A DNA stretch of 64,000 nucleotides from Roseithermus sacchariphilus (GTDB lineage: Bacteria > Bacteroidota > Rhodothermia > Rhodothermales > MEBIC09517), in contig CP030158.1 of assembly GCA_003285105.1 (NCBI GenBank), positions 1,039,447 to 1,103,446 of the forward strand. The letters are read 5' to 3'. The notes beneath the pieces were generated by a model. That model saw nothing but the letters and a program-made list of their open reading frames with translations. It was not told the origin of the DNA and did not search any database. How positions within the stretch are numbered: position 1 is the stretch's first letter; each line of letters opens with the position of its first letter. The translations under genes were made by a program, and so were the position numbers. Of this stretch, positions 1-64,000 are shown one piece after another.

Positions 1-362
1 AGGGCGGGCGGGCCGTCCCGCAACGCCGGCTGCCACCGCAGCGGCCGCTGCACGCCGATCTCGACGCCGGCTTCCTCGGCCAGGCGCACCAGCGCCTCGG
101 CCTCCGGGATGGAGGCGGCCGGGGGCCAGGCCAGCAGCAGATGGCAGCCGTGCCGCGCCGCCGCCTCGGCCAGCCGGAACCGATCCGCCGGGGCTCCGTG
201 GATCACCAGCACCGCGCTCCGCGCCAGCACGTCGGCCAGCACCGCGCGGTCGTGCGGGGCCACGTCGGCCGGGCCCACCGCCTCGGCACCGCCGGGCCAC
301 GCCGCCACGGCCCGGGCCTGCCACGCGGCGAGGTCATTCGATCCAAGCAGAGCAACGCGCAT
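1..362 (-). CDS. Oxidoreductase-like protein, N-terminal part (3' end beyond window)
   Basis: An open frame starts at the ATG at 362 and runs leftwards off the window edge, giving about 120 residues. The product begins MRVALLGSND, a hydrophobic first strand followed by a small-residue turn, as in Rossmann-type Gfo/Idh/MocA oxidoreductases. It continues with alternating strands (AVLVIHGAP, CHLLLAWPP) and helices (EAEALVRLAEEAG). The later segment EIGVQRPLRW sits where Gfo/Idh/MocA proteins carry the strand after their conserved ExP motif. The classical GxGxxG loop is not intact, so cofactor binding is uncertain. No signal peptide is present, so it is probably cytoplasmic. It is transcribed in the same direction as the downstream-facing T9SS genes, with 117 bp between. 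The family call is an inference from fold pattern and could be wrong because most of the protein is outside the window. Confidence 0.55.
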   Translation of the reverse strand, partial: MRVALLGSNDLAAWQARAVAAWPGGAEAVGPADVAPHDRAVLADVLARSAVLVIHGAPADRFRLAEAAARHGCHLLLAWPPAASIPEAEALVRLAEEAGVEIGVQRPLRWQPALRDGPPA

Positions 363-423
363 GCGGGAGACAGGGGCGGGAGACAGGATGCGGAGGGGGG
401 AAGTTGCGCGTCGCCGCCGCCCC

Positions 424-449
424 TGTCAAGACGCCCCCGCGTCAAGACG
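424..449 (-). promoter_or_regulatory. Direct repeat with TTGACA-like boxes upstream of the oxidoreductase-like gene
   Basis: In the 117-bp gap before the gene starting at 362, the 9-mer GTCAAGACG occurs at 425-433 and again at 441-449, 16 bp apart. Read on the minus strand the inner copy gives TTGACA at 429-424, an exact -35 hexamer, but I find no good -10 box 16-18 bp further on (best CAACTT). It could be an operator with two half-sites or a weak promoter. Confidence 0.25.
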
Positions 450-479
450 GCCTCCGTCTCTGCCACACCCGACCCGGCC

Positions 480-1784
480 TCAGCGAACGATGGCGAGCGG
501 CCGCGTGGCCTGGAACGTCGTGCCCACGATCCGCAGCAGGTAGAGCCCGGCGGGCCAGCGCCGGACCGGCACCGTGAGCCGCAGCGGCTGCCCGGCCGGC
601 AGGTAGCCGTCGTACACCCGCGCCACGTGGCGCCCCCGGAGGTCGTAGAGGTCCACCCGCACGGTCTGCGGGACGGCCACGGTGAGTTGTGTCGAGACGG
701 TCTGCCGGGCCGGCTGCGGGTAGAGCGGAGTCAGCGTAAACGCCGGGCCGGACCGGGCGAGCCCCTCGGCGGCCGTGGCCCGGGACCCTCCGGCCACCGC
801 CAGCTCGCCCGCCGGCACGAGGCCGTCGGCACAGAGGCGCTCGGGGGCGGCGGCCGAGGGCTCGAAGCGCACGGCCCGCGGCTCCCAGGGGCTCGCGGCG
901 TCGGCCCGTTGCACGAGAACCAGCGCCGAGGGCCGGCCCACCCAGTCCAGCACCCCCTCCAGCGGGATGCACACCCCGGCGGCCGGCACCGTCCCCTGTG
1001 TCGGCTCCAGTTGCCAGAAGCCGGGCAGGGCCAGGCGGTCGTAGGCCTCCGGAAGCGGAGTGCCGGCCGGAGCACGGTACACCCGCGTCACCATCAACTC
1101 GGCCGCCGCGGCCAGCGGGTCGGCATCGAGGCGCAGCCCACCGAGCGCCGGCAGCACGACGGCCGGCGGGTCGCCGGCCTCCAGGCGAAGGCGGCGGGCG
1201 CGCCGGTCCATCGCCACCAGCACCGCGTCGTCGTCCATGGCGGGCTGCACCAGCCCGGCCTCGTCCGTCACGGGATCGAGCGTCCAGACCTCGGCCGCCC
1301 GCACGCGCAGCGGGTACAGCCCCGGCACGGCAGACGCGCGGACCACAAAGGCCACCTGCAGGACCGTCCCGGCCGCCGAGGCCACCGGATCGGCCGCGCC
1401 CCGATACAGCGTCAGGCCGAGGTGCAGGGTCCGCTCGGTGCCGGCCGTCGTCTCCTCCATGAACATCGTGCCCTGCGGGCTCGGGCCATCGAACGTGAAG
1501 CCATCGAAGAGTGGCCCCCGCACGACCCCTTCGACCACGAGGGCGGTGGTATCGTAGAGCACCTCCAGCCCCACCCCGAACAGGTGCGCCACGGGCGGAC
1601 CGTCCAGCCGGATCGCGACGACCAGCGTATCGCCGGGCTGCACGATGGGCGCTTCGTTCCAGACCCGCAGCAACGGCGTCGTCTGCGCGAGCGCACCGCC
1701 GGCCGGCAGCGTCAGCATCCCGCAGAAAAGCACCCACCAGGCGGCCCGCACCCGGCGAGCCCGTCGCATCCAGGACCCGATCAT
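480..1784 (-). CDS. Exported cohesin-like protein with T9SS sorting domain
   Basis: The 434-residue protein has a signal peptide at residues 1-34 (basic start, hydrophobic core, end ALAQ). Residues about 38-170 form a cohesin-like beta-sandwich, recognisable from the opening PGDTLVVAIRL, the centre GVGLEVLYDTTAL and the later LGLTLYRG and VLQVAFVVRA strands. Residues about 348-434 are a Por/T9SS type A sorting domain (LYPQPARQT, then VDLYDLRGRHVARV, WPAGLYLLRI), so the protein should cross the outer membrane and be attached to the surface or released. Its ATG overlaps the stop of the preceding 4125-residue gene (ATGA, 1781-1784), which supports translational coupling and the chosen start. That neighbour carries a dockerin-like pair, so a cohesin-dockerin contact between the two is a reasonable but unproved inference. 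No enzyme motif is visible. Confidence 0.85.
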   Translation of the reverse strand: MIGSWMRRARRVRAAWWVLFCGMLTLPAGGALAQTTPLLRVWNEAPIVQPGDTLVVAIRLDGPPVAHLFGVGLEVLYDTTALVVEGVVRGPLFDGFTFDGPSPQGTMFMEETTAGTERTLHLGLTLYRGAADPVASAAGTVLQVAFVVRASAVPGLYPLRVRAAEVWTLDPVTDEAGLVQPAMDDDAVLVAMDRRARRLRLEAGDPPAVVLPALGGLRLDADPLAAAAELMVTRVYRAPAGTPLPEAYDRLALPGFWQLEPTQGTVPAAGVCIPLEGVLDWVGRPSALVLVQRADAASPWEPRAVRFEPSAAAPERLCADGLVPAGELAVAGGSRATAAEGLARSGPAFTLTPLYPQPARQTVSTQLTVAVPQTVRVDLYDLRGRHVARVYDGYLPAGQPLRLTVPVRRWPAGLYLLRIVGTTFQATRPLAIVR

Positions 1785-4700
1785 TTCACCAGCAGCATTT
1801 TACGGGACTGCACGAAGTCCCCGGCGCGGAGACGGTAGACGTAGACGCCGCTGGCCAGGCGGCGGGCGTCGAACGGCACGGCGTGCCAGCCGGCCTTCAG
1901 CGGCTCGTTGCGGAGCAGCAGCGCCACACGGCGCCCGATGACGTCGTAGACCTCCAGCGTCACCGGCCCGTCCTCCGGCAGCGCAAAGCGGATCGTCGTC
2001 TGTGGGTTGAACGGGTTGGGATAGTTCTGGTCGAGGGCGTAGTCGGTCGGCATCTCCACGGCGCGGGGGCTGTCGAGCGCCAGCACGCCCGGCGTTACTG
2101 CGGGGCCGTCCGCCGTCCGCGCGGCCGCTTCCAGCAGTCGAATCTCGACGGTTTCGGTCATCGGGTGGACGACCTCGAGCCAGAGCGTGACTACGGGCAG
2201 GCCGGCGGCCTGTTCGAGGGCGGCCTCCGGGCCTTTGCGGCTATAGGCCACCGCCAGGCGCCCCTCCTCCTCATCGTAACGCTGGAAGGCCAGGAGGTCG
2301 CCGTCGTCGAAGTCGGTCCCGGCCTCCACCGCCGAGAGCGCAAAGAACGACGGCGGGAAGGTCACCAGGGCGGCCGCACCGAGCAGTCCCTCCACCGGCC
2401 TAGCCTGGCCGGCCACGACGTGCACGGGGAAGCGATCCCCCATTGGCAGCGGCGGGATCAGCAATGGCTCCTGGCCGGGCGCTCCCGCCTGGTAGAGGCG
2501 TCCCTTGCCGGCGGCATGGGTGCGGCCGAAGTGCGTACCGATGGGCAGGACATCGTTCTGGCTGACGATCCCGTCCCCGTTGGCATCGGCATAGCTGGCC
2601 TCCACCGGCGTCCAGACCGGCACCGCCGCCGCCTCCCAGGCCCCGGAGCGCCGGGTGCGGGCCATCCCCGTCCGGCCGAAGTACTGGCCGATGGGCAGCA
2701 GGTCGGCCTGGTTCACGACGCCGTCGTTGTCGGTATCGCCCGGCCACACCTGCGCCAGCTGCCCCAGGCTGATTTCGGCCTCGGCGGCCGTCTTGAGCGG
2801 CTCCAGGTTGCCGGCCCGGTCCCGCGCCCGCACGAAGAAGCGATAGGACCGCCCCTTCTCGGCCACGAACGTGTAGGACGAATCCGGCAGGTCCCGGGCG
2901 TGCAGCTCGAACGGCCCGTCCGCCTCGGCCACGTACAGGTCGTAGGCCCCCACCCCGGCGCCGGCGGGATCGGCGGCCTGCCAGCGGAGGGTGATCTCCG
3001 TGGCATCGACCCCGACGGGCAGCGGCTGCAGGGTGCTGACTGGCGGGTCGGCGTCGATCGTGTTGAAGATGGGCGGGGTGAGGATGGCCTCGTTGGGTTC
3101 GAAGACGATGGACGCCTCGGCCTCGACGCGCGCCCCCGTCTCGACGTCCGGCCGCGCCAGCACGGAGTAGCGCACGAACCCTTCCCCGTTGTGGAGCGAG
3201 TCGTTGGGCGGCAGGTACCCCAGGAAGGGATCCTCGGGCACCTGCCCCGTCGCCGGGTCGATCGATCGGAACGTCCAGAAGATCTCCCGGGTCGTCACGT
3301 CGATGCCCATGGTCACATCGAGGAAGATGCCGAGGGAGTCGCGCAGGTCGAGGCGGCCCTGCCAGAAGGCGCTGTTGGCCGGTGGTTTGAACAGGTAGGG
3401 TCCGAAGCCGAACTCCCCGACGCGGAAGGTGCGCACGTCCAGGTCCTCATCGAGCGTGGCGGTGATGTGGACGACCTGCGCCGGCGAGGTGGCGACCTCG
3501 GCGTCGTTTTCGTAGCGGATGGTATAGTCCAGGACCTGATCGGCGGCGACCCAGCGCTCCTCGCCATAGCCCTCCGGCCCGAGGATGTCGTTCGGGTCGG
3601 AGGGAACGACGCTGATGAAGTCGCCGAGCAGATCGTCCCAGCCGCACTCACCCGGCGCGCTGCCGGGGTTGGTGCACGGGTTCTGAGCCGCCATCTCGCT
3701 GAGTTTTTTCTCCAGGCACAGCAGGTCTTTGAAGAGGCCCGGCACATCGAACAGGCCGGGGCCTTTGCCGGCCGCTGCCACGAGCCAACCGGGCTCCCTC
3801 ATCGAAGAGGGCTCCCCGGCGGCGCCGGAGACGGGCGCCGCCGGAGCCTCCGCGCCGAAGGTGGTGAGCAACGCGGCGTAGTCGTAGGCCTCCGCCATGC
3901 GGCGCCAGTCGCGCGGGTCCTTGGAGATGTCGATCAGGTCCCCCGGCCCCTTCGCGTTGAAGAAGTCGATGGGGCTGACCTTCACCGACACCGGCCCTTT
4001 GAGCTTGATGCTGGCCGGATAGAGGGTGCTGCCCATGTTGAAGGCCGTTCCGGCGGCCTCGCGGAACATGGCGGCGGTGTTCTTGCGGACGCCGAGGGCC
4101 TCGCAGGCGAACCGGGCGTCCGGGTCCTCGCACAGCGAGCCGCAGGGGCTCTCACCGAAGTCCCGGTTCTTGGGGTCGCTGCGGCGCGGGTCGTCCGTGT
4201 CCCGCGGGTCGTCCGGCTCGTGGGGGTCGTCGCGCGTGCGGTCGTCCCGGTCGTCGTCCGGCTCGTCCCGTGGATCTCGCGGATAGTCGGGGTCGCGGGG
4301 GGTATCCGGGCTTTCCGGGTCCTTCGGGTCGTCGGGCCGCGGCGGGCGCGGCGTGCGAGGATCGTCGTCGCATGCGTTGCCGAGGCCGTCGCGGTCGCTA
4401 TCGGCCTGGTCCGGGTTGGGGACGTGGACACAGTTGTCGCGGTAGTCCGGAACGCCGTCGCGGTCCACATCGGGCGGTCGGGGATCCGGGCGGTCCGGGC
4501 GGTCGGGATCGTTGGGGCGGCGCAGGTTCGGATCGCAGGCATTGCCGAGGCCGTCCCAGTCCCGATCGGCCTGGTCGGGATTGAAGATGACGGGGCAATT
4601 ATCGCAGGCATCGCCGATGCCGTCGCCGTCGGTATCCGGGCCGCAGGCGTCATCCGTGGTGTCGCAGGCATTGCCGAGGCCGTCGCCATCGCGGTCGCGC

Positions 4701-7700
4701 TGGCTGGGGTTGTAGACGAGCGGGCAGTTGTCGGCAGCATCGCCGAGGCCGTCGGCGTCCTGGTCCTGCTGGTCGGCATTGGCCAGGACCACGATGTTGT
4801 CGCAGAAGTCCCCGACGCCGTCCTCATCGCGGTCGGCCTGATCCCGGTTGTAGACGAGCGGGCAGTTGTCCACATGGTCGGGGATGAAGTCCCCGTCGCG
4901 GTCGAAGCGGTCATCGCCCTGCTCCTCGTCACAGGCATCGCCCACGCCGTCGCCGTCGCGGTCGGCCTGGCCGGGGTTGGGGGTCCAGGGGCAGTTGTCG
5001 CGGGTGTCGAGGACCTCGTCCTCATCCACGTCGCCGCCGGTGAAGAGGCCGGCCCGGGCGCCCTGCTGGTAGGCCTCGGCCAGCCAGGCCTGGAACTGCA
5101 CGCGAGACAGGGCCGTGGCGGCCGCCTCGAACGGAAAACGGCCACCGGACAGGGGCCGGAAGACAGCCTTGACGGCCTTCGTACGCCGCGGCCCGACGTT
5201 GTAGAAGAACAGCGTAAAATACTTGTAGCCGTCGCCGGGCTGGAGCACCTCCGTCTCCTGGTCCCAGTCGCCCTCGGTGTCGAGAAAGAAGTCGATCTGC
5301 TCCCGGACGCGGATGAAGAGGACGGCACGTTCGAGGTTGACGTTGGACGGGTTGTAGAGGGTGAAGAAGAAGGGCGCGGTACGGCCGACCAGGATGGCCG
5401 GCGGCCCGACGATCACCGCCCGCGGTTCGACGGGGGTGGCGGCCTCGACGGTGACGGCGTCCTCCAGCACCGCCTCGGAGCCGTCCGGGTTGGTGATGAC
5501 GAGGTCCCAGGCGCCGTGTGCCAGGCCGGTGACGGGGAAGACGGCATTGAGGCGGGTGGAGTTGAGGAAGACGGTGAAGTAGGCCTGCCGGTCGGCCCGT
5601 CCCTCGCGGCGCAGCGTCGCCACGGCGCCTTCCTCGAACTGTGCGCCGAGGATCTCCAGCGTCGCCTCCCCGCGGTCGCCGATGACGTCCGTGTAAACGC
5701 CCTGGATGCCGAAGTCCAGCGTTTCGACCGAGAGGGTGTACGGGGTGGTGTAGTCCGGTCGGCAGATCTGGCCGGTGTCGCAGACGAGGCGGGGCTTGAC
5801 GTACTGGGCGTAGAGCAGCAGGTAATAGGTGCCGGCGCGGGCGTCGGGGATGACAATGGTCTGGTCATCGCTGTAGCGCTGGTCGCCGAGGTACTCGTAC
5901 GAACTGCGGGTCGGTCCGTCTTCGAAGGCGGCAAAGAGCTCCAGATAGGCCTGATCAACGTTTTGGAGGGGGTCCTGCCCATCGAGCCGGATGATGATGT
6001 CCTCGCCGCCCCGGGCCTCGAAGCGGTAGTACCGGCGCGACCGGTAGCGGATACGATCGCTGACGGGCTCGCCGAGGGTGAGTTCGGGCACGATGACGGT
6101 GGAGGGGTCTGGGGCCGCAGCCTCGTTGTTGGCCTCGTCCGTCTCCCGGATGTTGTTGCGCACGTCGGTGCGGACGAGCAGGTAGTAGTCGCCGATGGGC
6201 ATGGCGGGGATCTCCTCTCCCTCTTCTCCGCCGAAGAACGACGTGTAGGCGACGCTCGGGCCGTCGGCCACCTGCAGGCCTCGCGCCAGGAGGTCGGCCT
6301 CGCTCAGGCCCAGCGAGTCCGGGCCGGCCATCCGTTCGTAGGCCCGGGCGAGGGCGGCCAGGTCCACCTCGGCGCTCAGCCGGGCGGTGACGCCCGGGTC
6401 GAGGTCGACCGTGCGCTCCTCGGTGTGGACGAGCACGTCGTCGACGTCCCAGGTGCGGTCGGCCGAGAAGTAGATGGCGTCGGTCATACGGCCCTGTGCG
6501 GGGAAGCTCCCGACGTTCTCGACGGTATAGTCCAGCCGGGCGCTTTGCCCGGGCCTCACCTCGGCCGGGGCCGCCACGGCCGTGACGATGAGGTCGGCCG
6601 GCGGCGGCAGATCCACCTGCACGGGCACCACGCGGTCGTTGTCCTCCTCGGCCCGGTGTTCGTAGAGCGTTCCGAGGGCATCGGTGCGCACAATGACGTA
6701 GTAGGTGCCGGTGGACAGATCCATCGGCAGGGTGACGCGCAGGCTGTCCGTGTAGCTCTGGCCCGGCCCGAGGGCTCCGCCGCGGATGCGCACCCGCGCC
6801 CCGGTGGCGAGGTCGGTGGCGTAGACCGTGGCGTAGGTGCGCCTGCCCAGGCGCCGGCCCCCTCCGGCCGACGGCGTCCGCGCAATGTAGAGGTAATCGC
6901 TCCAGGTGTCGGCCTCCTCGGTGGTCCCCTCGCCCACGTTCGTCACCGTCCACCGGATCCAGGTCGGCTGCCCGGAAGTCAGCTCCGTCGCCACCGCCAC
7001 GTCGGACACCTGCAGGTTCACCGGCGGCGTGAGGTCGACGCGCAGGGGCAGCACGGCGGTGTCGTTGTCGGGGCTGGCATCGCCCGTGGCGCCGGCCCCG
7101 TCGTCGATGGTGATCAGCACGTAGTAGTCCCCGGCGATGCCGTCCGGGAGTGTCACCGTCAGGCGGCGGCTGTAGGCCTGCCCCCCGGCCAGCGCCCCCT
7201 CGCGCTGTACGAAGCCGATGGGCGTGTCGCGCAACGGATCGAGCCGGTCGTCCTCGGAGAGGTAGAGCCGCTCGACCCAGCTCCGGGCGAGGGTGCGCCC
7301 GGCGCCCCGGTTCGTCACGGTCCAGGACACCTCCAGCGGTTGCCCGGACCGGCCCACGGCCGCCCCGAGTGCGGCGTCCTCCACGGCCAGGTCGACCGTC
7401 GGATACCCGGCGATCGAGAGGGCCGTGCTGCGCCCGACGTTGTTGTCTTCCCGGTCGAACTCGTAGACGCTGCCGCGCGGGTTGTAGAAGTCCGGCAGGT
7501 CCGTGTAGACGTAGAGGTACTGCGTGCCGGTGCGGTCCGGGGGCAGGACGACGCTGACCCGCCGCTCGCGCGCCTCGCCGGGTGCCAGGGCCTGCTTCAT
7601 CTCCACGGTCTCGATCCGGCGGGCCGAGGTCGTCCAGGTGGGGCTCTCGCTCATGAAGAGCGCCTCGGTCCAGCGCGCCACCGACGTCCCGGCCCGGCTT

Positions 7701-10700
7701 TCGTTGCGGAGGGTCCAGGTGACGGTGACCGTGTCCCCCGCCGTCAGGGGGCCGTCCGGCACCGTCACGTCGGCAACCTGCAGGTCCGGGTAGTCGGTCA
7801 GCGAAATCGTGAGCGGCGTAGCCAGCGCGCGCGTGTTGTTGGCTTTAGAGTCGCCCTCGGGCGAGAACTCGAAGACGCTGCCGGCACGGTCCGCGACGAC
7901 GAAGAGCCGGCGCGTCCCCTCGATGCCGTCCGGCAGCGAGAGCGACACGGTGTAGGTCATGCTATCGCCGGGTGAGAGCGGGCGGTAGGTCACCACCCCG
8001 CCGGCGAAGACCGGGACGCGGTTCTGGCGCGGGAACGTTCCGAGGCTGATGGCCGTCGAGCGATCCAGCGAGTCCGTCTCGGCGAGGAAGACCTCGTCCG
8101 CCCAGCGCTCTTCGAAGGGGGCTCCGGCCCCCACGTTCTTGACCGTGTAGCGCAGCCGGAGGGTCTGGCCGGAGCGCACGGCCGGGTCTGTGACGACGGC
8201 CCCCGCGGCATCGACGAGGGCCACGTCCTGCACCTGCAGGTCGGGCGGTGGCTTGAGGGTGATGCTGATGGGACGGCCGGTGGCGTTGTTGTCCTCGCGG
8301 GCATGCTCGAAGACGAGATCCCGGTGGTCAGCGGCAAGGAACAGGAAATACTCTCCGGAGATGGCCTCGGGCAGCTTCACCTCGAAGGCCTTGCGGTAGC
8401 CGAAGCCGGGGTCCAGTTCACCCGGCGCCGCAAGGTGGTACCAGCGGTTCTCGTCGGCCGCGTCCTGGAACACCTGCGTGCCCACCTCGCTCGGCTCGCA
8501 GACGACCGCGCCGGAGCGGATGAAGTCGGTGGCCGTGAGCACGATGGTGCCTCCGGCTCCACGGCCTTTGGAGGCCACGCCGATCAGGTGCGTCACGTTG
8601 CTACACGGCTCCAGCACGCGGCGGTGCCGGGCCTCGCCCAGGCGCGTGTCCAGGATGCGGCCGGTCGCCACGTCCCGGTCCAGCACGCTGTCCGCAGACA
8701 GGTAGATGCCGTCGTACCAGCTGGCGAGGTTCGTCGAGCCCGTACCGAGGTTTTCCACGGTCCATTCCAGCCCCACCTTCTCGCCGGAGAAGGCCCGGGG
8801 GGGCACGACGAGCTCGGTCACCTGCAGGTCGGGGGGCGGGGTCAGGACGACTTCCAGCGGCACCCGGGCGCGGTTGTTCTCCTCATTCGCCTCGCGTACC
8901 TGGTTGCGCCCGAACGAGCCGTTCCGGTTGCGGAACCCGTTGTCCGCCTGCACGAACACGTAGAACGTGCCGGAGATGCCGTCGGGCACGTCGAAGGTGA
9001 CCGAGTTGGTGTAGCTCTGCCCGGGATCGAGCGAGGTCGCGTTGACCTTCTGGCCGACGAGGAGATCCCCCAGGGCCAGGAAGCCGTCGCTGGCCGTGGC
9101 GCCACCGCTGGAGACCTGATCGATGGTGGTATCCGGCGAGAGGACGACGTAGTCGTGCCAGCCCAGCATCGTCGTACCGCCAGCCCCCACGTTCGTGACG
9201 GTCCATTCGACGGCCATGGTTTGCCCGGAGAAGACCTCTACCGGCACCTGGATGTCCGTCACGACGAGGTCTGGCTGGGGCGCCAGCACGACGGTCCAGC
9301 GCGGCCCCCAGGTAGCGCCGTAGCGGTTGCGGGCGAGGATCTGCCAGTAGTAGCTCACATCCGCCGCCACGGGGACGCCGCGGGCGAGCGCCACGGTCAG
9401 CCCGGCCTGCACGGGCACCTCCGGGCGCGGCTCGTCGATGGGCCAGAGGTAGAGATCGTACGAAGTCGCATCCGGGACGGGCGCCCAGCTGAAATCGATG
9501 GCCTCTGCGTTGGGCGCGATGACCGCGCCGTCCTCGGGATCCGGTGAGGACGCCACGCCGGGCGCACGGGCGACGAGCGGGTTGCGCTCGGACACCGACC
9601 CGACCGTCCACTCGCTCAGGACGGAGGTGACCGCCGTCGCCACGTTCGCCGGCGCGTTGATGCTCGTGGGCACGGCCGTCCAGGCGTCGGCCGCATTGGC
9701 CCGGCGCAGCAGGCGCAGGTCGTTCTCGTCGGCGATGCCGGTCAGCCGGGCGTAGCTGAGTTGCACCTCGACGGCGTAGGCGGCCTGGCGGGGCACGATG
9801 TGCACGCCCCAGTAGGCCTGGCTGGAGACGGTGGCGATGCCGGCCGGCGGCGTGCCTCCGGGGTCGGCCTCGTAGCGCCGCACGCTCACCACCGCGGCGC
9901 GGTCGAGCGAGGAAAAGTCGAGGTCCACGTCCGTATCGAGCCCGTCCGGGCCGTGGAACGACACCCGGCCGGGGTTACCCGGGCGAAAGGCGTGGGTGAC
10001 GACGGCCGCGGGCGCCAGAGCCTCCTCGGCCGGCGGGACGTCGTCGAAGAAGGCGAGCGGCAGCGCCTGCGGGTCGCTCCCCGGCATGGTAAACGTGCGG
10101 GCGCCGTCGTGCCCCTGCAGCTCGTAGATGAACGTGCTCGGGGTGCCCCGTCCGTCCGGGTCGAACAGGAAGCCGTAATGGATGGTCTCGCCCTCCAGCA
10201 CCGCCGTCTGCACGCGGTAGCTTAGCGAGGTATCCACGCGAGCCATGCGATGCCGGCCGGGCAACGAGCCGCTGAAGATCTCCACGTAGACGTCGGCCAC
10301 CGCCGGGTCGAACAGACCCAGGCGCTCCATCTGCGCGAGGTCGACCAGAAAGGTCACCTGCCCGGAAGCGCCCGTGGCGGCCGACTCGTAGGGGCCGATG
10401 TCGACGCCGCCGCCGAGGGGCCGGGCGGTGCCCCGGTAGTCCGTCGGTGGAGCGCCGTCGGCGGTGCCGGCATCGATGGCGGGGCTGGCGTCCTGGAGCG
10501 CGAACGCCTCGTCGGCGAACAGCGGGTCGCCAAAGCGGTCGTGCAGGCCGGGGGTCAGCGCCCCGCCATGCGCGGCGTCGAAACCGTGGATGAGGTTGTA
10601 ATCCGCCTCGGCCACCGGCACGTCGCTCTCCAGCGCGATGGACCCGGCGGTCGTCGCCGGGGCGGCGGCGATGTGGTTGATGATCCGAACCGGGGCGGTG

Positions 10701-13700
10701 GTGGCGTTCGAGGCCTGCACCTGAACCCCCCGGCTCACGGCAAGCAGGCCGGCGTGCCGCGAGGCGTTGTTGGCCAGGACCGCCTCCGGCGGCGTGGCCG
10801 ACGTGCTGACGTACCGGTACGCGGTGCGATCCTGGAGCGCGACCCGGTTGTTGATCACCCACCCGCCGCTTTCGACCAGGTCGATGCCCTGCTGCCAGTT
10901 GCCGTAGCCCGGCACGTAGTTGGCCTCGACGCGCGCGCGGGCCACGCTCTGGAGCCGGATCGCGCTCGTGCCACGCCCCCGGATCCGGTTGCCCTGCACC
11001 GTCGCCGTGTCCGCCGGGGCGCTGCGGGCATCGACGACGATGCCGTCGCCGCTCACGCTGTCCAGGGCGTTGTCCAGGATGCGTGCGGCGTTGCCCCTGA
11101 CGATGACGGCCCTCCCCACGGTCTGCTCCGCCGGGCTCGGCGCTTCCTCTGCCCCGAAGCGGTTGTTCTGCACGAGCGCCGCATCCCCCGCGATCTCGAC
11201 GCCGACGTCCAGCCGGGTGCCGGGCGCGGTGGCGAAGCGGTTGTCCTCCACCCGGATCCGATCGCCTTCCAGGCGGAGGGCCGTGACTCCGTAGCCAGAT
11301 ACGGCGCTGAGGTCGAAGACGGACGCACGGATGGCGACGTCGTCGTGCGGGCGGCCGTTGCCCTGACCGACGCCCAGGTAATAGCCGGTGACGCGCACGC
11401 CTTCCATGGTGAACCGATGCGCCCGGGCCGCCGCGTCGGAGCTGCTCCCGAGGTAGACGGCCCTGGACAGGTTGATGGTTTTCAGGTGCAGATCGCGCAG
11501 CGCCACGTCTTCGGCGGCGACCTCGATGATGTTGTAGCCGTAGACCGCGACGGAGCCGGCTTTCTCGATGGTGGTGGCCTCCGGGCCGGCGCCTTCGATG
11601 CGTACGCCGGGCGCCGTGATCAGGAGGCGCCGCCAGACCGTGTAGGTGCCGGCCTCTATGCGCAACAGGCCGCCGTCCTGCACCGCGCGCCCCCCCGCCC
11701 GCGGGAAGCCGGTCACGACCTCCGGCGAGGCGGCATCCAGCCCTACGGTCACCACCGGCGCCGGGTCGACGAGCCCGAAGCGCAGCGTGTACGAGCCGGT
11801 GGCAAAAGCTTCCGCCGTACTGCCATCCACCTGCAGGATGTACGTACCGTCCTCCGGCAACGCCGCCGTGAGGATGGCCGGCCCCCCGGAGGAGAAGGCG
11901 CCTTCCGCCCGCCGCTCGTGCGGGTCGTTGACGATCGGCCCCTCCAGGTACGAGGCCCCTTCCCGGTAGAGGCGCAGGCTGCCGCGCAGCGCCGACGTGT
12001 CCGGCACGAAGAGGTCGACGGCGACGATCTGCCCGGCCGCTCCGTCAAAGCGGTAGTACGCGTTCTGGCCGGGCACGTCGATGCGGCCGAGCACCTCGGT
12101 CCAGGGGACGGCCCGGGCGATGGGCTCCGGTGCGGCCTCGCGGAAGGCCCGGAAGCGGTAGCCGCCCGTTGCGCGTCCGCTCGGCGCCTGTTCGATCACG
12201 TAGGAGCCGTCTGCGGGCAGCGTCACCAGCACCTCGGCCGCCCCGCTGTTCGAGCGCGTCTCGGCCAGCTCGGCCCCGTCCGGCCCGTACACGCGGGTGT
12301 AGAGGTACGAGCCCACGCTCTCATTGACCGTCCACACACGTATCACGTCCCCCGCCGCCCCGTCGAAGCGGTAGCGGTCGATGGTGTAGGGTTCGGTGAT
12401 CGTGCCGGCCACCTCCTCGCCCAGCGTGTAGGGTACCGCCTCGAAGCGGAACAGGCGCAGGTCGAAGGCGCCGGTGCCGCCGTCGGTGGGGACGAATTCG
12501 AGGACGTAGGAGCCGTCTTCCGGCAAGGCGATCCGGTCCGAGACGGCTTCCTTGTAGAAGGTGGAGGCCTGGACGGTGGCGAGCACCGGGCGTTCATAGA
12601 ACGGCGCGTCGCCCGGCCCCCGAAGCCGCAGCGTCCCCCCGCCCAGCGGGTCCGGCGTCTGGAAAAAGAATCGGTGGACGTCGCCCGCCGAGCCGTCGAA
12701 CTGGTAGTAGACGTGCTGGCCGAGGATCGTCACGGTGCCGGTCAGATCCACGAAGGGAGCAGCCGGGGTGACCGGTGTGGGGGCTTCCACCGTGGCGAGG
12801 CCAAGGCGGTACGGGCCCGCGCCGTTGTTGGTGTGGGAAACGCGCACGGCGTACGCCCCCGTCTCGGGCAGGGCAAAAGGACCGAGGTGGACCGTGGACG
12901 CCCCGCGCGTGCCCAGTAGCGGGGTGCCGTCCGGGCCGATCACGTCGAGGTGGGTCCAGGTACTGAATCCCGGGCCGTGGAACCGAAGCGTGACGACGGT
13001 GCCCGCCGCACCGTCGAAGCGGAACCAGTCGTCGAGGTGCAGCCGGAGGGAATCCTCGGTCGTGCTGTCGAGGGCGATGGGGCGCGGGACGATGAGGACG
13101 AACGTGTGGGTGGTGACCTCCCCGTCCTCGTCGGTAGCGCGGATCTCGACGCGGTAGGTGCCGGCGTCGGCCGTGGTGAGCGTGCCGGTCAGACGCCCCT
13201 GGCCGCCGCCGTCGTCCGTGAACGTCAGCCCCGGAGGCAGGTCCGAGGCGGCCAGCGTGAGGGTGGCATCGTTTCCATGCGGGTCCACCGCGCGGACGTC
13301 CAGCGCCACGCTCTGCCCCACCTGCAGCGTCGTGTCGGTCGGTGCCCGGGTGAAGATCGGCGCGGTGACGGCGTCCGGGCTGAGGTCGAAGCCGTAACGA
13401 TCCAGCAGGTAGGCTTCGAGCTGGAGGCGCTCGGCGGTGTCGATCGTGCGGTCGTAGACCAGAATCTCCGCGATGTCGCCGTCGAGGAAGTCGGTCGCGG
13501 AGGTGCCGTCATACTCCTGGCCGATGGAAACCCGCCCGATCCTGTCCGGCTCGACGGCCCCCAGGCGGCCCTCCAGAAGGGCGCCGCCGTTGCGCCAGGT
13601 GCGTATCGTCGTATCCGCCGGGGAGGTAGTGCGCGAGGTCCAGACGTTGACGTACGCTGCCGGCTCGCCCGAAGGGACGGGCGCCGTGACCCCGTATCCC

Positions 13701-14158
13701 CTGAAGACCTCATAGACGCCGTCGTCGGAGTAGCCGAACAGCGCCAGGTTCGACCCGCCGCTGGTGTGGGCGCTGAAGACATAGCCCCGTCCCGTCCCGG
13801 ATGCCACGAAGACGACCGTCAGGCCCGTGCCGGCCTGCAGGTCATCGACGAGGGCGGCCACGTCCAGGTAGTCGTCCACGCCGTCGAAGCGCAGCGCCGG
13901 CAGGCCGCCCACCACGCCGGTGCGGTAGGTGGGCTGCCGCGCCGTATCCGGCTGCGTGGCGTCGTTGGCGCCACCGCCGGCGTCCGGCCAGACGGCCACG
14001 GCGTCGCCGTCGGCGAGCCCGGTGAGTGCATCCGCCTTGAGCCAGAGCCGAAGCCCCTCGGTGGGGACGGACTGGGCCAGGGCCGGCAGAACGGAGCCGC
14101 ACAGGCTCCAGAGCATCAGGAGGCCGGCCCGTATCCACGGGCGCATCGTGTCGTTCAT
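1781..14158 (-). CDS. Giant modular T9SS surface protein (LamG/PPC/beta-helix/CARDB/TSP3/dockerin-like)
   Basis: The protein has 4125 residues. Approximate order: signal peptide 1-29; LamG-like domain 27-247 (LRFDGVDDYLDV); Ig/cadherin-like 260-360; four PPC-type domains 358-800, each with a YRFDGAAG-like core; right-handed beta-helix 803-1237, ending in the SPAIDAG…DIGPYES signature; a segment with fibronectin-like character; seven CARDB domains 1623-2690; a further PPC domain; an IPT-like domain 2820-2910; thrombospondin type 3 repeats 3050-3260; an Asp/Pro/Arg-rich linker to about 3336; a DUF11-like region 3520-3693; FN3 3703-3797; two dockerin-like Ca loops 3805-3885 (DTDNDGVVNQAD, DANGDGIVSQND); a cohesin-like domain 3902-4023; and a T9SS sorting domain 4036-4125 (QNYPNPFNPQT). 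The start at 14158 gives a good signal peptide; the internal ATG encoding MRPW is an alternative. No catalytic motif is seen, so an adhesive or scaffold role is likely. It is coupled by a 4-nt overlap to the cohesin-like gene downstream. Confidence 0.9.
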   Translation of the reverse strand: MNDTMRPWIRAGLLMLWSLCGSVLPALAQSVPTEGLRLWLKADALTGLADGDAVAVWPDAGGGANDATQPDTARQPTYRTGVVGGLPALRFDGVDDYLDVAALVDDLQAGTGLTVVFVASGTGRGYVFSAHTSGGSNLALFGYSDDGVYEVFRGYGVTAPVPSGEPAAYVNVWTSRTTSPADTTIRTWRNGGALLEGRLGAVEPDRIGRVSIGQEYDGTSATDFLDGDIAEILVYDRTIDTAERLQLEAYLLDRYGFDLSPDAVTAPIFTRAPTDTTLQVGQSVALDVRAVDPHGNDATLTLAASDLPPGLTFTDDGGGQGRLTGTLTTADAGTYRVEIRATDEDGEVTTHTFVLIVPRPIALDSTTEDSLRLHLDDWFRFDGAAGTVVTLRFHGPGFSTWTHLDVIGPDGTPLLGTRGASTVHLGPFALPETGAYAVRVSHTNNGAGPYRLGLATVEAPTPVTPAAPFVDLTGTVTILGQHVYYQFDGSAGDVHRFFFQTPDPLGGGTLRLRGPGDAPFYERPVLATVQASTFYKEAVSDRIALPEDGSYVLEFVPTDGGTGAFDLRLFRFEAVPYTLGEEVAGTITEPYTIDRYRFDGAAGDVIRVWTVNESVGSYLYTRVYGPDGAELAETRSNSGAAEVLVTLPADGSYVIEQAPSGRATGGYRFRAFREAAPEPIARAVPWTEVLGRIDVPGQNAYYRFDGAAGQIVAVDLFVPDTSALRGSLRLYREGASYLEGPIVNDPHERRAEGAFSSGGPAILTAALPEDGTYILQVDGSTAEAFATGSYTLRFGLVDPAPVVTVGLDAASPEVVTGFPRAGGRAVQDGGLLRIEAGTYTVWRRLLITAPGVRIEGAGPEATTIEKAGSVAVYGYNIIEVAAEDVALRDLHLKTINLSRAVYLGSSSDAAARAHRFTMEGVRVTGYYLGVGQGNGRPHDDVAIRASVFDLSAVSGYGVTALRLEGDRIRVEDNRFATAPGTRLDVGVEIAGDAALVQNNRFGAEEAPSPAEQTVGRAVIVRGNAARILDNALDSVSGDGIVVDARSAPADTATVQGNRIRGRGTSAIRLQSVARARVEANYVPGYGNWQQGIDLVESGGWVINNRVALQDRTAYRYVSTSATPPEAVLANNASRHAGLLAVSRGVQVQASNATTAPVRIINHIAAAPATTAGSIALESDVPVAEADYNLIHGFDAAHGGALTPGLHDRFGDPLFADEAFALQDASPAIDAGTADGAPPTDYRGTARPLGGGVDIGPYESAATGASGQVTFLVDLAQMERLGLFDPAVADVYVEIFSGSLPGRHRMARVDTSLSYRVQTAVLEGETIHYGFLFDPDGRGTPSTFIYELQGHDGARTFTMPGSDPQALPLAFFDDVPPAEEALAPAAVVTHAFRPGNPGRVSFHGPDGLDTDVDLDFSSLDRAAVVSVRRYEADPGGTPPAGIATVSSQAYWGVHIVPRQAAYAVEVQLSYARLTGIADENDLRLLRRANAADAWTAVPTSINAPANVATAVTSVLSEWTVGSVSERNPLVARAPGVASSPDPEDGAVIAPNAEAIDFSWAPVPDATSYDLYLWPIDEPRPEVPVQAGLTVALARGVPVAADVSYYWQILARNRYGATWGPRWTVVLAPQPDLVVTDIQVPVEVFSGQTMAVEWTVTNVGAGGTTMLGWHDYVVLSPDTTIDQVSSGGATASDGFLALGDLLVGQKVNATSLDPGQSYTNSVTFDVPDGISGTFYVFVQADNGFRNRNGSFGRNQVREANEENNRARVPLEVVLTPPPDLQVTELVVPPRAFSGEKVGLEWTVENLGTGSTNLASWYDGIYLSADSVLDRDVATGRILDTRLGEARHRRVLEPCSNVTHLIGVASKGRGAGGTIVLTATDFIRSGAVVCEPSEVGTQVFQDAADENRWYHLAAPGELDPGFGYRKAFEVKLPEAISGEYFLFLAADHRDLVFEHAREDNNATGRPISITLKPPPDLQVQDVALVDAAGAVVTDPAVRSGQTLRLRYTVKNVGAGAPFEERWADEVFLAETDSLDRSTAISLGTFPRQNRVPVFAGGVVTYRPLSPGDSMTYTVSLSLPDGIEGTRRLFVVADRAGSVFEFSPEGDSKANNTRALATPLTISLTDYPDLQVADVTVPDGPLTAGDTVTVTWTLRNESRAGTSVARWTEALFMSESPTWTTSARRIETVEMKQALAPGEARERRVSVVLPPDRTGTQYLYVYTDLPDFYNPRGSVYEFDREDNNVGRSTALSIAGYPTVDLAVEDAALGAAVGRSGQPLEVSWTVTNRGAGRTLARSWVERLYLSEDDRLDPLRDTPIGFVQREGALAGGQAYSRRLTVTLPDGIAGDYYVLITIDDGAGATGDASPDNDTAVLPLRVDLTPPVNLQVSDVAVATELTSGQPTWIRWTVTNVGEGTTEEADTWSDYLYIARTPSAGGGRRLGRRTYATVYATDLATGARVRIRGGALGPGQSYTDSLRVTLPMDLSTGTYYVIVRTDALGTLYEHRAEEDNDRVVPVQVDLPPPADLIVTAVAAPAEVRPGQSARLDYTVENVGSFPAQGRMTDAIYFSADRTWDVDDVLVHTEERTVDLDPGVTARLSAEVDLAALARAYERMAGPDSLGLSEADLLARGLQVADGPSVAYTSFFGGEEGEEIPAMPIGDYYLLVRTDVRNNIRETDEANNEAAAPDPSTVIVPELTLGEPVSDRIRYRSRRYYRFEARGGEDIIIRLDGQDPLQNVDQAYLELFAAFEDGPTRSSYEYLGDQRYSDDQTIVIPDARAGTYYLLLYAQYVKPRLVCDTGQICRPDYTTPYTLSVETLDFGIQGVYTDVIGDRGEATLEILGAQFEEGAVATLRREGRADRQAYFTVFLNSTRLNAVFPVTGLAHGAWDLVITNPDGSEAVLEDAVTVEAATPVEPRAVIVGPPAILVGRTAPFFFTLYNPSNVNLERAVLFIRVREQIDFFLDTEGDWDQETEVLQPGDGYKYFTLFFYNVGPRRTKAVKAVFRPLSGGRFPFEAAATALSRVQFQAWLAEAYQQGARAGLFTGGDVDEDEVLDTRDNCPWTPNPGQADRDGDGVGDACDEEQGDDRFDRDGDFIPDHVDNCPLVYNRDQADRDEDGVGDFCDNIVVLANADQQDQDADGLGDAADNCPLVYNPSQRDRDGDGLGNACDTTDDACGPDTDGDGIGDACDNCPVIFNPDQADRDWDGLGNACDPNLRRPNDPDRPDRPDPRPPDVDRDGVPDYRDNCVHVPNPDQADSDRDGLGNACDDDPRTPRPPRPDDPKDPESPDTPRDPDYPRDPRDEPDDDRDDRTRDDPHEPDDPRDTDDPRRSDPKNRDFGESPCGSLCEDPDARFACEALGVRKNTAAMFREAAGTAFNMGSTLYPASIKLKGPVSVKVSPIDFFNAKGPGDLIDISKDPRDWRRMAEAYDYAALLTTFGAEAPAAPVSGAAGEPSSMREPGWLVAAAGKGPGLFDVPGLFKDLLCLEKKLSEMAAQNPCTNPGSAPGECGWDDLLGDFISVVPSDPNDILGPEGYGEERWVAADQVLDYTIRYENDAEVATSPAQVVHITATLDEDLDVRTFRVGEFGFGPYLFKPPANSAFWQGRLDLRDSLGIFLDVTMGIDVTTREIFWTFRSIDPATGQVPEDPFLGYLPPNDSLHNGEGFVRYSVLARPDVETGARVEAEASIVFEPNEAILTPPIFNTIDADPPVSTLQPLPVGVDATEITLRWQAADPAGAGVGAYDLYVAEADGPFELHARDLPDSSYTFVAEKGRSYRFFVRARDRAGNLEPLKTAAEAEISLGQLAQVWPGDTDNDGVVNQADLLPIGQYFGRTGMARTRRSGAWEAAAVPVWTPVEASYADANGDGIVSQNDVLPIGTHFGRTHAAGKGRLYQAGAPGQEPLLIPPLPMGDRFPVHVVAGQARPVEGLLGAAALVTFPPSFFALSAVEAGTDFDDGDLLAFQRYDEEEGRLAVAYSRKGPEAALEQAAGLPVVTLWLEVVHPMTETVEIRLLEAAARTADGPAVTPGVLALDSPRAVEMPTDYALDQNYPNPFNPQTTIRFALPEDGPVTLEVYDVIGRRVALLLRNEPLKAGWHAVPFDARRLASGVYVYRLRAGDFVQSRKMLLVK
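4150..5010 (-). repeat. Thrombospondin type 3 calcium-binding repeats and charged linker
   Basis: At least six DNCP…NPDQ-x-D-x-DGDG-x-G-(D/N)-(A/F)-CD units are encoded from about 5010 down to 4380, in the pattern of TSP3 repeats that bind many Ca ions and often precede sorting domains in Bacteroidota surface proteins. They are followed to about 4150 by some 70 residues almost entirely of D, P, R and E, with repeated DPRD/DDPR motifs, probably an extended linker. Confidence 0.85.
6090..9290 (-). repeat. Seven tandem CARDB domains encoded within the giant T9SS gene
   Basis: Seven copies of about 140-150 residues each open with (P/V/A)(D/N)L-x-V and continue with a G-(Q/E/D)…W/YTV-x-N-x-G core, then W-x-(D/E)-x-(L/I/V)-(Y/F)(L/I/M)(S/A), and close with a D-x-x-x-x-x-E-x-x-E-(D/N)-N block. 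These are features of the CARDB (cell adhesion related) fold. The copies have diverged at DNA level, so the array is old and not recently amplified. Confidence 0.75.
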
Positions 14159-14204
14159 CAGACCGTGATAGAGCGGAACGAGTCGCGGAGCGCAACGCCG
14201 GACG

Positions 14205-14238
14205 CCGCAGGCTACCGCAGGCTACCGCAGGCTACCGC
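14205..14238. repeat. 10-bp tandem repeat (3.4 copies) upstream of the giant gene
   Basis: The unit CCGCAGGCTA repeats perfectly 3.4 times, flanked on both sides by related GCCGGACGYCGCAG sequence. It lies in the 164-bp gap between the kelch gene stop (14323) and the start of the giant T9SS gene (14158), so it would fall in the 5' leader or promoter region of the latter. Its role is unknown. Confidence 0.8.
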
Positions 14239-14322
14239 CGGACGTCGCAGACCGTCGGCGCTTCCCTATCTCTGTACATCGCAATCTCGGCCTGAAAGCG
14301 GACATCGCCGAGGACGCGGCGG

Positions 14323-15654
14323 CTACTCGCCCAGCGGCACCACCACGGGCGGGCCGGACTGCCAGGCCTTGACGAGCAGCGACGCCTCGCCGTCGCCGTC
14401 CGGCCGCGCCGTCAGCTCCAGCGTGGCGCCGGGCGGCAGGAGGTACGGGAAGCCGTACGGGGCCTCGACGGTGCCGCCGCCGGTCACGAGCGCGTGGGCG
14501 AGGACGAGGGCCTGATTGCCGCCTTCGTTCGCGAGCGTCACCTGCACGCCGCCGTCGCCGGTGGGGCGGGTGCTGCGGAGCACCAGCGTGCCGGGGGTGA
14601 CGGGCCGGCCGATGGCGGCATCCGCCACGGCCTCGGCCAGCGCCAGGTGCTCGAAGGCGACGATCTCGGGGTTCCCGCCCCGCTGCGCACACCCGCCGGC
14701 GATGAACAACCCCTGTGCGTTGGCGATCACCTGCGTGCCGTGCCGCCCCGTCAGCAGCGGCGGCAGCGCCCGCCACGTGCCGGTCCGCACGTTCAGCGCC
14801 TCCACCTCGGCGTGGGCCTCCACCTGCGTGTCGCTCTCGCCGCCGATCACGAGGATCTCATCCCCCACGACGGCAACGGTGTTGCCGGCACGCCGCGTCG
14901 GGAGATGGCCGGACGGTGGCAGCGTCGTCCACGTCTCCGTGGCGAGGTCGTACACATCCACCTCCGCCACGGTCGAGGCGAAGCCGTTCTCGGTGTAGCC
15001 GGACCACCGCCCGGCCACGGCGTAGAGCCGGCCATCGACGAGGGCCGCCTGGAAATGGTCGCGAGGGCGCGGCGCATCGGGCAGTTCGCGCCAGGTGTTG
15101 GTGCGCAGGTCCAGCGCATCGAGCCAGGGCACCCAGTGCGAGGTATGGCCGTTCACGATACCGCCGACGAGGTAGAGCGTGTCCCCGTGGAGGACCGCGC
15201 CGGCCGCGCCCCGCCGCCGGTGCACCGGGATCTCCGGCCCGACGATCCACCGATCTTCCACCGGATCGTACAGATACACGTGCGAGGCCGGCACCTCGTA
15301 CGGCCACGGCCCGACCAGCGCCCCGGCCACGAGGATCAGCCCGTGGTAGGTGACGGCCTGGAAGTGGTGCAGTTCGACGGGCGGCGCCGCACCCCGGGAC
15401 CAGCGGCGGGCCGCCGGGTCGTAGACGTCCACCGGCTGGATGCCGCGCCCGCCGAGGAGGTAGTACTTATCGCCTACCTGGATGAAGGCGGCTTCGTGGC
15501 GCTTGTGCGCATCGGCATGGGGCACGACGACCTGCCAGGCGTCGGCGAACTGGGCCTGGAGGGACGACGCCGGCAGGATGGCCAGCAGGAGCGCGAGCAG
15601 GCACGCGGCGAGGCGCCCCGTCGGTCGTCGGTTCTGGAACGTGTTCATCGCCAT
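14323..15654 (-). CDS. Exported kelch-repeat protein
   Basis: The 443-residue protein starts at MAMNTFQNRR and has a signal peptide ending near SSLQA. The frame is open upstream, but residues there are Arg/Pro/Ala-rich and overlap the preceding gene, so I chose the ATG at 15654 (15648 is an alternative). The body holds about six kelch motifs, each with a GG or AG doublet, a spaced Y and W and a YD(P/L) strand: YLLGGRG…VYDPAARRW, ILVAGA…LYDPVEDRW, YLVGGI…ALDLRTNTW, YAVAGR…VYDLATETW, LVIGGE…ALNVRTGTW and FIAGG. They probably form a beta-propeller in residues 45-330. The remaining 110 residues look like a beta-sandwich without a recognisable T9SS sorting domain, so a periplasmic location is more likely. 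It lies 76 bp downstream of the gamma-glutamyltransferase gene on the same strand and may be co-transcribed. The ligand is unknown. Confidence 0.85.
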   Translation of the reverse strand: MAMNTFQNRRPTGRLAACLLALLLAILPASSLQAQFADAWQVVVPHADAHKRHEAAFIQVGDKYYLLGGRGIQPVDVYDPAARRWSRGAAPPVELHHFQAVTYHGLILVAGALVGPWPYEVPASHVYLYDPVEDRWIVGPEIPVHRRRGAAGAVLHGDTLYLVGGIVNGHTSHWVPWLDALDLRTNTWRELPDAPRPRDHFQAALVDGRLYAVAGRWSGYTENGFASTVAEVDVYDLATETWTTLPPSGHLPTRRAGNTVAVVGDEILVIGGESDTQVEAHAEVEALNVRTGTWRALPPLLTGRHGTQVIANAQGLFIAGGCAQRGGNPEIVAFEHLALAEAVADAAIGRPVTPGTLVLRSTRPTGDGGVQVTLANEGGNQALVLAHALVTGGGTVEAPYGFPYLLPPGATLELTARPDGDGEASLLVKAWQSGPPVVVPLGE

Positions 15655-15730
15655 GGTATCGAGCTGTTCTGGATGCGTGATGGGGCCCCGTTCTGCCCGC
15701 CGGGACGGCCTCCTGCCTGGATCGCGCGCG

Positions 15731-17443
15731 TCAATACCCTGCCGCCATGCCGTCCTTGCGCATCTCCGTAGCGCCCCGGTACACCCCAGTGACGGGATCG
15801 CGGAGGATGGCCTGGTAGCCGCCGTAGCCGCCGCGGGCCACCTGCACGGCATGGCCGCGCGCCCGCAGGGCCTCCACGACGGCGGGGTCCACGCCGGTTT
15901 CCAGCCGCAGCGTGCCGCCGTCGGTCATCGTGCCGCCGGTGGGCTGGCTGCTGCCGGTGTGGCGGTAGCGGGCCGCGTCGCCGGCTTCCTGCACGTCCAT
16001 CCCGAAGTCGAGGAGGTTGCACAGGATCTGGGCGTGGCCCTGCGGCTGCATCGCCCCGCCCATCACCCCGAAGCTCAGCAACGGCTCGCCCTCGTTCATC
16101 GCGAAGGCGGGGATGATGGTGTGGAAGGGCCGCTTGCCGGGAGCATAGGCGTTCGGATGCGCCTCGTCCAGGTGGAACAGCGCGCCGCGGTTCTGCAGGA
16201 CGAAGCCGAGCCCGTCCGGCACCAGCCCGCTGCCCATGCCGAGGTAGTTGCTCTGGATGAGCGACACCATCATGCCGTCGCGGTCGGCCACGGTGAGGTA
16301 GACCGTGTCGCCGAGGTGGAGGCGCGGGTCGTCCGGCTCGACCTGCCGCTGCACCCGGTCCATGCGGATGCGGGCGCGGCGCCGGGCGGCGTAGTCCTTC
16401 GAGAGCAGCCCGTCGAGGGGGATGTCGGCGAAATCCGGGTCGGCATAGAAGCGGGCGCGGTCCTCGAAGGCGAGCTTCTTGGCCTCGGCATGGACGTGCA
16501 GGTAATCGGCCGAGTTGTGGCCCATCGCGGCGAGGTCGAAGCCCTCCAGGATGTTGAGCATCTGCAGCGCGGCCAGGCCCTGGCCGTTGGGCGGCAGCTC
16601 GTAGACCGTGACGCCGCGGTACGTGACGGACACGGGCTCGACCCACACGGCTTCGAACCCGGCGAGGTCGGCCCGGCGCAGCGGCCCGTCGATGCGTCGC
16701 ATGAAGGCGTCGACGACGTCGGCGATGCGGCCCTCGTAGAAGGCGCGCGGCCCCTCGGCGGCCAGGGTTTCGAGCGTGGCGGCGAGGTCCGGGTTGCGGA
16801 AGACCTCGCCCGCACGCGGCGCCCGGCCTCCGGGGAGGAACATCGCCCGGAGGGTGCCGAACGCCGCGATCTCGCCCCGGTGCTGCGCGAAGCGATCGGC
16901 ATTCACCTGCCACTCGTGCGCGATGACCGGGGAGACCGGAAATCCGTCCCGGGCGTAGCCGATGGCGGGGGCGAGGACGTCGGCCCAGGGCCGCCGGCCG
17001 AAGCGCTCGTGCAGGCGCCGCCATCCGTCGACGGCGCCGGGGACGCTCACGCACAGCGCGCCGTAGAGCGGGATCCGGGCGCGGCCGCCGAGGCGCTCTT
17101 TCAGCGCGGCCAGGGTCATCCCGCGGGGTGCCGGGCCGCTGGCGTTGAGCCCGTGGAGCCGGCGCGCGGCCGGGTCCCAGACGAGGGCGAACAGATCCCC
17201 GCCGAGGCCGCTGCCGGTCGGCTCCATCAGGCCGAGGGCGGCGTTGGCCGCGATGGCGGCATCGACGGCCGAGCCGCCGGCCCGGAGCACGTCGACGGCC
17301 ACCTGCGAGGCCAGCGGCTGGCTGGTGGCCGCGATGCCGCCGGCGGCGAGGACGGGGCTGCGCGAGGCAAACGGCTGACCCACGGGCCGGTCGCCGTGGC
17401 CGTGGCCGCGCGCGGGCTCGTCCAGCGAGGGCAGGGGTTCCAT
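15731..17443 (-). CDS. Gamma-glutamyltransferase family protein
   Basis: The 570-residue protein has the full gamma-glutamyltranspeptidase (Ntn-hydrolase) layout. The large subunit includes GGSAVDAAIAAN (residues 56-67), GLMEPTGSGLGGD (71-83), SVPGAVDGW (133-141) and LPPNGQG (283-289). The predicted autocleavage and nucleophile residue is Thr380 in GDT-VYLTVADRDG, aligned with Thr391 of the E. coli enzyme. The small subunit carries SNYLGMGSGLVPDG and the MGGAMQPQGHAQ stretch, where GGT usually has GG(S/T)-x-I. The family hydrolyses or transfers the gamma-glutamyl group of glutathione and related peptides. No signal peptide is visible, so it may be cytoplasmic, as in YwrD-like members. It starts only 7 bp after the stop of the serine hydrolase gene, so the two are almost certainly one operon. 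The exact substrate cannot be told. Confidence 0.92.
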   Translation of the reverse strand: MEPLPSLDEPARGHGHGDRPVGQPFASRSPVLAAGGIAATSQPLASQVAVDVLRAGGSAVDAAIAANAALGLMEPTGSGLGGDLFALVWDPAARRLHGLNASGPAPRGMTLAALKERLGGRARIPLYGALCVSVPGAVDGWRRLHERFGRRPWADVLAPAIGYARDGFPVSPVIAHEWQVNADRFAQHRGEIAAFGTLRAMFLPGGRAPRAGEVFRNPDLAATLETLAAEGPRAFYEGRIADVVDAFMRRIDGPLRRADLAGFEAVWVEPVSVTYRGVTVYELPPNGQGLAALQMLNILEGFDLAAMGHNSADYLHVHAEAKKLAFEDRARFYADPDFADIPLDGLLSKDYAARRRARIRMDRVQRQVEPDDPRLHLGDTVYLTVADRDGMMVSLIQSNYLGMGSGLVPDGLGFVLQNRGALFHLDEAHPNAYAPGKRPFHTIIPAFAMNEGEPLLSFGVMGGAMQPQGHAQILCNLLDFGMDVQEAGDAARYRHTGSSQPTGGTMTDGGTLRLETGVDPAVVEALRARGHAVQVARGGYGGYQAILRDPVTGVYRGATEMRKDGMAAGY

Positions 17444-17450
17444 GGGCTCG

Positions 17451-18713
17451 CTACTCGACCAGCGCCTGGTACACCAGCCCGGGGATCTGATCCCGCAGAG
17501 GGAGGCCGCCGGCGGGCATGAGCTGCGTCATGAACACCGCGGCCAGGCGCTCCCGCGGGTCGATCCAGTAGATCGGGTAGTAGGCGCTGCCCCAGCCGTA
17601 GGCCCCCACGGTGCCGAGATCGCCGTACGCCCCCAGGTCGTCGATCACCCAGAAGCCGAGGCCGAAGCCGGTGGCGTCCCAGGGATAGTCGCCGCGCGGG
17701 ACGGCAATGCTCCGCATCAGCTCCACCGTCTTCGGGCTGAGCAGCCGCACGCCGTCCAGCTCGCCGCCGTTGAGCAGCATCTGCAGGAAGCGGCCGTAGT
17801 CGGTGGTGGTCGAGAGCAGCCCGGCGCCGCCGCTGAAGCACTGCCGTGGGCCGTTCAGGTAGTCCGTCGTCGCGTTCGATTCCTCCAGCACCAGCTCACC
17901 GTCGCGCAGGCCATAGACGTTGGCGAGGCGGTCGGCTTTCTCCGGGGGCAGGAAGAAATGCGTGTCCGTCATGCCGAGCGGCTCGAAGATGCGCTCCCGG
18001 AAGAAGCGGTCGAGCGGCATCCCGGAGACGACCTCCACCAGGTAGCCGAGCACGTCGGTCGAGTAGCCGTACTGCCACGCCTCGCCGGGGTGGGCGTGCA
18101 GCGGCAGCGTAGCCAGCCGCTCGATGGCCGCGCCGATGGGCTCCGCACGGTCGGCGAAGTACCAGCCGGTCAGGCCGGCCGCTTCGTAGCGCGACCGGGC
18201 GACGCCGTTGCCGTAGGTCAGCCCGGCCCGGTGGGTGAGCAGGTGGTGGATGGTGATGGGCCGGCGCGCGGGCTCCAGCCGGAACGGCGGATCGGACCCC
18301 TCGGGATTCGCCACGGCGACCTGCATGTGCTCGAAGGCCGGGATGTAGCGGTGCAGCGGATCGTCGAGCAGGAAGCGGCCTTCCTCGTAGAGCATCATCA
18401 CCGCCACGGTCGTCACGGCCTTGGTCATCGAGGCGATGCGGAAGATGGTGTCCGTCGTCATCGGCGTGCCGGCTTCCCGGTCGCGCAGGCCATAGGGCCG
18501 CAGGTGTACCGCCTTCCCGTCCCGCAGCACCAGCATGACGCCCCCGGCCAGCTGCCCGTCGGCGATGTAGCCTTCGATGACGGCGTCGAGGCGCTGCAGC
18601 CGTTCGGCGGAGAAGCCGGCGTCGGCCGGGTCGACGGCGGCAAACTGGGCGGCCGCGGGCCGGACCACGGCGGCGACCACCAGCACCAGGAGCAGACGGG
18701 GCAGGACACGCAT
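17451..18713 (-). CDS. Exported serine hydrolase of the beta-lactamase (class C/PBP-like) family
   Basis: The 420-residue protein, counted from ATG 18713, has a clear signal peptide (MRVLPRLLLVLVVAAVV…AAAQ). An upstream in-frame ATG would add 59 residues overlapping the divergent gene and is unlikely. The catalytic Ser95-x-x-Lys98 is in SMTK, and the YSN-like tyrosine motif is at Tyr217 (WQYGYSTDVLG). The HHLLTHRAGLTYG block and GFGLGFWV near the C-terminus are typical of PF00144 members such as D-aminopeptidases, esterases and D-alanyl carboxypeptidases; true AmpC lactamases differ in the Y-x-N motif. It is likely periplasmic. It shares an operon with the gamma-glutamyltransferase 7 bp downstream and diverges from a D-aminoacylase, which suggests peptide or D-amino-acid turnover instead of antibiotic resistance. 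Confidence 0.9.
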   Translation of the reverse strand: MRVLPRLLLVLVVAAVVRPAAAQFAAVDPADAGFSAERLQRLDAVIEGYIADGQLAGGVMLVLRDGKAVHLRPYGLRDREAGTPMTTDTIFRIASMTKAVTTVAVMMLYEEGRFLLDDPLHRYIPAFEHMQVAVANPEGSDPPFRLEPARRPITIHHLLTHRAGLTYGNGVARSRYEAAGLTGWYFADRAEPIGAAIERLATLPLHAHPGEAWQYGYSTDVLGYLVEVVSGMPLDRFFRERIFEPLGMTDTHFFLPPEKADRLANVYGLRDGELVLEESNATTDYLNGPRQCFSGGAGLLSTTTDYGRFLQMLLNGGELDGVRLLSPKTVELMRSIAVPRGDYPWDATGFGLGFWVIDDLGAYGDLGTVGAYGWGSAYYPIYWIDPRERLAAVFMTQLMPAGGLPLRDQIPGLVYQALVE

Positions 18714-18728
18714 GAGACGTCGGAAGGC

Positions 18729-18737
18729 TATATTGCG
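18729..18737 (+). promoter_or_regulatory. Candidate -10-like element TATATTGCG for the D-aminoacylase gene
   Basis: TATATTGCG lies in the 76-bp divergent gap, 53 bp before the ATG at 18790. The same 9-mer occurs 50 bp before the universal stress gene at 49422. It partly resembles the Bacteroidota -7 box TAnnTTTG. No clear -33 box accompanies it, so this is a motif-recurrence inference only. Confidence 0.4.
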
Positions 18738-18789
18738 GAAGACGCGTCGTGTCCAAGCTAGCCGATCCGCTCCACTCACGCCACCATCC

Positions 18790-20403
18790 ATGTCGCCTCG
18801 CTGGCTCCTTTCCGTCCTGCTCGTGCTCATTACCGGCTGCGGCGAAGCACCGATCACCGGCCACTTCGACGTCATCCTCGCCGGCGGCACCGTCTACGAC
18901 GGCCTCGGCACCCCCGGCCGCGTGGCCGACGTAGCCCTCCGGGCGGATACCATCGCCGCCATCGGGGACCTGCGCCACGCCACGGCCGACGCGGTGCTGG
19001 ACGTCGCCGGCCTGGCCGTCGTGCCGGGCTTCATCGACATCCACAGCCACGCCCTGAGCAGCACCGTCGAGCAGAGCGCCCTGGTGCGGCGGCCGGACGC
19101 GGAGAACTACGTGCGGCAGGGCGTCACGACGGTCCTGGGCGGGCAGGACGGCAGCTCGGCGGTGCCCGTCGCCCCGCTGCTCCAGGCCCTGGAAGCCCGG
19201 CCGCCCGCCGTCAACGTCGGCACTTTCGTGGGGCACGGCTCCGTGCGCGCTTTCGTGATGGGCAACGTGGACCGCGCCCCCACGCCCGCCGAACTGGAGC
19301 GGATGAAGGCGCTCGTCGCCGACGCCATGGCGGCCGGGGCCTTCGGGCTCTCCTCGGGGCTGGAGTACACCCCGGGCGCCTTCGCCACGACGGACGAGCT
19401 GATCGCGCTGGCGCGGGTGATCGCCCCGTACGACGGGCTCTACATCAGCCACGTCCGGGACGAGGGCGGGCGCCTGCTGGAAAGCGTCGAGGAGGTGATC
19501 GCCGTCGGCGAGGGGGCGGGCGTGAAGGCGCAGGTGACGCATCACAAGCTGATCGGCAAGCACCGCTGGGGCGGCAGCGCGGCCTCGCTGGCGCGGATCG
19601 ATGAAGCCCGCCGGCGCGGCGTGGACGTGGCCAGCGATCAGTACCCGTACACCGCCTCCAGCACGGGGATGACGATCCTCTTCCCGAGCTGGAGCCTCGA
19701 AGGCCGCCGCGCCGACCGCCTGGCGCGCCTGCGCGACCCGGCCACCCGCGCCCGCATCCGCGACGCCATCGTCGAGCACCTCGAACGCGAACGCGGCGGC
19801 GACCCGGCGACGGTCGTGGCGGCCAGCTGCCCCTTCGACCCGTCGCTCAACGGCCAGAGCCTCGCCGACATCCTGGCGGCCCGTGGCCGGGCCGTCACCC
19901 TGCCCAACGCCGCCGAGCTGGCGATGGAGCTGCTGGAGTGCGGCGGCTGCCAGGGCGTCTTCCACTCGATGGGCGAGGAAGACGTGCGGCGCATCATGCA
20001 GCACCCGATGACCATGATCGCCTCCGACGGCGGCGTCCCCGCCCCGGGCGAGGGTGTGCCGCATCCGCGCAACTACGGCACCTTCGCCCGCGTGCTGGCC
20101 CACTACGTCCGCGACGAGCAGGTGCTGTCCTTCGAAGAGGCCGTGCGCAAGATGACGAGCCTGCCGGCCTCCCGCCTCGGCCTCGCCGACCGGGGCGTGC
20201 TGCGCGTCGGCGCCAGGGCCGACGTCACCGTGCTGGACCCGGCCACGGTGCAGGACCACGCCACCTTCACCGAGCCCCACCGCTACGCCACGGGCGTCGT
20301 CCACGTCTTCGTCAACGGCACCGCCGTCCTTCGCGACGGCGAGCCCACCGGCGCCCGGCCCGGGCAGGTGCTGCGCAACCCCCGTGCGCACGCCGGCCGC
20401 TGA
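18790..20403 (+). CDS. N-acyl-D-amino-acid deacylase (D-aminoacylase) family lipoprotein
   Basis: The 537-residue protein starts at MSPRWLLSV. The N-terminus ends in a lipobox LITGC with Cys17, so it should be a lipoprotein of the periplasm or outer membrane. The amidohydrolase fold is shown by FDVILAGGTVYDG (composite beta-sandwich), the metal motif PGFIDIHSHAL (His86, His88), GVTTVLGGQDG, GLSSGLEYTPGAFA (a D-aminoacylase signature), the SHVRDEGGRL block, a QVTHHK strand and the late aspartate in MIASDGG. The SRLGLADRG…GARADVTVLDP tail is typical. Family members remove the acyl group from N-acyl-D-amino acids using Zn. It is divergent from the serine hydrolase/GGT operon and shares its promoter region. 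A dihydroorotase- or N-acyl-D-glutamate-type specificity cannot be excluded. Confidence 0.9.
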   Translation: MSPRWLLSVLLVLITGCGEAPITGHFDVILAGGTVYDGLGTPGRVADVALRADTIAAIGDLRHATADAVLDVAGLAVVPGFIDIHSHALSSTVEQSALVRRPDAENYVRQGVTTVLGGQDGSSAVPVAPLLQALEARPPAVNVGTFVGHGSVRAFVMGNVDRAPTPAELERMKALVADAMAAGAFGLSSGLEYTPGAFATTDELIALARVIAPYDGLYISHVRDEGGRLLESVEEVIAVGEGAGVKAQVTHHKLIGKHRWGGSAASLARIDEARRRGVDVASDQYPYTASSTGMTILFPSWSLEGRRADRLARLRDPATRARIRDAIVEHLERERGGDPATVVAASCPFDPSLNGQSLADILAARGRAVTLPNAAELAMELLECGGCQGVFHSMGEEDVRRIMQHPMTMIASDGGVPAPGEGVPHPRNYGTFARVLAHYVRDEQVLSFEEAVRKMTSLPASRLGLADRGVLRVGARADVTVLDPATVQDHATFTEPHRYATGVVHVFVNGTAVLRDGEPTGARPGQVLRNPRAHAGR

Positions 20404-20624
20404 CCGCCGCCCGCCGGGGCCTTCCCCGCGTGTTCATGGAACATCCGGGCGATTCGGGCGAATGAGCCGCCCCGGCCGCCCGCATCGCGGCGCCGGCGCC
20501 ATCCTCTCCCTTCCCTTTTCGGAGGGTCGATGGCCGGTGGAGGAGATGTTTCCTCCTGCGGGCTCCCAGCCCCGACCTTCCAGCCCCGGCCTTCGCCCCT
20601 CCCCCTTCGACCCTCGTCCTTCCC

Positions 20625-22430
20625 GTGAGCCAGCAGCTTCGCAACATCGCCATCGTCGCCCACGTCGACCACGGCAAAACCACCCTCGTCGACGCCATGC
20701 TGTGGCAGAGCGGTACCTTCCGCGAGAACCAGGACGTCGCCGAGCGGGTGATGGACTCGATGGACCTGGAGCGGGAGAAGGGCATCACGATCATGGCCAA
20801 AAACACGGCCATCTTCTACGAGGGGGTCAAGATCAACATCGTCGACACGCCGGGGCACGCCGACTTCGGCGGCGAGGTGGAGCGCACGCTGCGGATGGTC
20901 GACGGCATCATGCTGCTCGTTGACGCCGCCGAGGGGCCGCTGCCGCAGACGCGCTTCGTGCTGTCGAAGGCGCTCCAGCTCGGGCTGCCGTCCATCGTGG
21001 TCATCAACAAGATCGACCGGCAGGACGCCCGCCCGAAGGAGGTGCTCGACGCCATCTACGACCTCTACATCGACCTCGACGCCACCGAGCAGCAGATCGA
21101 GTTCCCCGTGCTCTACGCCGTGGCCCGGGACGGCCAGTGCACGCCGGACCCCGACGCCGCGCTGACCGACCTGCGCCCGCTCTTCGAGGCGATCCTGGAG
21201 ACGGTGCCCGCCCCGCAGGGCGACGCCGAGGCGCCGCTGCAGGTGCTGGTGACGAACGTCCAGCCGGATCCCTACCGGGGTCCGCTCGCCATCGGGCGCG
21301 TGGTGCAGGGCACGCTCCGCAACCGCCAGAAGGTCACGCTCTGCCACCGCGACGGCTCGCAGACCCGCGCCGAGGTGACGGCGCTGTTCGAGTACGAAGG
21401 GCTGGAGCGCGTCGAGGTGGACGCCGTCGGGCCGGGCGACATCTGCGCCATCGCCGGCATGGCCGGCATCGGGCTGGGCGAGAGCATCGCCGACGCCGAG
21501 GATCCGCAGCCGCTGGAACCCCTGCACGTCGACGAGCCGACGATGTCGATGGAGTTCCGCATCAACGACGGGCCCTTCAGCGGGCGCGAGGGGCAGTACG
21601 TCACCTCCCGCAACCTGCGCGACCGGCTCTTCCGCGAGGCCGAGACGAACCTCGCCATGCGCATCGAGGAGACGGACTCGCCGGACCGCTTCCTCGTCTA
21701 CGGCCGGGGCGAGTTGCAGATGGCCATTCTGATCGAGCAGATGCGGCGCGAGGGCTACGAGTTCTGCGTGGGCATGCCGCAGGTCATCACCCGGGAGATC
21801 GACGGCAAGACGCACGAGCCTTACGAGCTGGCGCTGATCGACGTGGCCGAGGAGTACATGGGCGTGGTCGTCGAGAAGCTGGGCCGCCGCAAGGGGCAGA
21901 TGACCAAAATGGTCAACCACGGCAGCGGGCGCGTGCGCCTGGAGTTCCGCATCCCGAGCCGCGGCCTGATCGGCTACCGCACCGAGTTTCTGACGGACAC
22001 GAAGGGCACCGGCATCCTGACCCACCTGTTCGACGGCTACGGCCCCTGGGCGGGCGAGATCACGCACCGCACCACCGGCGCGCTCGTGGCGGACCGTACG
22101 GGCAAGGTAACCGGGTATGCCGTGCTGAACCTGCAGGAGCGCGGCGAGCTGTTCGTCGCCCCCGGCGAGGCCGTCTACGAGGGCATGATCGTGGGCGAGA
22201 ACAGCCGGGACGTGGACCTCGACGTGAACATCACGAAGGAGAAGAAGCTCACCAACATGCGCGCCGCCTCGGCCGACGTCTACGAGAAGCTGACGCCGCC
22301 ACGCCGCCGGTCGCTGGAGGAGTCCATCGAGTTCATCCGGCAGGACGAACTGATCGAGATCACCCCGCAGTCGATCCGCCTGCGCAAGCGCTACCTCGAC
22401 CCCCACGAGCGCAAGCGCCGGGCGCGGTAA
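20625..22430 (+). CDS. typA: GTP-binding translational regulator TypA/BipA
   Basis: The 601-residue protein matches the family length of about 605. GTPase motifs are G1 [10 protein letters not shown] (12-21), G2 in EKGITI, G3 [11 protein letters not shown] and G4 NKIDR. Elongation-factor domains II and III follow, then the BipA-specific C-terminal region with [21 protein letters not shown] and [10 protein letters not shown]. BipA acts on the ribosome in large-subunit assembly and stress or cold adaptation. The start is a GTG at 20625 that opens directly on [17 protein letters not shown]; no closer ATG exists without truncating G1. The 221 bp upstream is pyrimidine-rich, and I see no clear promoter or terminator in it. 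It is convergent with the TPR gene, with only 3 bp between the stops. Confidence 0.97.
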
Positions 22431-22433
22431 CGG

Positions 22434-24548
22434 TCAGGAGCCGTCAGCCGCCTGCCGGGCGGCATCGCAGCGGGGAGCGAGGGCGGTAGCCTCGTCGTAG
22501 CGGTCGGCCTTGTGGAGGGCTTCGAGGAGGAAGCCGCAGACGGTCGTGTCGGTCGGGTCGGCTTCGAAGCGGGCCTGCCAGCGGGCAATGAGCAGGGCGA
22601 GGCCTCCCTGCGCTCGGTAGAGCCGGAGGAGACGCCGGAAGCCATCCGGGTCGTCCGGGGCCAGGGTATGGAAGCGTTCGGCAGCCAGCAGCGCCGCGCG
22701 GTCGTCGCCCCGGGCTTCATGCAGCGTGGCGAGCAGCCGGTGGGCCTCGGGCAAGGCTGGCGTGAGCGCGGCGGCCTGATCGGCCAGGGCGAGCGCGCGG
22801 GCGGTATCCCCCTGAGCCAGGTGGTAGCGGCCGACCAGCAGATGCAGCGTGCCGGAGGTGGGATACGCCGCGAGGAGGCGGCGGTGGACGGCCTCGGCGG
22901 TCGAGGCCGGGCACGCCGGGGCGATCTCCGCGAAGGCGTCGGCGGCGAGCGTGTTGGCTTGTTCCAGACGGTCGCGGGTCAGGTCGGGCCGGGCCGTCAG
23001 CGACGGGTCGGCGAAGCGCTGCTCCAGCGTGCGGTGGGCGGCCTGCTGCTGCCGGTCGAGGGCTTGCAGGGCCCGGGTGGCCGCTGTCGTTGCGAGCACG
23101 CACGCCTGCTCCATCCGCCCGTCTGCCCGGGCCAGGACGGCGAGCCGGTACACCGGGAACGCCTGCGTCGAGTCTTCGGCCAGGGCCTGCCGGTACGCGC
23201 GGGCCGCCCGCTCCGGCGCCTGCGTCTGCTCCAGCACATGGCCGAGGCGGGCATAGGCGTCGGCGGTCGGGGCCGTGGCGAGGAGGGCTTCGTAAGCCGC
23301 CTCGGCCGCCTCCCAGCGGGCCATGGCCTCCAGCACCCGGGCGCGGCCCGCCAGCAGGTCCGCGTCCGCCGGACGCAGCGCCAGACCCTCGTCGTACGCA
23401 TCCAGCGCGGCGCGCAGGCTGTCCTGCTGCTCGTAGGTCTGGCCGATCAGGTAGAGGCTCGTGGCGCGGTCGCCGGTGAGGGTGGCCAGCGTGTCATACG
23501 TGGCGCGGGCAGCGTCCCACTCCTCCTGCCAGACGCGCACGCGGGCCAGGCGGCGCAGCACCTCGTCCTCCTCGGGGAAATGACGGCGCATGTACTGGAG
23601 GATGTTCTCCACCCCTTTCAGGTTGAGCGCGCGCAGCTGGGCTTCGATGTAGGCGTCGTAGACCGACCGCTCGGTCGGGTGGCGACGCAGGAGCGTCTCG
23701 AAGACGCCGAGGGCCTTCAGCCGCTGCTGACTGGCGAGCAGCACCTGCGCATAGGCCAGGCCGATGGCGGGATCGTCGGGACGCAACGCGTAGAGCGCTT
23801 CGTAGGGAGCGAGGAGTTCGTCGAGTCGATCCAGCTGGAGAAGGGCCGCCGCCTGGAAGCGCAGCAGTCGCTCGGACTCCGGGAAGTGCGCCAGGCCACG
23901 CTCGGCGGCGGTCAGCGCGGCGGCGGCGTCCTGCTGCTCCAGCAGGAGAAAGGCGAGGTTGGCATGCACGTCTTCCACGTCGGGCGCCCGCGTGCGCGCC
24001 TCCCGGTAGGCCTGCACGGCCGCTTCGAGATCACCCGCCTCGTACGCCGCGCTCCCGGCGACCTGCAGCAGGTCGGCCACGCGGCGGCGGGCCCGGGCGT
24101 AGGTCAGGCCCGGAATCGAGGCACCGGCCCGCAGGCGATCTTCGACCGCCCGATAGCGCGCGAGGGCCTCGTCGACCCGCTCCTCCTGGACGAGCGCCTC
24201 CGCGCCGAGCTGGAGCAGATGGGCGTCGTCCGGGAAGACACGGCGGCCGCGGTCGGCGATGGCACGCGCCCGGGCGGGCTGCCCGGCACGGAGATAGGCG
24301 AGGGCCAGGCCCGTGTAGGCCTCGCGCCGGAGCGAATCCCGACGCAGCGCCTCCTGCAGCAGCGGAATCGCCCCGGCATCGGCCCCTTCGTCCAGCAACC
24401 GGAGCCCCGCCTCGAGCGGCGTCGGCGTCTGCGCCCGGAGGGGCGAGGCACCGGGCAGGAGCAGGGCCAGCATCCAGGCGGTGAGCAGCGTGCGAAGCAC
24501 CATCGACAGAACATCCATACGAAACCACCCCACGAGGCGACGAAGCAA
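22434..24548 (-). CDS. Exported TPR-repeat protein
   Basis: The protein has 704 residues from ATG 24548; the internal ATG codons at 24518 and 24503 give a cleaner signal peptide (MVLRTLLTAWMLALLL…LRAQ) and are equally plausible. The rest is nearly all tetratricopeptide repeats from about residue 45 to 690, with the A-x-x-x-Y/L-x-x-A-L-x-x-x-P pattern recurring every 34 residues (AIPLLQEALRRDS, AVQAYREARTRAP, ALDAYDEGLALRP, AARAYRQALAEDS, RALALADQAAALTP). Such arrays are protein-binding scaffolds; after export this one would sit in the periplasm or on the outer-membrane inner face. It begins 12 bp after the FN3 gene on the same strand and is the last gene of the barrel/giant/FN3/TPR unit. It may assist surface assembly of the giant protein; that role is inferred from context alone. 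Confidence 0.88.
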   Translation of the reverse strand: MLRRLVGWFRMDVLSMVLRTLLTAWMLALLLPGASPLRAQTPTPLEAGLRLLDEGADAGAIPLLQEALRRDSLRREAYTGLALAYLRAGQPARARAIADRGRRVFPDDAHLLQLGAEALVQEERVDEALARYRAVEDRLRAGASIPGLTYARARRRVADLLQVAGSAAYEAGDLEAAVQAYREARTRAPDVEDVHANLAFLLLEQQDAAAALTAAERGLAHFPESERLLRFQAAALLQLDRLDELLAPYEALYALRPDDPAIGLAYAQVLLASQQRLKALGVFETLLRRHPTERSVYDAYIEAQLRALNLKGVENILQYMRRHFPEEDEVLRRLARVRVWQEEWDAARATYDTLATLTGDRATSLYLIGQTYEQQDSLRAALDAYDEGLALRPADADLLAGRARVLEAMARWEAAEAAYEALLATAPTADAYARLGHVLEQTQAPERAARAYRQALAEDSTQAFPVYRLAVLARADGRMEQACVLATTAATRALQALDRQQQAAHRTLEQRFADPSLTARPDLTRDRLEQANTLAADAFAEIAPACPASTAEAVHRRLLAAYPTSGTLHLLVGRYHLAQGDTARALALADQAAALTPALPEAHRLLATLHEARGDDRAALLAAERFHTLAPDDPDGFRRLLRLYRAQGGLALLIARWQARFEADPTDTTVCGFLLEALHKADRYDEATALAPRCDAARQAADGS

Positions 24549-24560
24549 CGCGACGACGTA

Positions 24561-26615
24561 TCAGGGACGGCGACCGCGCGGCGGCCCGGCCTGCGTGCGG
24601 GTGCTGGCACGGCCCTCCTGGCCGGACGTGTCCACGGCTCGGACCCGGTACCACCAGCCGGCGTTCCCCGCCGGATCGGTCCAGGCCGGTTCGGGGAGCA
24701 GGCCATCGTGCGCGGGGACGTAGGCTCCGGTGGCCGTCTCGGCGCGCTCCACGCGGTACCCGGCCAGGTCCGCAACCGGCACGGCTTCCCAGACGAGCCG
24801 GACACCGTCCGGCCCGGCCTGTGCCTGGACGTTGCGCACGGGCGGCGGGGGGCTCGCATCGCGCATCCGAAGTGTATCGGGAGGAGACGGCGGGCTCACG
24901 TTGCCGAGCGAGTCGATGGCGACGACGTGGTAGACGTACGTACGCCCCGGCACGACGTCCTCGTCGCGCGTGTAGCGGGGAGCCGTCCCGAGGCGCGCCA
25001 CCACCGTGTCCGCGTCCGGCCCGGGCTGCACTCTCCGGCGCACCTCGTAGGCCGTCACGTCCCCGGACGTCGAGGCATTCCACGTCAGCCGGGCGCGCAC
25101 GCCATCCTCCACGGTGGCGCGGAGAAAGCCCGGCGCCGCAGGCGGGGTACGATCGGGGATCTGGAGGCGGACGAAGGCGGTGTCGCTGACGTTGCCGGCG
25201 CTGTCGGCCGCGGCTACGCCGTAGTGGTACACGGCCCCCTCGGCAAAGGCGGCTCCTGCCACGCCCCGGTCGATGAGCAAGGTGTCCCGCAGGGCCGCGC
25301 CGTTGAGCTGGGCGAAGGCGTTGGGAGGGGGCGGGGCGTTGCCGGTGAGGCGCCGGCGGAGGACGACGTATGTGGCCAGGTCGGCCGCGGGCGCGGGGAC
25401 GTGCCAGGAGACCTGCACGCTGCCGTCGTCCAGCGCGACGGCGCGGGCGGCGGCAGGCGGGGGCGGCGGCTCGGTGTCCTCCACCAGCGCGCTCGCGGCG
25501 TTGCTGCGCGGGCTCTCGTTGCCGCTGGCATCCACCGCCGTGACGGCGTACTGGTACTGCCGGCCGGGGCGGGTCGTGGTATCCACGTAGATCGGCTGGA
25601 GGACGTCCAGCAGCGAGTCCGTCAGCATGCGCCACGGGCCGGTGCTGCGCGGGGCGCGATAGACCCGGTACCCGGCCGCGTCCGGCTCGATGCTCACCGG
25701 CCAGGTGACCTCCACCGTCCGATCCGGCAAGACGCGGGTGCGGACGTCCCGCACGAGGGCGGGCGGGACGTTGTCCTCGACGGTGTAGGTGAGCACCTCG
25801 CCGGGGGCGCTGGCCTGCCCGGTGATGTCTACCGCCACCACGTACAGCGCGTAGGTCGTACCGAGGGTGGGGACGGTGAAGGTGTGGGCGAACTCGGTGG
25901 CGCCGCGGGTGCGCGCCAGCGCCTGCGCATGGACACGGACGACCTCGTCGCTGCCGGGCTGGCTCCGGTACACGTCGAACCGGATCACGTAGTCGTCCGC
26001 CGCCCGGTCGAAGGCCGGGTAGGTCCACCGGAGCGTCACCTGCGCGCCGGTGTGGGAAGCCCCCTCGATGGTCGGCGGTGCCGGGCGCTGCGGCGTGAGC
26101 GCCACCGTCGCCTCCACGGGATCCCCCGCAGGCTCCCCCCGGTCGTCGACGGGCTGGAGACGGTAGGTGACGGTCTGGCCGGGTGTGGCCGTCGTGTCGA
26201 TGAACAGCCGGCCCAGGGCCTGACCCACCTCCGGGTAGGTAAAGCTGAGCAACAGGTTCAGGTCGCGGCGTGTCTGGAGGCGCAGGAGCGTCCCCTGCGG
26301 CGAGGTGGCCCCGACGGCCTCAGCCACCACGGCGTACCGCCCCCCGATGCGGGCGGCGAAGGTAGGCCCGTCCGGCGCAGCATGGAGAGGCACCTCGGTG
26401 AGCGGCACGAAGGCGTCCGCACCGGCGTCCCGGCGGGCCACCGTCACCCCGTAGCCCGGCGGCAGCGGAAGGCCGTGGTAGACGTACACGTCACCGTCTG
26501 CCTGCGTCGCCACGCGCAGAGCCGGCGGAGCGTCCTGCGCCGCCGCCGGAGAACCAGCCAGCAGGACGAGCAGACCGGCCAGTAACAGAGATACGCGGAA
26601 AAAAACCATGAGCAT
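24561..26615 (-). CDS. Exported fibronectin type III multi-domain protein
   Basis: The 684-residue protein starts at MLMVFFRVSLLLAGLLV with a signal peptide ending AAAQ. The frame continues upstream but there encodes Arg-rich nonsense antiphase to the giant gene, so ATG 26615 (or 26609) is chosen. After an N-terminal domain of about 110 residues it contains about five FN3-like domains. The clearest repeat is PPA…VRDVRTRVL…VEVTWPVS…GYRVYRAPRSTGPW…YQYAVTAVDASGNESPRS, and later copies close with AVDSAGNVS-, AIDSLGNVS- or AVDTSGQEG-like motifs. There is no T9SS sorting domain and no enzyme motif. It follows the 4141-residue TANFOR-like gene after 134 bp and precedes the TPR gene by 12 bp. Similar FN3 proteins are, from memory, common next to TANFOR-domain genes in Bacteroidota, which supports one functional unit. 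Confidence 0.88.
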   Translation of the reverse strand: MLMVFFRVSLLLAGLLVLLAGSPAAAQDAPPALRVATQADGDVYVYHGLPLPPGYGVTVARRDAGADAFVPLTEVPLHAAPDGPTFAARIGGRYAVVAEAVGATSPQGTLLRLQTRRDLNLLLSFTYPEVGQALGRLFIDTTATPGQTVTYRLQPVDDRGEPAGDPVEATVALTPQRPAPPTIEGASHTGAQVTLRWTYPAFDRAADDYVIRFDVYRSQPGSDEVVRVHAQALARTRGATEFAHTFTVPTLGTTYALYVVAVDITGQASAPGEVLTYTVEDNVPPALVRDVRTRVLPDRTVEVTWPVSIEPDAAGYRVYRAPRSTGPWRMLTDSLLDVLQPIYVDTTTRPGRQYQYAVTAVDASGNESPRSNAASALVEDTEPPPPPAAARAVALDDGSVQVSWHVPAPAADLATYVVLRRRLTGNAPPPPNAFAQLNGAALRDTLLIDRGVAGAAFAEGAVYHYGVAAADSAGNVSDTAFVRLQIPDRTPPAAPGFLRATVEDGVRARLTWNASTSGDVTAYEVRRRVQPGPDADTVVARLGTAPRYTRDEDVVPGRTYVYHVVAIDSLGNVSPPSPPDTLRMRDASPPPPVRNVQAQAGPDGVRLVWEAVPVADLAGYRVERAETATGAYVPAHDGLLPEPAWTDPAGNAGWWYRVRAVDTSGQEGRASTRTQAGPPRGRRP

Positions 26616-26639
26616 CGAACCACATCGGCGGGGGCAGAC

Positions 26640-26678
26640 GGGAGGCGGCGCCGTACACGACGCCTCCCCTGTATCATA
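26640..26678 (-). promoter_or_regulatory. Stem-loop and weak promoter-like box between giant gene and FN3 gene
   Basis: In the 134-bp gap GGGAGGCG (26640-26647) pairs with CGCCTCCC (26661-26668) around a 13-nt loop. No T-tract follows on the minus strand, so it is not a standard terminator. Just upstream on the same strand lies TATGAT (26678-26673), close to a -10 box but without a good -35. It may set separate expression of the FN3-TPR pair, or process the transcript. Confidence 0.35.
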
Positions 26679-26749
26679 ACGCAAAATGGCGCGGCAACCG
26701 GACACGCTCCCGCCCTTTTCCCGGCATCCCGGCATCGCCTCTGGCGGCG

Positions 26750-29700
26750 TCAGAACCGCGGCAGCGTGAGGGGAGGCAAGGCGGCACCGCCCTCGTACGT
26801 GATGTCCCGCCGCACATCCCGGAACGTCAGCCGCTGCCAGGTGACGGTCTGCCGGCCCACGGCGTTGGTGACGCGGATGCCCACGCGCAGCTCCAGCAGG
26901 TTCGAGACGCCGCTGACGTCCACCGTCCGCGCGTGGGACGTCGGCGAAGTCAGCGGCGTGCCGACGCTCCGGAAGGTCTTCCACGGGTGCGGATCGTACG
27001 TAAAGTCGTTCGGATCGTCGAGCTGGTAATGGACGGCCACCACGCCCGACTCCGGATCGTACAGGTTGCTCCCTTCGATGGTGAGTTGCCCGCCATCGAG
27101 CGACAGCCGTACCGACGGGGCCGGCGGCGGCGAGCCGTCGCGAACGAACGGCCCCGTGCAACTCACCGCCGACGTCTGCCCCTGCGTGTTGACGGCGCGG
27201 ACGCAGACGTAGAGCCGCCCATCGACGAGGTCGCTCTGCGGAATCCGGATGAACGGCGCCGGGTTGCCCAGGTTGTTGAAGATCGCCGCGAGGTGGTGGT
27301 TGTTCTGCCAGGCCACGTCCACCGTGCCGCCGGTGGGCCAGGGGCGGACGTCCGTACCGCCGGGCGAGGTGCCGATGGCGTACTGGTAGCCCGCCAGGTT
27401 CGTCTCCGGGTCGAACGAAAGCGTCGGCACATAGACGCGGACGGCCCCCAGCGCCGTCCAGCCCTGCACCCCGGGGCGCGTCGGTGCCGTCGGGTCCTTC
27501 GGCACGAGCGGCCCGAGCGTGAGCACCCCGCTGGCGGACTGCGCATGGTTGACGGCGCGGACGTGGACGTACAGCTCGTCGTCGAAGTCGCGTAGCAGGT
27601 TGTTGTACCGGTTCGGCCCGCCGACGAGCGTGACGGACGTGCTGGTCGTCTCGTAGCGCAGGCGGGGCGAGGTGAAGCAGTCCTCGGGCCGTTCGGGGCG
27701 TTCGCTCAGGCAGTACTCGTAGCGCCACAGGCCGGACTCCTCATCCGTCGAGGCCGTCCAGGAAGCCGTCACCTGCGGCACCCGGTCGGTTTCGATGGCC
27801 GCGTTGTAGGCGTCGATCTCCGCGCTGCTGGTCAGTCCCTGGCCGGAGAGGCTCGTCAGCGGCGGCGGCGTGGTACTCGGCGGCGTCACCGGCGGGGTCG
27901 TCGGGAAGAGGTACGGAGGGAACGACGTGAAGCGGTAGGCGGGCGACGGATCCGAGGGCGGCGTCGGGTCGAAGACGACGCCCTTCTGATCGGCGGTGAC
28001 CGGGCTGGTCAGCCCCGCGCCGTTGGTGACGCGGACGCTGACGTAGTAGGGCTGACCGGGTTGCAGGCCGATGAAGCGCGTCTGCGCGTCGAGGTTGACC
28101 AGCGAGGGATCCCCGACCTCGCGCCCGCGGGTGCCCTGGAGCGAGGTCCACGCGATCACATCCGTGCCGCCGGCCGTCGTGCCCACGGCGTACTCGAAGC
28201 CCGTGATGTCAGACTCGTCGTCGCGGGCGATCACGAAGAGGCGGATCGTCTGGTCCGTGTTCGTCCAGTAGCGCTCGCGCGTCACCGGCAGGAAGATGCG
28301 GGCGTTGTTGAAGCCGTCCACGGGAACGAACTCGGTCCGGCTGGTGGATTCATAGAACGCGTCCAGCGCCAGGATCGGGGCGGCAGGAGGCGAGGCGTCC
28401 TGCACCTCGATGGCGCTTCCGCCGGGCGTGCCGGTGCCACCGGGGGCCACGGCCATCTCGAACTCCCCGCGCCGGATGGCGGTGTTGCCGGCCGGGCCAC
28501 GCACGCGGATGCCCACGCTGTAGCGCACGGACGCATAGGCCTGCTCCACCGCGGCGGCGTTCGGGTCGCTCGGACGGGGAGCGGCGCGCTTGTAGTCGAT
28601 CACGTTCACGCTCGTCCGGCTCCCCACCGAGAGGTACTCCGTGATCCCCTCGGCGATGGTTTCCGTGTCGGCATCGCCATAGGGCTCGAGCTGGTAGCTG
28701 GCCTCGGCCACCGCCAGCGGGTGCTGCGCCGTCCAGTCCAGCCGCGTCGTGTTGAAGTACTGCTGCCGCTGCGGCGTGGCGCGGATGCCGGCGATGGTCG
28801 GCGGCGCGAGCGCGTCCTCCAGGCGGCTGCGCTGCTGGCGATAGGCGGCCACGAGCGAGTCGGTGGGCTCGGTGAAGTAGCTGCGCCAGGTGACGTAGTT
28901 GTCCACCATGCCGTAGAGCGTGGCGACGAGGGACGCCTTGGAGGCGTAGACCTGCTCCATGAGGTCGGTGGCGTCGCCGTAGGTCGAGCGGAGGGGCTGC
29001 AGGGCCTGCCGGCGCTGGTCGCTCACGCCGTCCGGGCCGCTGACGCGGCGGGCCACCTGGTAGGCCGCCTCGGGCAGGCCGAGGTCGTGGATGTCGTACC
29101 AGAGCGCCTGCACCTGGTCGCGGACGTTCTGCACGGCGGCCTGGCGGATGGACGTGCGCGCCGACGGCGCGGTGTTGCTGTCGTGGTAATCGTCGTAGGA
29201 CTGCCGCAGGCCGTCGTAGTAGTCCAGCAACTCCTGCGGGCTGCTGAAGTCCGAGCGCTGCGGGGGGCGGGTGTAGGGAGGCAGCGCGCTGAGGGCCAGG
29301 TCGTCCCGCAGGGCCAGCACCATCTGGAAGCGCCGGGCCGCGTTGCCGGCCGCCCGCGGGTACTGGCGGCCCTGGCTCGTGTTCGGCGCGGCGTCGAACA
29401 CCTGCACGAACCGGTTCGTGATCGAGTTGATGCTGGTCTGGATCGACGCGGTGTTGGTGCGGAGCTGACCGTGCAGCCCCAGCAGCCAGGCCCGGCGGTT
29501 CCATTCCCGGTTCGCCAGGCGGGCATAGTAAGCCTCCATCGCCTCGATGGCCCGTGAGTACGTCGCCGCCATGCCGTTCACGCTCGGCTCGATCTCGATG
29601 CCGGCGATGCGAATCGGCGGAACGATGAAACGGCCGTCCGCGACCGGGGCGGTGTCCATCTGCGTCAGGCGGACCTGCGCGGCCAGGAGCTGGTCGATCT

Positions 29701-32700
29701 CATCGACGTTGGCCGCCAGGTCGGCGATGGAGGTGCGGAAGGCCTCGTCGAGCGCGGCCAGCTCCCCGCGGAGCTGGTCCGTGGCCCCCGCCTGCTGCGC
29801 CGCCAGCGCCTCGTCCACGTCGAACGACGGCGAACGGGTGATCGGCCCGGTCGTGTCCGGGCGGACGACGCTCCGGACGGGCGACTGCGCCAGGGCGGCC
29901 AGCATGTCGTCGAAGGCCTGCTCGGCCTGGCTCTCGAAGCGGACGGCGCGCTGCACGGCCGTGCTCAGGCGCGGCAGCACGACGTCGGCCGTCTGCTCGG
30001 CGGCGGCCACGGCGTCCAGCGCGCGCTGGCGGGCCGCCTCGGGAGAGAGGGCGTCGCTGGCCAGGATGGCCTCGTACGTCGGGCGGGCGTTCCAGATCTG
30101 GTTGTAGACCGTCAGGAAGCCCGCGCCGTAGAAGCCCTGCTCGATCTGAACCGCCCTGGCGCCCCAGGCCTGACGGTCTTCGAGGCTCATCAGATAGAGG
30201 CGCGCGCCCGCCCGGCGAAGGTCCGCCGCGGAGAGGGCGAAGCTCGGCATCGGCTGGGGCTGGGAGAGGGCGTCCTTGGCCGCCTGGAGCTGGGCCCGCA
30301 GGTCCTCGATGCGCTGGCGGAACCGATCGCGCTGGGCCTCGGCCCGATCCACCAGATCCCCGTGCGAGCCGGAGCCCAGGCCGCCGTCCACGCCGTCGTT
30401 CGAGAACGATGCCCACGCCGAGACGCAGGCCTCATCCAGGAGCAGATCCACACAGCCCTTGACGGCCGCAAACAGCTCGAAGCCGCTGGGGCGCCGCGTG
30501 ACGAAGGCCGCCCGCGCCTCCGCGGTGATGCAGATGCCCGCGCAGGCCTCGGCCTCGAACGTCACGTACGCCCCGAAGGGCATGCTGAAGTTCGGGTCGT
30601 CGATCAACCAGATCGACCCCCGCACCTCGCTCTCGACCTTGAGCACGGGAATCCCGACCTCGAAGCCGAGGCCCGCCTCCAGCAGGAAGCCGTCGGCGCA
30701 GGCCAGGAACTCGCCGTCCGCCGTGACGATGCCACCGTAGACGCCCACCTCCAGATGGCCGATCACGCCCCAGAGGAGCGCCCCGTTGTGCTCGCCCATG
30801 AAGAAGTTGAGGTGGCTCGTCCCGTCGATGGTGGCGGGGACGTTGATGGAGACGATGACGCCCGCATCGAGGAAGAACGGATCGAAGATGACGGCGGCGT
30901 ACATACCGGCCTCCAGGCGCGTCCCGGCGATGGCGTTCTCGCCGTCCAGCCCGAGCACGGTGCCGCGCACGTCCAGGTAGAGGTTCTGGTTGGAGAGTTG
31001 CAGGAACGTCTGCCCTTCGACCACGAACTGCCCGGCCGACCCGCCGATGCCGATCTGCGCGTAGAGCATCATCGCGAACGAGAGGTCGGCGGCGCGGGGC
31101 GGGCCGCCGGGGCGCACGGGGGTGTAGTTGAAGCCGGGCGTGGCGAGCACGTCCACGACCTGGTCCAGGTCCTCCTGCACGGGCTTGTAGAAGAAGCCGC
31201 CGCCGGCCCCGTTGAGTTCGATGATGCCGGGGATGAGCGGGATGCCGGGCCGCGCGGAGGCCGCCACGAACAGCCCGAAGCTGAGTTCGTTGTCCCGGTT
31301 GGCGAACGTCCCGGCCACGGCCGCCGCCACCTGCGTGCCGCCGAAGTCGAACATACCCGCCCCCGCGGCCCGCAGCAGGAAGCCGTCCGGGCCGTTCTCG
31401 TAGGCCATGCTGGCCGTCAGGGCGAAGTGGTTGCCCACGGCCATGCTCACGTTGTCGATGCTGAGGAAGCGGGTGCCGTCGGTTTCGGTATAGAAGAGCA
31501 CCCGCTCGATGCCGCCGGAGAAGCCGCCGCTGTCGCCGTTGCCCGCCCCGCCGAGGGAGATCCGGAGCGCATCGCGCCCGCCGCCCGGCGCGGCGGTGCC
31601 GTCCAGGATCTGGTCGCAGGGACCGAAGCAGAGCACCTCGGTGACGGAGACCTGGCGCGTCGGGGTGGCGACGGCCCCCGTGCCGTCACCGGCGCGGGCC
31701 TCCAGGTCCTGCGGGCCGTCGCCGGTGCCGTCGGGCAGGGAGATGGTGAAGCCGCTCGGGTCCTCGCGGTGCCCGAAGCGGCCCAGCTCCAGCGTGACGA
31801 AGCTCATGAGCTGGAGCGACCCCGAGCCGGTGAGGTTGCCGATGTCCTCGACGCCGTCGGCCGTGACGGTGAAGCCTTCGTAGTCCAGCTCCCCGCTGAC
31901 GCCGGCCACGCGCAACCCGGCCGTGCCGCCCAGGACCACGCGGAAGGCCTCCTGGTCGGACACCGCCGCGTTGGCCGCGATGCGGATGGTGAAGAAGCTG
32001 TGGTCGAAGCTAAAGGCGGCATTGCCCGTGGCGTTGTACTGGAGCCGCGGGAAGGTCGAGGGCGAGAAGCCGAGGCCGGGGTTGTTGGGGAAGTTGGCGT
32101 CGTCGCCGAAGCGGATGCGGTCCTGCCCGGCGATGCGCACCACCCCGTTGGCGTAGACGCCGGAGCGCACGGGATCCATCACGTCCAGCGAGACGCCCAC
32201 GCGCGTCAGGCGGAACTCCGCGAAGTCGCCCAGCGGCACGGTCTGGTTGACGTCGAACGACGGCCCGGTGGTGGTCACGTCCACCTGTCCGCCCGCGCCG
32301 CGCCGGAGGCGGATCGTGGCGTCGGCGGTGGACGCGACGGGCTCGGGCAGGGTCACGCGCACGCCGGCCTCCAGCGCCAGCGCCCCGTCGGCGTTGGAGA
32401 GCGCCAGCGACCGGAGGACGACGTACTGCTCCAGCAGTTCGATGTCGTTCGTCTCGATCTGCCCGAAGGTGAACGAGCCGTCGGAGCCGATGGCGAGGCC
32501 CTGGTAGGCGATCGTCTCATCCATGAAGGTGAGGTCGCCGTCGCTCGAGGCGACGCGCAGCACGCGGCCGTCCACGGCCAGCGTCGGCTGGCGGATGGTG
32601 CCGGTGACGGCGTCGTCGAAGAGCGCGAAGTGCTGATCCGGCAGGGTCACGGCGTCGAGCGCGAAGAGCGGCTGCGGCGTGCTCTGCAGGCCGGTGACGC

Positions 32701-35700
32701 CCACCGCGAGGCCATCCACGGTCACCTCCAGCGGCTCGCCCACGAGGTTCTCGAACGAGAGCACCCCGTCGACCGCCACGCGGAAGGCGTCATCCGTCAC
32801 GGTCACCTCGAACGGGTCGACCGGGTTCGGCGTGAGGTCGGCCAGGCCGAGCGGGAGGGTCGGAGGCAGCGCGGCGGCGTCGAGGGCGAAGGTCCAGGCG
32901 TCCTGTTCGAAGGCGGCCGCGTAGAAGATCGGCACCGGCGAGCCGGCATCGTCGGCCAGGAGCGTGCTGGAGAGGGTGCCGGAGAGCGCCAGGCGCTTCG
33001 TCGCGCCCACCTCCAGCTCCATGCCCATGACGTCGAGCGTGAAGGCGTCGGGCTGGTTCGCGCCCGGGAGCGTCCCCCCGAAGGTGTAGCGGAAGGCCGG
33101 CGGCAGCGTGGCGTCGTGGTGGGTGGTGTAGGTGCCCACCGTCACACGGCCGTCGGCGAGGCCGGCGGCGGTGAGCCGGGCCGAGGCGGTGAGGGGCGGG
33201 GCGTTCGCGGCGCCGGTGGCCGGCGGCAGGTCCACCCGCACCTCCGCCTCCAGCTCGGCGAACCCGCCGGTGCCGTCGAGCGTGAGGCGGGTGAGCGTCA
33301 GCGGCAGCCCGAGCGCCGGGCGCAGGTCGGCGGGCGTCTCCAGCGTGACCGAGCCGCCGGTGGGCGTGTAGGTGGCGTCCGTGGTCAGGTCGAAGGCGAC
33401 GAGCGCCGTCGGCGGCGGGCCGTTGCCGTCGCCGAGCCCGGCCAGCACCAGCGGCAGCGGCGCCCCCTGCGTGCCGAGCGTGTAGCCCCCCGTGGAGGGG
33501 TTCTCCTGCACGTCGATCAGCGGCTGCCCCTGTGCGTCCTTGAGGACCACGTAGGCGACGTCCCGCGTCGGCAGCCCGAGGGTGTCCGGCAGGATCGCCA
33601 GCACGCCGCCGCCGATGCGGAAGCCGTTCTGGTCGAGCACGGCCAGCGGCTCGGTGGCGGGCGTGGCGCCCTCGTCGAGGTAGAACGCAGCCCGCCCCTG
33701 CCGCACCCCGAAGACGCCCGGGTTCAGGGCGAAGTCGTTCTCGAAGACGAGCCGCAGCGACGGGTACACCGTGCCGCCGAAGCGGATGAAGGCGGTGCCG
33801 GTGCCGCTGAAGACGAGGCCGCGGCTGTCCAGCGTGAGCGCCGAGCCGAACGTCAGGCGGGCGGCGTCGCCCGCGGGCAGCGGGGCGGTGGCCGCCACCA
33901 GATCGAGCCTCAGCGGCTGCAGGGCGATCTCGGCGCCCACGCCCGCGTCGATGGTGGCGCTGCCCCCGGCGATGCGGAAGTCGTCCAGCCCGAGCAGCAG
34001 GTCGTTGAACTGGACGTCGACGGCGGCCGGGTCGACGTCCAGCGTGCCCTGTGCCTGAAGCCGCAGGCCGGCGGCGCTGAGCTCGGCCCGGGTGACGGTG
34101 AAGGCGAAGAGCGGGTCCGACCCGCCGCCCGTCGGCCAGTCCAGCCGGAAGGGGTCCTCGATCTGCACCGCGCCGCCCGCGAGCGTCCCCTGCAAGAGAT
34201 CGATGCGGAGCGAGCCGGTGGCCGTCGTCGGCGTCGTCGGAGACGTGCCGGGCAGGGTCACCGTGACGCTCCCGTCGAGGAGGGCCGTCTGCGCGTCGTT
34301 CGAGAAGCCGAACGTGAGCGTGGAGGAGGCCACCGCGACGGCCACGGGGCCGAAGGTGAGCGCACCGCACGGGGCGAAGTTGCTCACCGTGCCTTCAAAT
34401 CCGCGCCCGCCGTCGACCAGGCCGAGGCTGAAGGTGAGCGGCTGCGGGCAGGCCGCCGGGTCGTCGACCGTGAAGCCGGGCAGGGCCTCCAGCGTCCCCT
34501 CCACACGCAGGTCGATGCCCTGCGCGGGGCCGCCGGGGGTGTCCAGGCGGACGAGCCCGCCGGTGAGGCGGGAGACGAGCAGCTCGGGCGCGTCGGCCGC
34601 CGGGCGGCGGAGCGGGACGGGCACGGGGCTCAGCGGCGAGAACGGCGTCACAGAGCCCGTCAGGATGCCGTCGGCGAGGCCCACGTCGGTCAGCGTGAAG
34701 CCGTCGGGGGGGACGAGGCCGGTGTCGTCCAGGGCGGGCAGACGCAGCGCCAGGTCGAGGCGCGGGTCGAGCGCGAGGTCCACGTCGAAGCCCCGGTACC
34801 AGTCGACCGTCACCGGGCCGCCGGTGCGGAGCGCCAGCGGCTCCAGCTCGACGCCCCCGAGCGTGAAGGGCGGCCGGTGCAGGCCGGGCACGGAGCTGCG
34901 GCTGATGTCCTGCGCGGGGATCGTGAGCCCGTCGTCGCGGATCTCGACGCCGTGGAGCGGGAACGTGACGCGCTCGCCGCCGGCCAGCGGCACCTCCAGG
35001 TCGAGGTCGAGCTGGAGGGCGAAGTCGAAGCCCCGCGTGGGCGAGTAGGTGAACACCGGCAGCGCGGTCAGCGCCTCCAGCCGGAGGGCGAACGCGCCGA
35101 GGTCGAGGCCGGGCGGGTCGGCGAGCAGCTCGGGCTGGAAGCGCGTGACGGCCAGGTCGTGGGGGGTGGCCTGGAGGGTCATCTCGGCGGCGGCCGCCGG
35201 GCCGCCGGCGCCGTTGACGGCCAGGCGGGCGTCCGCCGTGAGGGCGAAGGTGGCCGGGCCGGGGGCCGTCGGCAGCAGCGGCACGTCGGCGGTGCCCTGC
35301 ACCTGCTCGACGGTCAGCGTGACGCGGTCGCTGCCGGGCACGAGCTGGATCGGCGCGTCGAGGCCCGTCAGGTCGAACACCCCGCGGGCCACGCCGTCGC
35401 TCTGCACGTAGAGCGCGGCCTCGCCCTGGCGGTCCACCGCCTCGCCGAAGAGCAGCAGATCGCCCTTCAGGAACAGCGCCGCGAGGGTCTGGTCCCCCAC
35501 CTGCCCGGCGCCGAACAGGATCTCGGTGAGCCGGATCGGCGCGCCCTCGTCGGTGAGGTCGAAGGCCGGATCGTCCGCCGGCACGGTGGCCGTCAGCGTA
35601 CCGGAGACCCACTCGGGGTTGGACGGGTTGGCGCGGATGCGGACGTCGTTGAGCGCCACGGGCAGGCGCGGCGGGTCGACCGGGTCGAGGGCGGGCAGGA

Positions 35701-38700
35701 CGAGCTCCAGCGGCGTGTCCGGGCGCGTGGCGATCCGCACGGTGCCGTCCCCGCCGTCGGTCACGTCCACCAGCAGCCGGTCGTTCTCCCGGAGCGTGAG
35801 GTAGGCGATGGCCTCGGTGGGCAGCGGCAGGCGGTCCGGCACGAGCGCGTCGGCCAGGATGGCGGGGTCCGGGTGGAAGCCCGTCTCGTCGATGTAGGCC
35901 AGCCGCGCCTCGTCCCAGAGCAGATCCGCCCGCCCGCGCCGGACGCCGAAACGCGGGTAGAGCCCGAAGGCGAAGTCCTCGGTGAAGTCGACGGCGACGC
36001 CCTCGGCGTAGCTCTCGCCGTCGTAGGCCAGCGCGGCGGCGGCGCGGCCGCTGGTGTGCAGGCCGGTCGAGTCCAGCACGACGGTGCCGCCCAGTTCGAG
36101 GTAGACGCCGGGGTCGAGCGTGCGCTCGGAGCCGGTGGCGAGGGCGCGGAAGTCGAGGGCGCCGGTGGCCGGGTCGATGCCCGCTTCGAGGGCGAAGGGC
36201 TGGTCGAAGAGGGCGCGGCCGCCCAGGATGCGCTGCGTCTCCAGGTCGATCCGCAGGTTGTCGAAGGTGACGCCCAGCGGGTCGGGGCCGAGCCGGAGGG
36301 TCTGACGGCCGTCGACGAGGAAGCCGTCCTCGGAGAGCTCCGCCCGTTCGAGGCGGAAGGTGAGCACCGGGTCGTCGGCGGGCACGGCCCAGTCGAAGGG
36401 CTCATCCAGCCGGAAGTTGACGTTCAGGAACTCACCCGTGACGAGGTCGAGCGTGAAGGTGCCGCGGACGGGGGTGCCGTCGGGGAGGGAGAGCACGGCG
36501 TCGGCGTCCAGGTAGGCGCGCTGGCCGAGGGCCATGGCGTACTCGAAGCGCAGCGTGGAGCGCTCCACGGCCACCTCGAACGGCCCGAGCCTGACGGGGC
36601 ACGAGGGCACGACCGGCGCGACGGTGCCGTTGAGGCCGTGCTCGACCGCCAGGTCGGCCCCGCCCAGGTCGGCCGCTTCGGTACCGGCGCAGGTGAACGG
36701 CTCGCCCACTTCCAGGGCGGCCTGAAGGGCAACGTACCCGTCGTGCTTGAACACGTCCCGCTCTTCCAGGTAGACGCCGTTGAAGCGACCGGCGACGGCG
36801 CGGATGACGAGCGCATAGCCGCTCTCGCCGAAGGCCCAGCGGCACGGCCCCACGTCCTTCGCCTCGATGTCGCCCCGCATCGCGGCGCCCTCCACGCGGC
36901 CCCCGATCAGGCGGAACGAGGCGTTGGCCAGGCAGGCGGGCAGGTCCGGCGAGTCCGGCAGCGTGACCTCGGCCTCGAAGGCCAGGTCCCAGGGGCCGGG
37001 CCCGATGCGGTCCACGTCGAAGAACGGGAAGGTGAAGCCGTTCAGGCGGAGCTGCGTCAGCCGCACGCCGAAGCCGTCGACGTCGAAGGGCGTACCGGGG
37101 AGCTGCGCGCCGGAGAGGTCGAGCGCGGGCAGGGTGAGGCCGTCCGTGCCGAGGCGCAGGCCGGACAGGCGCGGCAGGCGGAGGTCCCCGAAGGCGGGGA
37201 TGCGCAGCGCGGCGTCGAGCGCGAGGGCGACGTCCCAGCCGGCCGCGGGGGTGTAGGTGAGCGTCTCCAGCCGGAGGTTCTCGATGCCGAGGCGGACGAG
37301 CCCGAGGTCGAGTTCGGGGTCGGGCCGCGGGCAGTCCGGGGCCGCCCGGACGAGGGAGAAGCCCGCCTCGTCCGAGAGGGCGGCGGTGGCGTCCAGGCCA
37401 CAGGCCGGGGCGTTGGCGGGCTGCAGGTGGACCCCTCCGCGCACGGTGAGGTCATACCCGAGCGTCTGATCCGCGTCGATCGAGAACGTGCCGGAGAGGC
37501 GATCCACCCCGAAGGTGAGCCGGTCCGAGCCGTCCACGAGCGGCAGCACGGCCTCCGGTTCGCAGTCGAGCCCGACCGTGGCGGCCTCCCCGGACAGCGT
37601 CAGCGTGGGCGCCGGGCAGCGGACCTCGCCCTCGCCGGGCCCGTGGAAGGCGTGGACGGTGCCGGCTCCGGTGATCGGGCCGCCCGGGAAGCTCGCCTGG
37701 AGGCGCGTGACCTCCAGCCGCACGAGGTCGTCGCCCAGGGTTGCCAGCGGACGCCCCTCGGCCTCCAGCGTGCCGAACAGCCCGCTCCGCGTGAGCCGCA
37801 GGTCGCCCCGGGCACGGATGGTTTCGCCGGCCAGGCGGAGGTCGGCGGAGGCGGTGAAGCCCTCGCCGAAGCGCCAGCCGAGGCCGGTCAGCCGCAGCGA
37901 CCCGGCCTCCGGCACCGGCAGCGCCGGCACGTCCCCCGCCTCCAGGGCGCCTCCCAGGACGACGGGCGTGCCCAGCCCGGTCTTCTGGATCTCCAGGTCG
38001 ATCAGCTCGACCGTCAGCCGCGTGGGCGCCTCGAAGGTCAGCTCCAGCGTAGCCTCCCCGTTGAAGACGTAGCTCGTCGCCGTCTCGGTCACCGTCACGT
38101 CGCCGAACTCGAGGAAGCGGCTGAGGTCATCGAGGCGGGCGAAGCCGGGCTCCAGCACGATGGCCCCGAGGGACGCGAGCGACTCGCCGGGGCCGTCGAT
38201 GGGCGTATAGATGAAGGTATAGACCTCGCTCCGGCCGTCGTTCGTGAACGGCAGGCTGTCGTCCGCCGCGCGGGCGGTGACCTGCCAGGCGTAGCGGGCG
38301 CCCTCGCGCAGGGGCAGCAGATCCGGGGTGTAGGTGAAGGAGGTCTGCCCCGTCAGCGACGCCGTGGCGTGCGCCCGGTTGGCCTGTAGCGCCTGGAGCG
38401 GCGTCTGGCCCGGCAGCACCTCCACCAGCAGGACGTCGTAGACGATGGGCACCGTGGCGGGTGCCGTCACGGGCGTCCACGAGAAGATGGGATAGGCCTG
38501 GCCCACGAGCGCCCCGTCGGCCGGGGTGAAGAGCAGCGGGGGCTGCGCGTACTGGACGCTGAAGACCACCGTGGCCGGCAGCGTCGTGATCAGCGGGTTG
38601 TCTTCGGCCAGCGGCTCCAGCGTGAGCGTGTAGAGCCCTTCGGGAAGCGCACCCGTCTGCCGGACTGCATCGCGCAGGTCCGGGGGAAGCTGGTCGTAGA

Positions 38701-39175
38701 GGTCTTCGATCCGGTCGGCGAAGCGGACGGCGGGCTCGTCGCGCAGGGTACGGTAGGTGTAGACGCCGGGCAGGAAGGAGGTCGGCTCCGAGGTGGTCTC
38801 GGCCAGCACCTGGCCGTCTTTCTCCAGCACGAACCGGAAGCGGAAGGTCTGGGGCGCGGCCGAGGGCTGCGTGAAGAGGAACTGGATGGGGTAGCGTCCC
38901 TGCCGGTAGGCCTGCACCTGATCGGCCACGAGGGGCGAGCGGAGTATGGGCGGCACGCCGGAGACGATCACCTGGGCGGTGCCCTGTGCCAGGGCCTCGG
39001 GCACCCCGCACAGGCCGAGCAGGAGCAACAGGCCCGGCACGCCTCTGCGGAGGAACGCCGTCCGGCGAACGAGCAGAAAAGAGACGACGAGCCTCATCAG
39101 AGGGACGAACCCGTCCCCCCGGCCGGACGCAACCGGCGGGCGATGAAACCAGGCAGAACGACGGACGACAGGCAT
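26750..39175 (-). CDS. Giant TANFOR-like exported protein
   Basis: The protein has 4141 residues. The ATG at 39175 overlaps the barrel gene stop (TGATG), favouring coupled translation, but ATG 39097 (MRLVVSFLL) would give a more normal signal peptide; both end at ALAQ. Residues about 65-215 resemble the TANFOR domain: VIVSGVPPILRSPLVADQV, then FRFVLEKDGQVL, a SFLPGVYTY strand and LPEGLYTLTLEPL. PPLLFTPADGALV and YPIFSWTPVT follow. About 2600 residues of repetitive beta-strand sequence come next, with many GL-x-L/DGLTLPA-like turns and LDLGLVRLGIENL motifs. Residues about 2650-2940 are strongly beta and Gly-rich. Residues about 2942-3460 are helical (DLVDRAEAQRDRFRQRIEDL). The last 680 residues are FN3-like with GTTAGGTDV and GTSPGGTDV repeats. 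There is no sorting domain; the C-terminus is LTLPRF. The molecular role is unknown. Confidence 0.85.
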   Translation of the reverse strand: MPVVRRSAWFHRPPVASGRGDGFVPLMRLVVSFLLVRRTAFLRRGVPGLLLLLGLCGVPEALAQGTAQVIVSGVPPILRSPLVADQVQAYRQGRYPIQFLFTQPSAAPQTFRFRFVLEKDGQVLAETTSEPTSFLPGVYTYRTLRDEPAVRFADRIEDLYDQLPPDLRDAVRQTGALPEGLYTLTLEPLAEDNPLITTLPATVVFSVQYAQPPLLFTPADGALVGQAYPIFSWTPVTAPATVPIVYDVLLVEVLPGQTPLQALQANRAHATASLTGQTSFTYTPDLLPLREGARYAWQVTARAADDSLPFTNDGRSEVYTFIYTPIDGPGESLASLGAIVLEPGFARLDDLSRFLEFGDVTVTETATSYVFNGEATLELTFEAPTRLTVELIDLEIQKTGLGTPVVLGGALEAGDVPALPVPEAGSLRLTGLGWRFGEGFTASADLRLAGETIRARGDLRLTRSGLFGTLEAEGRPLATLGDDLVRLEVTRLQASFPGGPITGAGTVHAFHGPGEGEVRCPAPTLTLSGEAATVGLDCEPEAVLPLVDGSDRLTFGVDRLSGTFSIDADQTLGYDLTVRGGVHLQPANAPACGLDATAALSDEAGFSLVRAAPDCPRPDPELDLGLVRLGIENLRLETLTYTPAAGWDVALALDAALRIPAFGDLRLPRLSGLRLGTDGLTLPALDLSGAQLPGTPFDVDGFGVRLTQLRLNGFTFPFFDVDRIGPGPWDLAFEAEVTLPDSPDLPACLANASFRLIGGRVEGAAMRGDIEAKDVGPCRWAFGESGYALVIRAVAGRFNGVYLEERDVFKHDGYVALQAALEVGEPFTCAGTEAADLGGADLAVEHGLNGTVAPVVPSCPVRLGPFEVAVERSTLRFEYAMALGQRAYLDADAVLSLPDGTPVRGTFTLDLVTGEFLNVNFRLDEPFDWAVPADDPVLTFRLERAELSEDGFLVDGRQTLRLGPDPLGVTFDNLRIDLETQRILGGRALFDQPFALEAGIDPATGALDFRALATGSERTLDPGVYLELGGTVVLDSTGLHTSGRAAAALAYDGESYAEGVAVDFTEDFAFGLYPRFGVRRGRADLLWDEARLAYIDETGFHPDPAILADALVPDRLPLPTEAIAYLTLRENDRLLVDVTDGGDGTVRIATRPDTPLELVLPALDPVDPPRLPVALNDVRIRANPSNPEWVSGTLTATVPADDPAFDLTDEGAPIRLTEILFGAGQVGDQTLAALFLKGDLLLFGEAVDRQGEAALYVQSDGVARGVFDLTGLDAPIQLVPGSDRVTLTVEQVQGTADVPLLPTAPGPATFALTADARLAVNGAGGPAAAAEMTLQATPHDLAVTRFQPELLADPPGLDLGAFALRLEALTALPVFTYSPTRGFDFALQLDLDLEVPLAGGERVTFPLHGVEIRDDGLTIPAQDISRSSVPGLHRPPFTLGGVELEPLALRTGGPVTVDWYRGFDVDLALDPRLDLALRLPALDDTGLVPPDGFTLTDVGLADGILTGSVTPFSPLSPVPVPLRRPAADAPELLVSRLTGGLVRLDTPGGPAQGIDLRVEGTLEALPGFTVDDPAACPQPLTFSLGLVDGGRGFEGTVSNFAPCGALTFGPVAVAVASSTLTFGFSNDAQTALLDGSVTVTLPGTSPTTPTTATGSLRIDLLQGTLAGGAVQIEDPFRLDWPTGGGSDPLFAFTVTRAELSAAGLRLQAQGTLDVDPAAVDVQFNDLLLGLDDFRIAGGSATIDAGVGAEIALQPLRLDLVAATAPLPAGDAARLTFGSALTLDSRGLVFSGTGTAFIRFGGTVYPSLRLVFENDFALNPGVFGVRQGRAAFYLDEGATPATEPLAVLDQNGFRIGGGVLAILPDTLGLPTRDVAYVVLKDAQGQPLIDVQENPSTGGYTLGTQGAPLPLVLAGLGDGNGPPPTALVAFDLTTDATYTPTGGSVTLETPADLRPALGLPLTLTRLTLDGTGGFAELEAEVRVDLPPATGAANAPPLTASARLTAAGLADGRVTVGTYTTHHDATLPPAFRYTFGGTLPGANQPDAFTLDVMGMELEVGATKRLALSGTLSSTLLADDAGSPVPIFYAAAFEQDAWTFALDAAALPPTLPLGLADLTPNPVDPFEVTVTDDAFRVAVDGVLSFENLVGEPLEVTVDGLAVGVTGLQSTPQPLFALDAVTLPDQHFALFDDAVTGTIRQPTLAVDGRVLRVASSDGDLTFMDETIAYQGLAIGSDGSFTFGQIETNDIELLEQYVVLRSLALSNADGALALEAGVRVTLPEPVASTADATIRLRRGAGGQVDVTTTGPSFDVNQTVPLGDFAEFRLTRVGVSLDVMDPVRSGVYANGVVRIAGQDRIRFGDDANFPNNPGLGFSPSTFPRLQYNATGNAAFSFDHSFFTIRIAANAAVSDQEAFRVVLGGTAGLRVAGVSGELDYEGFTVTADGVEDIGNLTGSGSLQLMSFVTLELGRFGHREDPSGFTISLPDGTGDGPQDLEARAGDGTGAVATPTRQVSVTEVLCFGPCDQILDGTAAPGGGRDALRISLGGAGNGDSGGFSGGIERVLFYTETDGTRFLSIDNVSMAVGNHFALTASMAYENGPDGFLLRAAGAGMFDFGGTQVAAAVAGTFANRDNELSFGLFVAASARPGIPLIPGIIELNGAGGGFFYKPVQEDLDQVVDVLATPGFNYTPVRPGGPPRAADLSFAMMLYAQIGIGGSAGQFVVEGQTFLQLSNQNLYLDVRGTVLGLDGENAIAGTRLEAGMYAAVIFDPFFLDAGVIVSINVPATIDGTSHLNFFMGEHNGALLWGVIGHLEVGVYGGIVTADGEFLACADGFLLEAGLGFEVGIPVLKVESEVRGSIWLIDDPNFSMPFGAYVTFEAEACAGICITAEARAAFVTRRPSGFELFAAVKGCVDLLLDEACVSAWASFSNDGVDGGLGSGSHGDLVDRAEAQRDRFRQRIEDLRAQLQAAKDALSQPQPMPSFALSAADLRRAGARLYLMSLEDRQAWGARAVQIEQGFYGAGFLTVYNQIWNARPTYEAILASDALSPEAARQRALDAVAAAEQTADVVLPRLSTAVQRAVRFESQAEQAFDDMLAALAQSPVRSVVRPDTTGPITRSPSFDVDEALAAQQAGATDQLRGELAALDEAFRTSIADLAANVDEIDQLLAAQVRLTQMDTAPVADGRFIVPPIRIAGIEIEPSVNGMAATYSRAIEAMEAYYARLANREWNRRAWLLGLHGQLRTNTASIQTSINSITNRFVQVFDAAPNTSQGRQYPRAAGNAARRFQMVLALRDDLALSALPPYTRPPQRSDFSSPQELLDYYDGLRQSYDDYHDSNTAPSARTSIRQAAVQNVRDQVQALWYDIHDLGLPEAAYQVARRVSGPDGVSDQRRQALQPLRSTYGDATDLMEQVYASKASLVATLYGMVDNYVTWRSYFTEPTDSLVAAYRQQRSRLEDALAPPTIAGIRATPQRQQYFNTTRLDWTAQHPLAVAEASYQLEPYGDADTETIAEGITEYLSVGSRTSVNVIDYKRAAPRPSDPNAAAVEQAYASVRYSVGIRVRGPAGNTAIRRGEFEMAVAPGGTGTPGGSAIEVQDASPPAAPILALDAFYESTSRTEFVPVDGFNNARIFLPVTRERYWTNTDQTIRLFVIARDDESDITGFEYAVGTTAGGTDVIAWTSLQGTRGREVGDPSLVNLDAQTRFIGLQPGQPYYVSVRVTNGAGLTSPVTADQKGVVFDPTPPSDPSPAYRFTSFPPYLFPTTPPVTPPSTTPPPLTSLSGQGLTSSAEIDAYNAAIETDRVPQVTASWTASTDEESGLWRYEYCLSERPERPEDCFTSPRLRYETTSTSVTLVGGPNRYNNLLRDFDDELYVHVRAVNHAQSASGVLTLGPLVPKDPTAPTRPGVQGWTALGAVRVYVPTLSFDPETNLAGYQYAIGTSPGGTDVRPWPTGGTVDVAWQNNHHLAAIFNNLGNPAPFIRIPQSDLVDGRLYVCVRAVNTQGQTSAVSCTGPFVRDGSPPPAPSVRLSLDGGQLTIEGSNLYDPESGVVAVHYQLDDPNDFTYDPHPWKTFRSVGTPLTSPTSHARTVDVSGVSNLLELRVGIRVTNAVGRQTVTWQRLTFRDVRRDITYEGGAALPPLTLPRF

Positions 39176-40884
39176 CAGAAACGGTATTCGTAGCGCAACG
39201 TGGCCTGCCCTTCGCTGAACGCATCGCCCAGGTCGGGTCGGTTGCGCAGGCCGCGCAGGTTGAGACGGAGTGTGGTGGCCCCGGGGAAGCGATAGGACAC
39301 ATTCAGCGCCGTCATGAGCTGCGACGAGACGGAGGGCACGGGGCCGTCGGCCAGATGGATGGTGGCATCGCTGCGGGACCAGCCGCCGGTGAGCGAGAGG
39401 TTGAGCGCGCCGAGCGTGTAGCCCCCTCCCAGGTTCGCCCCCAGCACGGTCAGCTCGCTCATGGCGGCGTCGCTGCGGACGAGGTTGCCCGCGGCGGTGA
39501 GCGACAGGCCCGAGGGGAGTTGCACGGCGTAGCCGAGCGTTGCCGAGGCGTTGTCGATGGTGTTGGCCGGGCGGAGCCCCCGTTCCACGGCCAGGCTGCG
39601 GTCGGCGGAAGTCTGGTAGGTGCCCGCCAGCGACACGGTGTGCGTCAGGGCGCCGCCGGTGAGCGTCAGTACCGGGGCAAGCATCACCGTCTGCGCCACC
39701 TGCTCCAGGTCGAGGCGCTCGGCGTCGGCCGTGGCGGCGGGCGTGTTGCGGTTGCTCAGGCGCGTGTAGCTGCTGCTCACGGCCAGCGAACTCGAGAGCC
39801 GGGCCTGGGCCGTCAGCCCGATCTGCGTGCGGGTGAGCGTGGCCAGGAGCTGATCCGCCAGGTTGTTGCGGGCGCGGCTGAAGGAGCCGCCGAGGACGAG
39901 CCGCCCATCCAGCAGACGGGCCCGCGGCTGCACGCGGACGGTCTCCTGGTCGGGCCGCAGACGCTCGACGCCGAGCGACTGAAAGCCGGGCTGCACGCGG
40001 CTGTAGCCGAGCAGCAGATCCACCACGCGGAGGGCCAGGCGCAGGTCGCCGCCGCCGGCGTAGTCCAGGCTGGTGCCCTCGCGCGGGGTGAAGAAGGGGT
40101 CGAAGAAGGCCGGCACGGCCTCGCCGGCGTCGAGGGCGTCGTTGCGGGTGTCCGGGGTGAAGGCCGAGGCCGTCACCTCCCCCTGCAGGCGCACGCGCCC
40201 GCCCAGGAGCCGCAGCCCGCCGTCGGCGGTCAGGGTCAGGTTCTCGACCGGGGCGAGGTCGCCGGCACGGTCGATGGAAGAGGCCAGATCCCGCCCGTAG
40301 AGGCCGATGAGGTGCAGGTGGGTACGCCGGGCCTCACCCACCCCGAGGCGACCGCCGTAGAGCATCCGCCGGTACGAAGGCTCCCGGAATCCCTCCCCCT
40401 CGCTGAAGTCCACCGCCCGGCGGGCCCGCCCCGCCACCACGCCCAGCAACACCGGCCCCGGCGACCATTCCACGTACCCCCCGCGCACCGTGGCCCCGCT
40501 GAGGCTGTATTCGGAGAACGTCGGGCTGACGTCCCCGGCAGCCACCCGCCCCGACGCCCAGCGCGTGTCGAAGGCGAGGCGGTTGACGTTCTGGCGCAGG
40601 CGCGACTGGTCGGTCGAGTAGGTCAGGTTGAGGCCGGAGCGGAGGCCGTAGAGGTTGAACGACAGGTTGGCGAACGCCTCGGCGTTGGTCGGCGCGCGGC
40701 GGTTGGCGATGCCGGCGGCCGTGTAGGCCTGCGTCGCCAGCCCGAACGAGCCGTTCAGCCGGAGCGGTCCGAGATCGACCTGCGCGCGAACGGGGCACGC
40801 CAGCCCCAGCGCCACCCCGAGCAGCACCGACCACCACACCGGCCGGCCGGAGATCAACAGCAACTGACGGAACGAATGCGGCAT
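39175..40884 (-). CDS. Outer-membrane beta-barrel protein (partner of the TANFOR-like giant)
   Basis: The 569-residue protein starts at MPHSFRQLLLISG with a signal peptide ending CPVRAQ; the upstream in-frame extension is rich in Cys/Gly/Pro and not credible. The mature protein consists almost wholly of alternating hydrophobic strands with short turns (LRLNGSFGLATQAY, LNLTYSTDQSRLRQ, VLLGVVAGRARRAV, LRLALRVVDLLLGYSRV, TLRYEYRF) and ends in aromatic Phe, the usual outer-membrane insertion signal. The early block SPTFSEYSLSGATVRGGYVEW followed by VAGRARRAVDF resembles the family found beside TANFOR genes, where a NPQFS-type box precedes a GxGVEL-type strand (comparison from memory). It is the first gene of the minus-strand unit, and its stop overlaps the ATG of the giant gene. 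It is probably the channel, anchor or docking platform for that protein. Confidence 0.85.
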   Translation of the reverse strand: MPHSFRQLLLISGRPVWWSVLLGVALGLACPVRAQVDLGPLRLNGSFGLATQAYTAAGIANRRAPTNAEAFANLSFNLYGLRSGLNLTYSTDQSRLRQNVNRLAFDTRWASGRVAAGDVSPTFSEYSLSGATVRGGYVEWSPGPVLLGVVAGRARRAVDFSEGEGFREPSYRRMLYGGRLGVGEARRTHLHLIGLYGRDLASSIDRAGDLAPVENLTLTADGGLRLLGGRVRLQGEVTASAFTPDTRNDALDAGEAVPAFFDPFFTPREGTSLDYAGGGDLRLALRVVDLLLGYSRVQPGFQSLGVERLRPDQETVRVQPRARLLDGRLVLGGSFSRARNNLADQLLATLTRTQIGLTAQARLSSSLAVSSSYTRLSNRNTPAATADAERLDLEQVAQTVMLAPVLTLTGGALTHTVSLAGTYQTSADRSLAVERGLRPANTIDNASATLGYAVQLPSGLSLTAAGNLVRSDAAMSELTVLGANLGGGYTLGALNLSLTGGWSRSDATIHLADGPVPSVSSQLMTALNVSYRFPGATTLRLNLRGLRNRPDLGDAFSEGQATLRYEYRF

Positions 40885-41098
40885 GCGGCCCGGGCAGGCG
40901 AGGCGAGGATGGACGGCGTGTTCATTACCCCAAACGAAAAACCCGCGACAGACCGGACATCCCACGCCCATTTTTCCAGGCGGCCCCCTTTCCGCGCAGC
41001 TCCCACGCGGCGCGTGTCCGGTCACCCGGTGGTTTTGCGTTTCTACAGACGCTGGCTGTTCCGTTCATGACCCCGCCGCGGCCTGACCCGCGGTTTCG
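40885..41098. promoter_or_regulatory. Divergent control region between the barrel operon and the beta-helix gene
   Basis: This 214-bp region must hold promoters for both directions. AT-richer patches stand out against the GC background: ACCCCAAACGAAAAACCC near 40930 (minus-strand reading contains GGGGTAATGAAC) and GGTTTTGCGTTTCTACAG near 41035 on the plus strand. Neither gives a convincing TTTG-N19-TAnnTTTG or TTGACA/TATAAT pair, so exact sites are not assigned. Confidence 0.4.
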
Positions 41099-44000
41099 AT
41101 GCCCATGGTTTTTCGCTCGATGCCTCGCCGGTTCGGCCGGCTCGCCGGCGCGCTCGGTTGCATGATGGCGTGCATGATGGCGCTGGCCGTTGCGCCCGCG
41201 GCTGCACAGATCACCTGGACCGGCGACGGCGACGGCACCTCCTGGAGCGACCCCGCCAACTGGAGCCCGGCGACCGTCCCCGGCGCGGGCGACGTCGCCA
41301 CGATCGGCACCACCGCCACGGTCACCCTCGCCAGCGCCACCACCGTCGCCCACCTCACCCTCTCCAGCGCCGGCGCCACGCTGATCCTGGAGGCGGCGCT
41401 CACCCTCGACCGGCTGGACCTGGCCAGCGGCACCCTCACGGGCACCGCCGACCTCACCGTCTCCGACAGCCTCGCCTGGAGCGGCGGCACGATGAGCGGA
41501 AGCGGCACCACGACCCTCGGCCGCACGGGGGCGCTGCTGGGATCCCAGACCAAGACGCTGGACGCGCGCACGCTCGTCGTCCAGAACGGCGCTACGCTGG
41601 CCTATCCGCCAGGCACCCACTACCAGTTCTTCGGCGGCAACGGGGCCTCGCTCATCCTCGAAACCGGCGCGCGCCTCGACATCGAATCGTCCACCGCCTT
41701 CCGAAACTTCGCGGTCTTCAGCGGCAGCACAGAACCGCCGCAGATCTTCAACGCCGGCACGATCCGCAAGCCAACCGGGACGACGAGCACGTTCGAGATC
41801 GACTGGGACGTCGCCATGAACGGCGGGGCCGTCGAGGTGACCGCGGGCACGATGCGGCTGGACGGTACGCTCTACGATGCCGGAGGGGCGTACCGCACCG
41901 GCACCGGCGCGCGGCTGATCCTGAACCCGCCCCCGGAAACCTTCGTCACCTTCGCGCCGACGTCCTCCTTCTCCGGCGCCGGCGCGATGGAATTCATGGG
42001 CGGCACGGCGACGCTGCTGGGCACGTACAACGTGACCGGGCCGACGGAGATCTCCGGCTTCGGCGGCCAGGGCGCCCGCGTCACCTTCGATGCGTCGATG
42101 AACCTGATCAGCAAGTCGATCGACCTGATCGGGGTGCGCGACCGGGGGGCGCTGACGGTGGCGCTGGCCGATCCGATCTCGGTGGACTCGCTGAACCTGG
42201 CCTCTTTCTCGTCGCTCGGCTTCACGGCTCCCGTGACCGTCGGCAACGGCCTGTTCCTGGGCAACGCCAATGCGACGCTGGAACTGGCCGATGACCTCAC
42301 GGTGAACGGCCCACTGGTCTGGCAGGGGGGGACGCTGCGCGGGACGGCCGCGGGCGTCGAGGTGCGCCTCGCAGGCGGCGGCCGGCTGACCGGCGGGGCG
42401 GGCAGCGCCGGCAACAACAAGGCGCTCGATGCGATCCGGCTCGTCGTGCCCGCCGGGGCCACCCTCACCTACGAGGGCACGCGGAACTTCACGGGCACCA
42501 ACGGGGCGGTGCTGGAGATCCAGGACGCGGCGGTGCTGGACGTGCAGCAGTGGGCGGACTTCGAGGTGGACGCCGCGAGCACGGCGCCGCCGGTGATCGA
42601 GAACGCGGGCGTGCTGCGCAAGACGGGCGGCGACAGCGACACACGCATCGCCTGGGACCTCGTCAACACCGGTACCGTCGAGGTCTCCAACGACGAGCTT
42701 CGTTTCCGCAGCGCGTTCACCGACGGCGGCGGCACCTACCGCGCCCTCCCCGGCGGGACGCTCGTCTTCGAAACCAGCACCGACTCCCCCATCACCTTCA
42801 CCGCCGCCTCCACGCTCGAAGGCGCGGGCACCATGGTGTTCGACCGGACGGCGGTCGTCACGCTGAACGGAACCTATAACGTCACCGGGACCACGCGCGT
42901 GCTCGGGGCTGGCACCTTCGCACGGGCCGACGTAACGTTTGCCCCGGAGATGGTGCTCACGAGCCTCGGCACGCTCGACATCGGCGCCGGCTTCACCTCG
43001 GGCGGCATCGCCCGCATCCAGACTGCCACGATGCCGCCCGTCCCCGCCCTCACGCTCGGCGGCTCGGGCGAACTCTACCTCACCCCGGACCTGACCGTCA
43101 CCGGCACGGCCCACCTCGGCAACCGCGGTACGCTCATCGAAGGTCCGGGCGACGTGGTGGTGCAGGGGGTGCTGACCTGGCAGGGCGGAGTACTGCGCGG
43201 GCCGGGCACGACGTGGGCGCAGGGCGGCGTGATCTTCACCGGCGGGGCCGGATCGGCCTCGTGGAACAAGACCCTGGACGCACGGCGGCTGGTGCTGGTG
43301 GAGGGAACGACGTCCGAGTACCAGGGCACGCGGAACTTCACGGGCACCAACGGAGCGGTCCTGGAGATCCAGGACGCGGCGGTGCTCGACGTGCAGCAGT
43401 GGGCGGACTTCGAGGTGGACGCCGCGAGCACGGCGCCGCCGGTGATCGAGAACGCGGGGGTGCTGCGCAAGACGGGCGGCGACAGCGACACGCGCATCGC
43501 CTGGGACCTCGTCAACACCGGCACCGTCGAGGTCACAAACGACATCCTGCTCCTGCAGGGTACCCTCACCGACAGCGACGGCACCTACCGCGCCGGCACA
43601 GGGGCCACGCTCGACATCCGTCCCGTCAACGACGGCGTCGGCCCAACCTTCACCGCCGCCTCGTCCATCGAGGCCGACGCGGGTGCGACGGTGAACTTCG
43701 GCACGACCTTTTCACCCTCCGGCATACTGCCGATCCGCATCGAGGGAACCTACGACGTCCAGGGACGCACGACCGTCCGGGAAGGCAACGTCGCCGAGGT
43801 GACCATCGCCGAGACGGCCACGGTGGTCAACCTCGGGGCGGAAGGGGTCATCGTCGGGAGCAACCGCGGACGCCTCCTCGTCGAGACGACCGATCCGCTG
43901 ACGATCGGGGCGCTGGAAGTCGGCTTCCAGGGAACGCTGGAGGTGAACGGTCCGCTGACGGTGACGGGGGCGCTGAGCCTGGCACACACCTCGGCAACGA

Positions 44001-47000
44001 TGGTGAGCACCTCCGAGGTAGCGGTGCAGGGGGTGCTGACCTGGCAGGGCGGGGTACTGCGCGGACCGGGCACGACCTGGGCGCAGAGCGGCGTGATCTT
44101 CACCGGCGGGGCCGGATCGGCCTCGTGGAACAAGACGCTGGACGCACGGCGGCTGGTGCTGGTGGAGGGGACGACATCCGAATACCGGGGCACGCGGAGC
44201 TTCACGGGCACCAACGGAGCGGTGCTGGAGATCCAGGACGCGGCGGTGCTCGACGTGCAGCAGTGGGCGGACTTCGAGGTGGACGCCGCGAGCACGGCGC
44301 CGCCGGTGATCGAGAACGCGGGGGTGCTGCGCAAGACGGGCGGCGACAGCGACACGCGCATCGCCTGGGACCTCGTCAACACCGGCACCGTCGAGGTCAC
44401 GAACGACCTGCTCGATCTGCGCGGGGCGGTGACCAACACGGCCGGCGGCTTCTTCCAGGGCACGGCCACGCTCGGCCTCCAGAACGCGACGAGCGTCACC
44501 AACGCGGGCACGCTGGCGCCCGGCACCGACGGCACCGTGGGCACCCTCACCGTCGCGGGCGACCTCGACCTGGGCACGGGCACGCTGGCGCTGGACGTGG
44601 GCGGCACGACGCCGGGGGTGACGCTGGACAGCCTCGCGGTGACGGGCGCGGCCACGCTCGGCGGCACGCTCGCCCTGAATCCGCTCGACGGCTACGACCC
44701 GGCACCGGGCATCCGCCTGCCCTTCCTCGCTGCTGCCAGCGTCACGGGCACCTTCGACGCCATCGCCCCGGGCTTCGCCAGCGGCCAGACCGCCACCGTC
44801 GAGATCGACGCCACGAGCGCGACGGCGGTCATCACGGCGGGCACGGCCCCGGCCCGGCTGGAGGGCACCGTCACCGACGCCACGACGAGCGACCCGATCC
44901 CCGGCGCGCAGGTCGCCATCGACGCGCTCGGCCTCGCCACCACCACCGGCCCCGATGGCACGTACGCCTTCCCGAGCGTGACGCCCGGCACGTACACCGT
45001 CGAGGCCCGCTTCACCGGCTACCAGACGGGCAGCGCCGAGGTGACGCTGGCCGACGGCGAGACGGTCACGCAGGACTTCGCGCTGACCCCTGTTTCGACC
45101 GACCCCGCCACGCTGTCCTGGACCGGCGCAGCGGGCGACGGCCTCTGGAGCACCGGCGGCAACTGGGACCTCGGCCGCGCCCCGGCGGCGCAGGACACCG
45201 CCGTCGTCAACCTCGACCCGGGCTCTTCCTTCACCCTGCAGGTGGCCGCCGATGCCGCCGTCGCTCGCCTGGACGTCTCCAGCGCCCGGGCCACCGTCCA
45301 GGTGGATGACACCCTGCACGTCTCCGATGCCTTCACCCTCTCCGCCGGCGGCACCGGCGGCGTCGGCACCCTGATCGTGGACGGCACGGCGGTCCTCTCC
45401 GGCGGGCACATGGGCGGGGACGGGACGGCGGTCTTCAACGGACCGACGAGGTGGACGGGCCGCGCCGGCATGAGCGGGAACGGGACGACCGTGCTCAACG
45501 GCACCACAACGCTCCGCGCCACCGAAGGCTTCGCCTTTCAGACCGTCGAACTCCGCGGGCGGACGCTGGAGATCAACGGCACCCTGGCTATCGTCGAGGG
45601 ACTCCTCGAACCGCTCGTCGGGGCCACCATCCGCGTCACCGAGACCGGCGTCATCGACTTCCAGGCCGCGGAAACCGGTATCCGCCCGACCGACGGCACC
45701 ACGCCCCGTCCGAGGCTCCTCAACGAGGGCCTGATCACCAAGACCGCCGGAGAGGGCTTCTTCAACACGGCCCAGATCGGCAACACCGAGAGCTTCACCT
45801 TCGGCGACCGGCGGATGACGCTCACCAACACCGGCACCATTCGCTCGGCCAACGGGGGAATCACGCTCTACCTGGACGAGGCCAGCGTGCTGGGCGGCCT
45901 CGTGGAGGCAAACAGCACCGTCACCCTCCAGCGCGGCGAAGAGAACACGTCCGAGCCGATCGCCGTCGCCGCCACGATCCGGGGCGACGGGACGATGCTC
46001 GTGAACGACCCCTTCACCTTCACCGGCACGATCGACCTGGCCGGAAGCATGACCGTGCGCCAGGACCAGACCTTCGCCGCCGACCTCACGCTGACGCAGC
46101 TCGGCGAACTGGTCGTGAGCACCAACCCGTTCGAAGACGGCATCTTCGAGTTCGACGTCGCGGGCACTCCCACCATCGCCCGGCTCGACGTGCGCGGGGT
46201 GATGCGCCTCGGCAGCGCCCTCGTCGTGCAGGACACGCTCGTCTTCGGCGAGCGCGGACCTGCCACGCTCACCGGCACCGGCGACCTCACCGTCGCCGCC
46301 GGGGGCGAGATGCGGTGGGGCATCGGGACGATGGGCGACGGCGGCACGCTGACCATCCGCGGCTCGCTCGTCTCCACCGTCGCGCAGTACCTCGCGGGCG
46401 ATTTCCGGGTGCAGCGGTCCGAGGCCATGCTCGTCGGCCGTGCCCTCGTGCTCGACGGCACCGCCACCTGGGACGATGCCCCGCTCACGCTCGATGCCGG
46501 GGCCACGGTCCAGATCGCCGAGGGCGGCGTGTTCGACCTCACGCGCGACGCCGAGATCCGGCCCGGCGAGGCTGCCACATCCGGCGAGGCAGTCACCAGC
46601 GACGGCACACTCCGCAAGACGGGCGTCGGGCGGCGCACGAGCACCGGCGAGGCCCCCGTCGCCTACGACGACGTCAGCCACGGCACGGTCATCGGCGTAC
46701 CGTTCGTCAACGGCGGCACGCTGGCGCTGGAGGCCGGCCGCACGGCCTTCACCGGCGCGCTGACCCATACCGGCCTCGTGCAGGGCACCGACACGCTGGA
46801 CGTCTCCGCCGAGGGCCTCACGGTCACCAGCACCGGCACCTTCGCCCCCGGCACGCCGACCGGCCGCCTGACGGTCGTCGGCCCGCTCGACCTCCGCACG
46901 AGCACGCTGGCCGTCGACCTGGGCGGGACCGATCCGGCGACCGGCTACGACCAGCTCCGCGTGGAGGGCGCGGTGACGCTCGGCGGCACGCTGGCCGTCA

Positions 47001-49291
47001 CCCTCCTCGACCCCTTCCGCCCGTCCGACGGCGACGCCTTCGCCGTCCTCGACGCCACCGCCGTCGAGGGAACCTTCGAGACCGTCTCGCTACCCTCCGT
47101 GGCGGGGACGACCTTCGAGGTATCCACCGGGGACACCGCCGTCGTGGTGCAGGCGACGGTGACGGCCGAGAACCGCGCGCCCGTCGCCGTGGACGACGAA
47201 GCGACGACGCCGGAGGACCAGGCCGTCGCTGTCAACGTCCTCCGCAACGACACCGACGCCGACGGCGACGCGCTGGCGATCGCCGCCTTCACGCAGCCCG
47301 AGCGCGGCACGGTGGCCCGGGACGGCGACAGCACGCTCGTCTACACCCCCGCCGCAGACGTGCACGGAACCGACGCGTTCACCTACGTGCTGAGCGACGG
47401 TGCGCTCACGGACACCGCCACCGTCACCGTCACCATAACCCCGGTCAACGACCCCCCGGTGGCCGTCGACGACACGACCGTGACGAGCCGCAACACCCCG
47501 CGCACGATCGACGTGCTCGCCAACGACCGCGATCCCGACGGCGACGCGCTGACGATCGCCTCGGCAGCGAGCACCAGCACCGAGGGCGGCCTCGTCGAGG
47601 TGCTCGACGCGGCGGCGATCCGCTACACGCCCCCGGCCGATTTCGAGGGGCTGGACACGTTTACGTACGTCGTCAGCGACGGCAACGGGGGGACGGACGA
47701 GGGGACCGTTCGCGTGACCGTCGAACTGCTGCGGTACACGGTGACGGACCTGGGCACGCTGGGCGGGGCGGCCAGCCGCGCGATGGCGCTCAACGACGCG
47801 GGGGTGGTCGTGGGCCTCTCGCTCGACGCCGAGGGCCGGATCCAGGCGTTCCGCTGGGTGGAGGGCACGATGACGCGCCTCGGGGAGGCGGCCGAGACGC
47901 AGGCCTTCGCCATCAATGCCGACGGGCTCGTGGCCGGGCAGGCCGTCGTACGCGACGACACGGCGCATGCCGTGCTCTTCCGCCCGGACGGCACCCTGCT
48001 GGACCTGGGCACGCTCGGCGGGCGCTTCAGCACGGCCTATGCCCTCAACGACGCGGGGGTGGTGGTCGGCACCGCCACCGGGAGCACCGGGGCGGCCCGC
48101 GGCTTCGTATGGGCCGACGGGGCGATGCAGCCGGCCGGCCCGGCCGCCGGCGCCCACAGTGAGGTGCAGGCCGTGAACCGTGACGGCCTCGTGGCCGGCC
48201 ACGTCCAACACGCCGACGGCACCACGCAGGCCTTCCGCGGATCGGACCTCCTGCCGCTGAACGACGCCACCGCCAGCCGGGCCTACGACCTCGGCGACGA
48301 GGGTACGGTCGTCGGCAGCCTCGTGCAGAGCGGCGCCACGCGCGCGGCGATCTGGACCGGCGACGCGGTGCAGGCCCTGCCGGACCTGGGAGGACCGTTC
48401 GCCGAGGCGTACGCCCGCAGCGAGGCGGGGTGGATCGTGGGCGTGGCCGGTCTGGCGGAGGCCGGCGCGGCCCGGAGGCCGACACCGGCGGCCACGCCGC
48501 AGGCGGCACCCTCCGCGGCGATGCGGCTCTTGCATGCCGGACCGCCGCGCCCCCGCCTCCTCGCCGGCAACCACCTGCGGGCCGTGCTCTGGCGGGAGGG
48601 CACCGTGCGCGACCTCAACACGCTCATCGGCGACGGCACGGGGTGGATCCTGCAGGCCGCCTGGGGAATCAACGCCGACGGCGCGATCGTGGGGCACGGA
48701 CTCCTCGACGGGCAGCTCCGTGCCTTCCTGCTCACCCCGGCGGACAACCTGCCGCCGGTGGCCGTCGACGACGCGTTCTCGCTGGAGGCTCCCGCCGCCG
48801 GGCTCCTGCTGCCCGTGCTCGCCAACGACACCGACGAGCGCCAGGGACTCCGCATCGTTCAGGTCGCGCCCCCCGCGCATGGACAGGCCGAGATCCGGGA
48901 GGAAGCCGCCGTGTGGTACACGCCGGCCGACGGCTTCGCCGGCACCGATCGCTTCACCTACACCATCGCCGACGCGCAGGGCGCCACCTCCACCGCCGTC
49001 GTGACCGTCCACGTGGCCCCGCACGGCCCGGCGGCCTCCGGCCTGGAAGCCGCCTATCCGAACCCCTTCGCCGGAAAAGTCACCCTCACCTATGCCGTAT
49101 CCGCCGAGGCGCACGTCGTGCTGGAACTCTACAACGTCCTGGGCCAGCGCGTCCGGCGGCTCGTGGATCAACCCCAGACCGCAGGACGCTATACGGTACA
49201 CCTCGACGGGCAGGACCTGGCCGCCGGGCTGTACTACTGCCGCCTCCAGGTCGGCACGCAGACGACGTCCCGGCCGCTGGTACGACGCTGA
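41099..49291 (+). CDS. Giant T9SS beta-helix/HAF-repeat surface protein
   Basis: The protein has 2730 residues. The signal peptide is residues 1-37 (MPMVFRSM…APAAAQ; ATG codons at 41105 and 41120 are alternatives). Approximate order: TWTGDGDGTSWSDPANW opening typical of passenger-like beta-helices, then repeated NAGTI/NTGTVEV/LDGT strands to residue 1250; carboxypeptidase-regulatory-like domain 1253-1335 (GTVTDATTSDPIPGAQV); a second helix block 1340-2010 that starts with the same TGAAGDGLWSTGGNWD motif; two cadherin-like domains 2023-2216 (APVAVDDEATTPEDQ, NDTDADGDAL); HAF repeats 2211-2551 (DLGTLGG…ALNDAGVVVG); a third cadherin-like domain 2551-2641; and a T9SS sorting domain 2643-2730 (EAAYPNPFAGKVTL, LELYNVLGQRVR). 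It is likely a surface adhesin. Three internal segments are nearly identical in DNA. It has no catalytic motif and is divergent from the barrel operon. Confidence 0.9.
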   Translation: MPMVFRSMPRRFGRLAGALGCMMACMMALAVAPAAAQITWTGDGDGTSWSDPANWSPATVPGAGDVATIGTTATVTLASATTVAHLTLSSAGATLILEAALTLDRLDLASGTLTGTADLTVSDSLAWSGGTMSGSGTTTLGRTGALLGSQTKTLDARTLVVQNGATLAYPPGTHYQFFGGNGASLILETGARLDIESSTAFRNFAVFSGSTEPPQIFNAGTIRKPTGTTSTFEIDWDVAMNGGAVEVTAGTMRLDGTLYDAGGAYRTGTGARLILNPPPETFVTFAPTSSFSGAGAMEFMGGTATLLGTYNVTGPTEISGFGGQGARVTFDASMNLISKSIDLIGVRDRGALTVALADPISVDSLNLASFSSLGFTAPVTVGNGLFLGNANATLELADDLTVNGPLVWQGGTLRGTAAGVEVRLAGGGRLTGGAGSAGNNKALDAIRLVVPAGATLTYEGTRNFTGTNGAVLEIQDAAVLDVQQWADFEVDAASTAPPVIENAGVLRKTGGDSDTRIAWDLVNTGTVEVSNDELRFRSAFTDGGGTYRALPGGTLVFETSTDSPITFTAASTLEGAGTMVFDRTAVVTLNGTYNVTGTTRVLGAGTFARADVTFAPEMVLTSLGTLDIGAGFTSGGIARIQTATMPPVPALTLGGSGELYLTPDLTVTGTAHLGNRGTLIEGPGDVVVQGVLTWQGGVLRGPGTTWAQGGVIFTGGAGSASWNKTLDARRLVLVEGTTSEYQGTRNFTGTNGAVLEIQDAAVLDVQQWADFEVDAASTAPPVIENAGVLRKTGGDSDTRIAWDLVNTGTVEVTNDILLLQGTLTDSDGTYRAGTGATLDIRPVNDGVGPTFTAASSIEADAGATVNFGTTFSPSGILPIRIEGTYDVQGRTTVREGNVAEVTIAETATVVNLGAEGVIVGSNRGRLLVETTDPLTIGALEVGFQGTLEVNGPLTVTGALSLAHTSATMVSTSEVAVQGVLTWQGGVLRGPGTTWAQSGVIFTGGAGSASWNKTLDARRLVLVEGTTSEYRGTRSFTGTNGAVLEIQDAAVLDVQQWADFEVDAASTAPPVIENAGVLRKTGGDSDTRIAWDLVNTGTVEVTNDLLDLRGAVTNTAGGFFQGTATLGLQNATSVTNAGTLAPGTDGTVGTLTVAGDLDLGTGTLALDVGGTTPGVTLDSLAVTGAATLGGTLALNPLDGYDPAPGIRLPFLAAASVTGTFDAIAPGFASGQTATVEIDATSATAVITAGTAPARLEGTVTDATTSDPIPGAQVAIDALGLATTTGPDGTYAFPSVTPGTYTVEARFTGYQTGSAEVTLADGETVTQDFALTPVSTDPATLSWTGAAGDGLWSTGGNWDLGRAPAAQDTAVVNLDPGSSFTLQVAADAAVARLDVSSARATVQVDDTLHVSDAFTLSAGGTGGVGTLIVDGTAVLSGGHMGGDGTAVFNGPTRWTGRAGMSGNGTTVLNGTTTLRATEGFAFQTVELRGRTLEINGTLAIVEGLLEPLVGATIRVTETGVIDFQAAETGIRPTDGTTPRPRLLNEGLITKTAGEGFFNTAQIGNTESFTFGDRRMTLTNTGTIRSANGGITLYLDEASVLGGLVEANSTVTLQRGEENTSEPIAVAATIRGDGTMLVNDPFTFTGTIDLAGSMTVRQDQTFAADLTLTQLGELVVSTNPFEDGIFEFDVAGTPTIARLDVRGVMRLGSALVVQDTLVFGERGPATLTGTGDLTVAAGGEMRWGIGTMGDGGTLTIRGSLVSTVAQYLAGDFRVQRSEAMLVGRALVLDGTATWDDAPLTLDAGATVQIAEGGVFDLTRDAEIRPGEAATSGEAVTSDGTLRKTGVGRRTSTGEAPVAYDDVSHGTVIGVPFVNGGTLALEAGRTAFTGALTHTGLVQGTDTLDVSAEGLTVTSTGTFAPGTPTGRLTVVGPLDLRTSTLAVDLGGTDPATGYDQLRVEGAVTLGGTLAVTLLDPFRPSDGDAFAVLDATAVEGTFETVSLPSVAGTTFEVSTGDTAVVVQATVTAENRAPVAVDDEATTPEDQAVAVNVLRNDTDADGDALAIAAFTQPERGTVARDGDSTLVYTPAADVHGTDAFTYVLSDGALTDTATVTVTITPVNDPPVAVDDTTVTSRNTPRTIDVLANDRDPDGDALTIASAASTSTEGGLVEVLDAAAIRYTPPADFEGLDTFTYVVSDGNGGTDEGTVRVTVELLRYTVTDLGTLGGAASRAMALNDAGVVVGLSLDAEGRIQAFRWVEGTMTRLGEAAETQAFAINADGLVAGQAVVRDDTAHAVLFRPDGTLLDLGTLGGRFSTAYALNDAGVVVGTATGSTGAARGFVWADGAMQPAGPAAGAHSEVQAVNRDGLVAGHVQHADGTTQAFRGSDLLPLNDATASRAYDLGDEGTVVGSLVQSGATRAAIWTGDAVQALPDLGGPFAEAYARSEAGWIVGVAGLAEAGAARRPTPAATPQAAPSAAMRLLHAGPPRPRLLAGNHLRAVLWREGTVRDLNTLIGDGTGWILQAAWGINADGAIVGHGLLDGQLRAFLLTPADNLPPVAVDDAFSLEAPAAGLLLPVLANDTDERQGLRIVQVAPPAHGQAEIREEAAVWYTPADGFAGTDRFTYTIADAQGATSTAVVTVHVAPHGPAASGLEAAYPNPFAGKVTLTYAVSAEAHVVLELYNVLGQRVRRLVDQPQTAGRYTVHLDGQDLAAGLYYCRLQVGTQTTSRPLVRR
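42474..42694 (+). repeat. Internal DNA repeat copy 1 (shorter) in the beta-helix gene
   Basis: This 221-bp segment, from AGGGCACGCGGAACTTCAC to TCCAACGAC, is almost identical to the 3' part of the copies ending at 43543 and 44407. It encodes FTGTNGAVLEIQDAAVLDV and the NAGVLRKTGGDSDTRIAWD block. Upstream of it the homology continues at protein level only. Confidence 0.9.
43160..43543 (+). repeat. Internal DNA repeat copy 2 in the beta-helix gene
   Basis: This 384-bp copy starts at GTGCAGGGGGTGCTGACC and ends at ACAAACGAC. It matches copy 3 along its whole length with only scattered, largely silent changes, while the sequence between copies is unrelated. That pattern suggests recent duplication or gene conversion of a beta-helix module. 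Confidence 0.92.
44024..44407 (+). repeat. Internal DNA repeat copy 3 in the beta-helix gene
   Basis: This 384-bp copy has the same length and phase as copy 2 (start-to-start distance 864 bp, a multiple of 3). The few amino-acid changes include WAQGGV to WAQSGV, YQGTRNF to YRGTRSF and an Ile to Leu near the end. Recombination between copies 2 and 3 would remove 288 residues in frame. Confidence 0.92.
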
Positions 49292-49363
49292 CGCGGCGCG
49301 GAGGGCCTGCGGCGTGGCGCCTCAAGGCCGTCTCCACCGGTCGCGCCGTGAAGGTGGGGTGAT

Positions 49364-49372
49364 TATATTGCG
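49364..49372 (+). promoter_or_regulatory. Candidate -10-like element TATATTGCG for the universal stress gene
   Basis: TATATTGCG lies 50 bp before the ATG at 49422, in the 130-bp gap after the beta-helix gene. The identical 9-mer with nearly the same spacing precedes the D-aminoacylase gene. Two independent occurrences at gene starts in GC-rich DNA suggest a promoter core; no -33 partner is evident. Confidence 0.4.
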
Positions 49373-49421
49373 CATCGTTTCGGCTCTGCGCCCTTCCCCG
49401 TATACCAGACGACGACCTGCC

Positions 49422-49856
49422 ATGCCGTATTCCACCATCGCCGTTGCCCTTGCCTGCAAGCCCGATGAAAAGCCCGTCATCGACGAAGCCGTGCGCCTGT
49501 CCCGGGCGCTGGGGGCCCGCCTCGTGGCCATCCACGTCAACGACCCCCTGGAGGGCAAGATCTCGATGATGATGGACTACGCCGGCCCCAAAGAAACCGT
49601 CGAGGACATCCGGCGGCAGTTCCGCGAGGCCGGCTACCCGGAGGTGGCCGAAACCCTGGACGTGCACATCCTGACGGGCAAGGACTTTGCCGAGGCCATC
49701 GCCGAGGCGACGAAAGACGCCGACCTGCTGGTGCTCGGGCACCGCAAAATGGGACGGCTGCGCGCCATGATCTCGGACTCGACGGACGAGGACATCGCCA
49801 ACCTGGTCGAGTGCCCGGTGCTGATCGTCACCAAGAACCCCACCGAGGCGGACTGA
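49422..49856 (+). CDS. Universal stress protein (UspA family)
   Basis: The 144-residue protein starts at MPYSTIAVALACKPDEKPVI; the in-frame region upstream is antiphase nonsense over the end of the previous gene. It has the Usp fold pattern: strand 1 STIAVALA, a helix with DEAVRLSRALGA, strand 2 RLVAIHV, then DADLLVLGHRKMGRLRAM and the final strand CPVLIVTK. The G-2x-G-9x-G(S/T) ATP-binding motif is not intact (GHRKMG…SDSTDE), so it resembles the non-ATP-binding UspA subgroup, which also begins this loop with GH. It acts in the cytosol during stress or stationary phase. It is probably monocistronic, with its own promoter-like element 50 bp upstream. Confidence 0.93.
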   Translation: MPYSTIAVALACKPDEKPVIDEAVRLSRALGARLVAIHVNDPLEGKISMMMDYAGPKETVEDIRRQFREAGYPEVAETLDVHILTGKDFAEAIAEATKDADLLVLGHRKMGRLRAMISDSTDEDIANLVECPVLIVTKNPTEAD

Positions 49857-49895
49857 CCCCCGGACCTCGGCAAGGGAAACGCGGCGGCTGCGCTT

Positions 49896-50087
49896 CTACG
49901 GCCGGTCCTGGCGGTAGGCGTGCCCCAGCCGGAGGAGGTCGTCCAGCGACCGCTGCAGGGCGCGCAGGTGCGCCGTCTGCACCAGGCTCGTCTCGGGCGT
50001 CATGGCATCGCTGGCCCCGACCAGTTCGGCGGCCGCCTTGCAGACCTCGCGCAGCAAGAAGTACACGTCATTCCGTTCTACACGCAT
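49896..50087 (-). CDS. Small helical protein, function unknown
   Basis: The 63-residue product starts at MRVERNDVYFLLREVCKAAAEL; an upstream ATG at 50111 would add 8 residues. It is predicted to be two amphipathic helices (DVYFLLREVCKAAAELVG and HLRALQRSLDDLLRLGHAYR) joined by a polar loop. I recognise no family. Support for it being real: regular heptad-like hydrophobic spacing, GC bias at third positions consistent with this strand, and a position 81 bp after the methyltransferase gene on the same strand. A plus-strand frame over the same bases has an improbable Gln/Arg-rich composition. It could be a small regulatory or accessory protein of the methyltransferase. Confidence 0.5.
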   Translation of the reverse strand: MRVERNDVYFLLREVCKAAAELVGASDAMTPETSLVQTAHLRALQRSLDDLLRLGHAYRQDRP

Positions 50088-50168
50088 CGTCGGAGCGGGA
50101 AGAGGGTGCAACAGGATCGCGGCCGCATCGGCCCGTTTCCCTGAGCTATCGGCACGAAGCGACGCCCG

Positions 50169-50993
50169 TTAAGCCGGGCGCTCGGCGATGGCCCGGATCA
50201 GCGTGATCCGCCCTTCGGCCAGGTTGCGCTGCAGGGCGGCCAGCATCGCCCCGGCGCGCTCGCCCATGAGCAGCGGCAACCCCGGCCCGGCCGACGGGCG
50301 GCGGGCCGCCACACGCGCGACCCACGCCCGCCCGGCCCCGGTCACGTCCTCCCACCGGACGACGGACAACCCGGCCTCTTCGAGGACCTGCCGGAATGCA
50401 TCGGGCGCCACCAGAAAGCTGATGGCGGCGTCGGAGGCCCAGGGCACGGGATAGTGTGGCGCCCCCCCCGGCCCGGCAAAAACCTCGTAGAGCGCCAGCC
50501 ACCCCCCCGGCCGGAGCACCCGCACGAGCTCGCCGACATAGCCCCGCTTGTCGGGGAGGTTCATCTGAACGTGCTGGCTGAGCACGAGGTCGAAGACACC
50601 GGCGGCGAAAGGCAGCGCCCGTGCATCGGCCTGCACGAAGGTCACCTGCCCGGCCAGCCCCAGGTGCTCGGTCAGCCGCGCCGCAGCCCGGCAGTAGTCG
50701 GCCGAAAGGTCGACGCCGGTGACCGAGCAGCCGAAGACCGCCGCGAGGTGCCGGCACGCCCCGCCGAGCCCACAGCCCACGTCCAGCACCCGCGTCCCCG
50801 GTTCCAGCGGCAGGCCCGCCAGCAGCTCGGCCGTGGCCCGCGCCCCGCCTACGTGAAAGGCATCCACGGGCGCCAGGTCAGCCCGGGTCATCGCCTCCGG
50901 CGTTCGCCCGGCGGCGTGCAGCGCCTCCAGCAGCCGCTCGTACAGCGCCGGCCGCGCGTAGTGGGATGCCACCGCCTCAATCAGCGCGTCCAT
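50169..50993 (-). CDS. SAM-dependent class I methyltransferase
   Basis: The 274-residue protein has motif I VLDVGCGLGG (69-78), motif II acidic residue in VTGVDLS, QADARALPF, a motif IV region FDLVLSQHVQMNLPDK and a post-motif RVLRPGGWLALYEVF. The preceding DAFHVGGARATAELL and the small-molecule fold resemble the UbiE/tocopherol/dimethylglycine-type methyltransferases, in which an (Q/A)FHxGG box precedes motif I. The methyl acceptor cannot be told from sequence; glycine or sarcosine (osmolyte synthesis) is one possibility for this branch, and a quinone or lipid is another. It is cytoplasmic with no signal peptide, and divergent from the small membrane protein gene at 51110. Confidence 0.9.
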   Translation of the reverse strand: MDALIEAVASHYARPALYERLLEALHAAGRTPEAMTRADLAPVDAFHVGGARATAELLAGLPLEPGTRVLDVGCGLGGACRHLAAVFGCSVTGVDLSADYCRAAARLTEHLGLAGQVTFVQADARALPFAAGVFDLVLSQHVQMNLPDKRGYVGELVRVLRPGGWLALYEVFAGPGGAPHYPVPWASDAAISFLVAPDAFRQVLEEAGLSVVRWEDVTGAGRAWVARVAARRPSAGPGLPLLMGERAGAMLAALQRNLAEGRITLIRAIAERPA

Positions 50994-51050
50994 GGCCGTG
51001 CTCCGGGCAAACGTTGCAGGAAATGCTCAAACAATCTCGCAGGCTGCTCA

Positions 51051-51081
51051 TTGAACCTGCTGGATAACGCTTCTGTATTCA
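51051..51081 (+). promoter_or_regulatory. Candidate promoter for the small membrane protein
   Basis: TTGAAC at 51051-51056 and TATTCA at 51076-51081 are 19 bp apart, close to the 19-20 bp spacing of Bacteroidota-type promoters. The sites lie 29-59 bp before the ATG at 51110, in an AT-richer stretch. The boxes are imperfect. Confidence 0.3.
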
Positions 51082-51109
51082 CGCCCCCTCCCCATTCCGG
51101 CATCCCGTC

Positions 51110-51331
51110 ATGAAAGGCCTGATCATCACCGGCATCCTTCTCGTCGTCCTCGGTGGGGCGGCCCTGGTTTTTCAGGGCATCACGTACTCGCGGGACGAGC
51201 AGGTGCTCGACATCGGACCGCTGGAGGCGGAGGTGGAGCGGGAGAAGACCATCCCCCTCTCGCCCGTCCTGGGCGGTGCCGCCCTGGCGCTTGGCATCGG
51301 GCTGATCGTATACGGCATGAAAAAGCGCTGA
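51110..51331 (+). CDS. Small two-helix membrane protein, function unknown
   Basis: The 73-residue protein has two transmembrane segments: residues about 4-22 (LIITGILLVVLGGAALVF) and about 51-69 (LSPVLGGAALALGIGLIVYG), ending in MKKR. The connecting loop QGITYSRDEQVLDIGPLEAEVEREKTI is charged. Proteins of this pattern (QGI-T-Y…VLD-G-P-E…EKTIPL-P…GG-A) are, to my memory, widespread small inner-membrane proteins in Bacteroidota and Proteobacteria without assigned function. Glycine-rich helices suggest tight packing or oligomerisation. It is monocistronic, between divergent and convergent neighbours. Confidence 0.85.
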   Translation: MKGLIITGILLVVLGGAALVFQGITYSRDEQVLDIGPLEAEVEREKTIPLSPVLGGAALALGIGLIVYGMKKR

Positions 51332-51334
51332 CCT

Positions 51335-51349
51335 CCCGGGGAACCCGGG
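51335..51349. terminator. Short GC hairpin in the convergent gap
   Basis: CCCGGG-GAA-CCCGGG forms a perfect 6-bp stem with a 3-nt loop between two convergent stops (51331 and 51368). It lacks a T-tract, so it is at best a weak bidirectional terminator. It is followed by a 12-bp tandem duplication CGGGCCGACGCT at 51346-51369. Confidence 0.35.
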
Positions 51350-51367
51350 CCGACGCTCGGGCCGACG

Positions 51368-52135
51368 CTACACGCGGCCGGCCAGTCGCTCCACGGTGAG
51401 CGTGCCCATGACGAGGCGGCCCAGCTCATCGGCCGTCGCGGCCTCGATCGGCAGGTTCTCGACGACGGATTCGCCCTGCCGCATGACCGTGACGCCGTCG
51501 GCCACGGCTTTGACGTGCGCCATGTTGTGCGTGATGAACAGGATCGCCAGCCCGCGGTGTTTGGCCTCCACGATGTAGTCGAGCACCATCCGGGTCTGCT
51601 TGACCGACAGGGCCGAGGTGGGCTCGTCCAGGATCACCAGCTTCGCGCCGAAGTGCTCGGCCCGGGCGATGGCGATGGACTGGCGCTCGCCGCCGGAGAG
51701 GGTGCCCACCTCCTCGCCGGCGTCGCGCACGCGGATGCCCATGCGGGAGAGGGCCTCGGTGCAGATCGTCCGCATCTTCCGGTGATCGAGGAAGCCGAAG
51801 GGTTTTTTCGTCAGCTCGCGCCCGAGGAAGAAGTTGCGGTAGATGCTCATCAGCGGGACCAGGCCGAGGTCCTGCGGCACCGTCTCGATGCCGGCGGCGC
51901 GGGCATCGGCCGGGGAGGCAAAGCGAACGGGGCGGCCCTCCAGGCGGATCGTCCCGCTCGTGGGCGCGTGGTAGCCCTGCATCACCTTCACCAGCGTCGA
52001 CTTGCCCGCGCCGTTGTCGCCGAGCAGCGCCGTGACCCGCCCGGCCGCCACGGTCAGGCTGGCGCGGCGGACGGCCTCGACGTGGCCGAAGCGCTTGCGG
52101 ATGTCGCGCAGTTCGAGCAACGGAGGCGTCGCCAT
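51368..52135 (-). CDS. Sugar/cyclitol ABC transporter ATP-binding protein
   Basis: The 255-residue protein starts at MATPPLLELRDIRKRFG. Walker A is GDNGAGKS (39-46), the Q-loop is PQDLGLVP, the signature is LSGGERQ (146-152), Walker B is VILDEP (167-172) and the switch His is in FITHNMAH. It is a single-domain ATPase in contrast to the double-length RbsA/XylG type, as in FrcA-like fructose systems. It is the third transporter gene; its ATG overlaps the permease stop (TGATG). It works on the cytosolic face with the permease at 52135-53106 and the binding lipoprotein at 53106-54077. The substrate is inferred from the co-located myo-inositol oxygenase. Confidence 0.95.
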   Translation of the reverse strand: MATPPLLELRDIRKRFGHVEAVRRASLTVAAGRVTALLGDNGAGKSTLVKVMQGYHAPTSGTIRLEGRPVRFASPADARAAGIETVPQDLGLVPLMSIYRNFFLGRELTKKPFGFLDHRKMRTICTEALSRMGIRVRDAGEEVGTLSGGERQSIAIARAEHFGAKLVILDEPTSALSVKQTRMVLDYIVEAKHRGLAILFITHNMAHVKAVADGVTVMRQGESVVENLPIEAATADELGRLVMGTLTVERLAGRV

Positions 52136-53106
52136 CAGCCCTTCTCCCCCCGCAGGCGGGTGTTGATGATCACCGCGATGATGAGCACGAGCCCGATCAG
52201 GCCCGTGGCCAGGCGCGAGTCGAACCCCATCAGGATCAGGCCGTTGCGCACCATGCCGGCCACGAGCGCGCCGAAGAGCGTGCCGAGCACGCTCCCGTAG
52301 CCGCCCGTCAGCAGCGCCCCGCCGACCACGGCCGCCGCGATGGCCTGCAACTCGAAGCCCTGCCCCGTCAGCGCGTTGATGGACCCGATGCGCGAGAGTT
52401 GCATCACCCCGGCGAAAGCGGCCAGCCACGACGTGATCAGAAACGCCGCCACCTTGACCCGCTCGACCTGAACGCCCATCGTCCGGGCCGCGCTCGGGTT
52501 GCCGCCGACGGCGTAGACGGCGTTGCCGAACCGCCGCCGGGTCATGACGAGGTGGAAGACGACGATCAGCACCACGAACCACAGCGCCATCATGCGCAGC
52601 CCGCCGTCGTGGATGCGCCCCGCGATGAGCGCCGTGACCCATCCGGCTTCGTCCAGCCGCACCACGTTGCCGCCGGTCCACAGCACCAGCAGCGAGCGGC
52701 CCACCATGAGCGTCCCCAGCGTGGCGATGAACGACGACACCTTCGCCCGCAGCACGATCGCCGCATTCAAGAGCCCGATCCCGCCGGCGAAGACGAACGT
52801 CGCCGTGAGGGCCAGCACCTCCGGCACACCGAGGTTGCAGAGCTGGATGTACGCCATCGCCGCCAGCCCCATCGTCGCCCCCACCGACAGGTCGAACTCG
52901 CCGGCCACCATCAGCACCGTCGCCCCGATGGCGACCGTGCCCACCACCGCCGCCAGGTTCAGCATCCCGGAGAGCGACGACACCGAAAGGAAGTTCGGGG
53001 CCAGCAGGGCGAAGAACCCGAAGATCACGAGAAACATCGTGATGGCGCCGATCTCGGGGTAGAGGCGCACCCGCTCGATCCACCCGGTCCGTGCGGGGAT
53101 GTCCAT
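52135..53106 (-). CDS. Sugar/cyclitol ABC transporter permease
   Basis: The 323-residue protein has about eight to ten hydrophobic segments. It belongs to the RbsC/BPD_transp_2 family, shown by the N-terminal PNFLSVSSLSGMLN block, MVAGEFDLSVGATMGL, the TLGTLMVGRSLL strand, the cytoplasmic coupling motif (YAVGGNPSAARTMGV, where family members have (Y)A(I/V)GGN-x-xAA--GI) and the late AAAVVGGALLTGGYGSVLG. Both ends overlap neighbouring genes by one base (TGATG), showing tight coupling with the ATPase and the binding protein. It probably forms a homodimeric inner-membrane channel. Confidence 0.95.
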   Translation of the reverse strand: MDIPARTGWIERVRLYPEIGAITMFLVIFGFFALLAPNFLSVSSLSGMLNLAAVVGTVAIGATVLMVAGEFDLSVGATMGLAAMAYIQLCNLGVPEVLALTATFVFAGGIGLLNAAIVLRAKVSSFIATLGTLMVGRSLLVLWTGGNVVRLDEAGWVTALIAGRIHDGGLRMMALWFVVLIVVFHLVMTRRRFGNAVYAVGGNPSAARTMGVQVERVKVAAFLITSWLAAFAGVMQLSRIGSINALTGQGFELQAIAAAVVGGALLTGGYGSVLGTLFGALVAGMVRNGLILMGFDSRLATGLIGLVLIIAVIINTRLRGEKG

Positions 53107-54077
53107 CAGCGGATGCCCTCCTCGATCAGCGCCGCAATGGCCTCGATGTTGTCCGGCGTGACGAAGAAGGGGCCGGTGAACAGGTCGTTGGCCGGCACCA
53201 GCTCGTAGTTGTGTTTGAGGTAGAGCGTCACCACGCTCTGGAAGCCCTGGAGGTACTGCTGCTGGTCGATGGTGAAACGCGTGATGCCGTCGCGGACGGC
53301 GTCGAGCGTGACCGGGTCCAGGTCGAAGGTGGCGTGCAGCACGTCGCGGCGGCCGCTTTCGTCGACGAACGCGCGCCAGGAGGACATGCCGTCCGGCCCG
53401 AGGGTCATGACGGCGCCCGTCTCGGGATGCGCGGCGAAATGCGAGCGGAAGACCTCGATGGCCGTCACCGTGTCGCTGGTGATGTCGAGCACGACGACCT
53501 CGACGCCCTGCTCGGCCAGCGCATCGGCAAAGCCCCGGCAGCGGGTTTCGTGCATCAGGTTGCCGACCTCGTGGGTGGCACAGACGGCGCTGCCGCTGAA
53601 GCCGGCTTCCAGCATCTTCTGCCCCCCGGCATAGCCGGCCCGGTACTCGTCCGACCCGATGTAGAGCAGATAGGGCAGCCGGCCGGCCGGGTCCGCCGCG
53701 TTGATCGCCACGACCGGGATGCCCGCGGCGGCGGCGCGCTGGAGCGGCTCGGCCACGGCCGTCGGGTCGGTGATGGTGACGGCGATGCCCTGCGGCTGCG
53801 CGGCGATGGCGGCATCGATCAACGAGACGAACTCGGCGATGGAGAAGCGATCCGGCCCGAGGTATTGCACGTTGACGCCCAGCGCCTCGCCCGCATCCAT
53901 GGCTCCACGCACCACGACGGCCCAGAAGGGATTGCCCGCCGAACCATGCGTCACGACGAAGTAGGTTTGCGAGGCCGCCCCGGCATGGGCCGGCTCCTCC
54001 CGGGCCGGCCGGCAGCCGCTCAGGGCCAGGAACACGAGCAGCCCTGCCAGGCACACACCCGTTCGATGGAAGCTCAT
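53106..54077 (-). CDS. Periplasmic sugar/cyclitol-binding lipoprotein
   Basis: The 323-residue protein starts at MSFHRTGVCLAG (an upstream ATG would add four residues). The lipobox LALSGC makes it a lipoprotein, as usual in this group where the outer face of the inner membrane anchors the receptor. The Peripla_BP_4 (ribose/galactose-binding) pattern is clear: YFVVTHGSAGNPFWAVVVRGAMDAG, SIAEFVSLIDAAIAAQPQGIAVTI, AAAAGIPVVAINAADP, YIGSDEYRAGYAGG and the hinge strand FDLDPVTLDAVRDG. It precedes the permease and ATPase genes with one-base overlaps and follows myo-inositol oxygenase by 43 bp, so myo-inositol or a related cyclitol is the likely ligand. A pentose or hexose cannot be excluded. Confidence 0.92.
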   Translation of the reverse strand: MSFHRTGVCLAGLLVFLALSGCRPAREEPAHAGAASQTYFVVTHGSAGNPFWAVVVRGAMDAGEALGVNVQYLGPDRFSIAEFVSLIDAAIAAQPQGIAVTITDPTAVAEPLQRAAAAGIPVVAINAADPAGRLPYLLYIGSDEYRAGYAGGQKMLEAGFSGSAVCATHEVGNLMHETRCRGFADALAEQGVEVVVLDITSDTVTAIEVFRSHFAAHPETGAVMTLGPDGMSSWRAFVDESGRRDVLHATFDLDPVTLDAVRDGITRFTIDQQQYLQGFQSVVTLYLKHNYELVPANDLFTGPFFVTPDNIEAIAALIEEGIR

Positions 54078-54120
54078 GACGTCCTGCAAAGGGTTCGATG
54101 GTCGTCGCGACGGGTCCCTC

Positions 54121-55014
54121 CTACAGCGTCAGCGTCGACGGCAGGTACTTCGCCATGAGATCCTCGTAATACGGCCTCAGCTCGGACAGATTGGGCGGCT
54201 CGGGGCTCTTCGAGTACAGATCGTACGGATTGAAGGCCCGGACCCATTTGAACATCTTCTTGTCGTGCTCACTCATCAGATACTCGTACTCCCCCTCCCG
54301 GTGCGCCGCGTAGAAGGAGTGATACCGGATCATGTAGAGCGCCGGCTCGGGCAGGTAGGGCTTCATGATGTGGTAGAGGTACTCGTCGTGGCCCCAGGAC
54401 ATGTGCACGTTATCCAGGCCGCAGCCCTCCTCGTAGATCCCGCACGGCGTCTGAAACTCCGGCACGTGGATGTCCGGGTTGAACCGGAAGAACTCGGAAT
54501 ATACGATCTTGTCCGAGAAGGCACAGCCGACCGGGAAGGTGTCCCCCACGACGGCCCATTGCGGCTCGCCGAAGAGGCACAGCACCTTGCCCAGGTCGTG
54601 CACCAGCCCCGTCAGCACGAACCAGTCCGGGTGCCCGTCGACGCGGATGGCCTCGGCCGTCTGGAGCAGGTGATCCAACTGCGACAGGTCGATGTCCGGG
54701 TCGGAATCATCGACGAGCGTGTTCAGGTACTCCAGCGCCTCCCAGGGCGTCAGCCGTTTGCGATCCAGCGAGAGGAATTCCTTCTCCTTCTGGAGGACGA
54801 ATTCGTAGGTCTGGTAGGTGTGGTTGAGCCGGTAGAACTCCCGCACCGTGTCGCGGGCCGGGGTGTCGTAGTTCCGGTAGGCATCGCGGTCCTTGGCCGG
54901 GTCGGCCGGCTGGCCCCGTTCGGGGTAGCGAAGGACGACGAAGTCCTCCCAGTCTTCCAGGTCGGCCAGGGGCGCATGTTCTTCGGGCGTCAGGGACGAG
55001 GGGGGTTCGGCCAT
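54121..55014 (-). CDS. Myo-inositol oxygenase (MIOX)
   Basis: The 297-residue protein matches the eukaryotic-type MIOX family along its whole length. It has a [11 protein letters not shown] box, [78 protein letters not shown] and LRPYYEDLM. The di-iron ligands of human MIOX (His98, His123, Asp124, His194, His220, Asp253) are all present as His115, His139, Asp140, His209, His232 and Asp265, and the substrate lysine as Lys143. The enzyme cleaves myo-inositol with O2 to D-glucuronate in the cytosol. No uronate catabolic genes are visible in the window, so the fate of the product is unknown. It heads the transporter operon and has its own promoter-like sequence upstream. Bacterial MIOX is uncommon, so transfer from or exchange with eukaryotes in the family's past is possible. 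Confidence 0.96.
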
Positions 55015-55147
55015 GGGGCACCTCGTGGGATCGGGTTGCGGGCAGCGACGGCTCTGCGCCCGGATCCGGGCGTGATGCGGCAGAAGGGCCGAGGGCCCCT
55101 GCGCGGGAACGGCCAGAGAGCGGCCGGATCCGACGTGAACCGTTTGT

Positions 55148-55177
55148 TAAAAATACAGCCCGCGCGCCCAAGATCAA
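55148..55177 (-). promoter_or_regulatory. Candidate promoter of the myo-inositol oxygenase-transporter operon
   Basis: On the minus strand TTGATC (55177-55172) is followed after 16 bp by TATTTTTAAC (from 55155), the most AT-rich stretch nearby. The boxes match sigma-70 consensus in 4 of 6 positions each, and TATTTTTA also fits the Bacteroidota TAnnTTTG box except for the last base. The leader to the MIOX start would be about 130 nt. Confidence 0.45.
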
Positions 55178-55250
55178 CGGGGGCCGCAGAAAGGCGGTTC
55201 GGGCCCCCGAAGGCACCCGACGATCCCGGCCGGTTCAGCGCTTCGGCGGT

Positions 55251-57128
55251 TCAGAGCCGGGCCTGCACGCCGGCAAACAGGCCGGCACCGGGCATCGGGT
55301 AGCCGTAGTCGATCTGATAGGCCTGGTCCAGGAGGTTTTCTCCCTCGACGAAGACGTCCACGCCCGGGCGCACGCGCAGCTCCATCCGCGCGTTCAGCAG
55401 GACGTACCGCTCCTGCGCGCCGCCCCCGGCGGTGGTCGTGTAGAGCCCGTCGACCCACTGCCCGCCGAGCGTGGCCCGGAAGCGCTCGCGGGCGTAGTGG
55501 ACCGAAAGGTGCAGGTCGTGCTCGGGAGCCAGCAGCATCGGGGTGTCGAGGTGCAGGTAGGTGTGGTGTGCGGAGAGCCGCCAGCCGGGCGCGGGCATGG
55601 CCTCCACCTGTAGCTCGACCCCGGTGTTCGTGAAGGCGCCCACGTTTTTGCGCATCGGCGCCATGCCGGGGCCGCCGACCACCTGGATCAGGTCATCGCC
55701 CGCCGTGCGGAAGACCGTCGCCTCCAGCCGCACGGTGCCCGCCAGCAGGCGCTGTGCCAGGCCGAGTTCGGCGTTCCAGGCACGCTCGGGCTGCAGGTCG
55801 GGGTTGGCCACCGGGCCGATGAACAGGTCCAGCGGTACCGGGCTGCGAAAGCCCCGGGCCACGCTGGCCCGCAGCGTAGTGGCCGCCGCCGCCCGCACCG
55901 TCGCGCCGAAGGCAGGCACCCACTCGGTTCCGTACTGCGTGTTCGTGACCAGGCGCATCCCGGCGTTCACGTCCACCACCCCGAGCAGCCGCTGCTGCCA
56001 GAGGGCGTAGCCGTCGACCTCCCGGAGGTGTTCATCGTCCACGAGCACCACCGGCCCTCCGGGCGTCTGCACGCGCGCGTCGCCACCGAAGAGCTTGGCG
56101 TCGACGCCGAGCGTGAGGACGCGGCCGGGAGCCAGCGTGAGGTTCTGGTAGGCCGTCAGCCCGGCGTTGAAGTCGGTCGAGGTGAATCCGCCCGAGAAGT
56201 CATGATCGCCGAAGGAGTAGAACAGCCGTACGGCGCCTTCGAGGTGTTCGTAGGTGTTGTCGAGCGAGAGCGAGGCGCGGCCCCGGAGGTAGTCGCGCCG
56301 GGCGTCTGCCGGCGCTTCGGCCTCGGTGATGGGCCCCGGATCGTGGAAGCGGCTATCGGCGAGCGTGACGTCGGCGCTGAGTTCGTGGGCCGGGTCCAGG
56401 CGCAGGCGCCCCTTCAGGTAGCCGCTCAGCGTCCGGAAGGCATCCTCCCGGTCCGTCCGGACGCCGTCGGTGTAGGCGTGGTTGACCGAGGCAAAGAGCG
56501 CCGCGTCCCCCCGCCGGACGCTCGTCGTTCCGCCGAGGTGGCGCGTGCCGTAGGCCCCGTAGGAAGCGCGCAGCGAAGCCCGCAGGCCGTCCTCCGGCGG
56601 CCGGCGCGTGATGAGGTGGATGGCGCCGCCCATGGCGTTGGACCCGTAGAGCACCGAGGCGGGCCCGCGGATGACCTCGATGCGCTCCACGTCCGAGGCC
56701 ATGTACGCGTCGGCGATGGGGTGCCCGAAGATCCCCATGAACTGCGGCTGCCCGTCGATGAGCACGAGCACGCGGGTGTTGGGGGCACCGCTGATCCCGC
56801 GGATGCTGACGCTGCCGCCCGAGCCGGAGGATACGCCGAAGCCGGTCGTGCCGCGGCGCTGCAGAAACACGCCCGGCACGTGCTCCGCGACGATCGGCAA
56901 GGCGTTGACCTCACCCGAGGCCTCGATGGCGGCCCGGGGGATGACCGATACGCTGGCCGGAAGGGTGCTCTTCGCCTTCGGGATCCGCGTGCCCGTCACC
57001 ACGATCGGGTCGGCCTCGATGGTCCAGAGCGTGTCGGGGTCCTGCGCCCGGCCCGCCAACGGCCCGAGCAGCAGCCCCACACTCAACAAGAGGATACGAC
57101 GATACGAGAGGATACGACGATACGACAT
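55251..57128 (-). CDS. TonB-dependent outer-membrane receptor
   Basis: The 625-residue protein starts at MSYRRILSYRRILLL with a signal peptide ending GRAQ; the extension to 57170 adds a Pro/His-rich stretch without function. A TonB box-like segment (DPIVVTGTR) is followed by a plug domain with VSVIPRAAIEASG, VSIRGISGAPNTRVLVLIDGQ, VERIEVIRGPASVLYGSNAMGGAIHLIT, then about 22 barrel strands and a C-terminal FVEGENLLDQAYQIDYGYPMPG box. It is a BtuB/CirA-type receptor importing a siderophore, cobalamin, metal chelate or similar; the cargo cannot be told. No B12 or other riboswitch is recognisable in the 127-bp leader. It is downstream of moeA and upstream of the myo-inositol oxygenase unit on the same strand. 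An 18-bp tandem duplication lies in its signal peptide. Confidence 0.92.
   Translation of the reverse strand: MSYRRILSYRRILLLSVGLLLGPLAGRAQDPDTLWTIEADPIVVTGTRIPKAKSTLPASVSVIPRAAIEASGEVNALPIVAEHVPGVFLQRRGTTGFGVSSGSGGSVSIRGISGAPNTRVLVLIDGQPQFMGIFGHPIADAYMASDVERIEVIRGPASVLYGSNAMGGAIHLITRRPPEDGLRASLRASYGAYGTRHLGGTTSVRRGDAALFASVNHAYTDGVRTDREDAFRTLSGYLKGRLRLDPAHELSADVTLADSRFHDPGPITEAEAPADARRDYLRGRASLSLDNTYEHLEGAVRLFYSFGDHDFSGGFTSTDFNAGLTAYQNLTLAPGRVLTLGVDAKLFGGDARVQTPGGPVVLVDDEHLREVDGYALWQQRLLGVVDVNAGMRLVTNTQYGTEWVPAFGATVRAAAATTLRASVARGFRSPVPLDLFIGPVANPDLQPERAWNAELGLAQRLLAGTVRLEATVFRTAGDDLIQVVGGPGMAPMRKNVGAFTNTGVELQVEAMPAPGWRLSAHHTYLHLDTPMLLAPEHDLHLSVHYARERFRATLGGQWVDGLYTTTAGGGAQERYVLLNARMELRVRPGVDVFVEGENLLDQAYQIDYGYPMPGAGLFAGVQARL
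57089..57124 (-). repeat. 18-bp tandem duplication in the TonB receptor signal peptide
   Basis: AGAGGATACGACGATACG occurs twice in perfect tandem (57089-57106 and 57107-57124). It encodes the repeated SYRRIL at the receptor N-terminus, so copy-number change would alter the n-region charge by six residues without a frameshift. Confidence 0.92.
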
Positions 57129-57255
57129 CAGACGACGAGGATGGGGGGGATGAAGAACGGCGGACGGCATACCGGCGGACGGCCTACCGCCATCGGGGCG
57201 TCTGCACGCGCCCTCGCCTCGGAGTCAGGCCGGCCGGGGCCTCCACGGCTTCCGT

Positions 57256-58467
57256 CTACCACGTCAGCCACTCGATCTGCACGACCGTCCCCGCCGGCGG
57301 GTCCTCCCACGGCTCGGGGGCGTGGATGAGGCAATTGGCACGGAGGACGGACGAGTACAGGTTCGAGCCCTGCGGGCCGGTGTCGCGCACGTGCAGCCGC
57401 CCGTCTTCACCGAAGGCCGCAATGCCGCGGATGAAGTGATGCAGCCCGGCCTTCTTGGCGAGTGGGGCGTCGAGGACGGCGGGGTAGCGGGGGCGCAGGA
57501 TCTCGGTGCGCCCGAGCATCGTCGCCAGCGCGGGGCGGACGTACTGCTCGAAGCACATCGCCGAGGAGACGGGGTTGCCGGGCAGGCCGAAGACGGGCTT
57601 GCCGCCGAGCCGCCCGAAGGCGAGCGGCTTGCCGGGCCGCTGGCGGACCTTCCAGAAGAGGAGTTCCATGCCGAGGTCGTCCAGGACCTGTTTGACGAGG
57701 TCGTAGTCCCCCACCGAGACGCCGCCGGAGAACAGCAGCACGTCGGCGGCGAGGGCCTGTTCGATGACGGAGCGGATGTGGTGCGCGTCGTCGCGGGCGC
57801 GGAGGGGCGGCAGCGGGTCGCCGCCGGCGGTGCGCACCTGCGCGGCCAGCGCCGGAGCGTTCGAGTCGCGGATCTGTCCGGGGCCGAGCGCGGCGCCCAC
57901 GTCCACGAGTTCGTCTCCCGTGGCGATGACGGCCACGCGCGGCGGCACCCGCACAGCCACCTCGGCATAGCCCAGCGTGGCCATCATGCCGATGGCCGGC
58001 GGGGTAACGACCGTGCCGGCGGCGATCATCTCGTCCCCCACGCGCACGTCCTCCCCGGCCGGGCGCACGTGCTGGCCGGGGGCGGGCGCCTGGCGGATCA
58101 CCACGGTGCCGTCCGGCCCCGGCTCCGTCCACTCGACGGGCACCACGGCGTCGGCACCCTCGGGCACCGGCGCGCCCGTCATGATGCGGGCGCAGGTCCC
58201 CGCCTCCACGCGCCGTGCCGGGGCGGCTCCGGCCGGGATCTCCTCGATGACCGACAGCCGGGCCGGCAGCACGGCGAGGTCGGCCGTGCGAACGGCGAAC
58301 CCGTCCATCGCAGAGTTGTCGAAGGGCGGGATCGTGTCGCGGCTGCGCACCGGCTCGGCCAGCGTCCGCCCCAGGGCCTGGTGGAAGGCGATGCGCTCGA
58401 CGGGCTGCGGCGCCACGGCCTCGACGATGATCGCCCGCGCTTCGTCGACGGCCAGAAAGGTTTTCAT
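57256..58467 (-). CDS. moeA: Molybdopterin molybdenumtransferase MoeA
   Basis: The 403-residue protein is the usual family length. Motifs in order: PFDNSAMDGFAV near residue 48, ARIMTGAPVPEGADAVVP, GDEL in VAVIATGDELV, GPGQIRDSNAPAL, the MPT-binding SGGVSVGDYD, RPGKPLAFG and GLPGNPVSSAMCFEQYV. MoeA inserts molybdate into adenylylated molybdopterin to give molybdenum cofactor in the cytosol. No other Mo-cofactor gene is visible in the window. It reads into the TonB receptor gene after 127 bp. The divergent gap at 58468-58627 separates it from the cytochrome c gene. Confidence is high because all family motifs are intact. Confidence 0.96.
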   Translation of the reverse strand: MKTFLAVDEARAIIVEAVAPQPVERIAFHQALGRTLAEPVRSRDTIPPFDNSAMDGFAVRTADLAVLPARLSVIEEIPAGAAPARRVEAGTCARIMTGAPVPEGADAVVPVEWTEPGPDGTVVIRQAPAPGQHVRPAGEDVRVGDEMIAAGTVVTPPAIGMMATLGYAEVAVRVPPRVAVIATGDELVDVGAALGPGQIRDSNAPALAAQVRTAGGDPLPPLRARDDAHHIRSVIEQALAADVLLFSGGVSVGDYDLVKQVLDDLGMELLFWKVRQRPGKPLAFGRLGGKPVFGLPGNPVSSAMCFEQYVRPALATMLGRTEILRPRYPAVLDAPLAKKAGLHHFIRGIAAFGEDGRLHVRDTGPQGSNLYSSVLRANCLIHAPEPWEDPPAGTVVQIEWLTW

Positions 58468-58627
58468 CGGTACGGACCGGAAACGGGAGTGCCAGCGCTA
58501 CGAACGCCCTGCGATCCCCGGCAGGTGTCTCGGATCTTCCCGAACTTAGGGCCATGCGTCGTCCACCGCAACGACCCACGCCCCTCCGCCCGGACCCTTC
58601 ATCCGTCCTTCATCGAACCTGCCTGCC

Positions 58628-61381
58628 ATGCTCCGCATCGTGCCGTTCCTGCTCGGCGTCCTGGCCTGTTTCGGCGCCGGCCCGTTGCAGGCCCAGCGGG
58701 CGCCGGACTCTCCGCACCGCTTCGGGCCGTTCTTCGAGCCCGACTTCCCGTTCGTCACCACCACGGTGAACACGGACACCATCGGGCGGGCCTACCCGGC
58801 CCGAAGCCTCACCGTGCGCGGCCCGGTCGTGCGTCTGGGCCACGGGGCCTACGCCGTCTTCGACCCGGACCTGCTGCGGATGGCGGCCGCGTGGGTCGGC
58901 GACGACGCGCTGGAGCTGAACACGATGGCTCCGGTGTCCTATCACCAGGCGGGCAACAAACGCAACGGCATCCCCCGGCTGAACACCCCGCCCGTGTTCG
59001 TCACCGGCCTCTATCCCGGCTGGATGGACGGCCGGCCCGTCTTCCGCGATCCCCGGCCTGCCGGGCCCAACCCGGCCGAGCCCGGCCGGGGCCCGGTCGA
59101 TCCGGCGCGGGGCCGCTGGAACGGGCTGCACGTCGTCGGGGACCGGGTGGTGTTCGACTACACGGTGCACGGGGTGGCGGTGCTCGAACAACCGGGCAGC
59201 CTCCGGCACGGCCACACCGTCGGCATCACCCGCACGTTCCGGCTCGGCCCGACGTCCGAGCCGCTGACGCTCGTCGCCGCCGAGATCGGCAACGGGACGA
59301 AGGCGGTGCTCGAGGGAAGGGTGGCACTCGCCTATCACGGCGTCGCGCGGGATACGGTGACGGCCATCGGCACCATCGGAGCGCCGGAGGGTGCCTGGCT
59401 CGACGTGCAGGGGAACCGCTACCTGACGCTCGGCCTGCCCGCCGGCACGCCGGCCTCCTCGTTCACGCTCGTCATCTGGAAGGGCCCGGCGACGGACCTG
59501 GACGCCTTCCGGCGCCTGCTCGCCCTCCCCGCCCCGGCGGTCGTCTTCGACCGCATCGCCGGGGGCGGACCGGCCCGCTGGGGCACACCGGCCGTCACGC
59601 GTGGCATCATCGCGCCGGACTCGGCGGCGTTCGTGACGGACGTGCTCACGCTCCCCCTCCCGAACCGCTGGCACCGCAACGTCCGCGTGGCCGACCTCGC
59701 CTTCTTCCCCGACGGCCGCGCCGCCGTCTCGACCTTCGACGGCGATGTGTGGATCCTCTCGGGCCTCGATGCCGGCCTGGAGCGCCTGACCTGGCGGCGC
59801 TTCGCCTCGGGCCTCTACGAACCGATGAGCATCGAGATCGTGGACGGACAGATCTACACCTTCGGGCGCGACGGCATCGTCCGACTGCATGACCGCAACG
59901 GCGATGGGGAGGCGGACTTCTACGAGAACTTCTGCAACCTGGCCGTGCAGACGAACGAGTCGCGCGAGTTTCCGCTGGACATGGTGGCCCGGCCGGAGGG
60001 CGGCTTCTACCTGGCCAAGGGCGCGGCCTCGGATGCCGGGCCGCGGACGAGCCCGCGCGTGATGAGCGGCTTCCGGGCCGGCGGCGTCCACAGCGGCACG
60101 GTCCTCGAAGTCAGCCCGGACGGACGCCGCGTGCGGATCTTTGCCGACGGCTTCCGCGAGCCGTACATCGGCATACACCCCGAGACGGGCTGGCTCACCG
60201 CCTCGGACCAGCAGGGCCACTTCGTCCCGTCGACGCCCATCTATGCCGTGCGGGACGGCGGCTTCTACGGCGTTCCGGCCACGGCCCACCGCCCGGGACC
60301 GCCCCCCGAGGAGCCGCCGCTCACCTGGATCCCGCACCGCGTGGACCGCTCCGGCGCCGGACAGGTCTGGGCGCTGACCGACCGCCTCGGCCCGCTCAAC
60401 GGCGCGCTCATCCACATCTCCTACGGCGAGCCGGCCATCTACCGCGTCTACCGGGACGACGACGGCGCGCAGGGTGGCATCGCCCGCATCCCCCTCTCGT
60501 TTACCGTGCCGGTCCAGAAGGGCGCCGTCCACCCACTCGACCACCTGCTCTACCTGGGTGGCTTTCAGGTCTGGGATTCGAACGCTCGCGACATCAGCGG
60601 GCTGGTGCGGCTGCGCTACACCGGCGGGCCGACCCCGCTGCCGGCGGCGCTGCAGGCCGGCCGGCGAGGGCTGCTGCTCCGGTTCGACCACCCGCTCGAC
60701 GCCGCCACAGCGCTGGACGCCACCCGCTATGCCGTCCGGCGCTGGAATTACCGGCGGACCGGGGAGTACGGCTCCGGCTACTTCACGCTCGACGGCACCC
60801 CCGGGGTGGACTCCCTCGTCGCCGTGCCTCACCTCTCCGCCGACCGCCGCGCCGTCTTCCTGGCCGTGCCGGATATGCAGGAGGTCATGCAGATGGAGGT
60901 CGTCTACCACCTCCGCACCGCCGACGGCACCCCGCTCGACCACGCCGCCTACCTGACGGTCAACCGCCTCCGCCGGCTCGACGTGCGCGCGGACGGGTTC
61001 GGGACGATCTCCATGCCGGCCCCGGCGGTGGCCACGGCCACGCCCCCGGCGGCGACCGGCGCGGCCGGGACGGCCAGCGTGGAACGCGGGCGGCTGGTCT
61101 ACGAGCAGTTCGGCTGCATGGCCTGCCACTCGGCGGACGGGTCGCTGGAGGGCAAGACGGGACCGACCTTCCGGGGGCTCTACGGCGCCGCTCGCCCGCT
61201 GCAGGACGGCCGGACGGTCACGGCCGACGACGCCTACCTCCGCCGCTCCATCCTCGACCCCGCCGCCGAGGTCGTCGCGGGTTACGAGGTGGGGATGGCT
61301 TCGTACAACGGCATTCTGACGGAAACGCAGATCCAGTCGCTCATCCTGTTCATCCGCTCGCTGGGGACGGCCACGCCCTGA
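58628..61381 (+). CDS. Exported protein with beta-propeller-like body and C-terminal cytochrome c domain
   Basis: The 917-residue protein has a signal peptide MLRIVPFLLGVLACFGAGPLQAQ. The N-terminal 300 residues (FDPDLLRMAAAWVGD, MAPVSYHQAGNKRNG, VTGLYPGW) resemble the DUF6797-type domain of large exported proteins common in Planctomycetes and Verrucomicrobia (from memory). The middle (VRVADLAFFPDGRAAVSTFDGDVWIL, GLYEPMSIEIVDGQIYTFGRDG, DRNGDGEADFYENF, GGFYLAKG) is like a PQQ/soluble glucose dehydrogenase-type propeller. The C-terminus carries one haem-c site CMACH (Cys830, Cys833, His834) with a likely axial Met890 in GYEVGMASYNG. It would be a periplasmic or surface redox enzyme that passes electrons to haem; the substrate is unknown. 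It is the only plus-strand gene in this part and is probably monocistronic. Confidence 0.85.
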   Translation: MLRIVPFLLGVLACFGAGPLQAQRAPDSPHRFGPFFEPDFPFVTTTVNTDTIGRAYPARSLTVRGPVVRLGHGAYAVFDPDLLRMAAAWVGDDALELNTMAPVSYHQAGNKRNGIPRLNTPPVFVTGLYPGWMDGRPVFRDPRPAGPNPAEPGRGPVDPARGRWNGLHVVGDRVVFDYTVHGVAVLEQPGSLRHGHTVGITRTFRLGPTSEPLTLVAAEIGNGTKAVLEGRVALAYHGVARDTVTAIGTIGAPEGAWLDVQGNRYLTLGLPAGTPASSFTLVIWKGPATDLDAFRRLLALPAPAVVFDRIAGGGPARWGTPAVTRGIIAPDSAAFVTDVLTLPLPNRWHRNVRVADLAFFPDGRAAVSTFDGDVWILSGLDAGLERLTWRRFASGLYEPMSIEIVDGQIYTFGRDGIVRLHDRNGDGEADFYENFCNLAVQTNESREFPLDMVARPEGGFYLAKGAASDAGPRTSPRVMSGFRAGGVHSGTVLEVSPDGRRVRIFADGFREPYIGIHPETGWLTASDQQGHFVPSTPIYAVRDGGFYGVPATAHRPGPPPEEPPLTWIPHRVDRSGAGQVWALTDRLGPLNGALIHISYGEPAIYRVYRDDDGAQGGIARIPLSFTVPVQKGAVHPLDHLLYLGGFQVWDSNARDISGLVRLRYTGGPTPLPAALQAGRRGLLLRFDHPLDAATALDATRYAVRRWNYRRTGEYGSGYFTLDGTPGVDSLVAVPHLSADRRAVFLAVPDMQEVMQMEVVYHLRTADGTPLDHAAYLTVNRLRRLDVRADGFGTISMPAPAVATATPPAATGAAGTASVERGRLVYEQFGCMACHSADGSLEGKTGPTFRGLYGAARPLQDGRTVTADDAYLRRSILDPAAEVVAGYEVGMASYNGILTETQIQSLILFIRSLGTATP

Positions 61382-61411
61382 CGCCCGCACCGGGATCGAA
61401 GCACACAGAAA

Positions 61412-61438
61412 CGGGGAGCCCGCTGCCTGGACTCCCCG
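61412..61438. terminator. Hairpin after the cytochrome c gene
   Basis: CGGGGAG-C-CC pairs with GG-A-CTCCCCG around a 7-nt loop (9 of 10 pairs, one C-A mismatch), 31 bp after the stop at 61381. The following CTCCTGCTCTCCC is pyrimidine-rich but not a T-tract. It is a plausible GC-genome terminator for the plus strand and could serve both directions. Confidence 0.5.
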
Positions 61439-61644
61439 CTCCTGCTCTCCCACTCACCCGGTGGAGGCCGTCCGCCGAGTGACGCTCGGCCGGGACCCGG
61501 GGCGGGCGGGGCGTCCCCTCCGGCCCCGGCATGGACCCGTTTCTCGGGGACAAGGAACACGCGGGCAGGGGACGACGCACGCGGAAAGGTCTGTTTTAGA
61601 TGTAGGGGCCGTTTACCGACCTCCCGTGCTCGAAACCCCGACAG

Positions 61645-61862
61645 GCCGGGGGCGCCGGGCCAGAGGCCGGGGGCGCCGGGCCAGAGGCCGGGGGCGCCGG
61701 GCCAGAGGCCGGGGGCGCCGGGCCAGAGGCCGGGGGCGCCGGGCCAGAGGCCGGGGGCGCCGGGCCAGAGGCCGGGGGCGCCGGGCCAGAGGCCGGGGGC
61801 GCCGGGCCAGAGGCCGGGGGCGCCGGGCCAGAGGCCGGGGGCGCCGGGCCAGAGGCCGGGGG
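61645..61862. repeat. 21-bp minisatellite, 10.4 perfect copies
   Basis: The unit GCCGGGGGCGCCGGGCCAGAG is repeated ten times without a mismatch, plus 8 bases of an eleventh copy. Identity across all copies indicates recent expansion or active homogenisation. Each unit contains the self-complementary core GGGCGCC/GGCGCC, so single strands can fold into hairpins, and its G-runs (GGGGG, GGG) may form quadruplexes. The unit length is a multiple of three. It lies only 34 bp from the stop of the phosphatase gene. Confidence 0.97.
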
Positions 61863-61895
61863 ATGCGTCGGCGCAGGACCCGGCAGGAGCATACG

Positions 61896-62672
61896 TCAGG
61901 GGTTGAGCAGATCGAGCACGGCCGGCAGCAGCGTGCGGGTGGTGCTCAGCGCGTCGCCGGCGTAGATGGTTTCGCGGCCGGACCAGTCGCCGAAGTAGCC
62001 GCCCGCCTCGCGCAGGATCACGGGAAACGGGCCGCCGTCCCACGGGTTCATCTGCACGTCCAGCATCAGCTCCACACGGCCCGTTGCTACCAGGGCGTGG
62101 CCGTAGGCGTCCGGCCAGCCGACGCAGTAGTAGGCGGCCCGCTGCACCCGCTCCCACTCGGCGGCCCGACCGTGCCGGGCGAACCGCTCGGCGCCGGTGA
62201 ACGAGACGAAGCTGCGGCCGAGGTCGGCCGTGGCGGCCACCTGCACGCGGCGGCCGTTGAGCGTGCAGCCGTGCCCCGTGGCGGCGGCCACCATCTCGTC
62301 GAGCGCGGGAAAGTAGGCCGCACCGACCTCCACGCGGCCCTCGATCTCCAGCCCGATCAACACCCCGTAGAGCGGCACGCCGCGCATGAACGACTTGGTG
62401 CCGTCGATGGGGTCGATGAGCCAGCGGTGGCTCGCTTCCTCGTTGGTGACCCCAAACTCCTCCCCGATGATCGCGTGACCGGGGTAGCGCGCCTCGATGC
62501 GCCGGCGGATGTGCTGCTCGGCCTCGCGGTCGGCCCGGGTGACGGGGCTGTCGTCGGCCTTGAAGTCGGCCTCCACGCCGGTGCGAAAGTGGCCGAGGGT
62601 CAGGCGGCCGGCTTCGTAGGCGGTTTCGACGGCGAACTCCAGGAAAGCACGCAGGGAGGCAGGGGTGGGCAT
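61896..62672 (-). CDS. Inositol-monophosphatase-family phosphatase, probably histidinol-phosphatase-like
   Basis: The 258-residue protein has the metal and phosphate sites of the family intact: KADDSPVTRADREAE, Glu71 in GEEFG, IDPIDGTKSF (Asp87, Asp90, Thr92) and NPWDGGPFPVILREAGG (Asp212). The segment GTKSFMRGVPLYGVLIGLEI and the short PWDGGP box are nearer to the HisN (histidinol-phosphatase) subgroup than to SuhB, but inositol-1-phosphate cleavage is also possible, particularly with a myo-inositol oxygenase gene 7 kb away. It is cytosolic, with no signal peptide. It lies 29 bp downstream of the fusion hydrolase gene, probably in one transcript. Confidence 0.9.
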   Translation of the reverse strand: MPTPASLRAFLEFAVETAYEAGRLTLGHFRTGVEADFKADDSPVTRADREAEQHIRRRIEARYPGHAIIGEEFGVTNEEASHRWLIDPIDGTKSFMRGVPLYGVLIGLEIEGRVEVGAAYFPALDEMVAAATGHGCTLNGRRVQVAATADLGRSFVSFTGAERFARHGRAAEWERVQRAAYYCVGWPDAYGHALVATGRVELMLDVQMNPWDGGPFPVILREAGGYFGDWSGRETIYAGDALSTTRTLLPAVLDLLNP

Positions 62673-62701
62673 GAAGGCGTGGATTCGGTGGCAGGACCCG
62701 C

Positions 62702-63991
62702 CTACTCCAGCGGCGGCGGGCCCTCAAGATAACCGAGCGACGCCAAAAAGCGATCGGCCGCCTGAAGCGTGCGGAGGTAGTAGGGGTTGGACCCGTCGCG
62801 GTAGTTGAAGAAGCCGTGCCCCTGCCCGCCGTAGTAGTAGACGTCGCACCGCGCCCCGGCAGCCTCCATCCGCCGGTCGAAGGCGCGCAGGGTGGCGACG
62901 GGGACGAGGCGATCCTCCGTGCCGAGGAAGACGACGGTGGGCGGCGCACCGGGGCGGATGTTGTGGAGGGGGGAGAACGAGCGGTAGCGCGCGCCGATGC
63001 GGTCGTAGCCGTAGCCCCCCGGCCCGTTGTCGATGACGGGGTTGAACAGCACCAGCGCGTCGGGCCGGGCGCTGACGGAGCGGTCGGCGTCGGGTTCGTC
63101 GAAGCCCTCCAGCAGCGCCGTGGCCGCCGCCACGTGCCCGCCGGCGGAGCCGCCCCCGGCAGCGATGCGATCCGGGTCGATACCCAGCTCGGCGGCATGA
63201 GTCCGCATCCAGCGCACGGCCGATACGCCGTCGCGCACGCTCTCGAAGGGGGTCGTCCCGTGGCGGCTGCGGACGCGGTACTCGGCCGTGGCCGCTACCA
63301 TGCCGCGGGCCGCGAAGTAGCGGGCGTGCGGATAGAACGGCGTCGGCGTTCCCCCCGTCCAGCCGCCGCCGAAGAAAAACACGATGGCGGCCCGGCGGTC
63401 GTCCGGGGTATGCCCCTCGGGGAAGAACAGATGCAGCCGCAGCGTGTCCGTCCCGGCGATCTTGTAGACGGCGGTCGTGTCCGGCCCGAGGGCACGCCGC
63501 AGCCGCGGCAGGTGGCGCGTAGCAACGACGCGGTAGGCCGGGCCGTAGGCGGCCTCGTAGGCGGCCGAGTGGTGCACCGCCGGGAAGCCCTGTGCCGCCC
63601 GATCCGCCAGGTAGGCACTCACCTCCGCCGGCGAAAACGGCAGCACCCCCTCGCCGGCCCATTCCACGGCCAGCCGGCCGTAACGCGCCAGCCGCTCCGT
63701 GCCGCCGCCCCCGCTGTTCGCCGTGGCGACGAACGCCTCCACGAGCGCGTCGGGGTCGCCGCCGGCCGCCTTGTAGGGACGCAGATGGACCCGGACGATG
63801 CCGGGCGAGAGGGTGTCGATCAGCGGCTCGGGCGGGCCGGGCGGCAGGGCGGCCCACTCCCACGCCATCCACCGCCGTGCCGCTGCGGGGTCCGGCACGG
63901 CGTGCTCGCTACCCAGCGCGGCCTGATGCAGCAGCTTGTAGAGGTCCTGCACCGTCATCGCCGGGTAACGCGCAACCTGCGCGACCAGCAC
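62702..63991 (-). CDS. Fusion of an uncharacterised N-terminal domain with an alpha/beta hydrolase
   Basis: At least 429 residues; the GTG at 63991 is the last possible start inside the window, and the frame stays open to the edge, so the true N-terminus may lie beyond it. Residues about 8-158 (YPAMTVQDLYKLLHQAALGSEHAV, IVRVHLRPYKAAGGDPDALVEAF, GFPAVHHSAAYEAAYGPAYRVV) form a domain that I recall as a stand-alone bacterial protein without known function. Residues about 172-425 are a BD-FAE/esterase-lipase-type hydrolase with FFFGGGWTGG (oxyanion region), nucleophile Ser282 in GGGSAGG, Asp360 in GTEDRLVP and His392 in GQGHGF. It resembles acetyl-xylan or lipid esterases. No signal peptide is seen in the part present. 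It is followed by the phosphatase gene 29 bp later. Confidence 0.85.
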   Translation of the reverse strand: MLVAQVARYPAMTVQDLYKLLHQAALGSEHAVPDPAAARRWMAWEWAALPPGPPEPLIDTLSPGIVRVHLRPYKAAGGDPDALVEAFVATANSGGGGTERLARYGRLAVEWAGEGVLPFSPAEVSAYLADRAAQGFPAVHHSAAYEAAYGPAYRVVATRHLPRLRRALGPDTTAVYKIAGTDTLRLHLFFPEGHTPDDRRAAIVFFFGGGWTGGTPTPFYPHARYFAARGMVAATAEYRVRSRHGTTPFESVRDGVSAVRWMRTHAAELGIDPDRIAAGGGSAGGHVAAATALLEGFDEPDADRSVSARPDALVLFNPVIDNGPGGYGYDRIGARYRSFSPLHNIRPGAPPTVVFLGTEDRLVPVATLRAFDRRMEAAGARCDVYYYGGQGHGFFNYRDGSNPYYLRTLQAADRFLASLGYLEGPPPLE

Positions 63992-64000
63992 CCGGCGCAG

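What the first reader, a model, noticed from the sequence alone, without database searches (positions are those of the whole stretch)
22434..40884. Barrel / TANFOR-like giant / FN3 / TPR operon: an uncharacterised surface assembly
Four minus-strand genes form one unit: an outer-membrane barrel whose stop overlaps the ATG of a 4141-residue giant protein (TGATG), then an FN3 protein and a TPR protein 12 bp apart. The giant has a TANFOR-like N-terminus, a very long beta-repeat body, a helical block and FN3-like end domains, and lacks a T9SS sorting signal. The barrel may therefore be its dedicated outer-membrane anchor or exporter. I know of no assigned function for such loci; the combination with the TPR protein in this lineage looks worth study as a surface or secretion apparatus.
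Basis: partly seen in the sequence, partly recalled or inferred. Interest (0 to 1): 0.75.

Follow-up and report, generated by a model that had tools for sequence, protein, structure and literature searches.

The report
Outer-membrane barrel paired with giant protein
Four neighbouring genes encode a wide outer-membrane pore, a giant exported protein and two helper proteins; the pore and the giant's front end travel together across a whole bacterial phylum and are sometimes fused into one protein, which suggests an unrecognised apparatus for holding or exporting large surface proteins and some toxins.

Summary
The barrel belongs to a family absent from Pfam and NCBIfam; AlphaFold2 predicts 26 strands (pLDDT 89). 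The giant's first ~300 residues are related to the TANFOR domain of Bacteroidota polymorphic toxins (profile-profile probability 99.8%, E 5e-28), although the TANFOR model itself misses it. In a 394-genome sample of the phylum the barrel occurs in 168 genomes, and 87 of 89 genomes with a strong TANFOR-like domain also have it. I found 65 directly adjacent barrel-TANFOR pairs (distance correlation 0.92) and eight natural fusions ordered signal peptide, TANFOR-like domain, barrel. An FN3-family protein, and often a TPR protein, recur beside them; the same four-gene order occurs in at least six other genomes. The giant has no type IX sorting domain, whereas two neighbouring giants do; every barrel-bearing genome has the type IX translocon SprA. 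Best reading: the barrel is the dedicated outer-membrane partner of TANFOR-type proteins, docking their N-terminal domain so that the giant (in some relatives a toxin) is held at or passed through the outer membrane. Physical contact, direction of transport and function remain inferred. The one TANFOR paper never mentions a barrel.

The parts
39175..40884 (-). Outer-membrane beta-barrel protein: signal peptide, then a barrel predicted to have 26 strands, ending in Phe
   Evidence: ORF; AlphaFold2 pLDDT 89, 26 strands; no Pfam/NCBIfam family; found in 168 of 394 phylum genomes
26750..39175 (-). Giant protein, 4141 aa (probable true start at Met27, 39097); full-length orthologues in Balneolaceae
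   Evidence: ORF; orthologues 34-37% identical over about 3,700 residues
38984..39097 (-). Probable Sec signal peptide of the giant (residues 27-64, ends ALAQ/G)
   Evidence: sequence read directly; homologues start near here
38195..38983 (-). TANFOR-like N-terminal domain (residues 65-327), Ig/FN3-like beta domains
   Evidence: hhalign against TIGR02542-hit proteins: prob 99.8, E 4.8e-28; fold search hits FN3/Ig tandems
35504..37555 (-). Beta-rich body, unit 1 (residues 541-1224)
   Evidence: internal repeat, 27-33% identical to unit 2, E down to 1e-28; beta strands in the AlphaFold2 model
33266..35359 (-). Beta-rich body, unit 2 (residues 1273-1970)
   Evidence: internal repeat of unit 1
28916..30385 (-). 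Helical block (residues about 2931-3420)
   Evidence: sequence read directly; alpha moment exceeds beta moment at residues 3001-3400
26750..28888 (-). C-terminal FN3-like domains; no toxin domain and no type IX sorting domain found
   Evidence: weak fn3 match only; no family in the last 399 aa
24561..26615 (-). FN3-family partner protein, 684 aa, signal peptide; N-terminal part specific to the family
   Evidence: fn3 E 1e-18; family recurs beside the barrel/giant
22434..24548 (-). TPR protein, 704 aa, signal peptide without lipobox, presumably periplasmic
   Evidence: TPR E 1e-30; homologues at E 1e-17 to 6e-78 in the same cassette elsewhere

Best explanation
The cassette is a surface-display or export module built around a dedicated outer-membrane barrel. 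All four proteins enter the periplasm through Sec. The 26-strand barrel is inserted in the outer membrane. The TANFOR-like N-terminal domain of the giant docks on the periplasmic side or in the lumen of the barrel, and the long beta-rich passenger is held at, or passed through, the outer membrane. The FN3 and TPR proteins assist from the periplasm or the surface. In other Bacteroidota the same docking unit carries other passengers, including toxin domains. Shown: gene linkage, co-occurrence, homology of the docking domain, predicted fold of the barrel, signal peptides by inspection, lack of a type IX sorting domain, natural TANFOR-barrel fusions. Inferred: physical docking, side of the membrane, export, function. 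Not resolved: whether translocation itself runs through the barrel or through the type IX translocon present in the same genomes.
For: Eight single-ORF fusions with signal peptide, TANFOR-like domain, barrel, most beside a free TANFOR protein, several also beside an FN3 protein. 87 of 89 genomes with a strong TANFOR-like domain have the barrel; association p 4e-35 even within genomes that have SprA. 65 directly adjacent pairs with distance correlation 0.92 against at most 0.13 in permutations; three diverged paralogous modules in one genus keep their pairing. TANFOR homology; the barrel lies immediately upstream in four loci found by the TANFOR model and within about 2-11 kb in five more. Predicted 26-strand barrel with no separate plug domain in the secondary structure, closest in fold to MtrB, which sheathes a partner. 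No Por_Secre_tail in the C-terminal 400 aa of 41 TANFOR-type proteins. Larkinella rosea: barrel directly followed by a TANFOR protein ending in a RES domain. FN3 and TPR genes recur.
Against: No complex was predicted or measured. Relatedness of genomes inflates the co-occurrence p-value and the distance correlation. Some TANFOR-type giants have no adjacent barrel (14 of 35 informative cases in the TANFOR-like-selected set), and some barrels are orphans (L053, L055, L056). SprA is present in all 168 barrel genomes, so T9SS could be the real exporter. Gene order varies, and a fusion could reflect joint regulation rather than contact.
Confidence: 0.58

Rival explanations
1. T9SS exports the giant, and the barrel only collects or anchors it afterwards, as the PorP/SprF shuttles do for type B substrates such as SprB.
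For: All 168 barrel genomes have SprA and none of the 91 SprA-negative genomes has the barrel. More than 95% of TANFOR genomes have T9SS and SprB/CTD genes neighbour TANFOR genes (PMC7073777; reproduced). Dedicated barrel partners of giants are known (PMC9143113, PMC12618676).
Against: No sorting domain in the giant or in 40 other TANFOR-type proteins. The barrel has 26 predicted strands, not 14, and does not match the PorP/SprF models. The conserved partner domain is N-terminal, whereas type B signals are C-terminal. Many of the SprA-negative genomes fall in one family (f27).
Confidence: 0.27
2. The cassette is a polymorphic toxin system: the giant is an antibacterial toxin with an unrecognised C-terminal toxin domain.
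For: TANFOR homology; toxin domains occur in some relatives (RES, Col-Pyo_DNase, LHH).
Against: The window giant ends in FN3-like domains with no toxin family; no immunity-like gene lies between giant and FN3 gene; orthologues keep nearly the whole giant, unlike swapped toxin tips.
Confidence: 0.06
3. Barrel and TPR protein form a polysaccharide exporter, as AlgE/AlgK or PgaA do, and the giant is a matrix protein.
For: AlgE is among the structural matches of the barrel; the TPR protein has a weak PgaA match.
Against: No glycan synthase was seen beside the cassette; the barrel is linked and fused to TANFOR domains, not to a synthase.
Confidence: 0.04
4. The barrel is an MtrB-like sheath of an electron conduit.
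For: MtrB is the best fold match, Z 20.3 over 474 residues.
Against: The listed Cys positions of the giant give no CxxCH haem motif, and no cytochrome gene is in the cassette. Similar barrels share folds without sharing function.
Confidence: 0.01

Closest known systems
TANFOR-domain polymorphic toxins of Bacteroidota (TIGR02542, PMC7073777)
   Same: Homologous N-terminal domain after a Sec signal peptide, large protein, FN3 genes nearby, genomes with T9SS
   Different: Window giant is not hit by the TIGR02542 model and has no toxin domain or immunity gene; the linked barrel is not mentioned in that paper
PorP/SprF barrels with type B substrates such as SprB (PMC9143113, PMC12618676)
   Same: A dedicated outer-membrane barrel encoded with a large surface protein
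   Different: 14-strand FadL-type barrel and C-terminal signal there; 26 predicted strands and an N-terminal partner domain here; no sequence-model match
Two-partner secretion (type Vb)
   Same: Barrel gene next to a giant whose N-terminal domain is the conserved part
   Different: No Omp85 or POTRA match and 26 instead of 16 strands (strand number and POTRA of type Vb from general knowledge)
MtrB outer-membrane sheath barrel
   Same: Predicted fold closest among solved structures (Z 20.3)
   Different: No sequence-family match and no cytochrome partner
Chaperone-usher pore FimD/PapC
   Same: Structural match over about 380 residues (Z about 17); substrates with Ig-like fold
   Different: No usher family match, no usher N- or C-terminal domains, no chaperone or pilin genes

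Membership tests
TANFOR domain (TIGR02542) | Score over the model's curated cut-off | tested here: not met
   No hit for the giant at E<=1 and none in its genome. None of the 394 phylum genomes reached the cut-off either
TANFOR domain (TIGR02542) | Homology to proteins found with the model | tested here: met
   Profile-profile prob 99.8, E 4.8e-28 over 254 columns; HMM of this family hits every TIGR02542-found protein checked
TANFOR polymorphic toxins | C-terminal toxin domain | tested here: not met
   No family in the C-terminal 399 aa; an unknown toxin fold cannot be excluded
T9SS substrate | C-terminal sorting domain type A or B | tested here: not met
   No Por_Secre_tail or NCBIfam sorting model in the giant or 40 relatives
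T9SS substrate | T9SS translocon in the genome | tested here: met
   SprA present; 88 Por_Secre_tail matches in the genome
PorP/SprF shuttle family | Match to family models; 14-strand FadL-type barrel | tested here: not met
   No PorP/SprF match in 27 barrels; 26 strands predicted
Type Vb two-partner secretion | Omp85 barrel with POTRA domains and TPS domain in the substrate | tested here: not met
   No such Pfam match in barrel or giant
MtrB/PioB | Sequence-family match and cytochrome partner | tested here: not met
   No Pfam match; no CxxCH among the giant's Cys positions
Dedicated barrel-giant pair | Physical complex | not testable with these tools
   No complex prediction available; fusions are indirect evidence

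The most novel reading that the evidence does not exclude
A previously unrecognised two-partner outer-membrane export or display system, widespread in Bacteroidota in the GTDB sense, in which a 26-strand barrel recognises an N-terminal TANFOR-type domain and passes giant surface proteins and polymorphic toxins to the outside without a C-terminal T9SS signal.
Probability: 0.3. Interest if true: 0.92.

Novelty: new variant of a known kind. Interest (0 to 1): 0.72.

Why it matters
How TANFOR toxins and related giants leave the cell is an open question; the published guess is T9SS although they lack its signal. A dedicated barrel, present in 87 of 89 genomes with a strong TANFOR-like domain and fused to that domain in eight proteins, gives a named gene to delete and a domain pair to test for binding. 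It would give a function to a large barrel family that has no name in Pfam or NCBIfam.

Tried and rejected
A single-protein scan with the whole giant found no relatives, and three alignment queries were too diverged for the pattern search; a five-sequence N-domain alignment worked. Solved-structure sequence search with barrel and N-domain profiles gave nothing. I suspected from the sequence that the body is an AsmA/TamB-like lipid groove; Pfam and fold search gave no support, so it is not claimed. The E. coli-type promoter scan found nothing and terminator-like sites were near chance; this does not speak for or against one transcript. The 26-strand barrel's fold matches (MtrB, ushers, porins) are treated as architecture, not kinship.

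Full report
What is in the window. Four minus-strand genes lie between a convergent TypA/BipA-like GTPase gene (20625-22430, named from its sequence) and a divergent 2730-aa surface protein (from 41099). They encode a barrel, a 4141-residue giant, an FN3 protein and a TPR protein. The ORFs and the TGATG overlap are as described. The giant's signal peptide begins at Met27, where homologues also begin, so the overlap may not be used. By inspection all four proteins start with a Sec-type signal peptide ending in AQ. Pfam and NCBIfam recognise only the FN3 and TPR proteins.

The barrel. No family model matches it or, in any consistent way, 26 homologues, and its profile finds no solved relative. 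AlphaFold2 on 26 aligned sequences gives pLDDT 89 and 26 strands, with no separate plug domain visible in the secondary structure. Among solved structures MtrB is closest (Z 20.3, 474 of 535 residues), with porins, AlgE and ushers behind it. Barrel folds resemble one another, so this says only that it is a wide barrel.

The giant. Its N-terminal ~300 residues are the best conserved part next to the barrel (39-47% identity within the order). The TANFOR model TIGR02542 misses it. A profile of this domain against a profile of proteins found with TIGR02542 gives probability 99.8% and E 4.8e-28 over 254 columns, and an HMM of the domain hits every TIGR02542-found protein checked at E 1e-25 or better. 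So it belongs to the same superfamily while failing the model's cut-off, as did all 394 phylum genomes searched. The body holds two ~700-residue units about 30% identical (541-1224 and 1273-1970), then a helical block and FN3-like domains. Orthologues in Balneolaceae align over ~3,700 residues. The C-terminus has no toxin family and no type IX sorting domain, while both neighbouring giants in the window carry Por_Secre_tail.

The linkage. In the order, 25 of 114 genomes have the barrel and 22 the giant, mostly as barrel, giant, FN3. In 394 genomes drawn across the phylum, 168 have the barrel and 146 the TANFOR-like domain; 132 have both, and 87 of 89 with a strong domain have the barrel. Among loci fetched through the N-domain, 21 have the barrel directly upstream, 14 do not and 3 are cut by a contig end. 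Among 26 loci picked through the barrel alone, 22 have a TANFOR-like or FN3 gene within three genes on the same strand. Sixty-five adjacent pairs have correlated distances, r 0.92 against at most 0.13 when permuted. Shared ancestry contributes to that, but three diverged paralogous modules within one genus each keep barrel and giant together. TPR homologues complete the same order barrel, giant, FN3, TPR in G259, G349, G212, G216, G022 and G045, and other orders such as FN3, TPR, barrel, giant exist.

Fusions. Eight ORFs of 863-1016 aa join, in one chain, a signal peptide, a TANFOR-like domain and the barrel. Most sit beside a free TANFOR protein, several also beside an FN3-family protein. This is the strongest indirect evidence that domain and barrel work together. 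It also suggests, by inference, that the domain lies on the periplasmic side or in the lumen, since it precedes the barrel.

Type IX secretion. All 168 barrel genomes have SprA; none of 91 SprA-negative genomes has the barrel, but many of those fall in one family. None of 41 TANFOR-type proteins has a sorting domain at its end; toxin-type domains were found in a few, for instance a RES domain directly downstream of a barrel in Larkinella rosea. In one other family (f30) the barrel sits in clusters with SprB/CTD, TANFOR and PKD genes, the arrangement reported by Jana et al. (PMC7073777) plus a barrel that their domain-based survey does not mention.

Mechanism. I commit to a dedicated barrel partner that docks the TANFOR-type domain and holds or passes the giant at the outer membrane (0.58). 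Within that, export by the barrel itself and export by T9SS with later anchoring are both open. PorP/SprF pairs show that dedicated barrel partners of giants exist (PMC9143113, PMC12618676), but they bind C-terminal signals and are 14-stranded.

Limits. Genes were called by a longest-ORF rule, so starts and small neighbours are approximate. Each genome was scored on a few candidates only, so counts are lower bounds. No complex, location or transcript was measured.

Noticed in passing
window 41099-49291 (+): Divergent 2730-aa T9SS-type surface protein with several nearly identical stretches of about 100 residues (beginning GGAGSA.NK), suggesting recent internal duplication.
   Followed up: no
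window 1781-14158 (-): Another giant (4125 aa) with CARDB, PPC, thrombospondin type 3, dockerin-like and a T9SS sorting domain.
   Followed up: partly
whole genome G000: 88 matches to the T9SS sorting domain, so the TANFOR-type giant is unusual in lacking it.
   Followed up: yes
L202, L203, L204, L205, L206, L207, L208, L209: TANFOR-barrel fusion proteins; several genomes carry free TANFOR proteins in addition.
   Followed up: partly
L181:4392-6785: Barrel relatives of about 800 aa whose N-terminal ~250 residues look Ig-like, possibly a more distant fusion.
   Followed up: no
L144:16067-18523 and L145:2544-5000: Barrels of 818 aa with a C-terminal extension of about 250 mostly helical-looking residues of unknown kind.
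   Followed up: no
L053, L055, L056 and L076, L195: Orphan barrels without a TANFOR neighbour, and 6.4k-residue TANFOR giants without an adjacent barrel, in the same genus.
   Followed up: partly
L045:5695-12114: Giant whose last ~150 residues look unlike the usual FN3-like end and match no family; could be an unrecognised effector domain.
   Followed up: no
L058, L060, L064, L067, L068 giants, C-terminus: Some giants end in Gly-rich amphipathic beta sequence with a terminal Trp, like an outer-membrane protein end.
   Followed up: no

What the first reader, a model, noticed from the sequence alone, without database searches (positions are those of the whole stretch)
42474..44407. Homogenised repeat modules inside a giant adhesin-like gene
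Copies 2 and 3 (384 bp each, 864 bp apart) are nearly identical and copy 1 shares the last 221 bp, yet the sequence between copies is unrelated. This suggests gene conversion or recent duplication of beta-helix rungs. Recombination between copies 2 and 3 would delete 288 residues in frame, giving length variants of a surface protein.
Basis: seen in the sequence. Interest (0 to 1): 0.5.

Follow-up and report, generated by a model that had tools for sequence, protein, structure and literature searches.

The report
Gene-converted repeats in bacterial surface protein
A very large, probably surface-exposed bacterial protein is built from long repeated beta-helix units, and parts of three of these old, diverged units are nearly identical in DNA, best read as ordinary within-gene recombination that could also change the protein's length.

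Summary
The three copies are real and at the stated places: copy 1 at 42474-42694, copy 2 at 43159-43543, copy 3 at 44023-44407, 96-97% identical, inside a 2730-aa gene with a type IX secretion tail. The gene carries four units of about 285 residues (the last partial), and the stretches between copies are the diverged, homologous tails of the same units. Where residues match in those flanks, codons agree about as often as codon usage predicts; inside the copies they agree in 86-97% of cases against 57-62% expected. A recent tandem duplication would have copied whole units, so the best reading is within-gene conversion of a 221-385 bp part of old units. Three relatives carry the same units without such a tract. 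The units are predicted with high confidence to form a beta-solenoid. Recombination between copies 2 and 3 would remove exactly one unit in frame; length variants could not be tested. A new example of a known process, of low to moderate interest.

The parts
41099..49291 (+). gene for a 2730-aa secreted protein (3.5 solenoid units, CarboxypepD_reg, Ig/cadherin-like, HAF repeats, type IX tail)
41468..42310 (+). unit 1 (residues 124-404), no homogenised tract
42311..43168 (+). unit 2 (residues 405-690), holds copy 1
42474..42694 (+). copy 1, 221 bp, 96.4% to copy 2
42695..43156 (+). tail of unit 2, diverged but homologous to the other tails
43169..44032 (+). unit 3 (residues 691-978), holds nearly all of copy 2
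43159..43543 (+). copy 2, 385 bp, 96.9% to copy 3
43544..44020 (+). tail of unit 3, diverged but homologous to the other tails
44023..44407 (+). copy 3, 385 bp, front of the partial unit 4
44858..45088 (+). CarboxypepD_reg domain (residues 1254-1330)
47147..47719 (+). Ig/cadherin-like (Big_9, Cadherin_4/5) region, residues 2017-2207 (best stretches)
47780..47887 (+). HAF repeat, best of three stretches (residues 2228-2263)
49055..49282 (+). type IX secretion C-terminal sorting domain (residues 2653-2728)

Best explanation
The gene encodes a long, secreted, probably cell-surface beta-solenoid protein whose N-terminal part is 3.5 old tandem units of about 285 residues. Shown: the units diverged long ago, synonymous sites outside the copies are saturated, and a 221-385 bp part at the same place in units 2, 3 and 4 is nearly identical. 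Inferred: homologous recombination between units of the same gene (gene conversion, in at least two episodes or continuously) has kept or made these parts alike while the tails escaped, the shared 3' limit lying where units differ in length and homology fails. Inferred consequence: the same identity permits deletion or duplication of exactly one unit (288 codons, in frame), so the protein's length can change. It would be a by-product of ordinary repeat recombination rather than a dedicated system.
For: Copies 96-97% identical with abrupt ends at homologous positions of the units. Codons at matching residues: in the common tract 66 of 72 identical (44.4 expected) for units 2/3, 66 of 71 (43.4) for 2/4, 70 of 72 (43.9) for 3/4, and in the head of 3/4 43 of 50 (28.6); in the flanks of 2/3 16 of 28 (15.8) and 29 of 53 (27.3). 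Tails homologous by shuffle test. 0 of 5000 shuffles reach the segment score for the three pairs. Of the 12 codons that differ between copies 2 and 3, 9 differ synonymously. dN/dS of copies 2/3 over 390 bp 0.019/0.098; in the 222-bp common frame 1/2 0.012/0.140, 1/3 0.024/0.117, 2/3 0.012/0.037, so the exchanges differ in age. The tract tree groups own units 2-4 (97/94). Syntenic orthologue G011 has the same layout with ordinary divergence. Unit number varies between species. A second gene of this genome shows what plain tandem duplication looks like: a 555-bp unit alike along its whole length.
Against: The three pairs share the same 3' limit to the nucleotide, which independent conversions would not be expected to do unless heterology stops them; tail replacement would also give this. 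Conversion cannot easily start between units only 40-55% alike in residues, so the likeness must have been kept up since an earlier duplication rather than made once from fully diverged units. The segment trees do not exclude units 2-4 (head, p-AU 0.266) or 2+3 (tail, p-AU 0.143) as one group outside the tract either. No strain data and no direct evidence of recombination.
Confidence: 0.75

Rival explanations
1. Duplication of units followed by replacement of their tails by diverged homologous tails from elsewhere (cassette exchange); the alike heads are the untouched remainder.
For: All three pairs share one 3' limit, as a common junction would; the tails are as far from each other as from tails of other species.
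Against: Needs at least two separate imports with the same junction; no donor seen: the only other own-genome match outside this gene is a distant one in another gene.
Confidence: 0.12
2. Recent tandem duplication of whole units.
For: It is the usual cause of alike repeats (passages of PMC5120217), and it fits another gene of this genome.
Against: Only 385 of each 864 bp is alike; at matching residues of the tails codon identity is at chance.
Confidence: 0.05
3. The tract is held constant by selection, on the protein or on a DNA/RNA element inside it.
For: 3 of 100 dinucleotide shuffles fold as well as the tract (z -1.78).
Against: Protein selection does not keep synonymous sites; no Rfam match in the window; relatives do not keep the tract alike.
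Confidence: 0.04
4. Assembly artefact.
For: Repeats can be mis-assembled.
Against: Copies differ at 8-12 places and have different flanks; the genome is one contig, 99.98% complete.
Confidence: 0.02

Closest known systems
Periscope Proteins (PMC8201768; passages seen)
   Same: Large bacterial surface protein with in-frame repeats of high DNA identity that could change length by intragenic recombination
   Different: There arrays of highly similar whole folded domains; here only part of each unit is alike, units are solenoid segments, the export signal is a type IX tail, and no length variants have been seen
Homogenisation (concerted evolution) of protein repeats (PMC5120217; passages seen)
   Same: Repeats of one protein more alike to each other than to counterparts in orthologues
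   Different: That paper attributes most cases to recent duplication; here the saturated tails argue against it
Beta-solenoid autotransporter passengers (antigen 43, UpaB, pertactin) and the secreted adhesin EtpA
   Same: Parallel beta-helix fold
   Different: Type IX sorting tail and no barrel family found; 11-16% identity; Foldseek TM-scores only about 0.2 over the whole model
555-bp tandem array in another large gene of the same genome (locus L018)
   Same: Long near-identical in-frame repeats in a protein with a similar N-terminus
   Different: Whole units are alike, as expected for recent tandem duplication

Membership tests
Type IX secretion system cargo, type A tail | C-terminal Por_Secre_tail domain above the curated cut-off | tested here: met
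   TIGR04183 38.5 bits over cut-off 23; PF18962 33.2 over 27; 104 matches to the family in the genome
Type IX secretion system cargo, type A tail | Export and surface anchoring by the system | not testable with these tools
   needs experiment
Right-handed beta-solenoid passenger-like proteins | Parallel beta-helix fold | tested here: met
   model of residues 405-1115, pLDDT 89.9, almost all strand; UpaB Z 17.9, 315 residues, 4.1 A; pertactin Z 16.9, 366 residues, 3.7 A
Type V autotransporters | C-terminal membrane barrel | tested here: not met
   no barrel family in the Pfam and NCBIfam scans; the C-terminus is a type IX tail
Intragenic gene conversion | Tract alike at synonymous sites between repeats, with flanks diverged but homologous | tested here: met
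Intragenic gene conversion | Repeats of one gene group together in the tract but not outside it | tested here: inconclusive
   tract groups own units 2-4 (97/94); outside it the grouping is not found but not rejected: head units 2-4 p-AU 0.266, tail units 2+3 p-AU 0.143
Periscope Proteins | Length variation between strains by repeat number | not testable with these tools
   one genome of the species held; between species unit number differs
Periscope Proteins | Array of whole folded domains of high sequence identity | tested here: not met
   only about 128 of 288 residues per unit are alike
Diversity-generating retroelement target | Mostly amino-acid-changing differences at template adenines, with a reverse transcriptase | tested here: inconclusive
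   10 of 15 differences of copies 2/3 and 4 of 9 of copies 1/2 involve an A, but 9 of the 12 codon changes between copies 2 and 3 are synonymous third-position changes; no reverse transcriptase was searched for

The most novel reading that the evidence does not exclude
The homogenised heads are kept alike by ongoing conversion because identity there is useful: they act as built-in crossover sites that let the cell gain or lose one whole solenoid unit in frame, while the tails are free to diversify. Weak hints of older within-gene grouping at the same part of the unit in relatives (G039 units 93/91, G011 units 1-2 72/71 in the tract tree) would fit a recurring process.
Probability: 0.15. Interest if true: 0.45.

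Novelty: new member of a known kind. Interest (0 to 1): 0.22.

Why it matters
It is a clean case in which exchange within one bacterial gene can be told apart from recent duplication, because only part of each repeat is homogenised. If length variants exist, it would extend the variable-length surface protein idea to type IX secreted beta-solenoids. The process itself is well known.

Tried and rejected
Rejected or disfavoured: recent whole-unit duplication (tails saturated); protein-level selection alone (excess synonymous identity); an RNA element (weak fold signal, z -1.78, 3 of 100 shuffles as good; no Rfam match and no tRNA in the window); assembly collapse (copies differ and have different flanks). 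A diversity-generating retroelement looks unlikely from the mostly synonymous changes but was not excluded: many differences involve an A and no reverse transcriptase was searched for.

Led nowhere: genome-contig scans. One search found no usable stretch in the alignment; one search gave 8 candidate stretches and 0 relatives, with the relative's protein, gave 7 loci with weak or short N-terminal matches. Scanning those 7 loci, five class or phylum loci (L048-L052) and L018 with the unit profile gave matches under E 0.001 in L048 and L050 only, each over part of the unit, and exact 60-base repeats in L018 only. In the phylum search (10 of 394 genomes, window's own included) strong full-unit matches were in G000 and G011 only. 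Trees of the short segments are mostly unresolved; the tail tree left out 4 of 12 units (own 4, G011 3, G039 2, G074 3) that lack a full tail. Seven literature searches listed no paper on this gene; that is a statement about those searches, and most papers were seen as listings only. Viral and metagenome collections were not scanned.

Full report
What is there. The region lies in one 2730-aa open frame, window 41099-49291 on the plus strand, with third-position GC of 0.93. The three copies are present at the stated places: 42474-42694 (221 bp), 43159-43543 and 44023-44407 (385 bp), with identities of 96.4% (copy 1 to 2) and 96.9% (copy 2 to 3) and offsets of 849 and 864 bp. A DNA search of the whole genome with the region found no other place.

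The stretches between copies are not unrelated. The gene has units of 281-288 residues (unit 1 41468-42310, unit 2 42311-43168, unit 3 43169-44032, partial unit 4 from 44033), each matching a profile built from six units of three genomes, three of them the window's own. Two further unit-like stretches in the second half match weakly (E 0.0014 and 0.0079). Copies 2 and 3 are the front part of units 3 and 4; copy 1 is the middle of unit 2; unit 1 has no such tract. The tails of units 1, 2 and 3 are 30-35% identical in residues and score 12.6 to 17.7 standard deviations above shuffles against each other. The region after copy 3 shows no clear homology to those tails (Z 0.3 to 1.9), and scores of 4.8, 2.8 and 0.0 to three tails of relatives.

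Why exchange and not selection or duplication. Among residues that match, codons agree about as often as this gene's codon usage predicts outside the copies: units 2/3 head 16 of 28 (15.8 expected), tail 29 of 53 (27.3). Inside the copies they agree far more often: common tract, units 2/3 66 of 72 (44.4), units 2/4 66 of 71 (43.4), units 3/4 70 of 72 (43.9); head of units 3/4 43 of 50 (28.6). Best-segment scores were reached by 0 of 5000 site shuffles for each of these three pairs; for the pairs of unit 1 with units 2, 3 and 4 by 2834, 1831 and 76 of 5000. A tandem duplication would have carried the tails along. In another large gene of the same genome (L018) a 555-bp unit is 93-100% alike per 45-base block at lag 555 along its length, which is what plain duplication looks like. 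Copies 2 and 3 are closer to each other (dS 0.037 in the common tract) than to copy 1 (0.140 and 0.117), and the 5' limits differ, so there was more than one exchange, or a continuing one. The three pairs share the 3' limit, which falls where relatives carry insertions of different length. I read this as heterology stopping the exchange; tail replacement is the main rival. Because units elsewhere are only 40-55% alike in residues, conversion more likely maintained an old likeness than created it from fully diverged units; that is inference.

Relatives. Of 114 genomes of the order 8, the window's own included, match the unit profile at E 0.001; of 394 drawn from the phylum 10 do, own included, most of them weakly and over part of the unit. 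Three relatives carry more than one unit: G011 2.5, G039 1.5, and G074 at least 2.5, its gene being cut by the contig's start. G011 is a syntenic orthologue: homologues of the 4141-aa and 616-aa neighbours precede it in the same order and orientation, and the C-terminal 700 residues align at 40%. In none of the 7 within-gene unit pairs of these three genes is codon identity clearly above expectation in head, tract or tail; the largest excess is 12 of 16 against 8.8. So the homogenised state is particular to the window's genome among those seen. In the tract tree own units 2-4 group (97/94). G039's two units group at 93/91 and G011's first two at 72/71 there, while the head tree pairs G011 unit 1 with G039 unit 1 (82/88) and the tract rejects that pair (p-AU 0.037). 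This hints at older exchanges in relatives but is weak: the alignments are short and the other groupings are not rejected outside the tract (head, own units 2-4, p-AU 0.266; tail, own units 2+3, p-AU 0.143).

Structure and likely role. Residues 405-1115 are predicted as one long beta-solenoid (mean pLDDT 89.9, pTM 0.83, six rows in the alignment). Foldseek's best solved match is antigen 43 (E 3.4e-4, the only one of 155 at or under 0.001; TM-scores about 0.2, so only local likeness). The second look gives UpaB (Z 17.9, 315 residues, 4.1 A), pertactin (2iou_G Z 17.6, 388 residues, 4.3 A; 1dab Z 16.9, 366, 3.7 A) and EtpA (Z 17.3, 442, 5.9 A), tied within 1. Enzymes and tailspikes of the same fold follow at Z 12-14.5, so the fold does not give the function. 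With a type IX tail in a genome with 104 matches to that tail family, a secreted or surface solenoid is the best guess; adhesion is inferred. Neither Pfam nor NCBIfam matched the unit region (residues 124-1110).

Consequence. Recombination between copies 2 and 3 removes 864 bp and leaves the frame open; it would give 2.5 units, the number seen in G011. The 176-bp perfect run makes such an event plausible. No second genome of the species was available, so length variants remain a prediction.

Compared with what is known. Passages of PMC8201768 describe variable-length surface proteins with highly similar tandem domains; passages of PMC5120217 describe homogenised repeats, mostly put down to recent duplication. 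This gene is a variation on both themes: partial-unit homogenisation of old units. The finding is real and the gene conversion reading well supported, but the process is ordinary.

Noticed in passing
window 61643-61862: Perfect tandem array of a 21-bp G+C-rich unit, 10.5 copies at 100% identity, between predicted genes; the exact unit occurs 10 times in the genome, all here.
   Followed up: partly
L018 4737-6686 (own genome, contig 1 about 4375736-4377685): Another large gene with a similar N-terminus carries a 555-bp in-frame unit repeated about 3.5 times, 93-100% alike per 45-base block at lag 555.
   Followed up: partly
window 26750-39175 and 39175-41025, minus strand: A 4141-aa and a 616-aa protein without Pfam (E 0.001) or NCBIfam (E 0.01) match stand beside the gene both here and in relative G011 in the same order, suggesting a conserved three-gene cluster.
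   Followed up: partly
window 1781-14158, minus strand: A second giant gene, 4125 aa, with CARDB, thrombospondin type 3, dockerin-like and type IX tail matches.
   Followed up: no
window 57089-57125: Short perfect 18-bp tandem repeat, 2.1 copies.
   Followed up: no
L016 11704-14259 (relative G011): The orthologue carries an expanded tandem array of Ig/cadherin-like domains, period 276-282 bp, 68-70% matches, where the window's gene has three profile stretches.
   Followed up: no
window 45467-46703 (residues about 1452-1864): Two weak further unit-like stretches after the CarboxypepD_reg domain, suggesting a second, older solenoid block in the same protein (coordinates converted from a frame that starts four codons earlier).
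   Followed up: no
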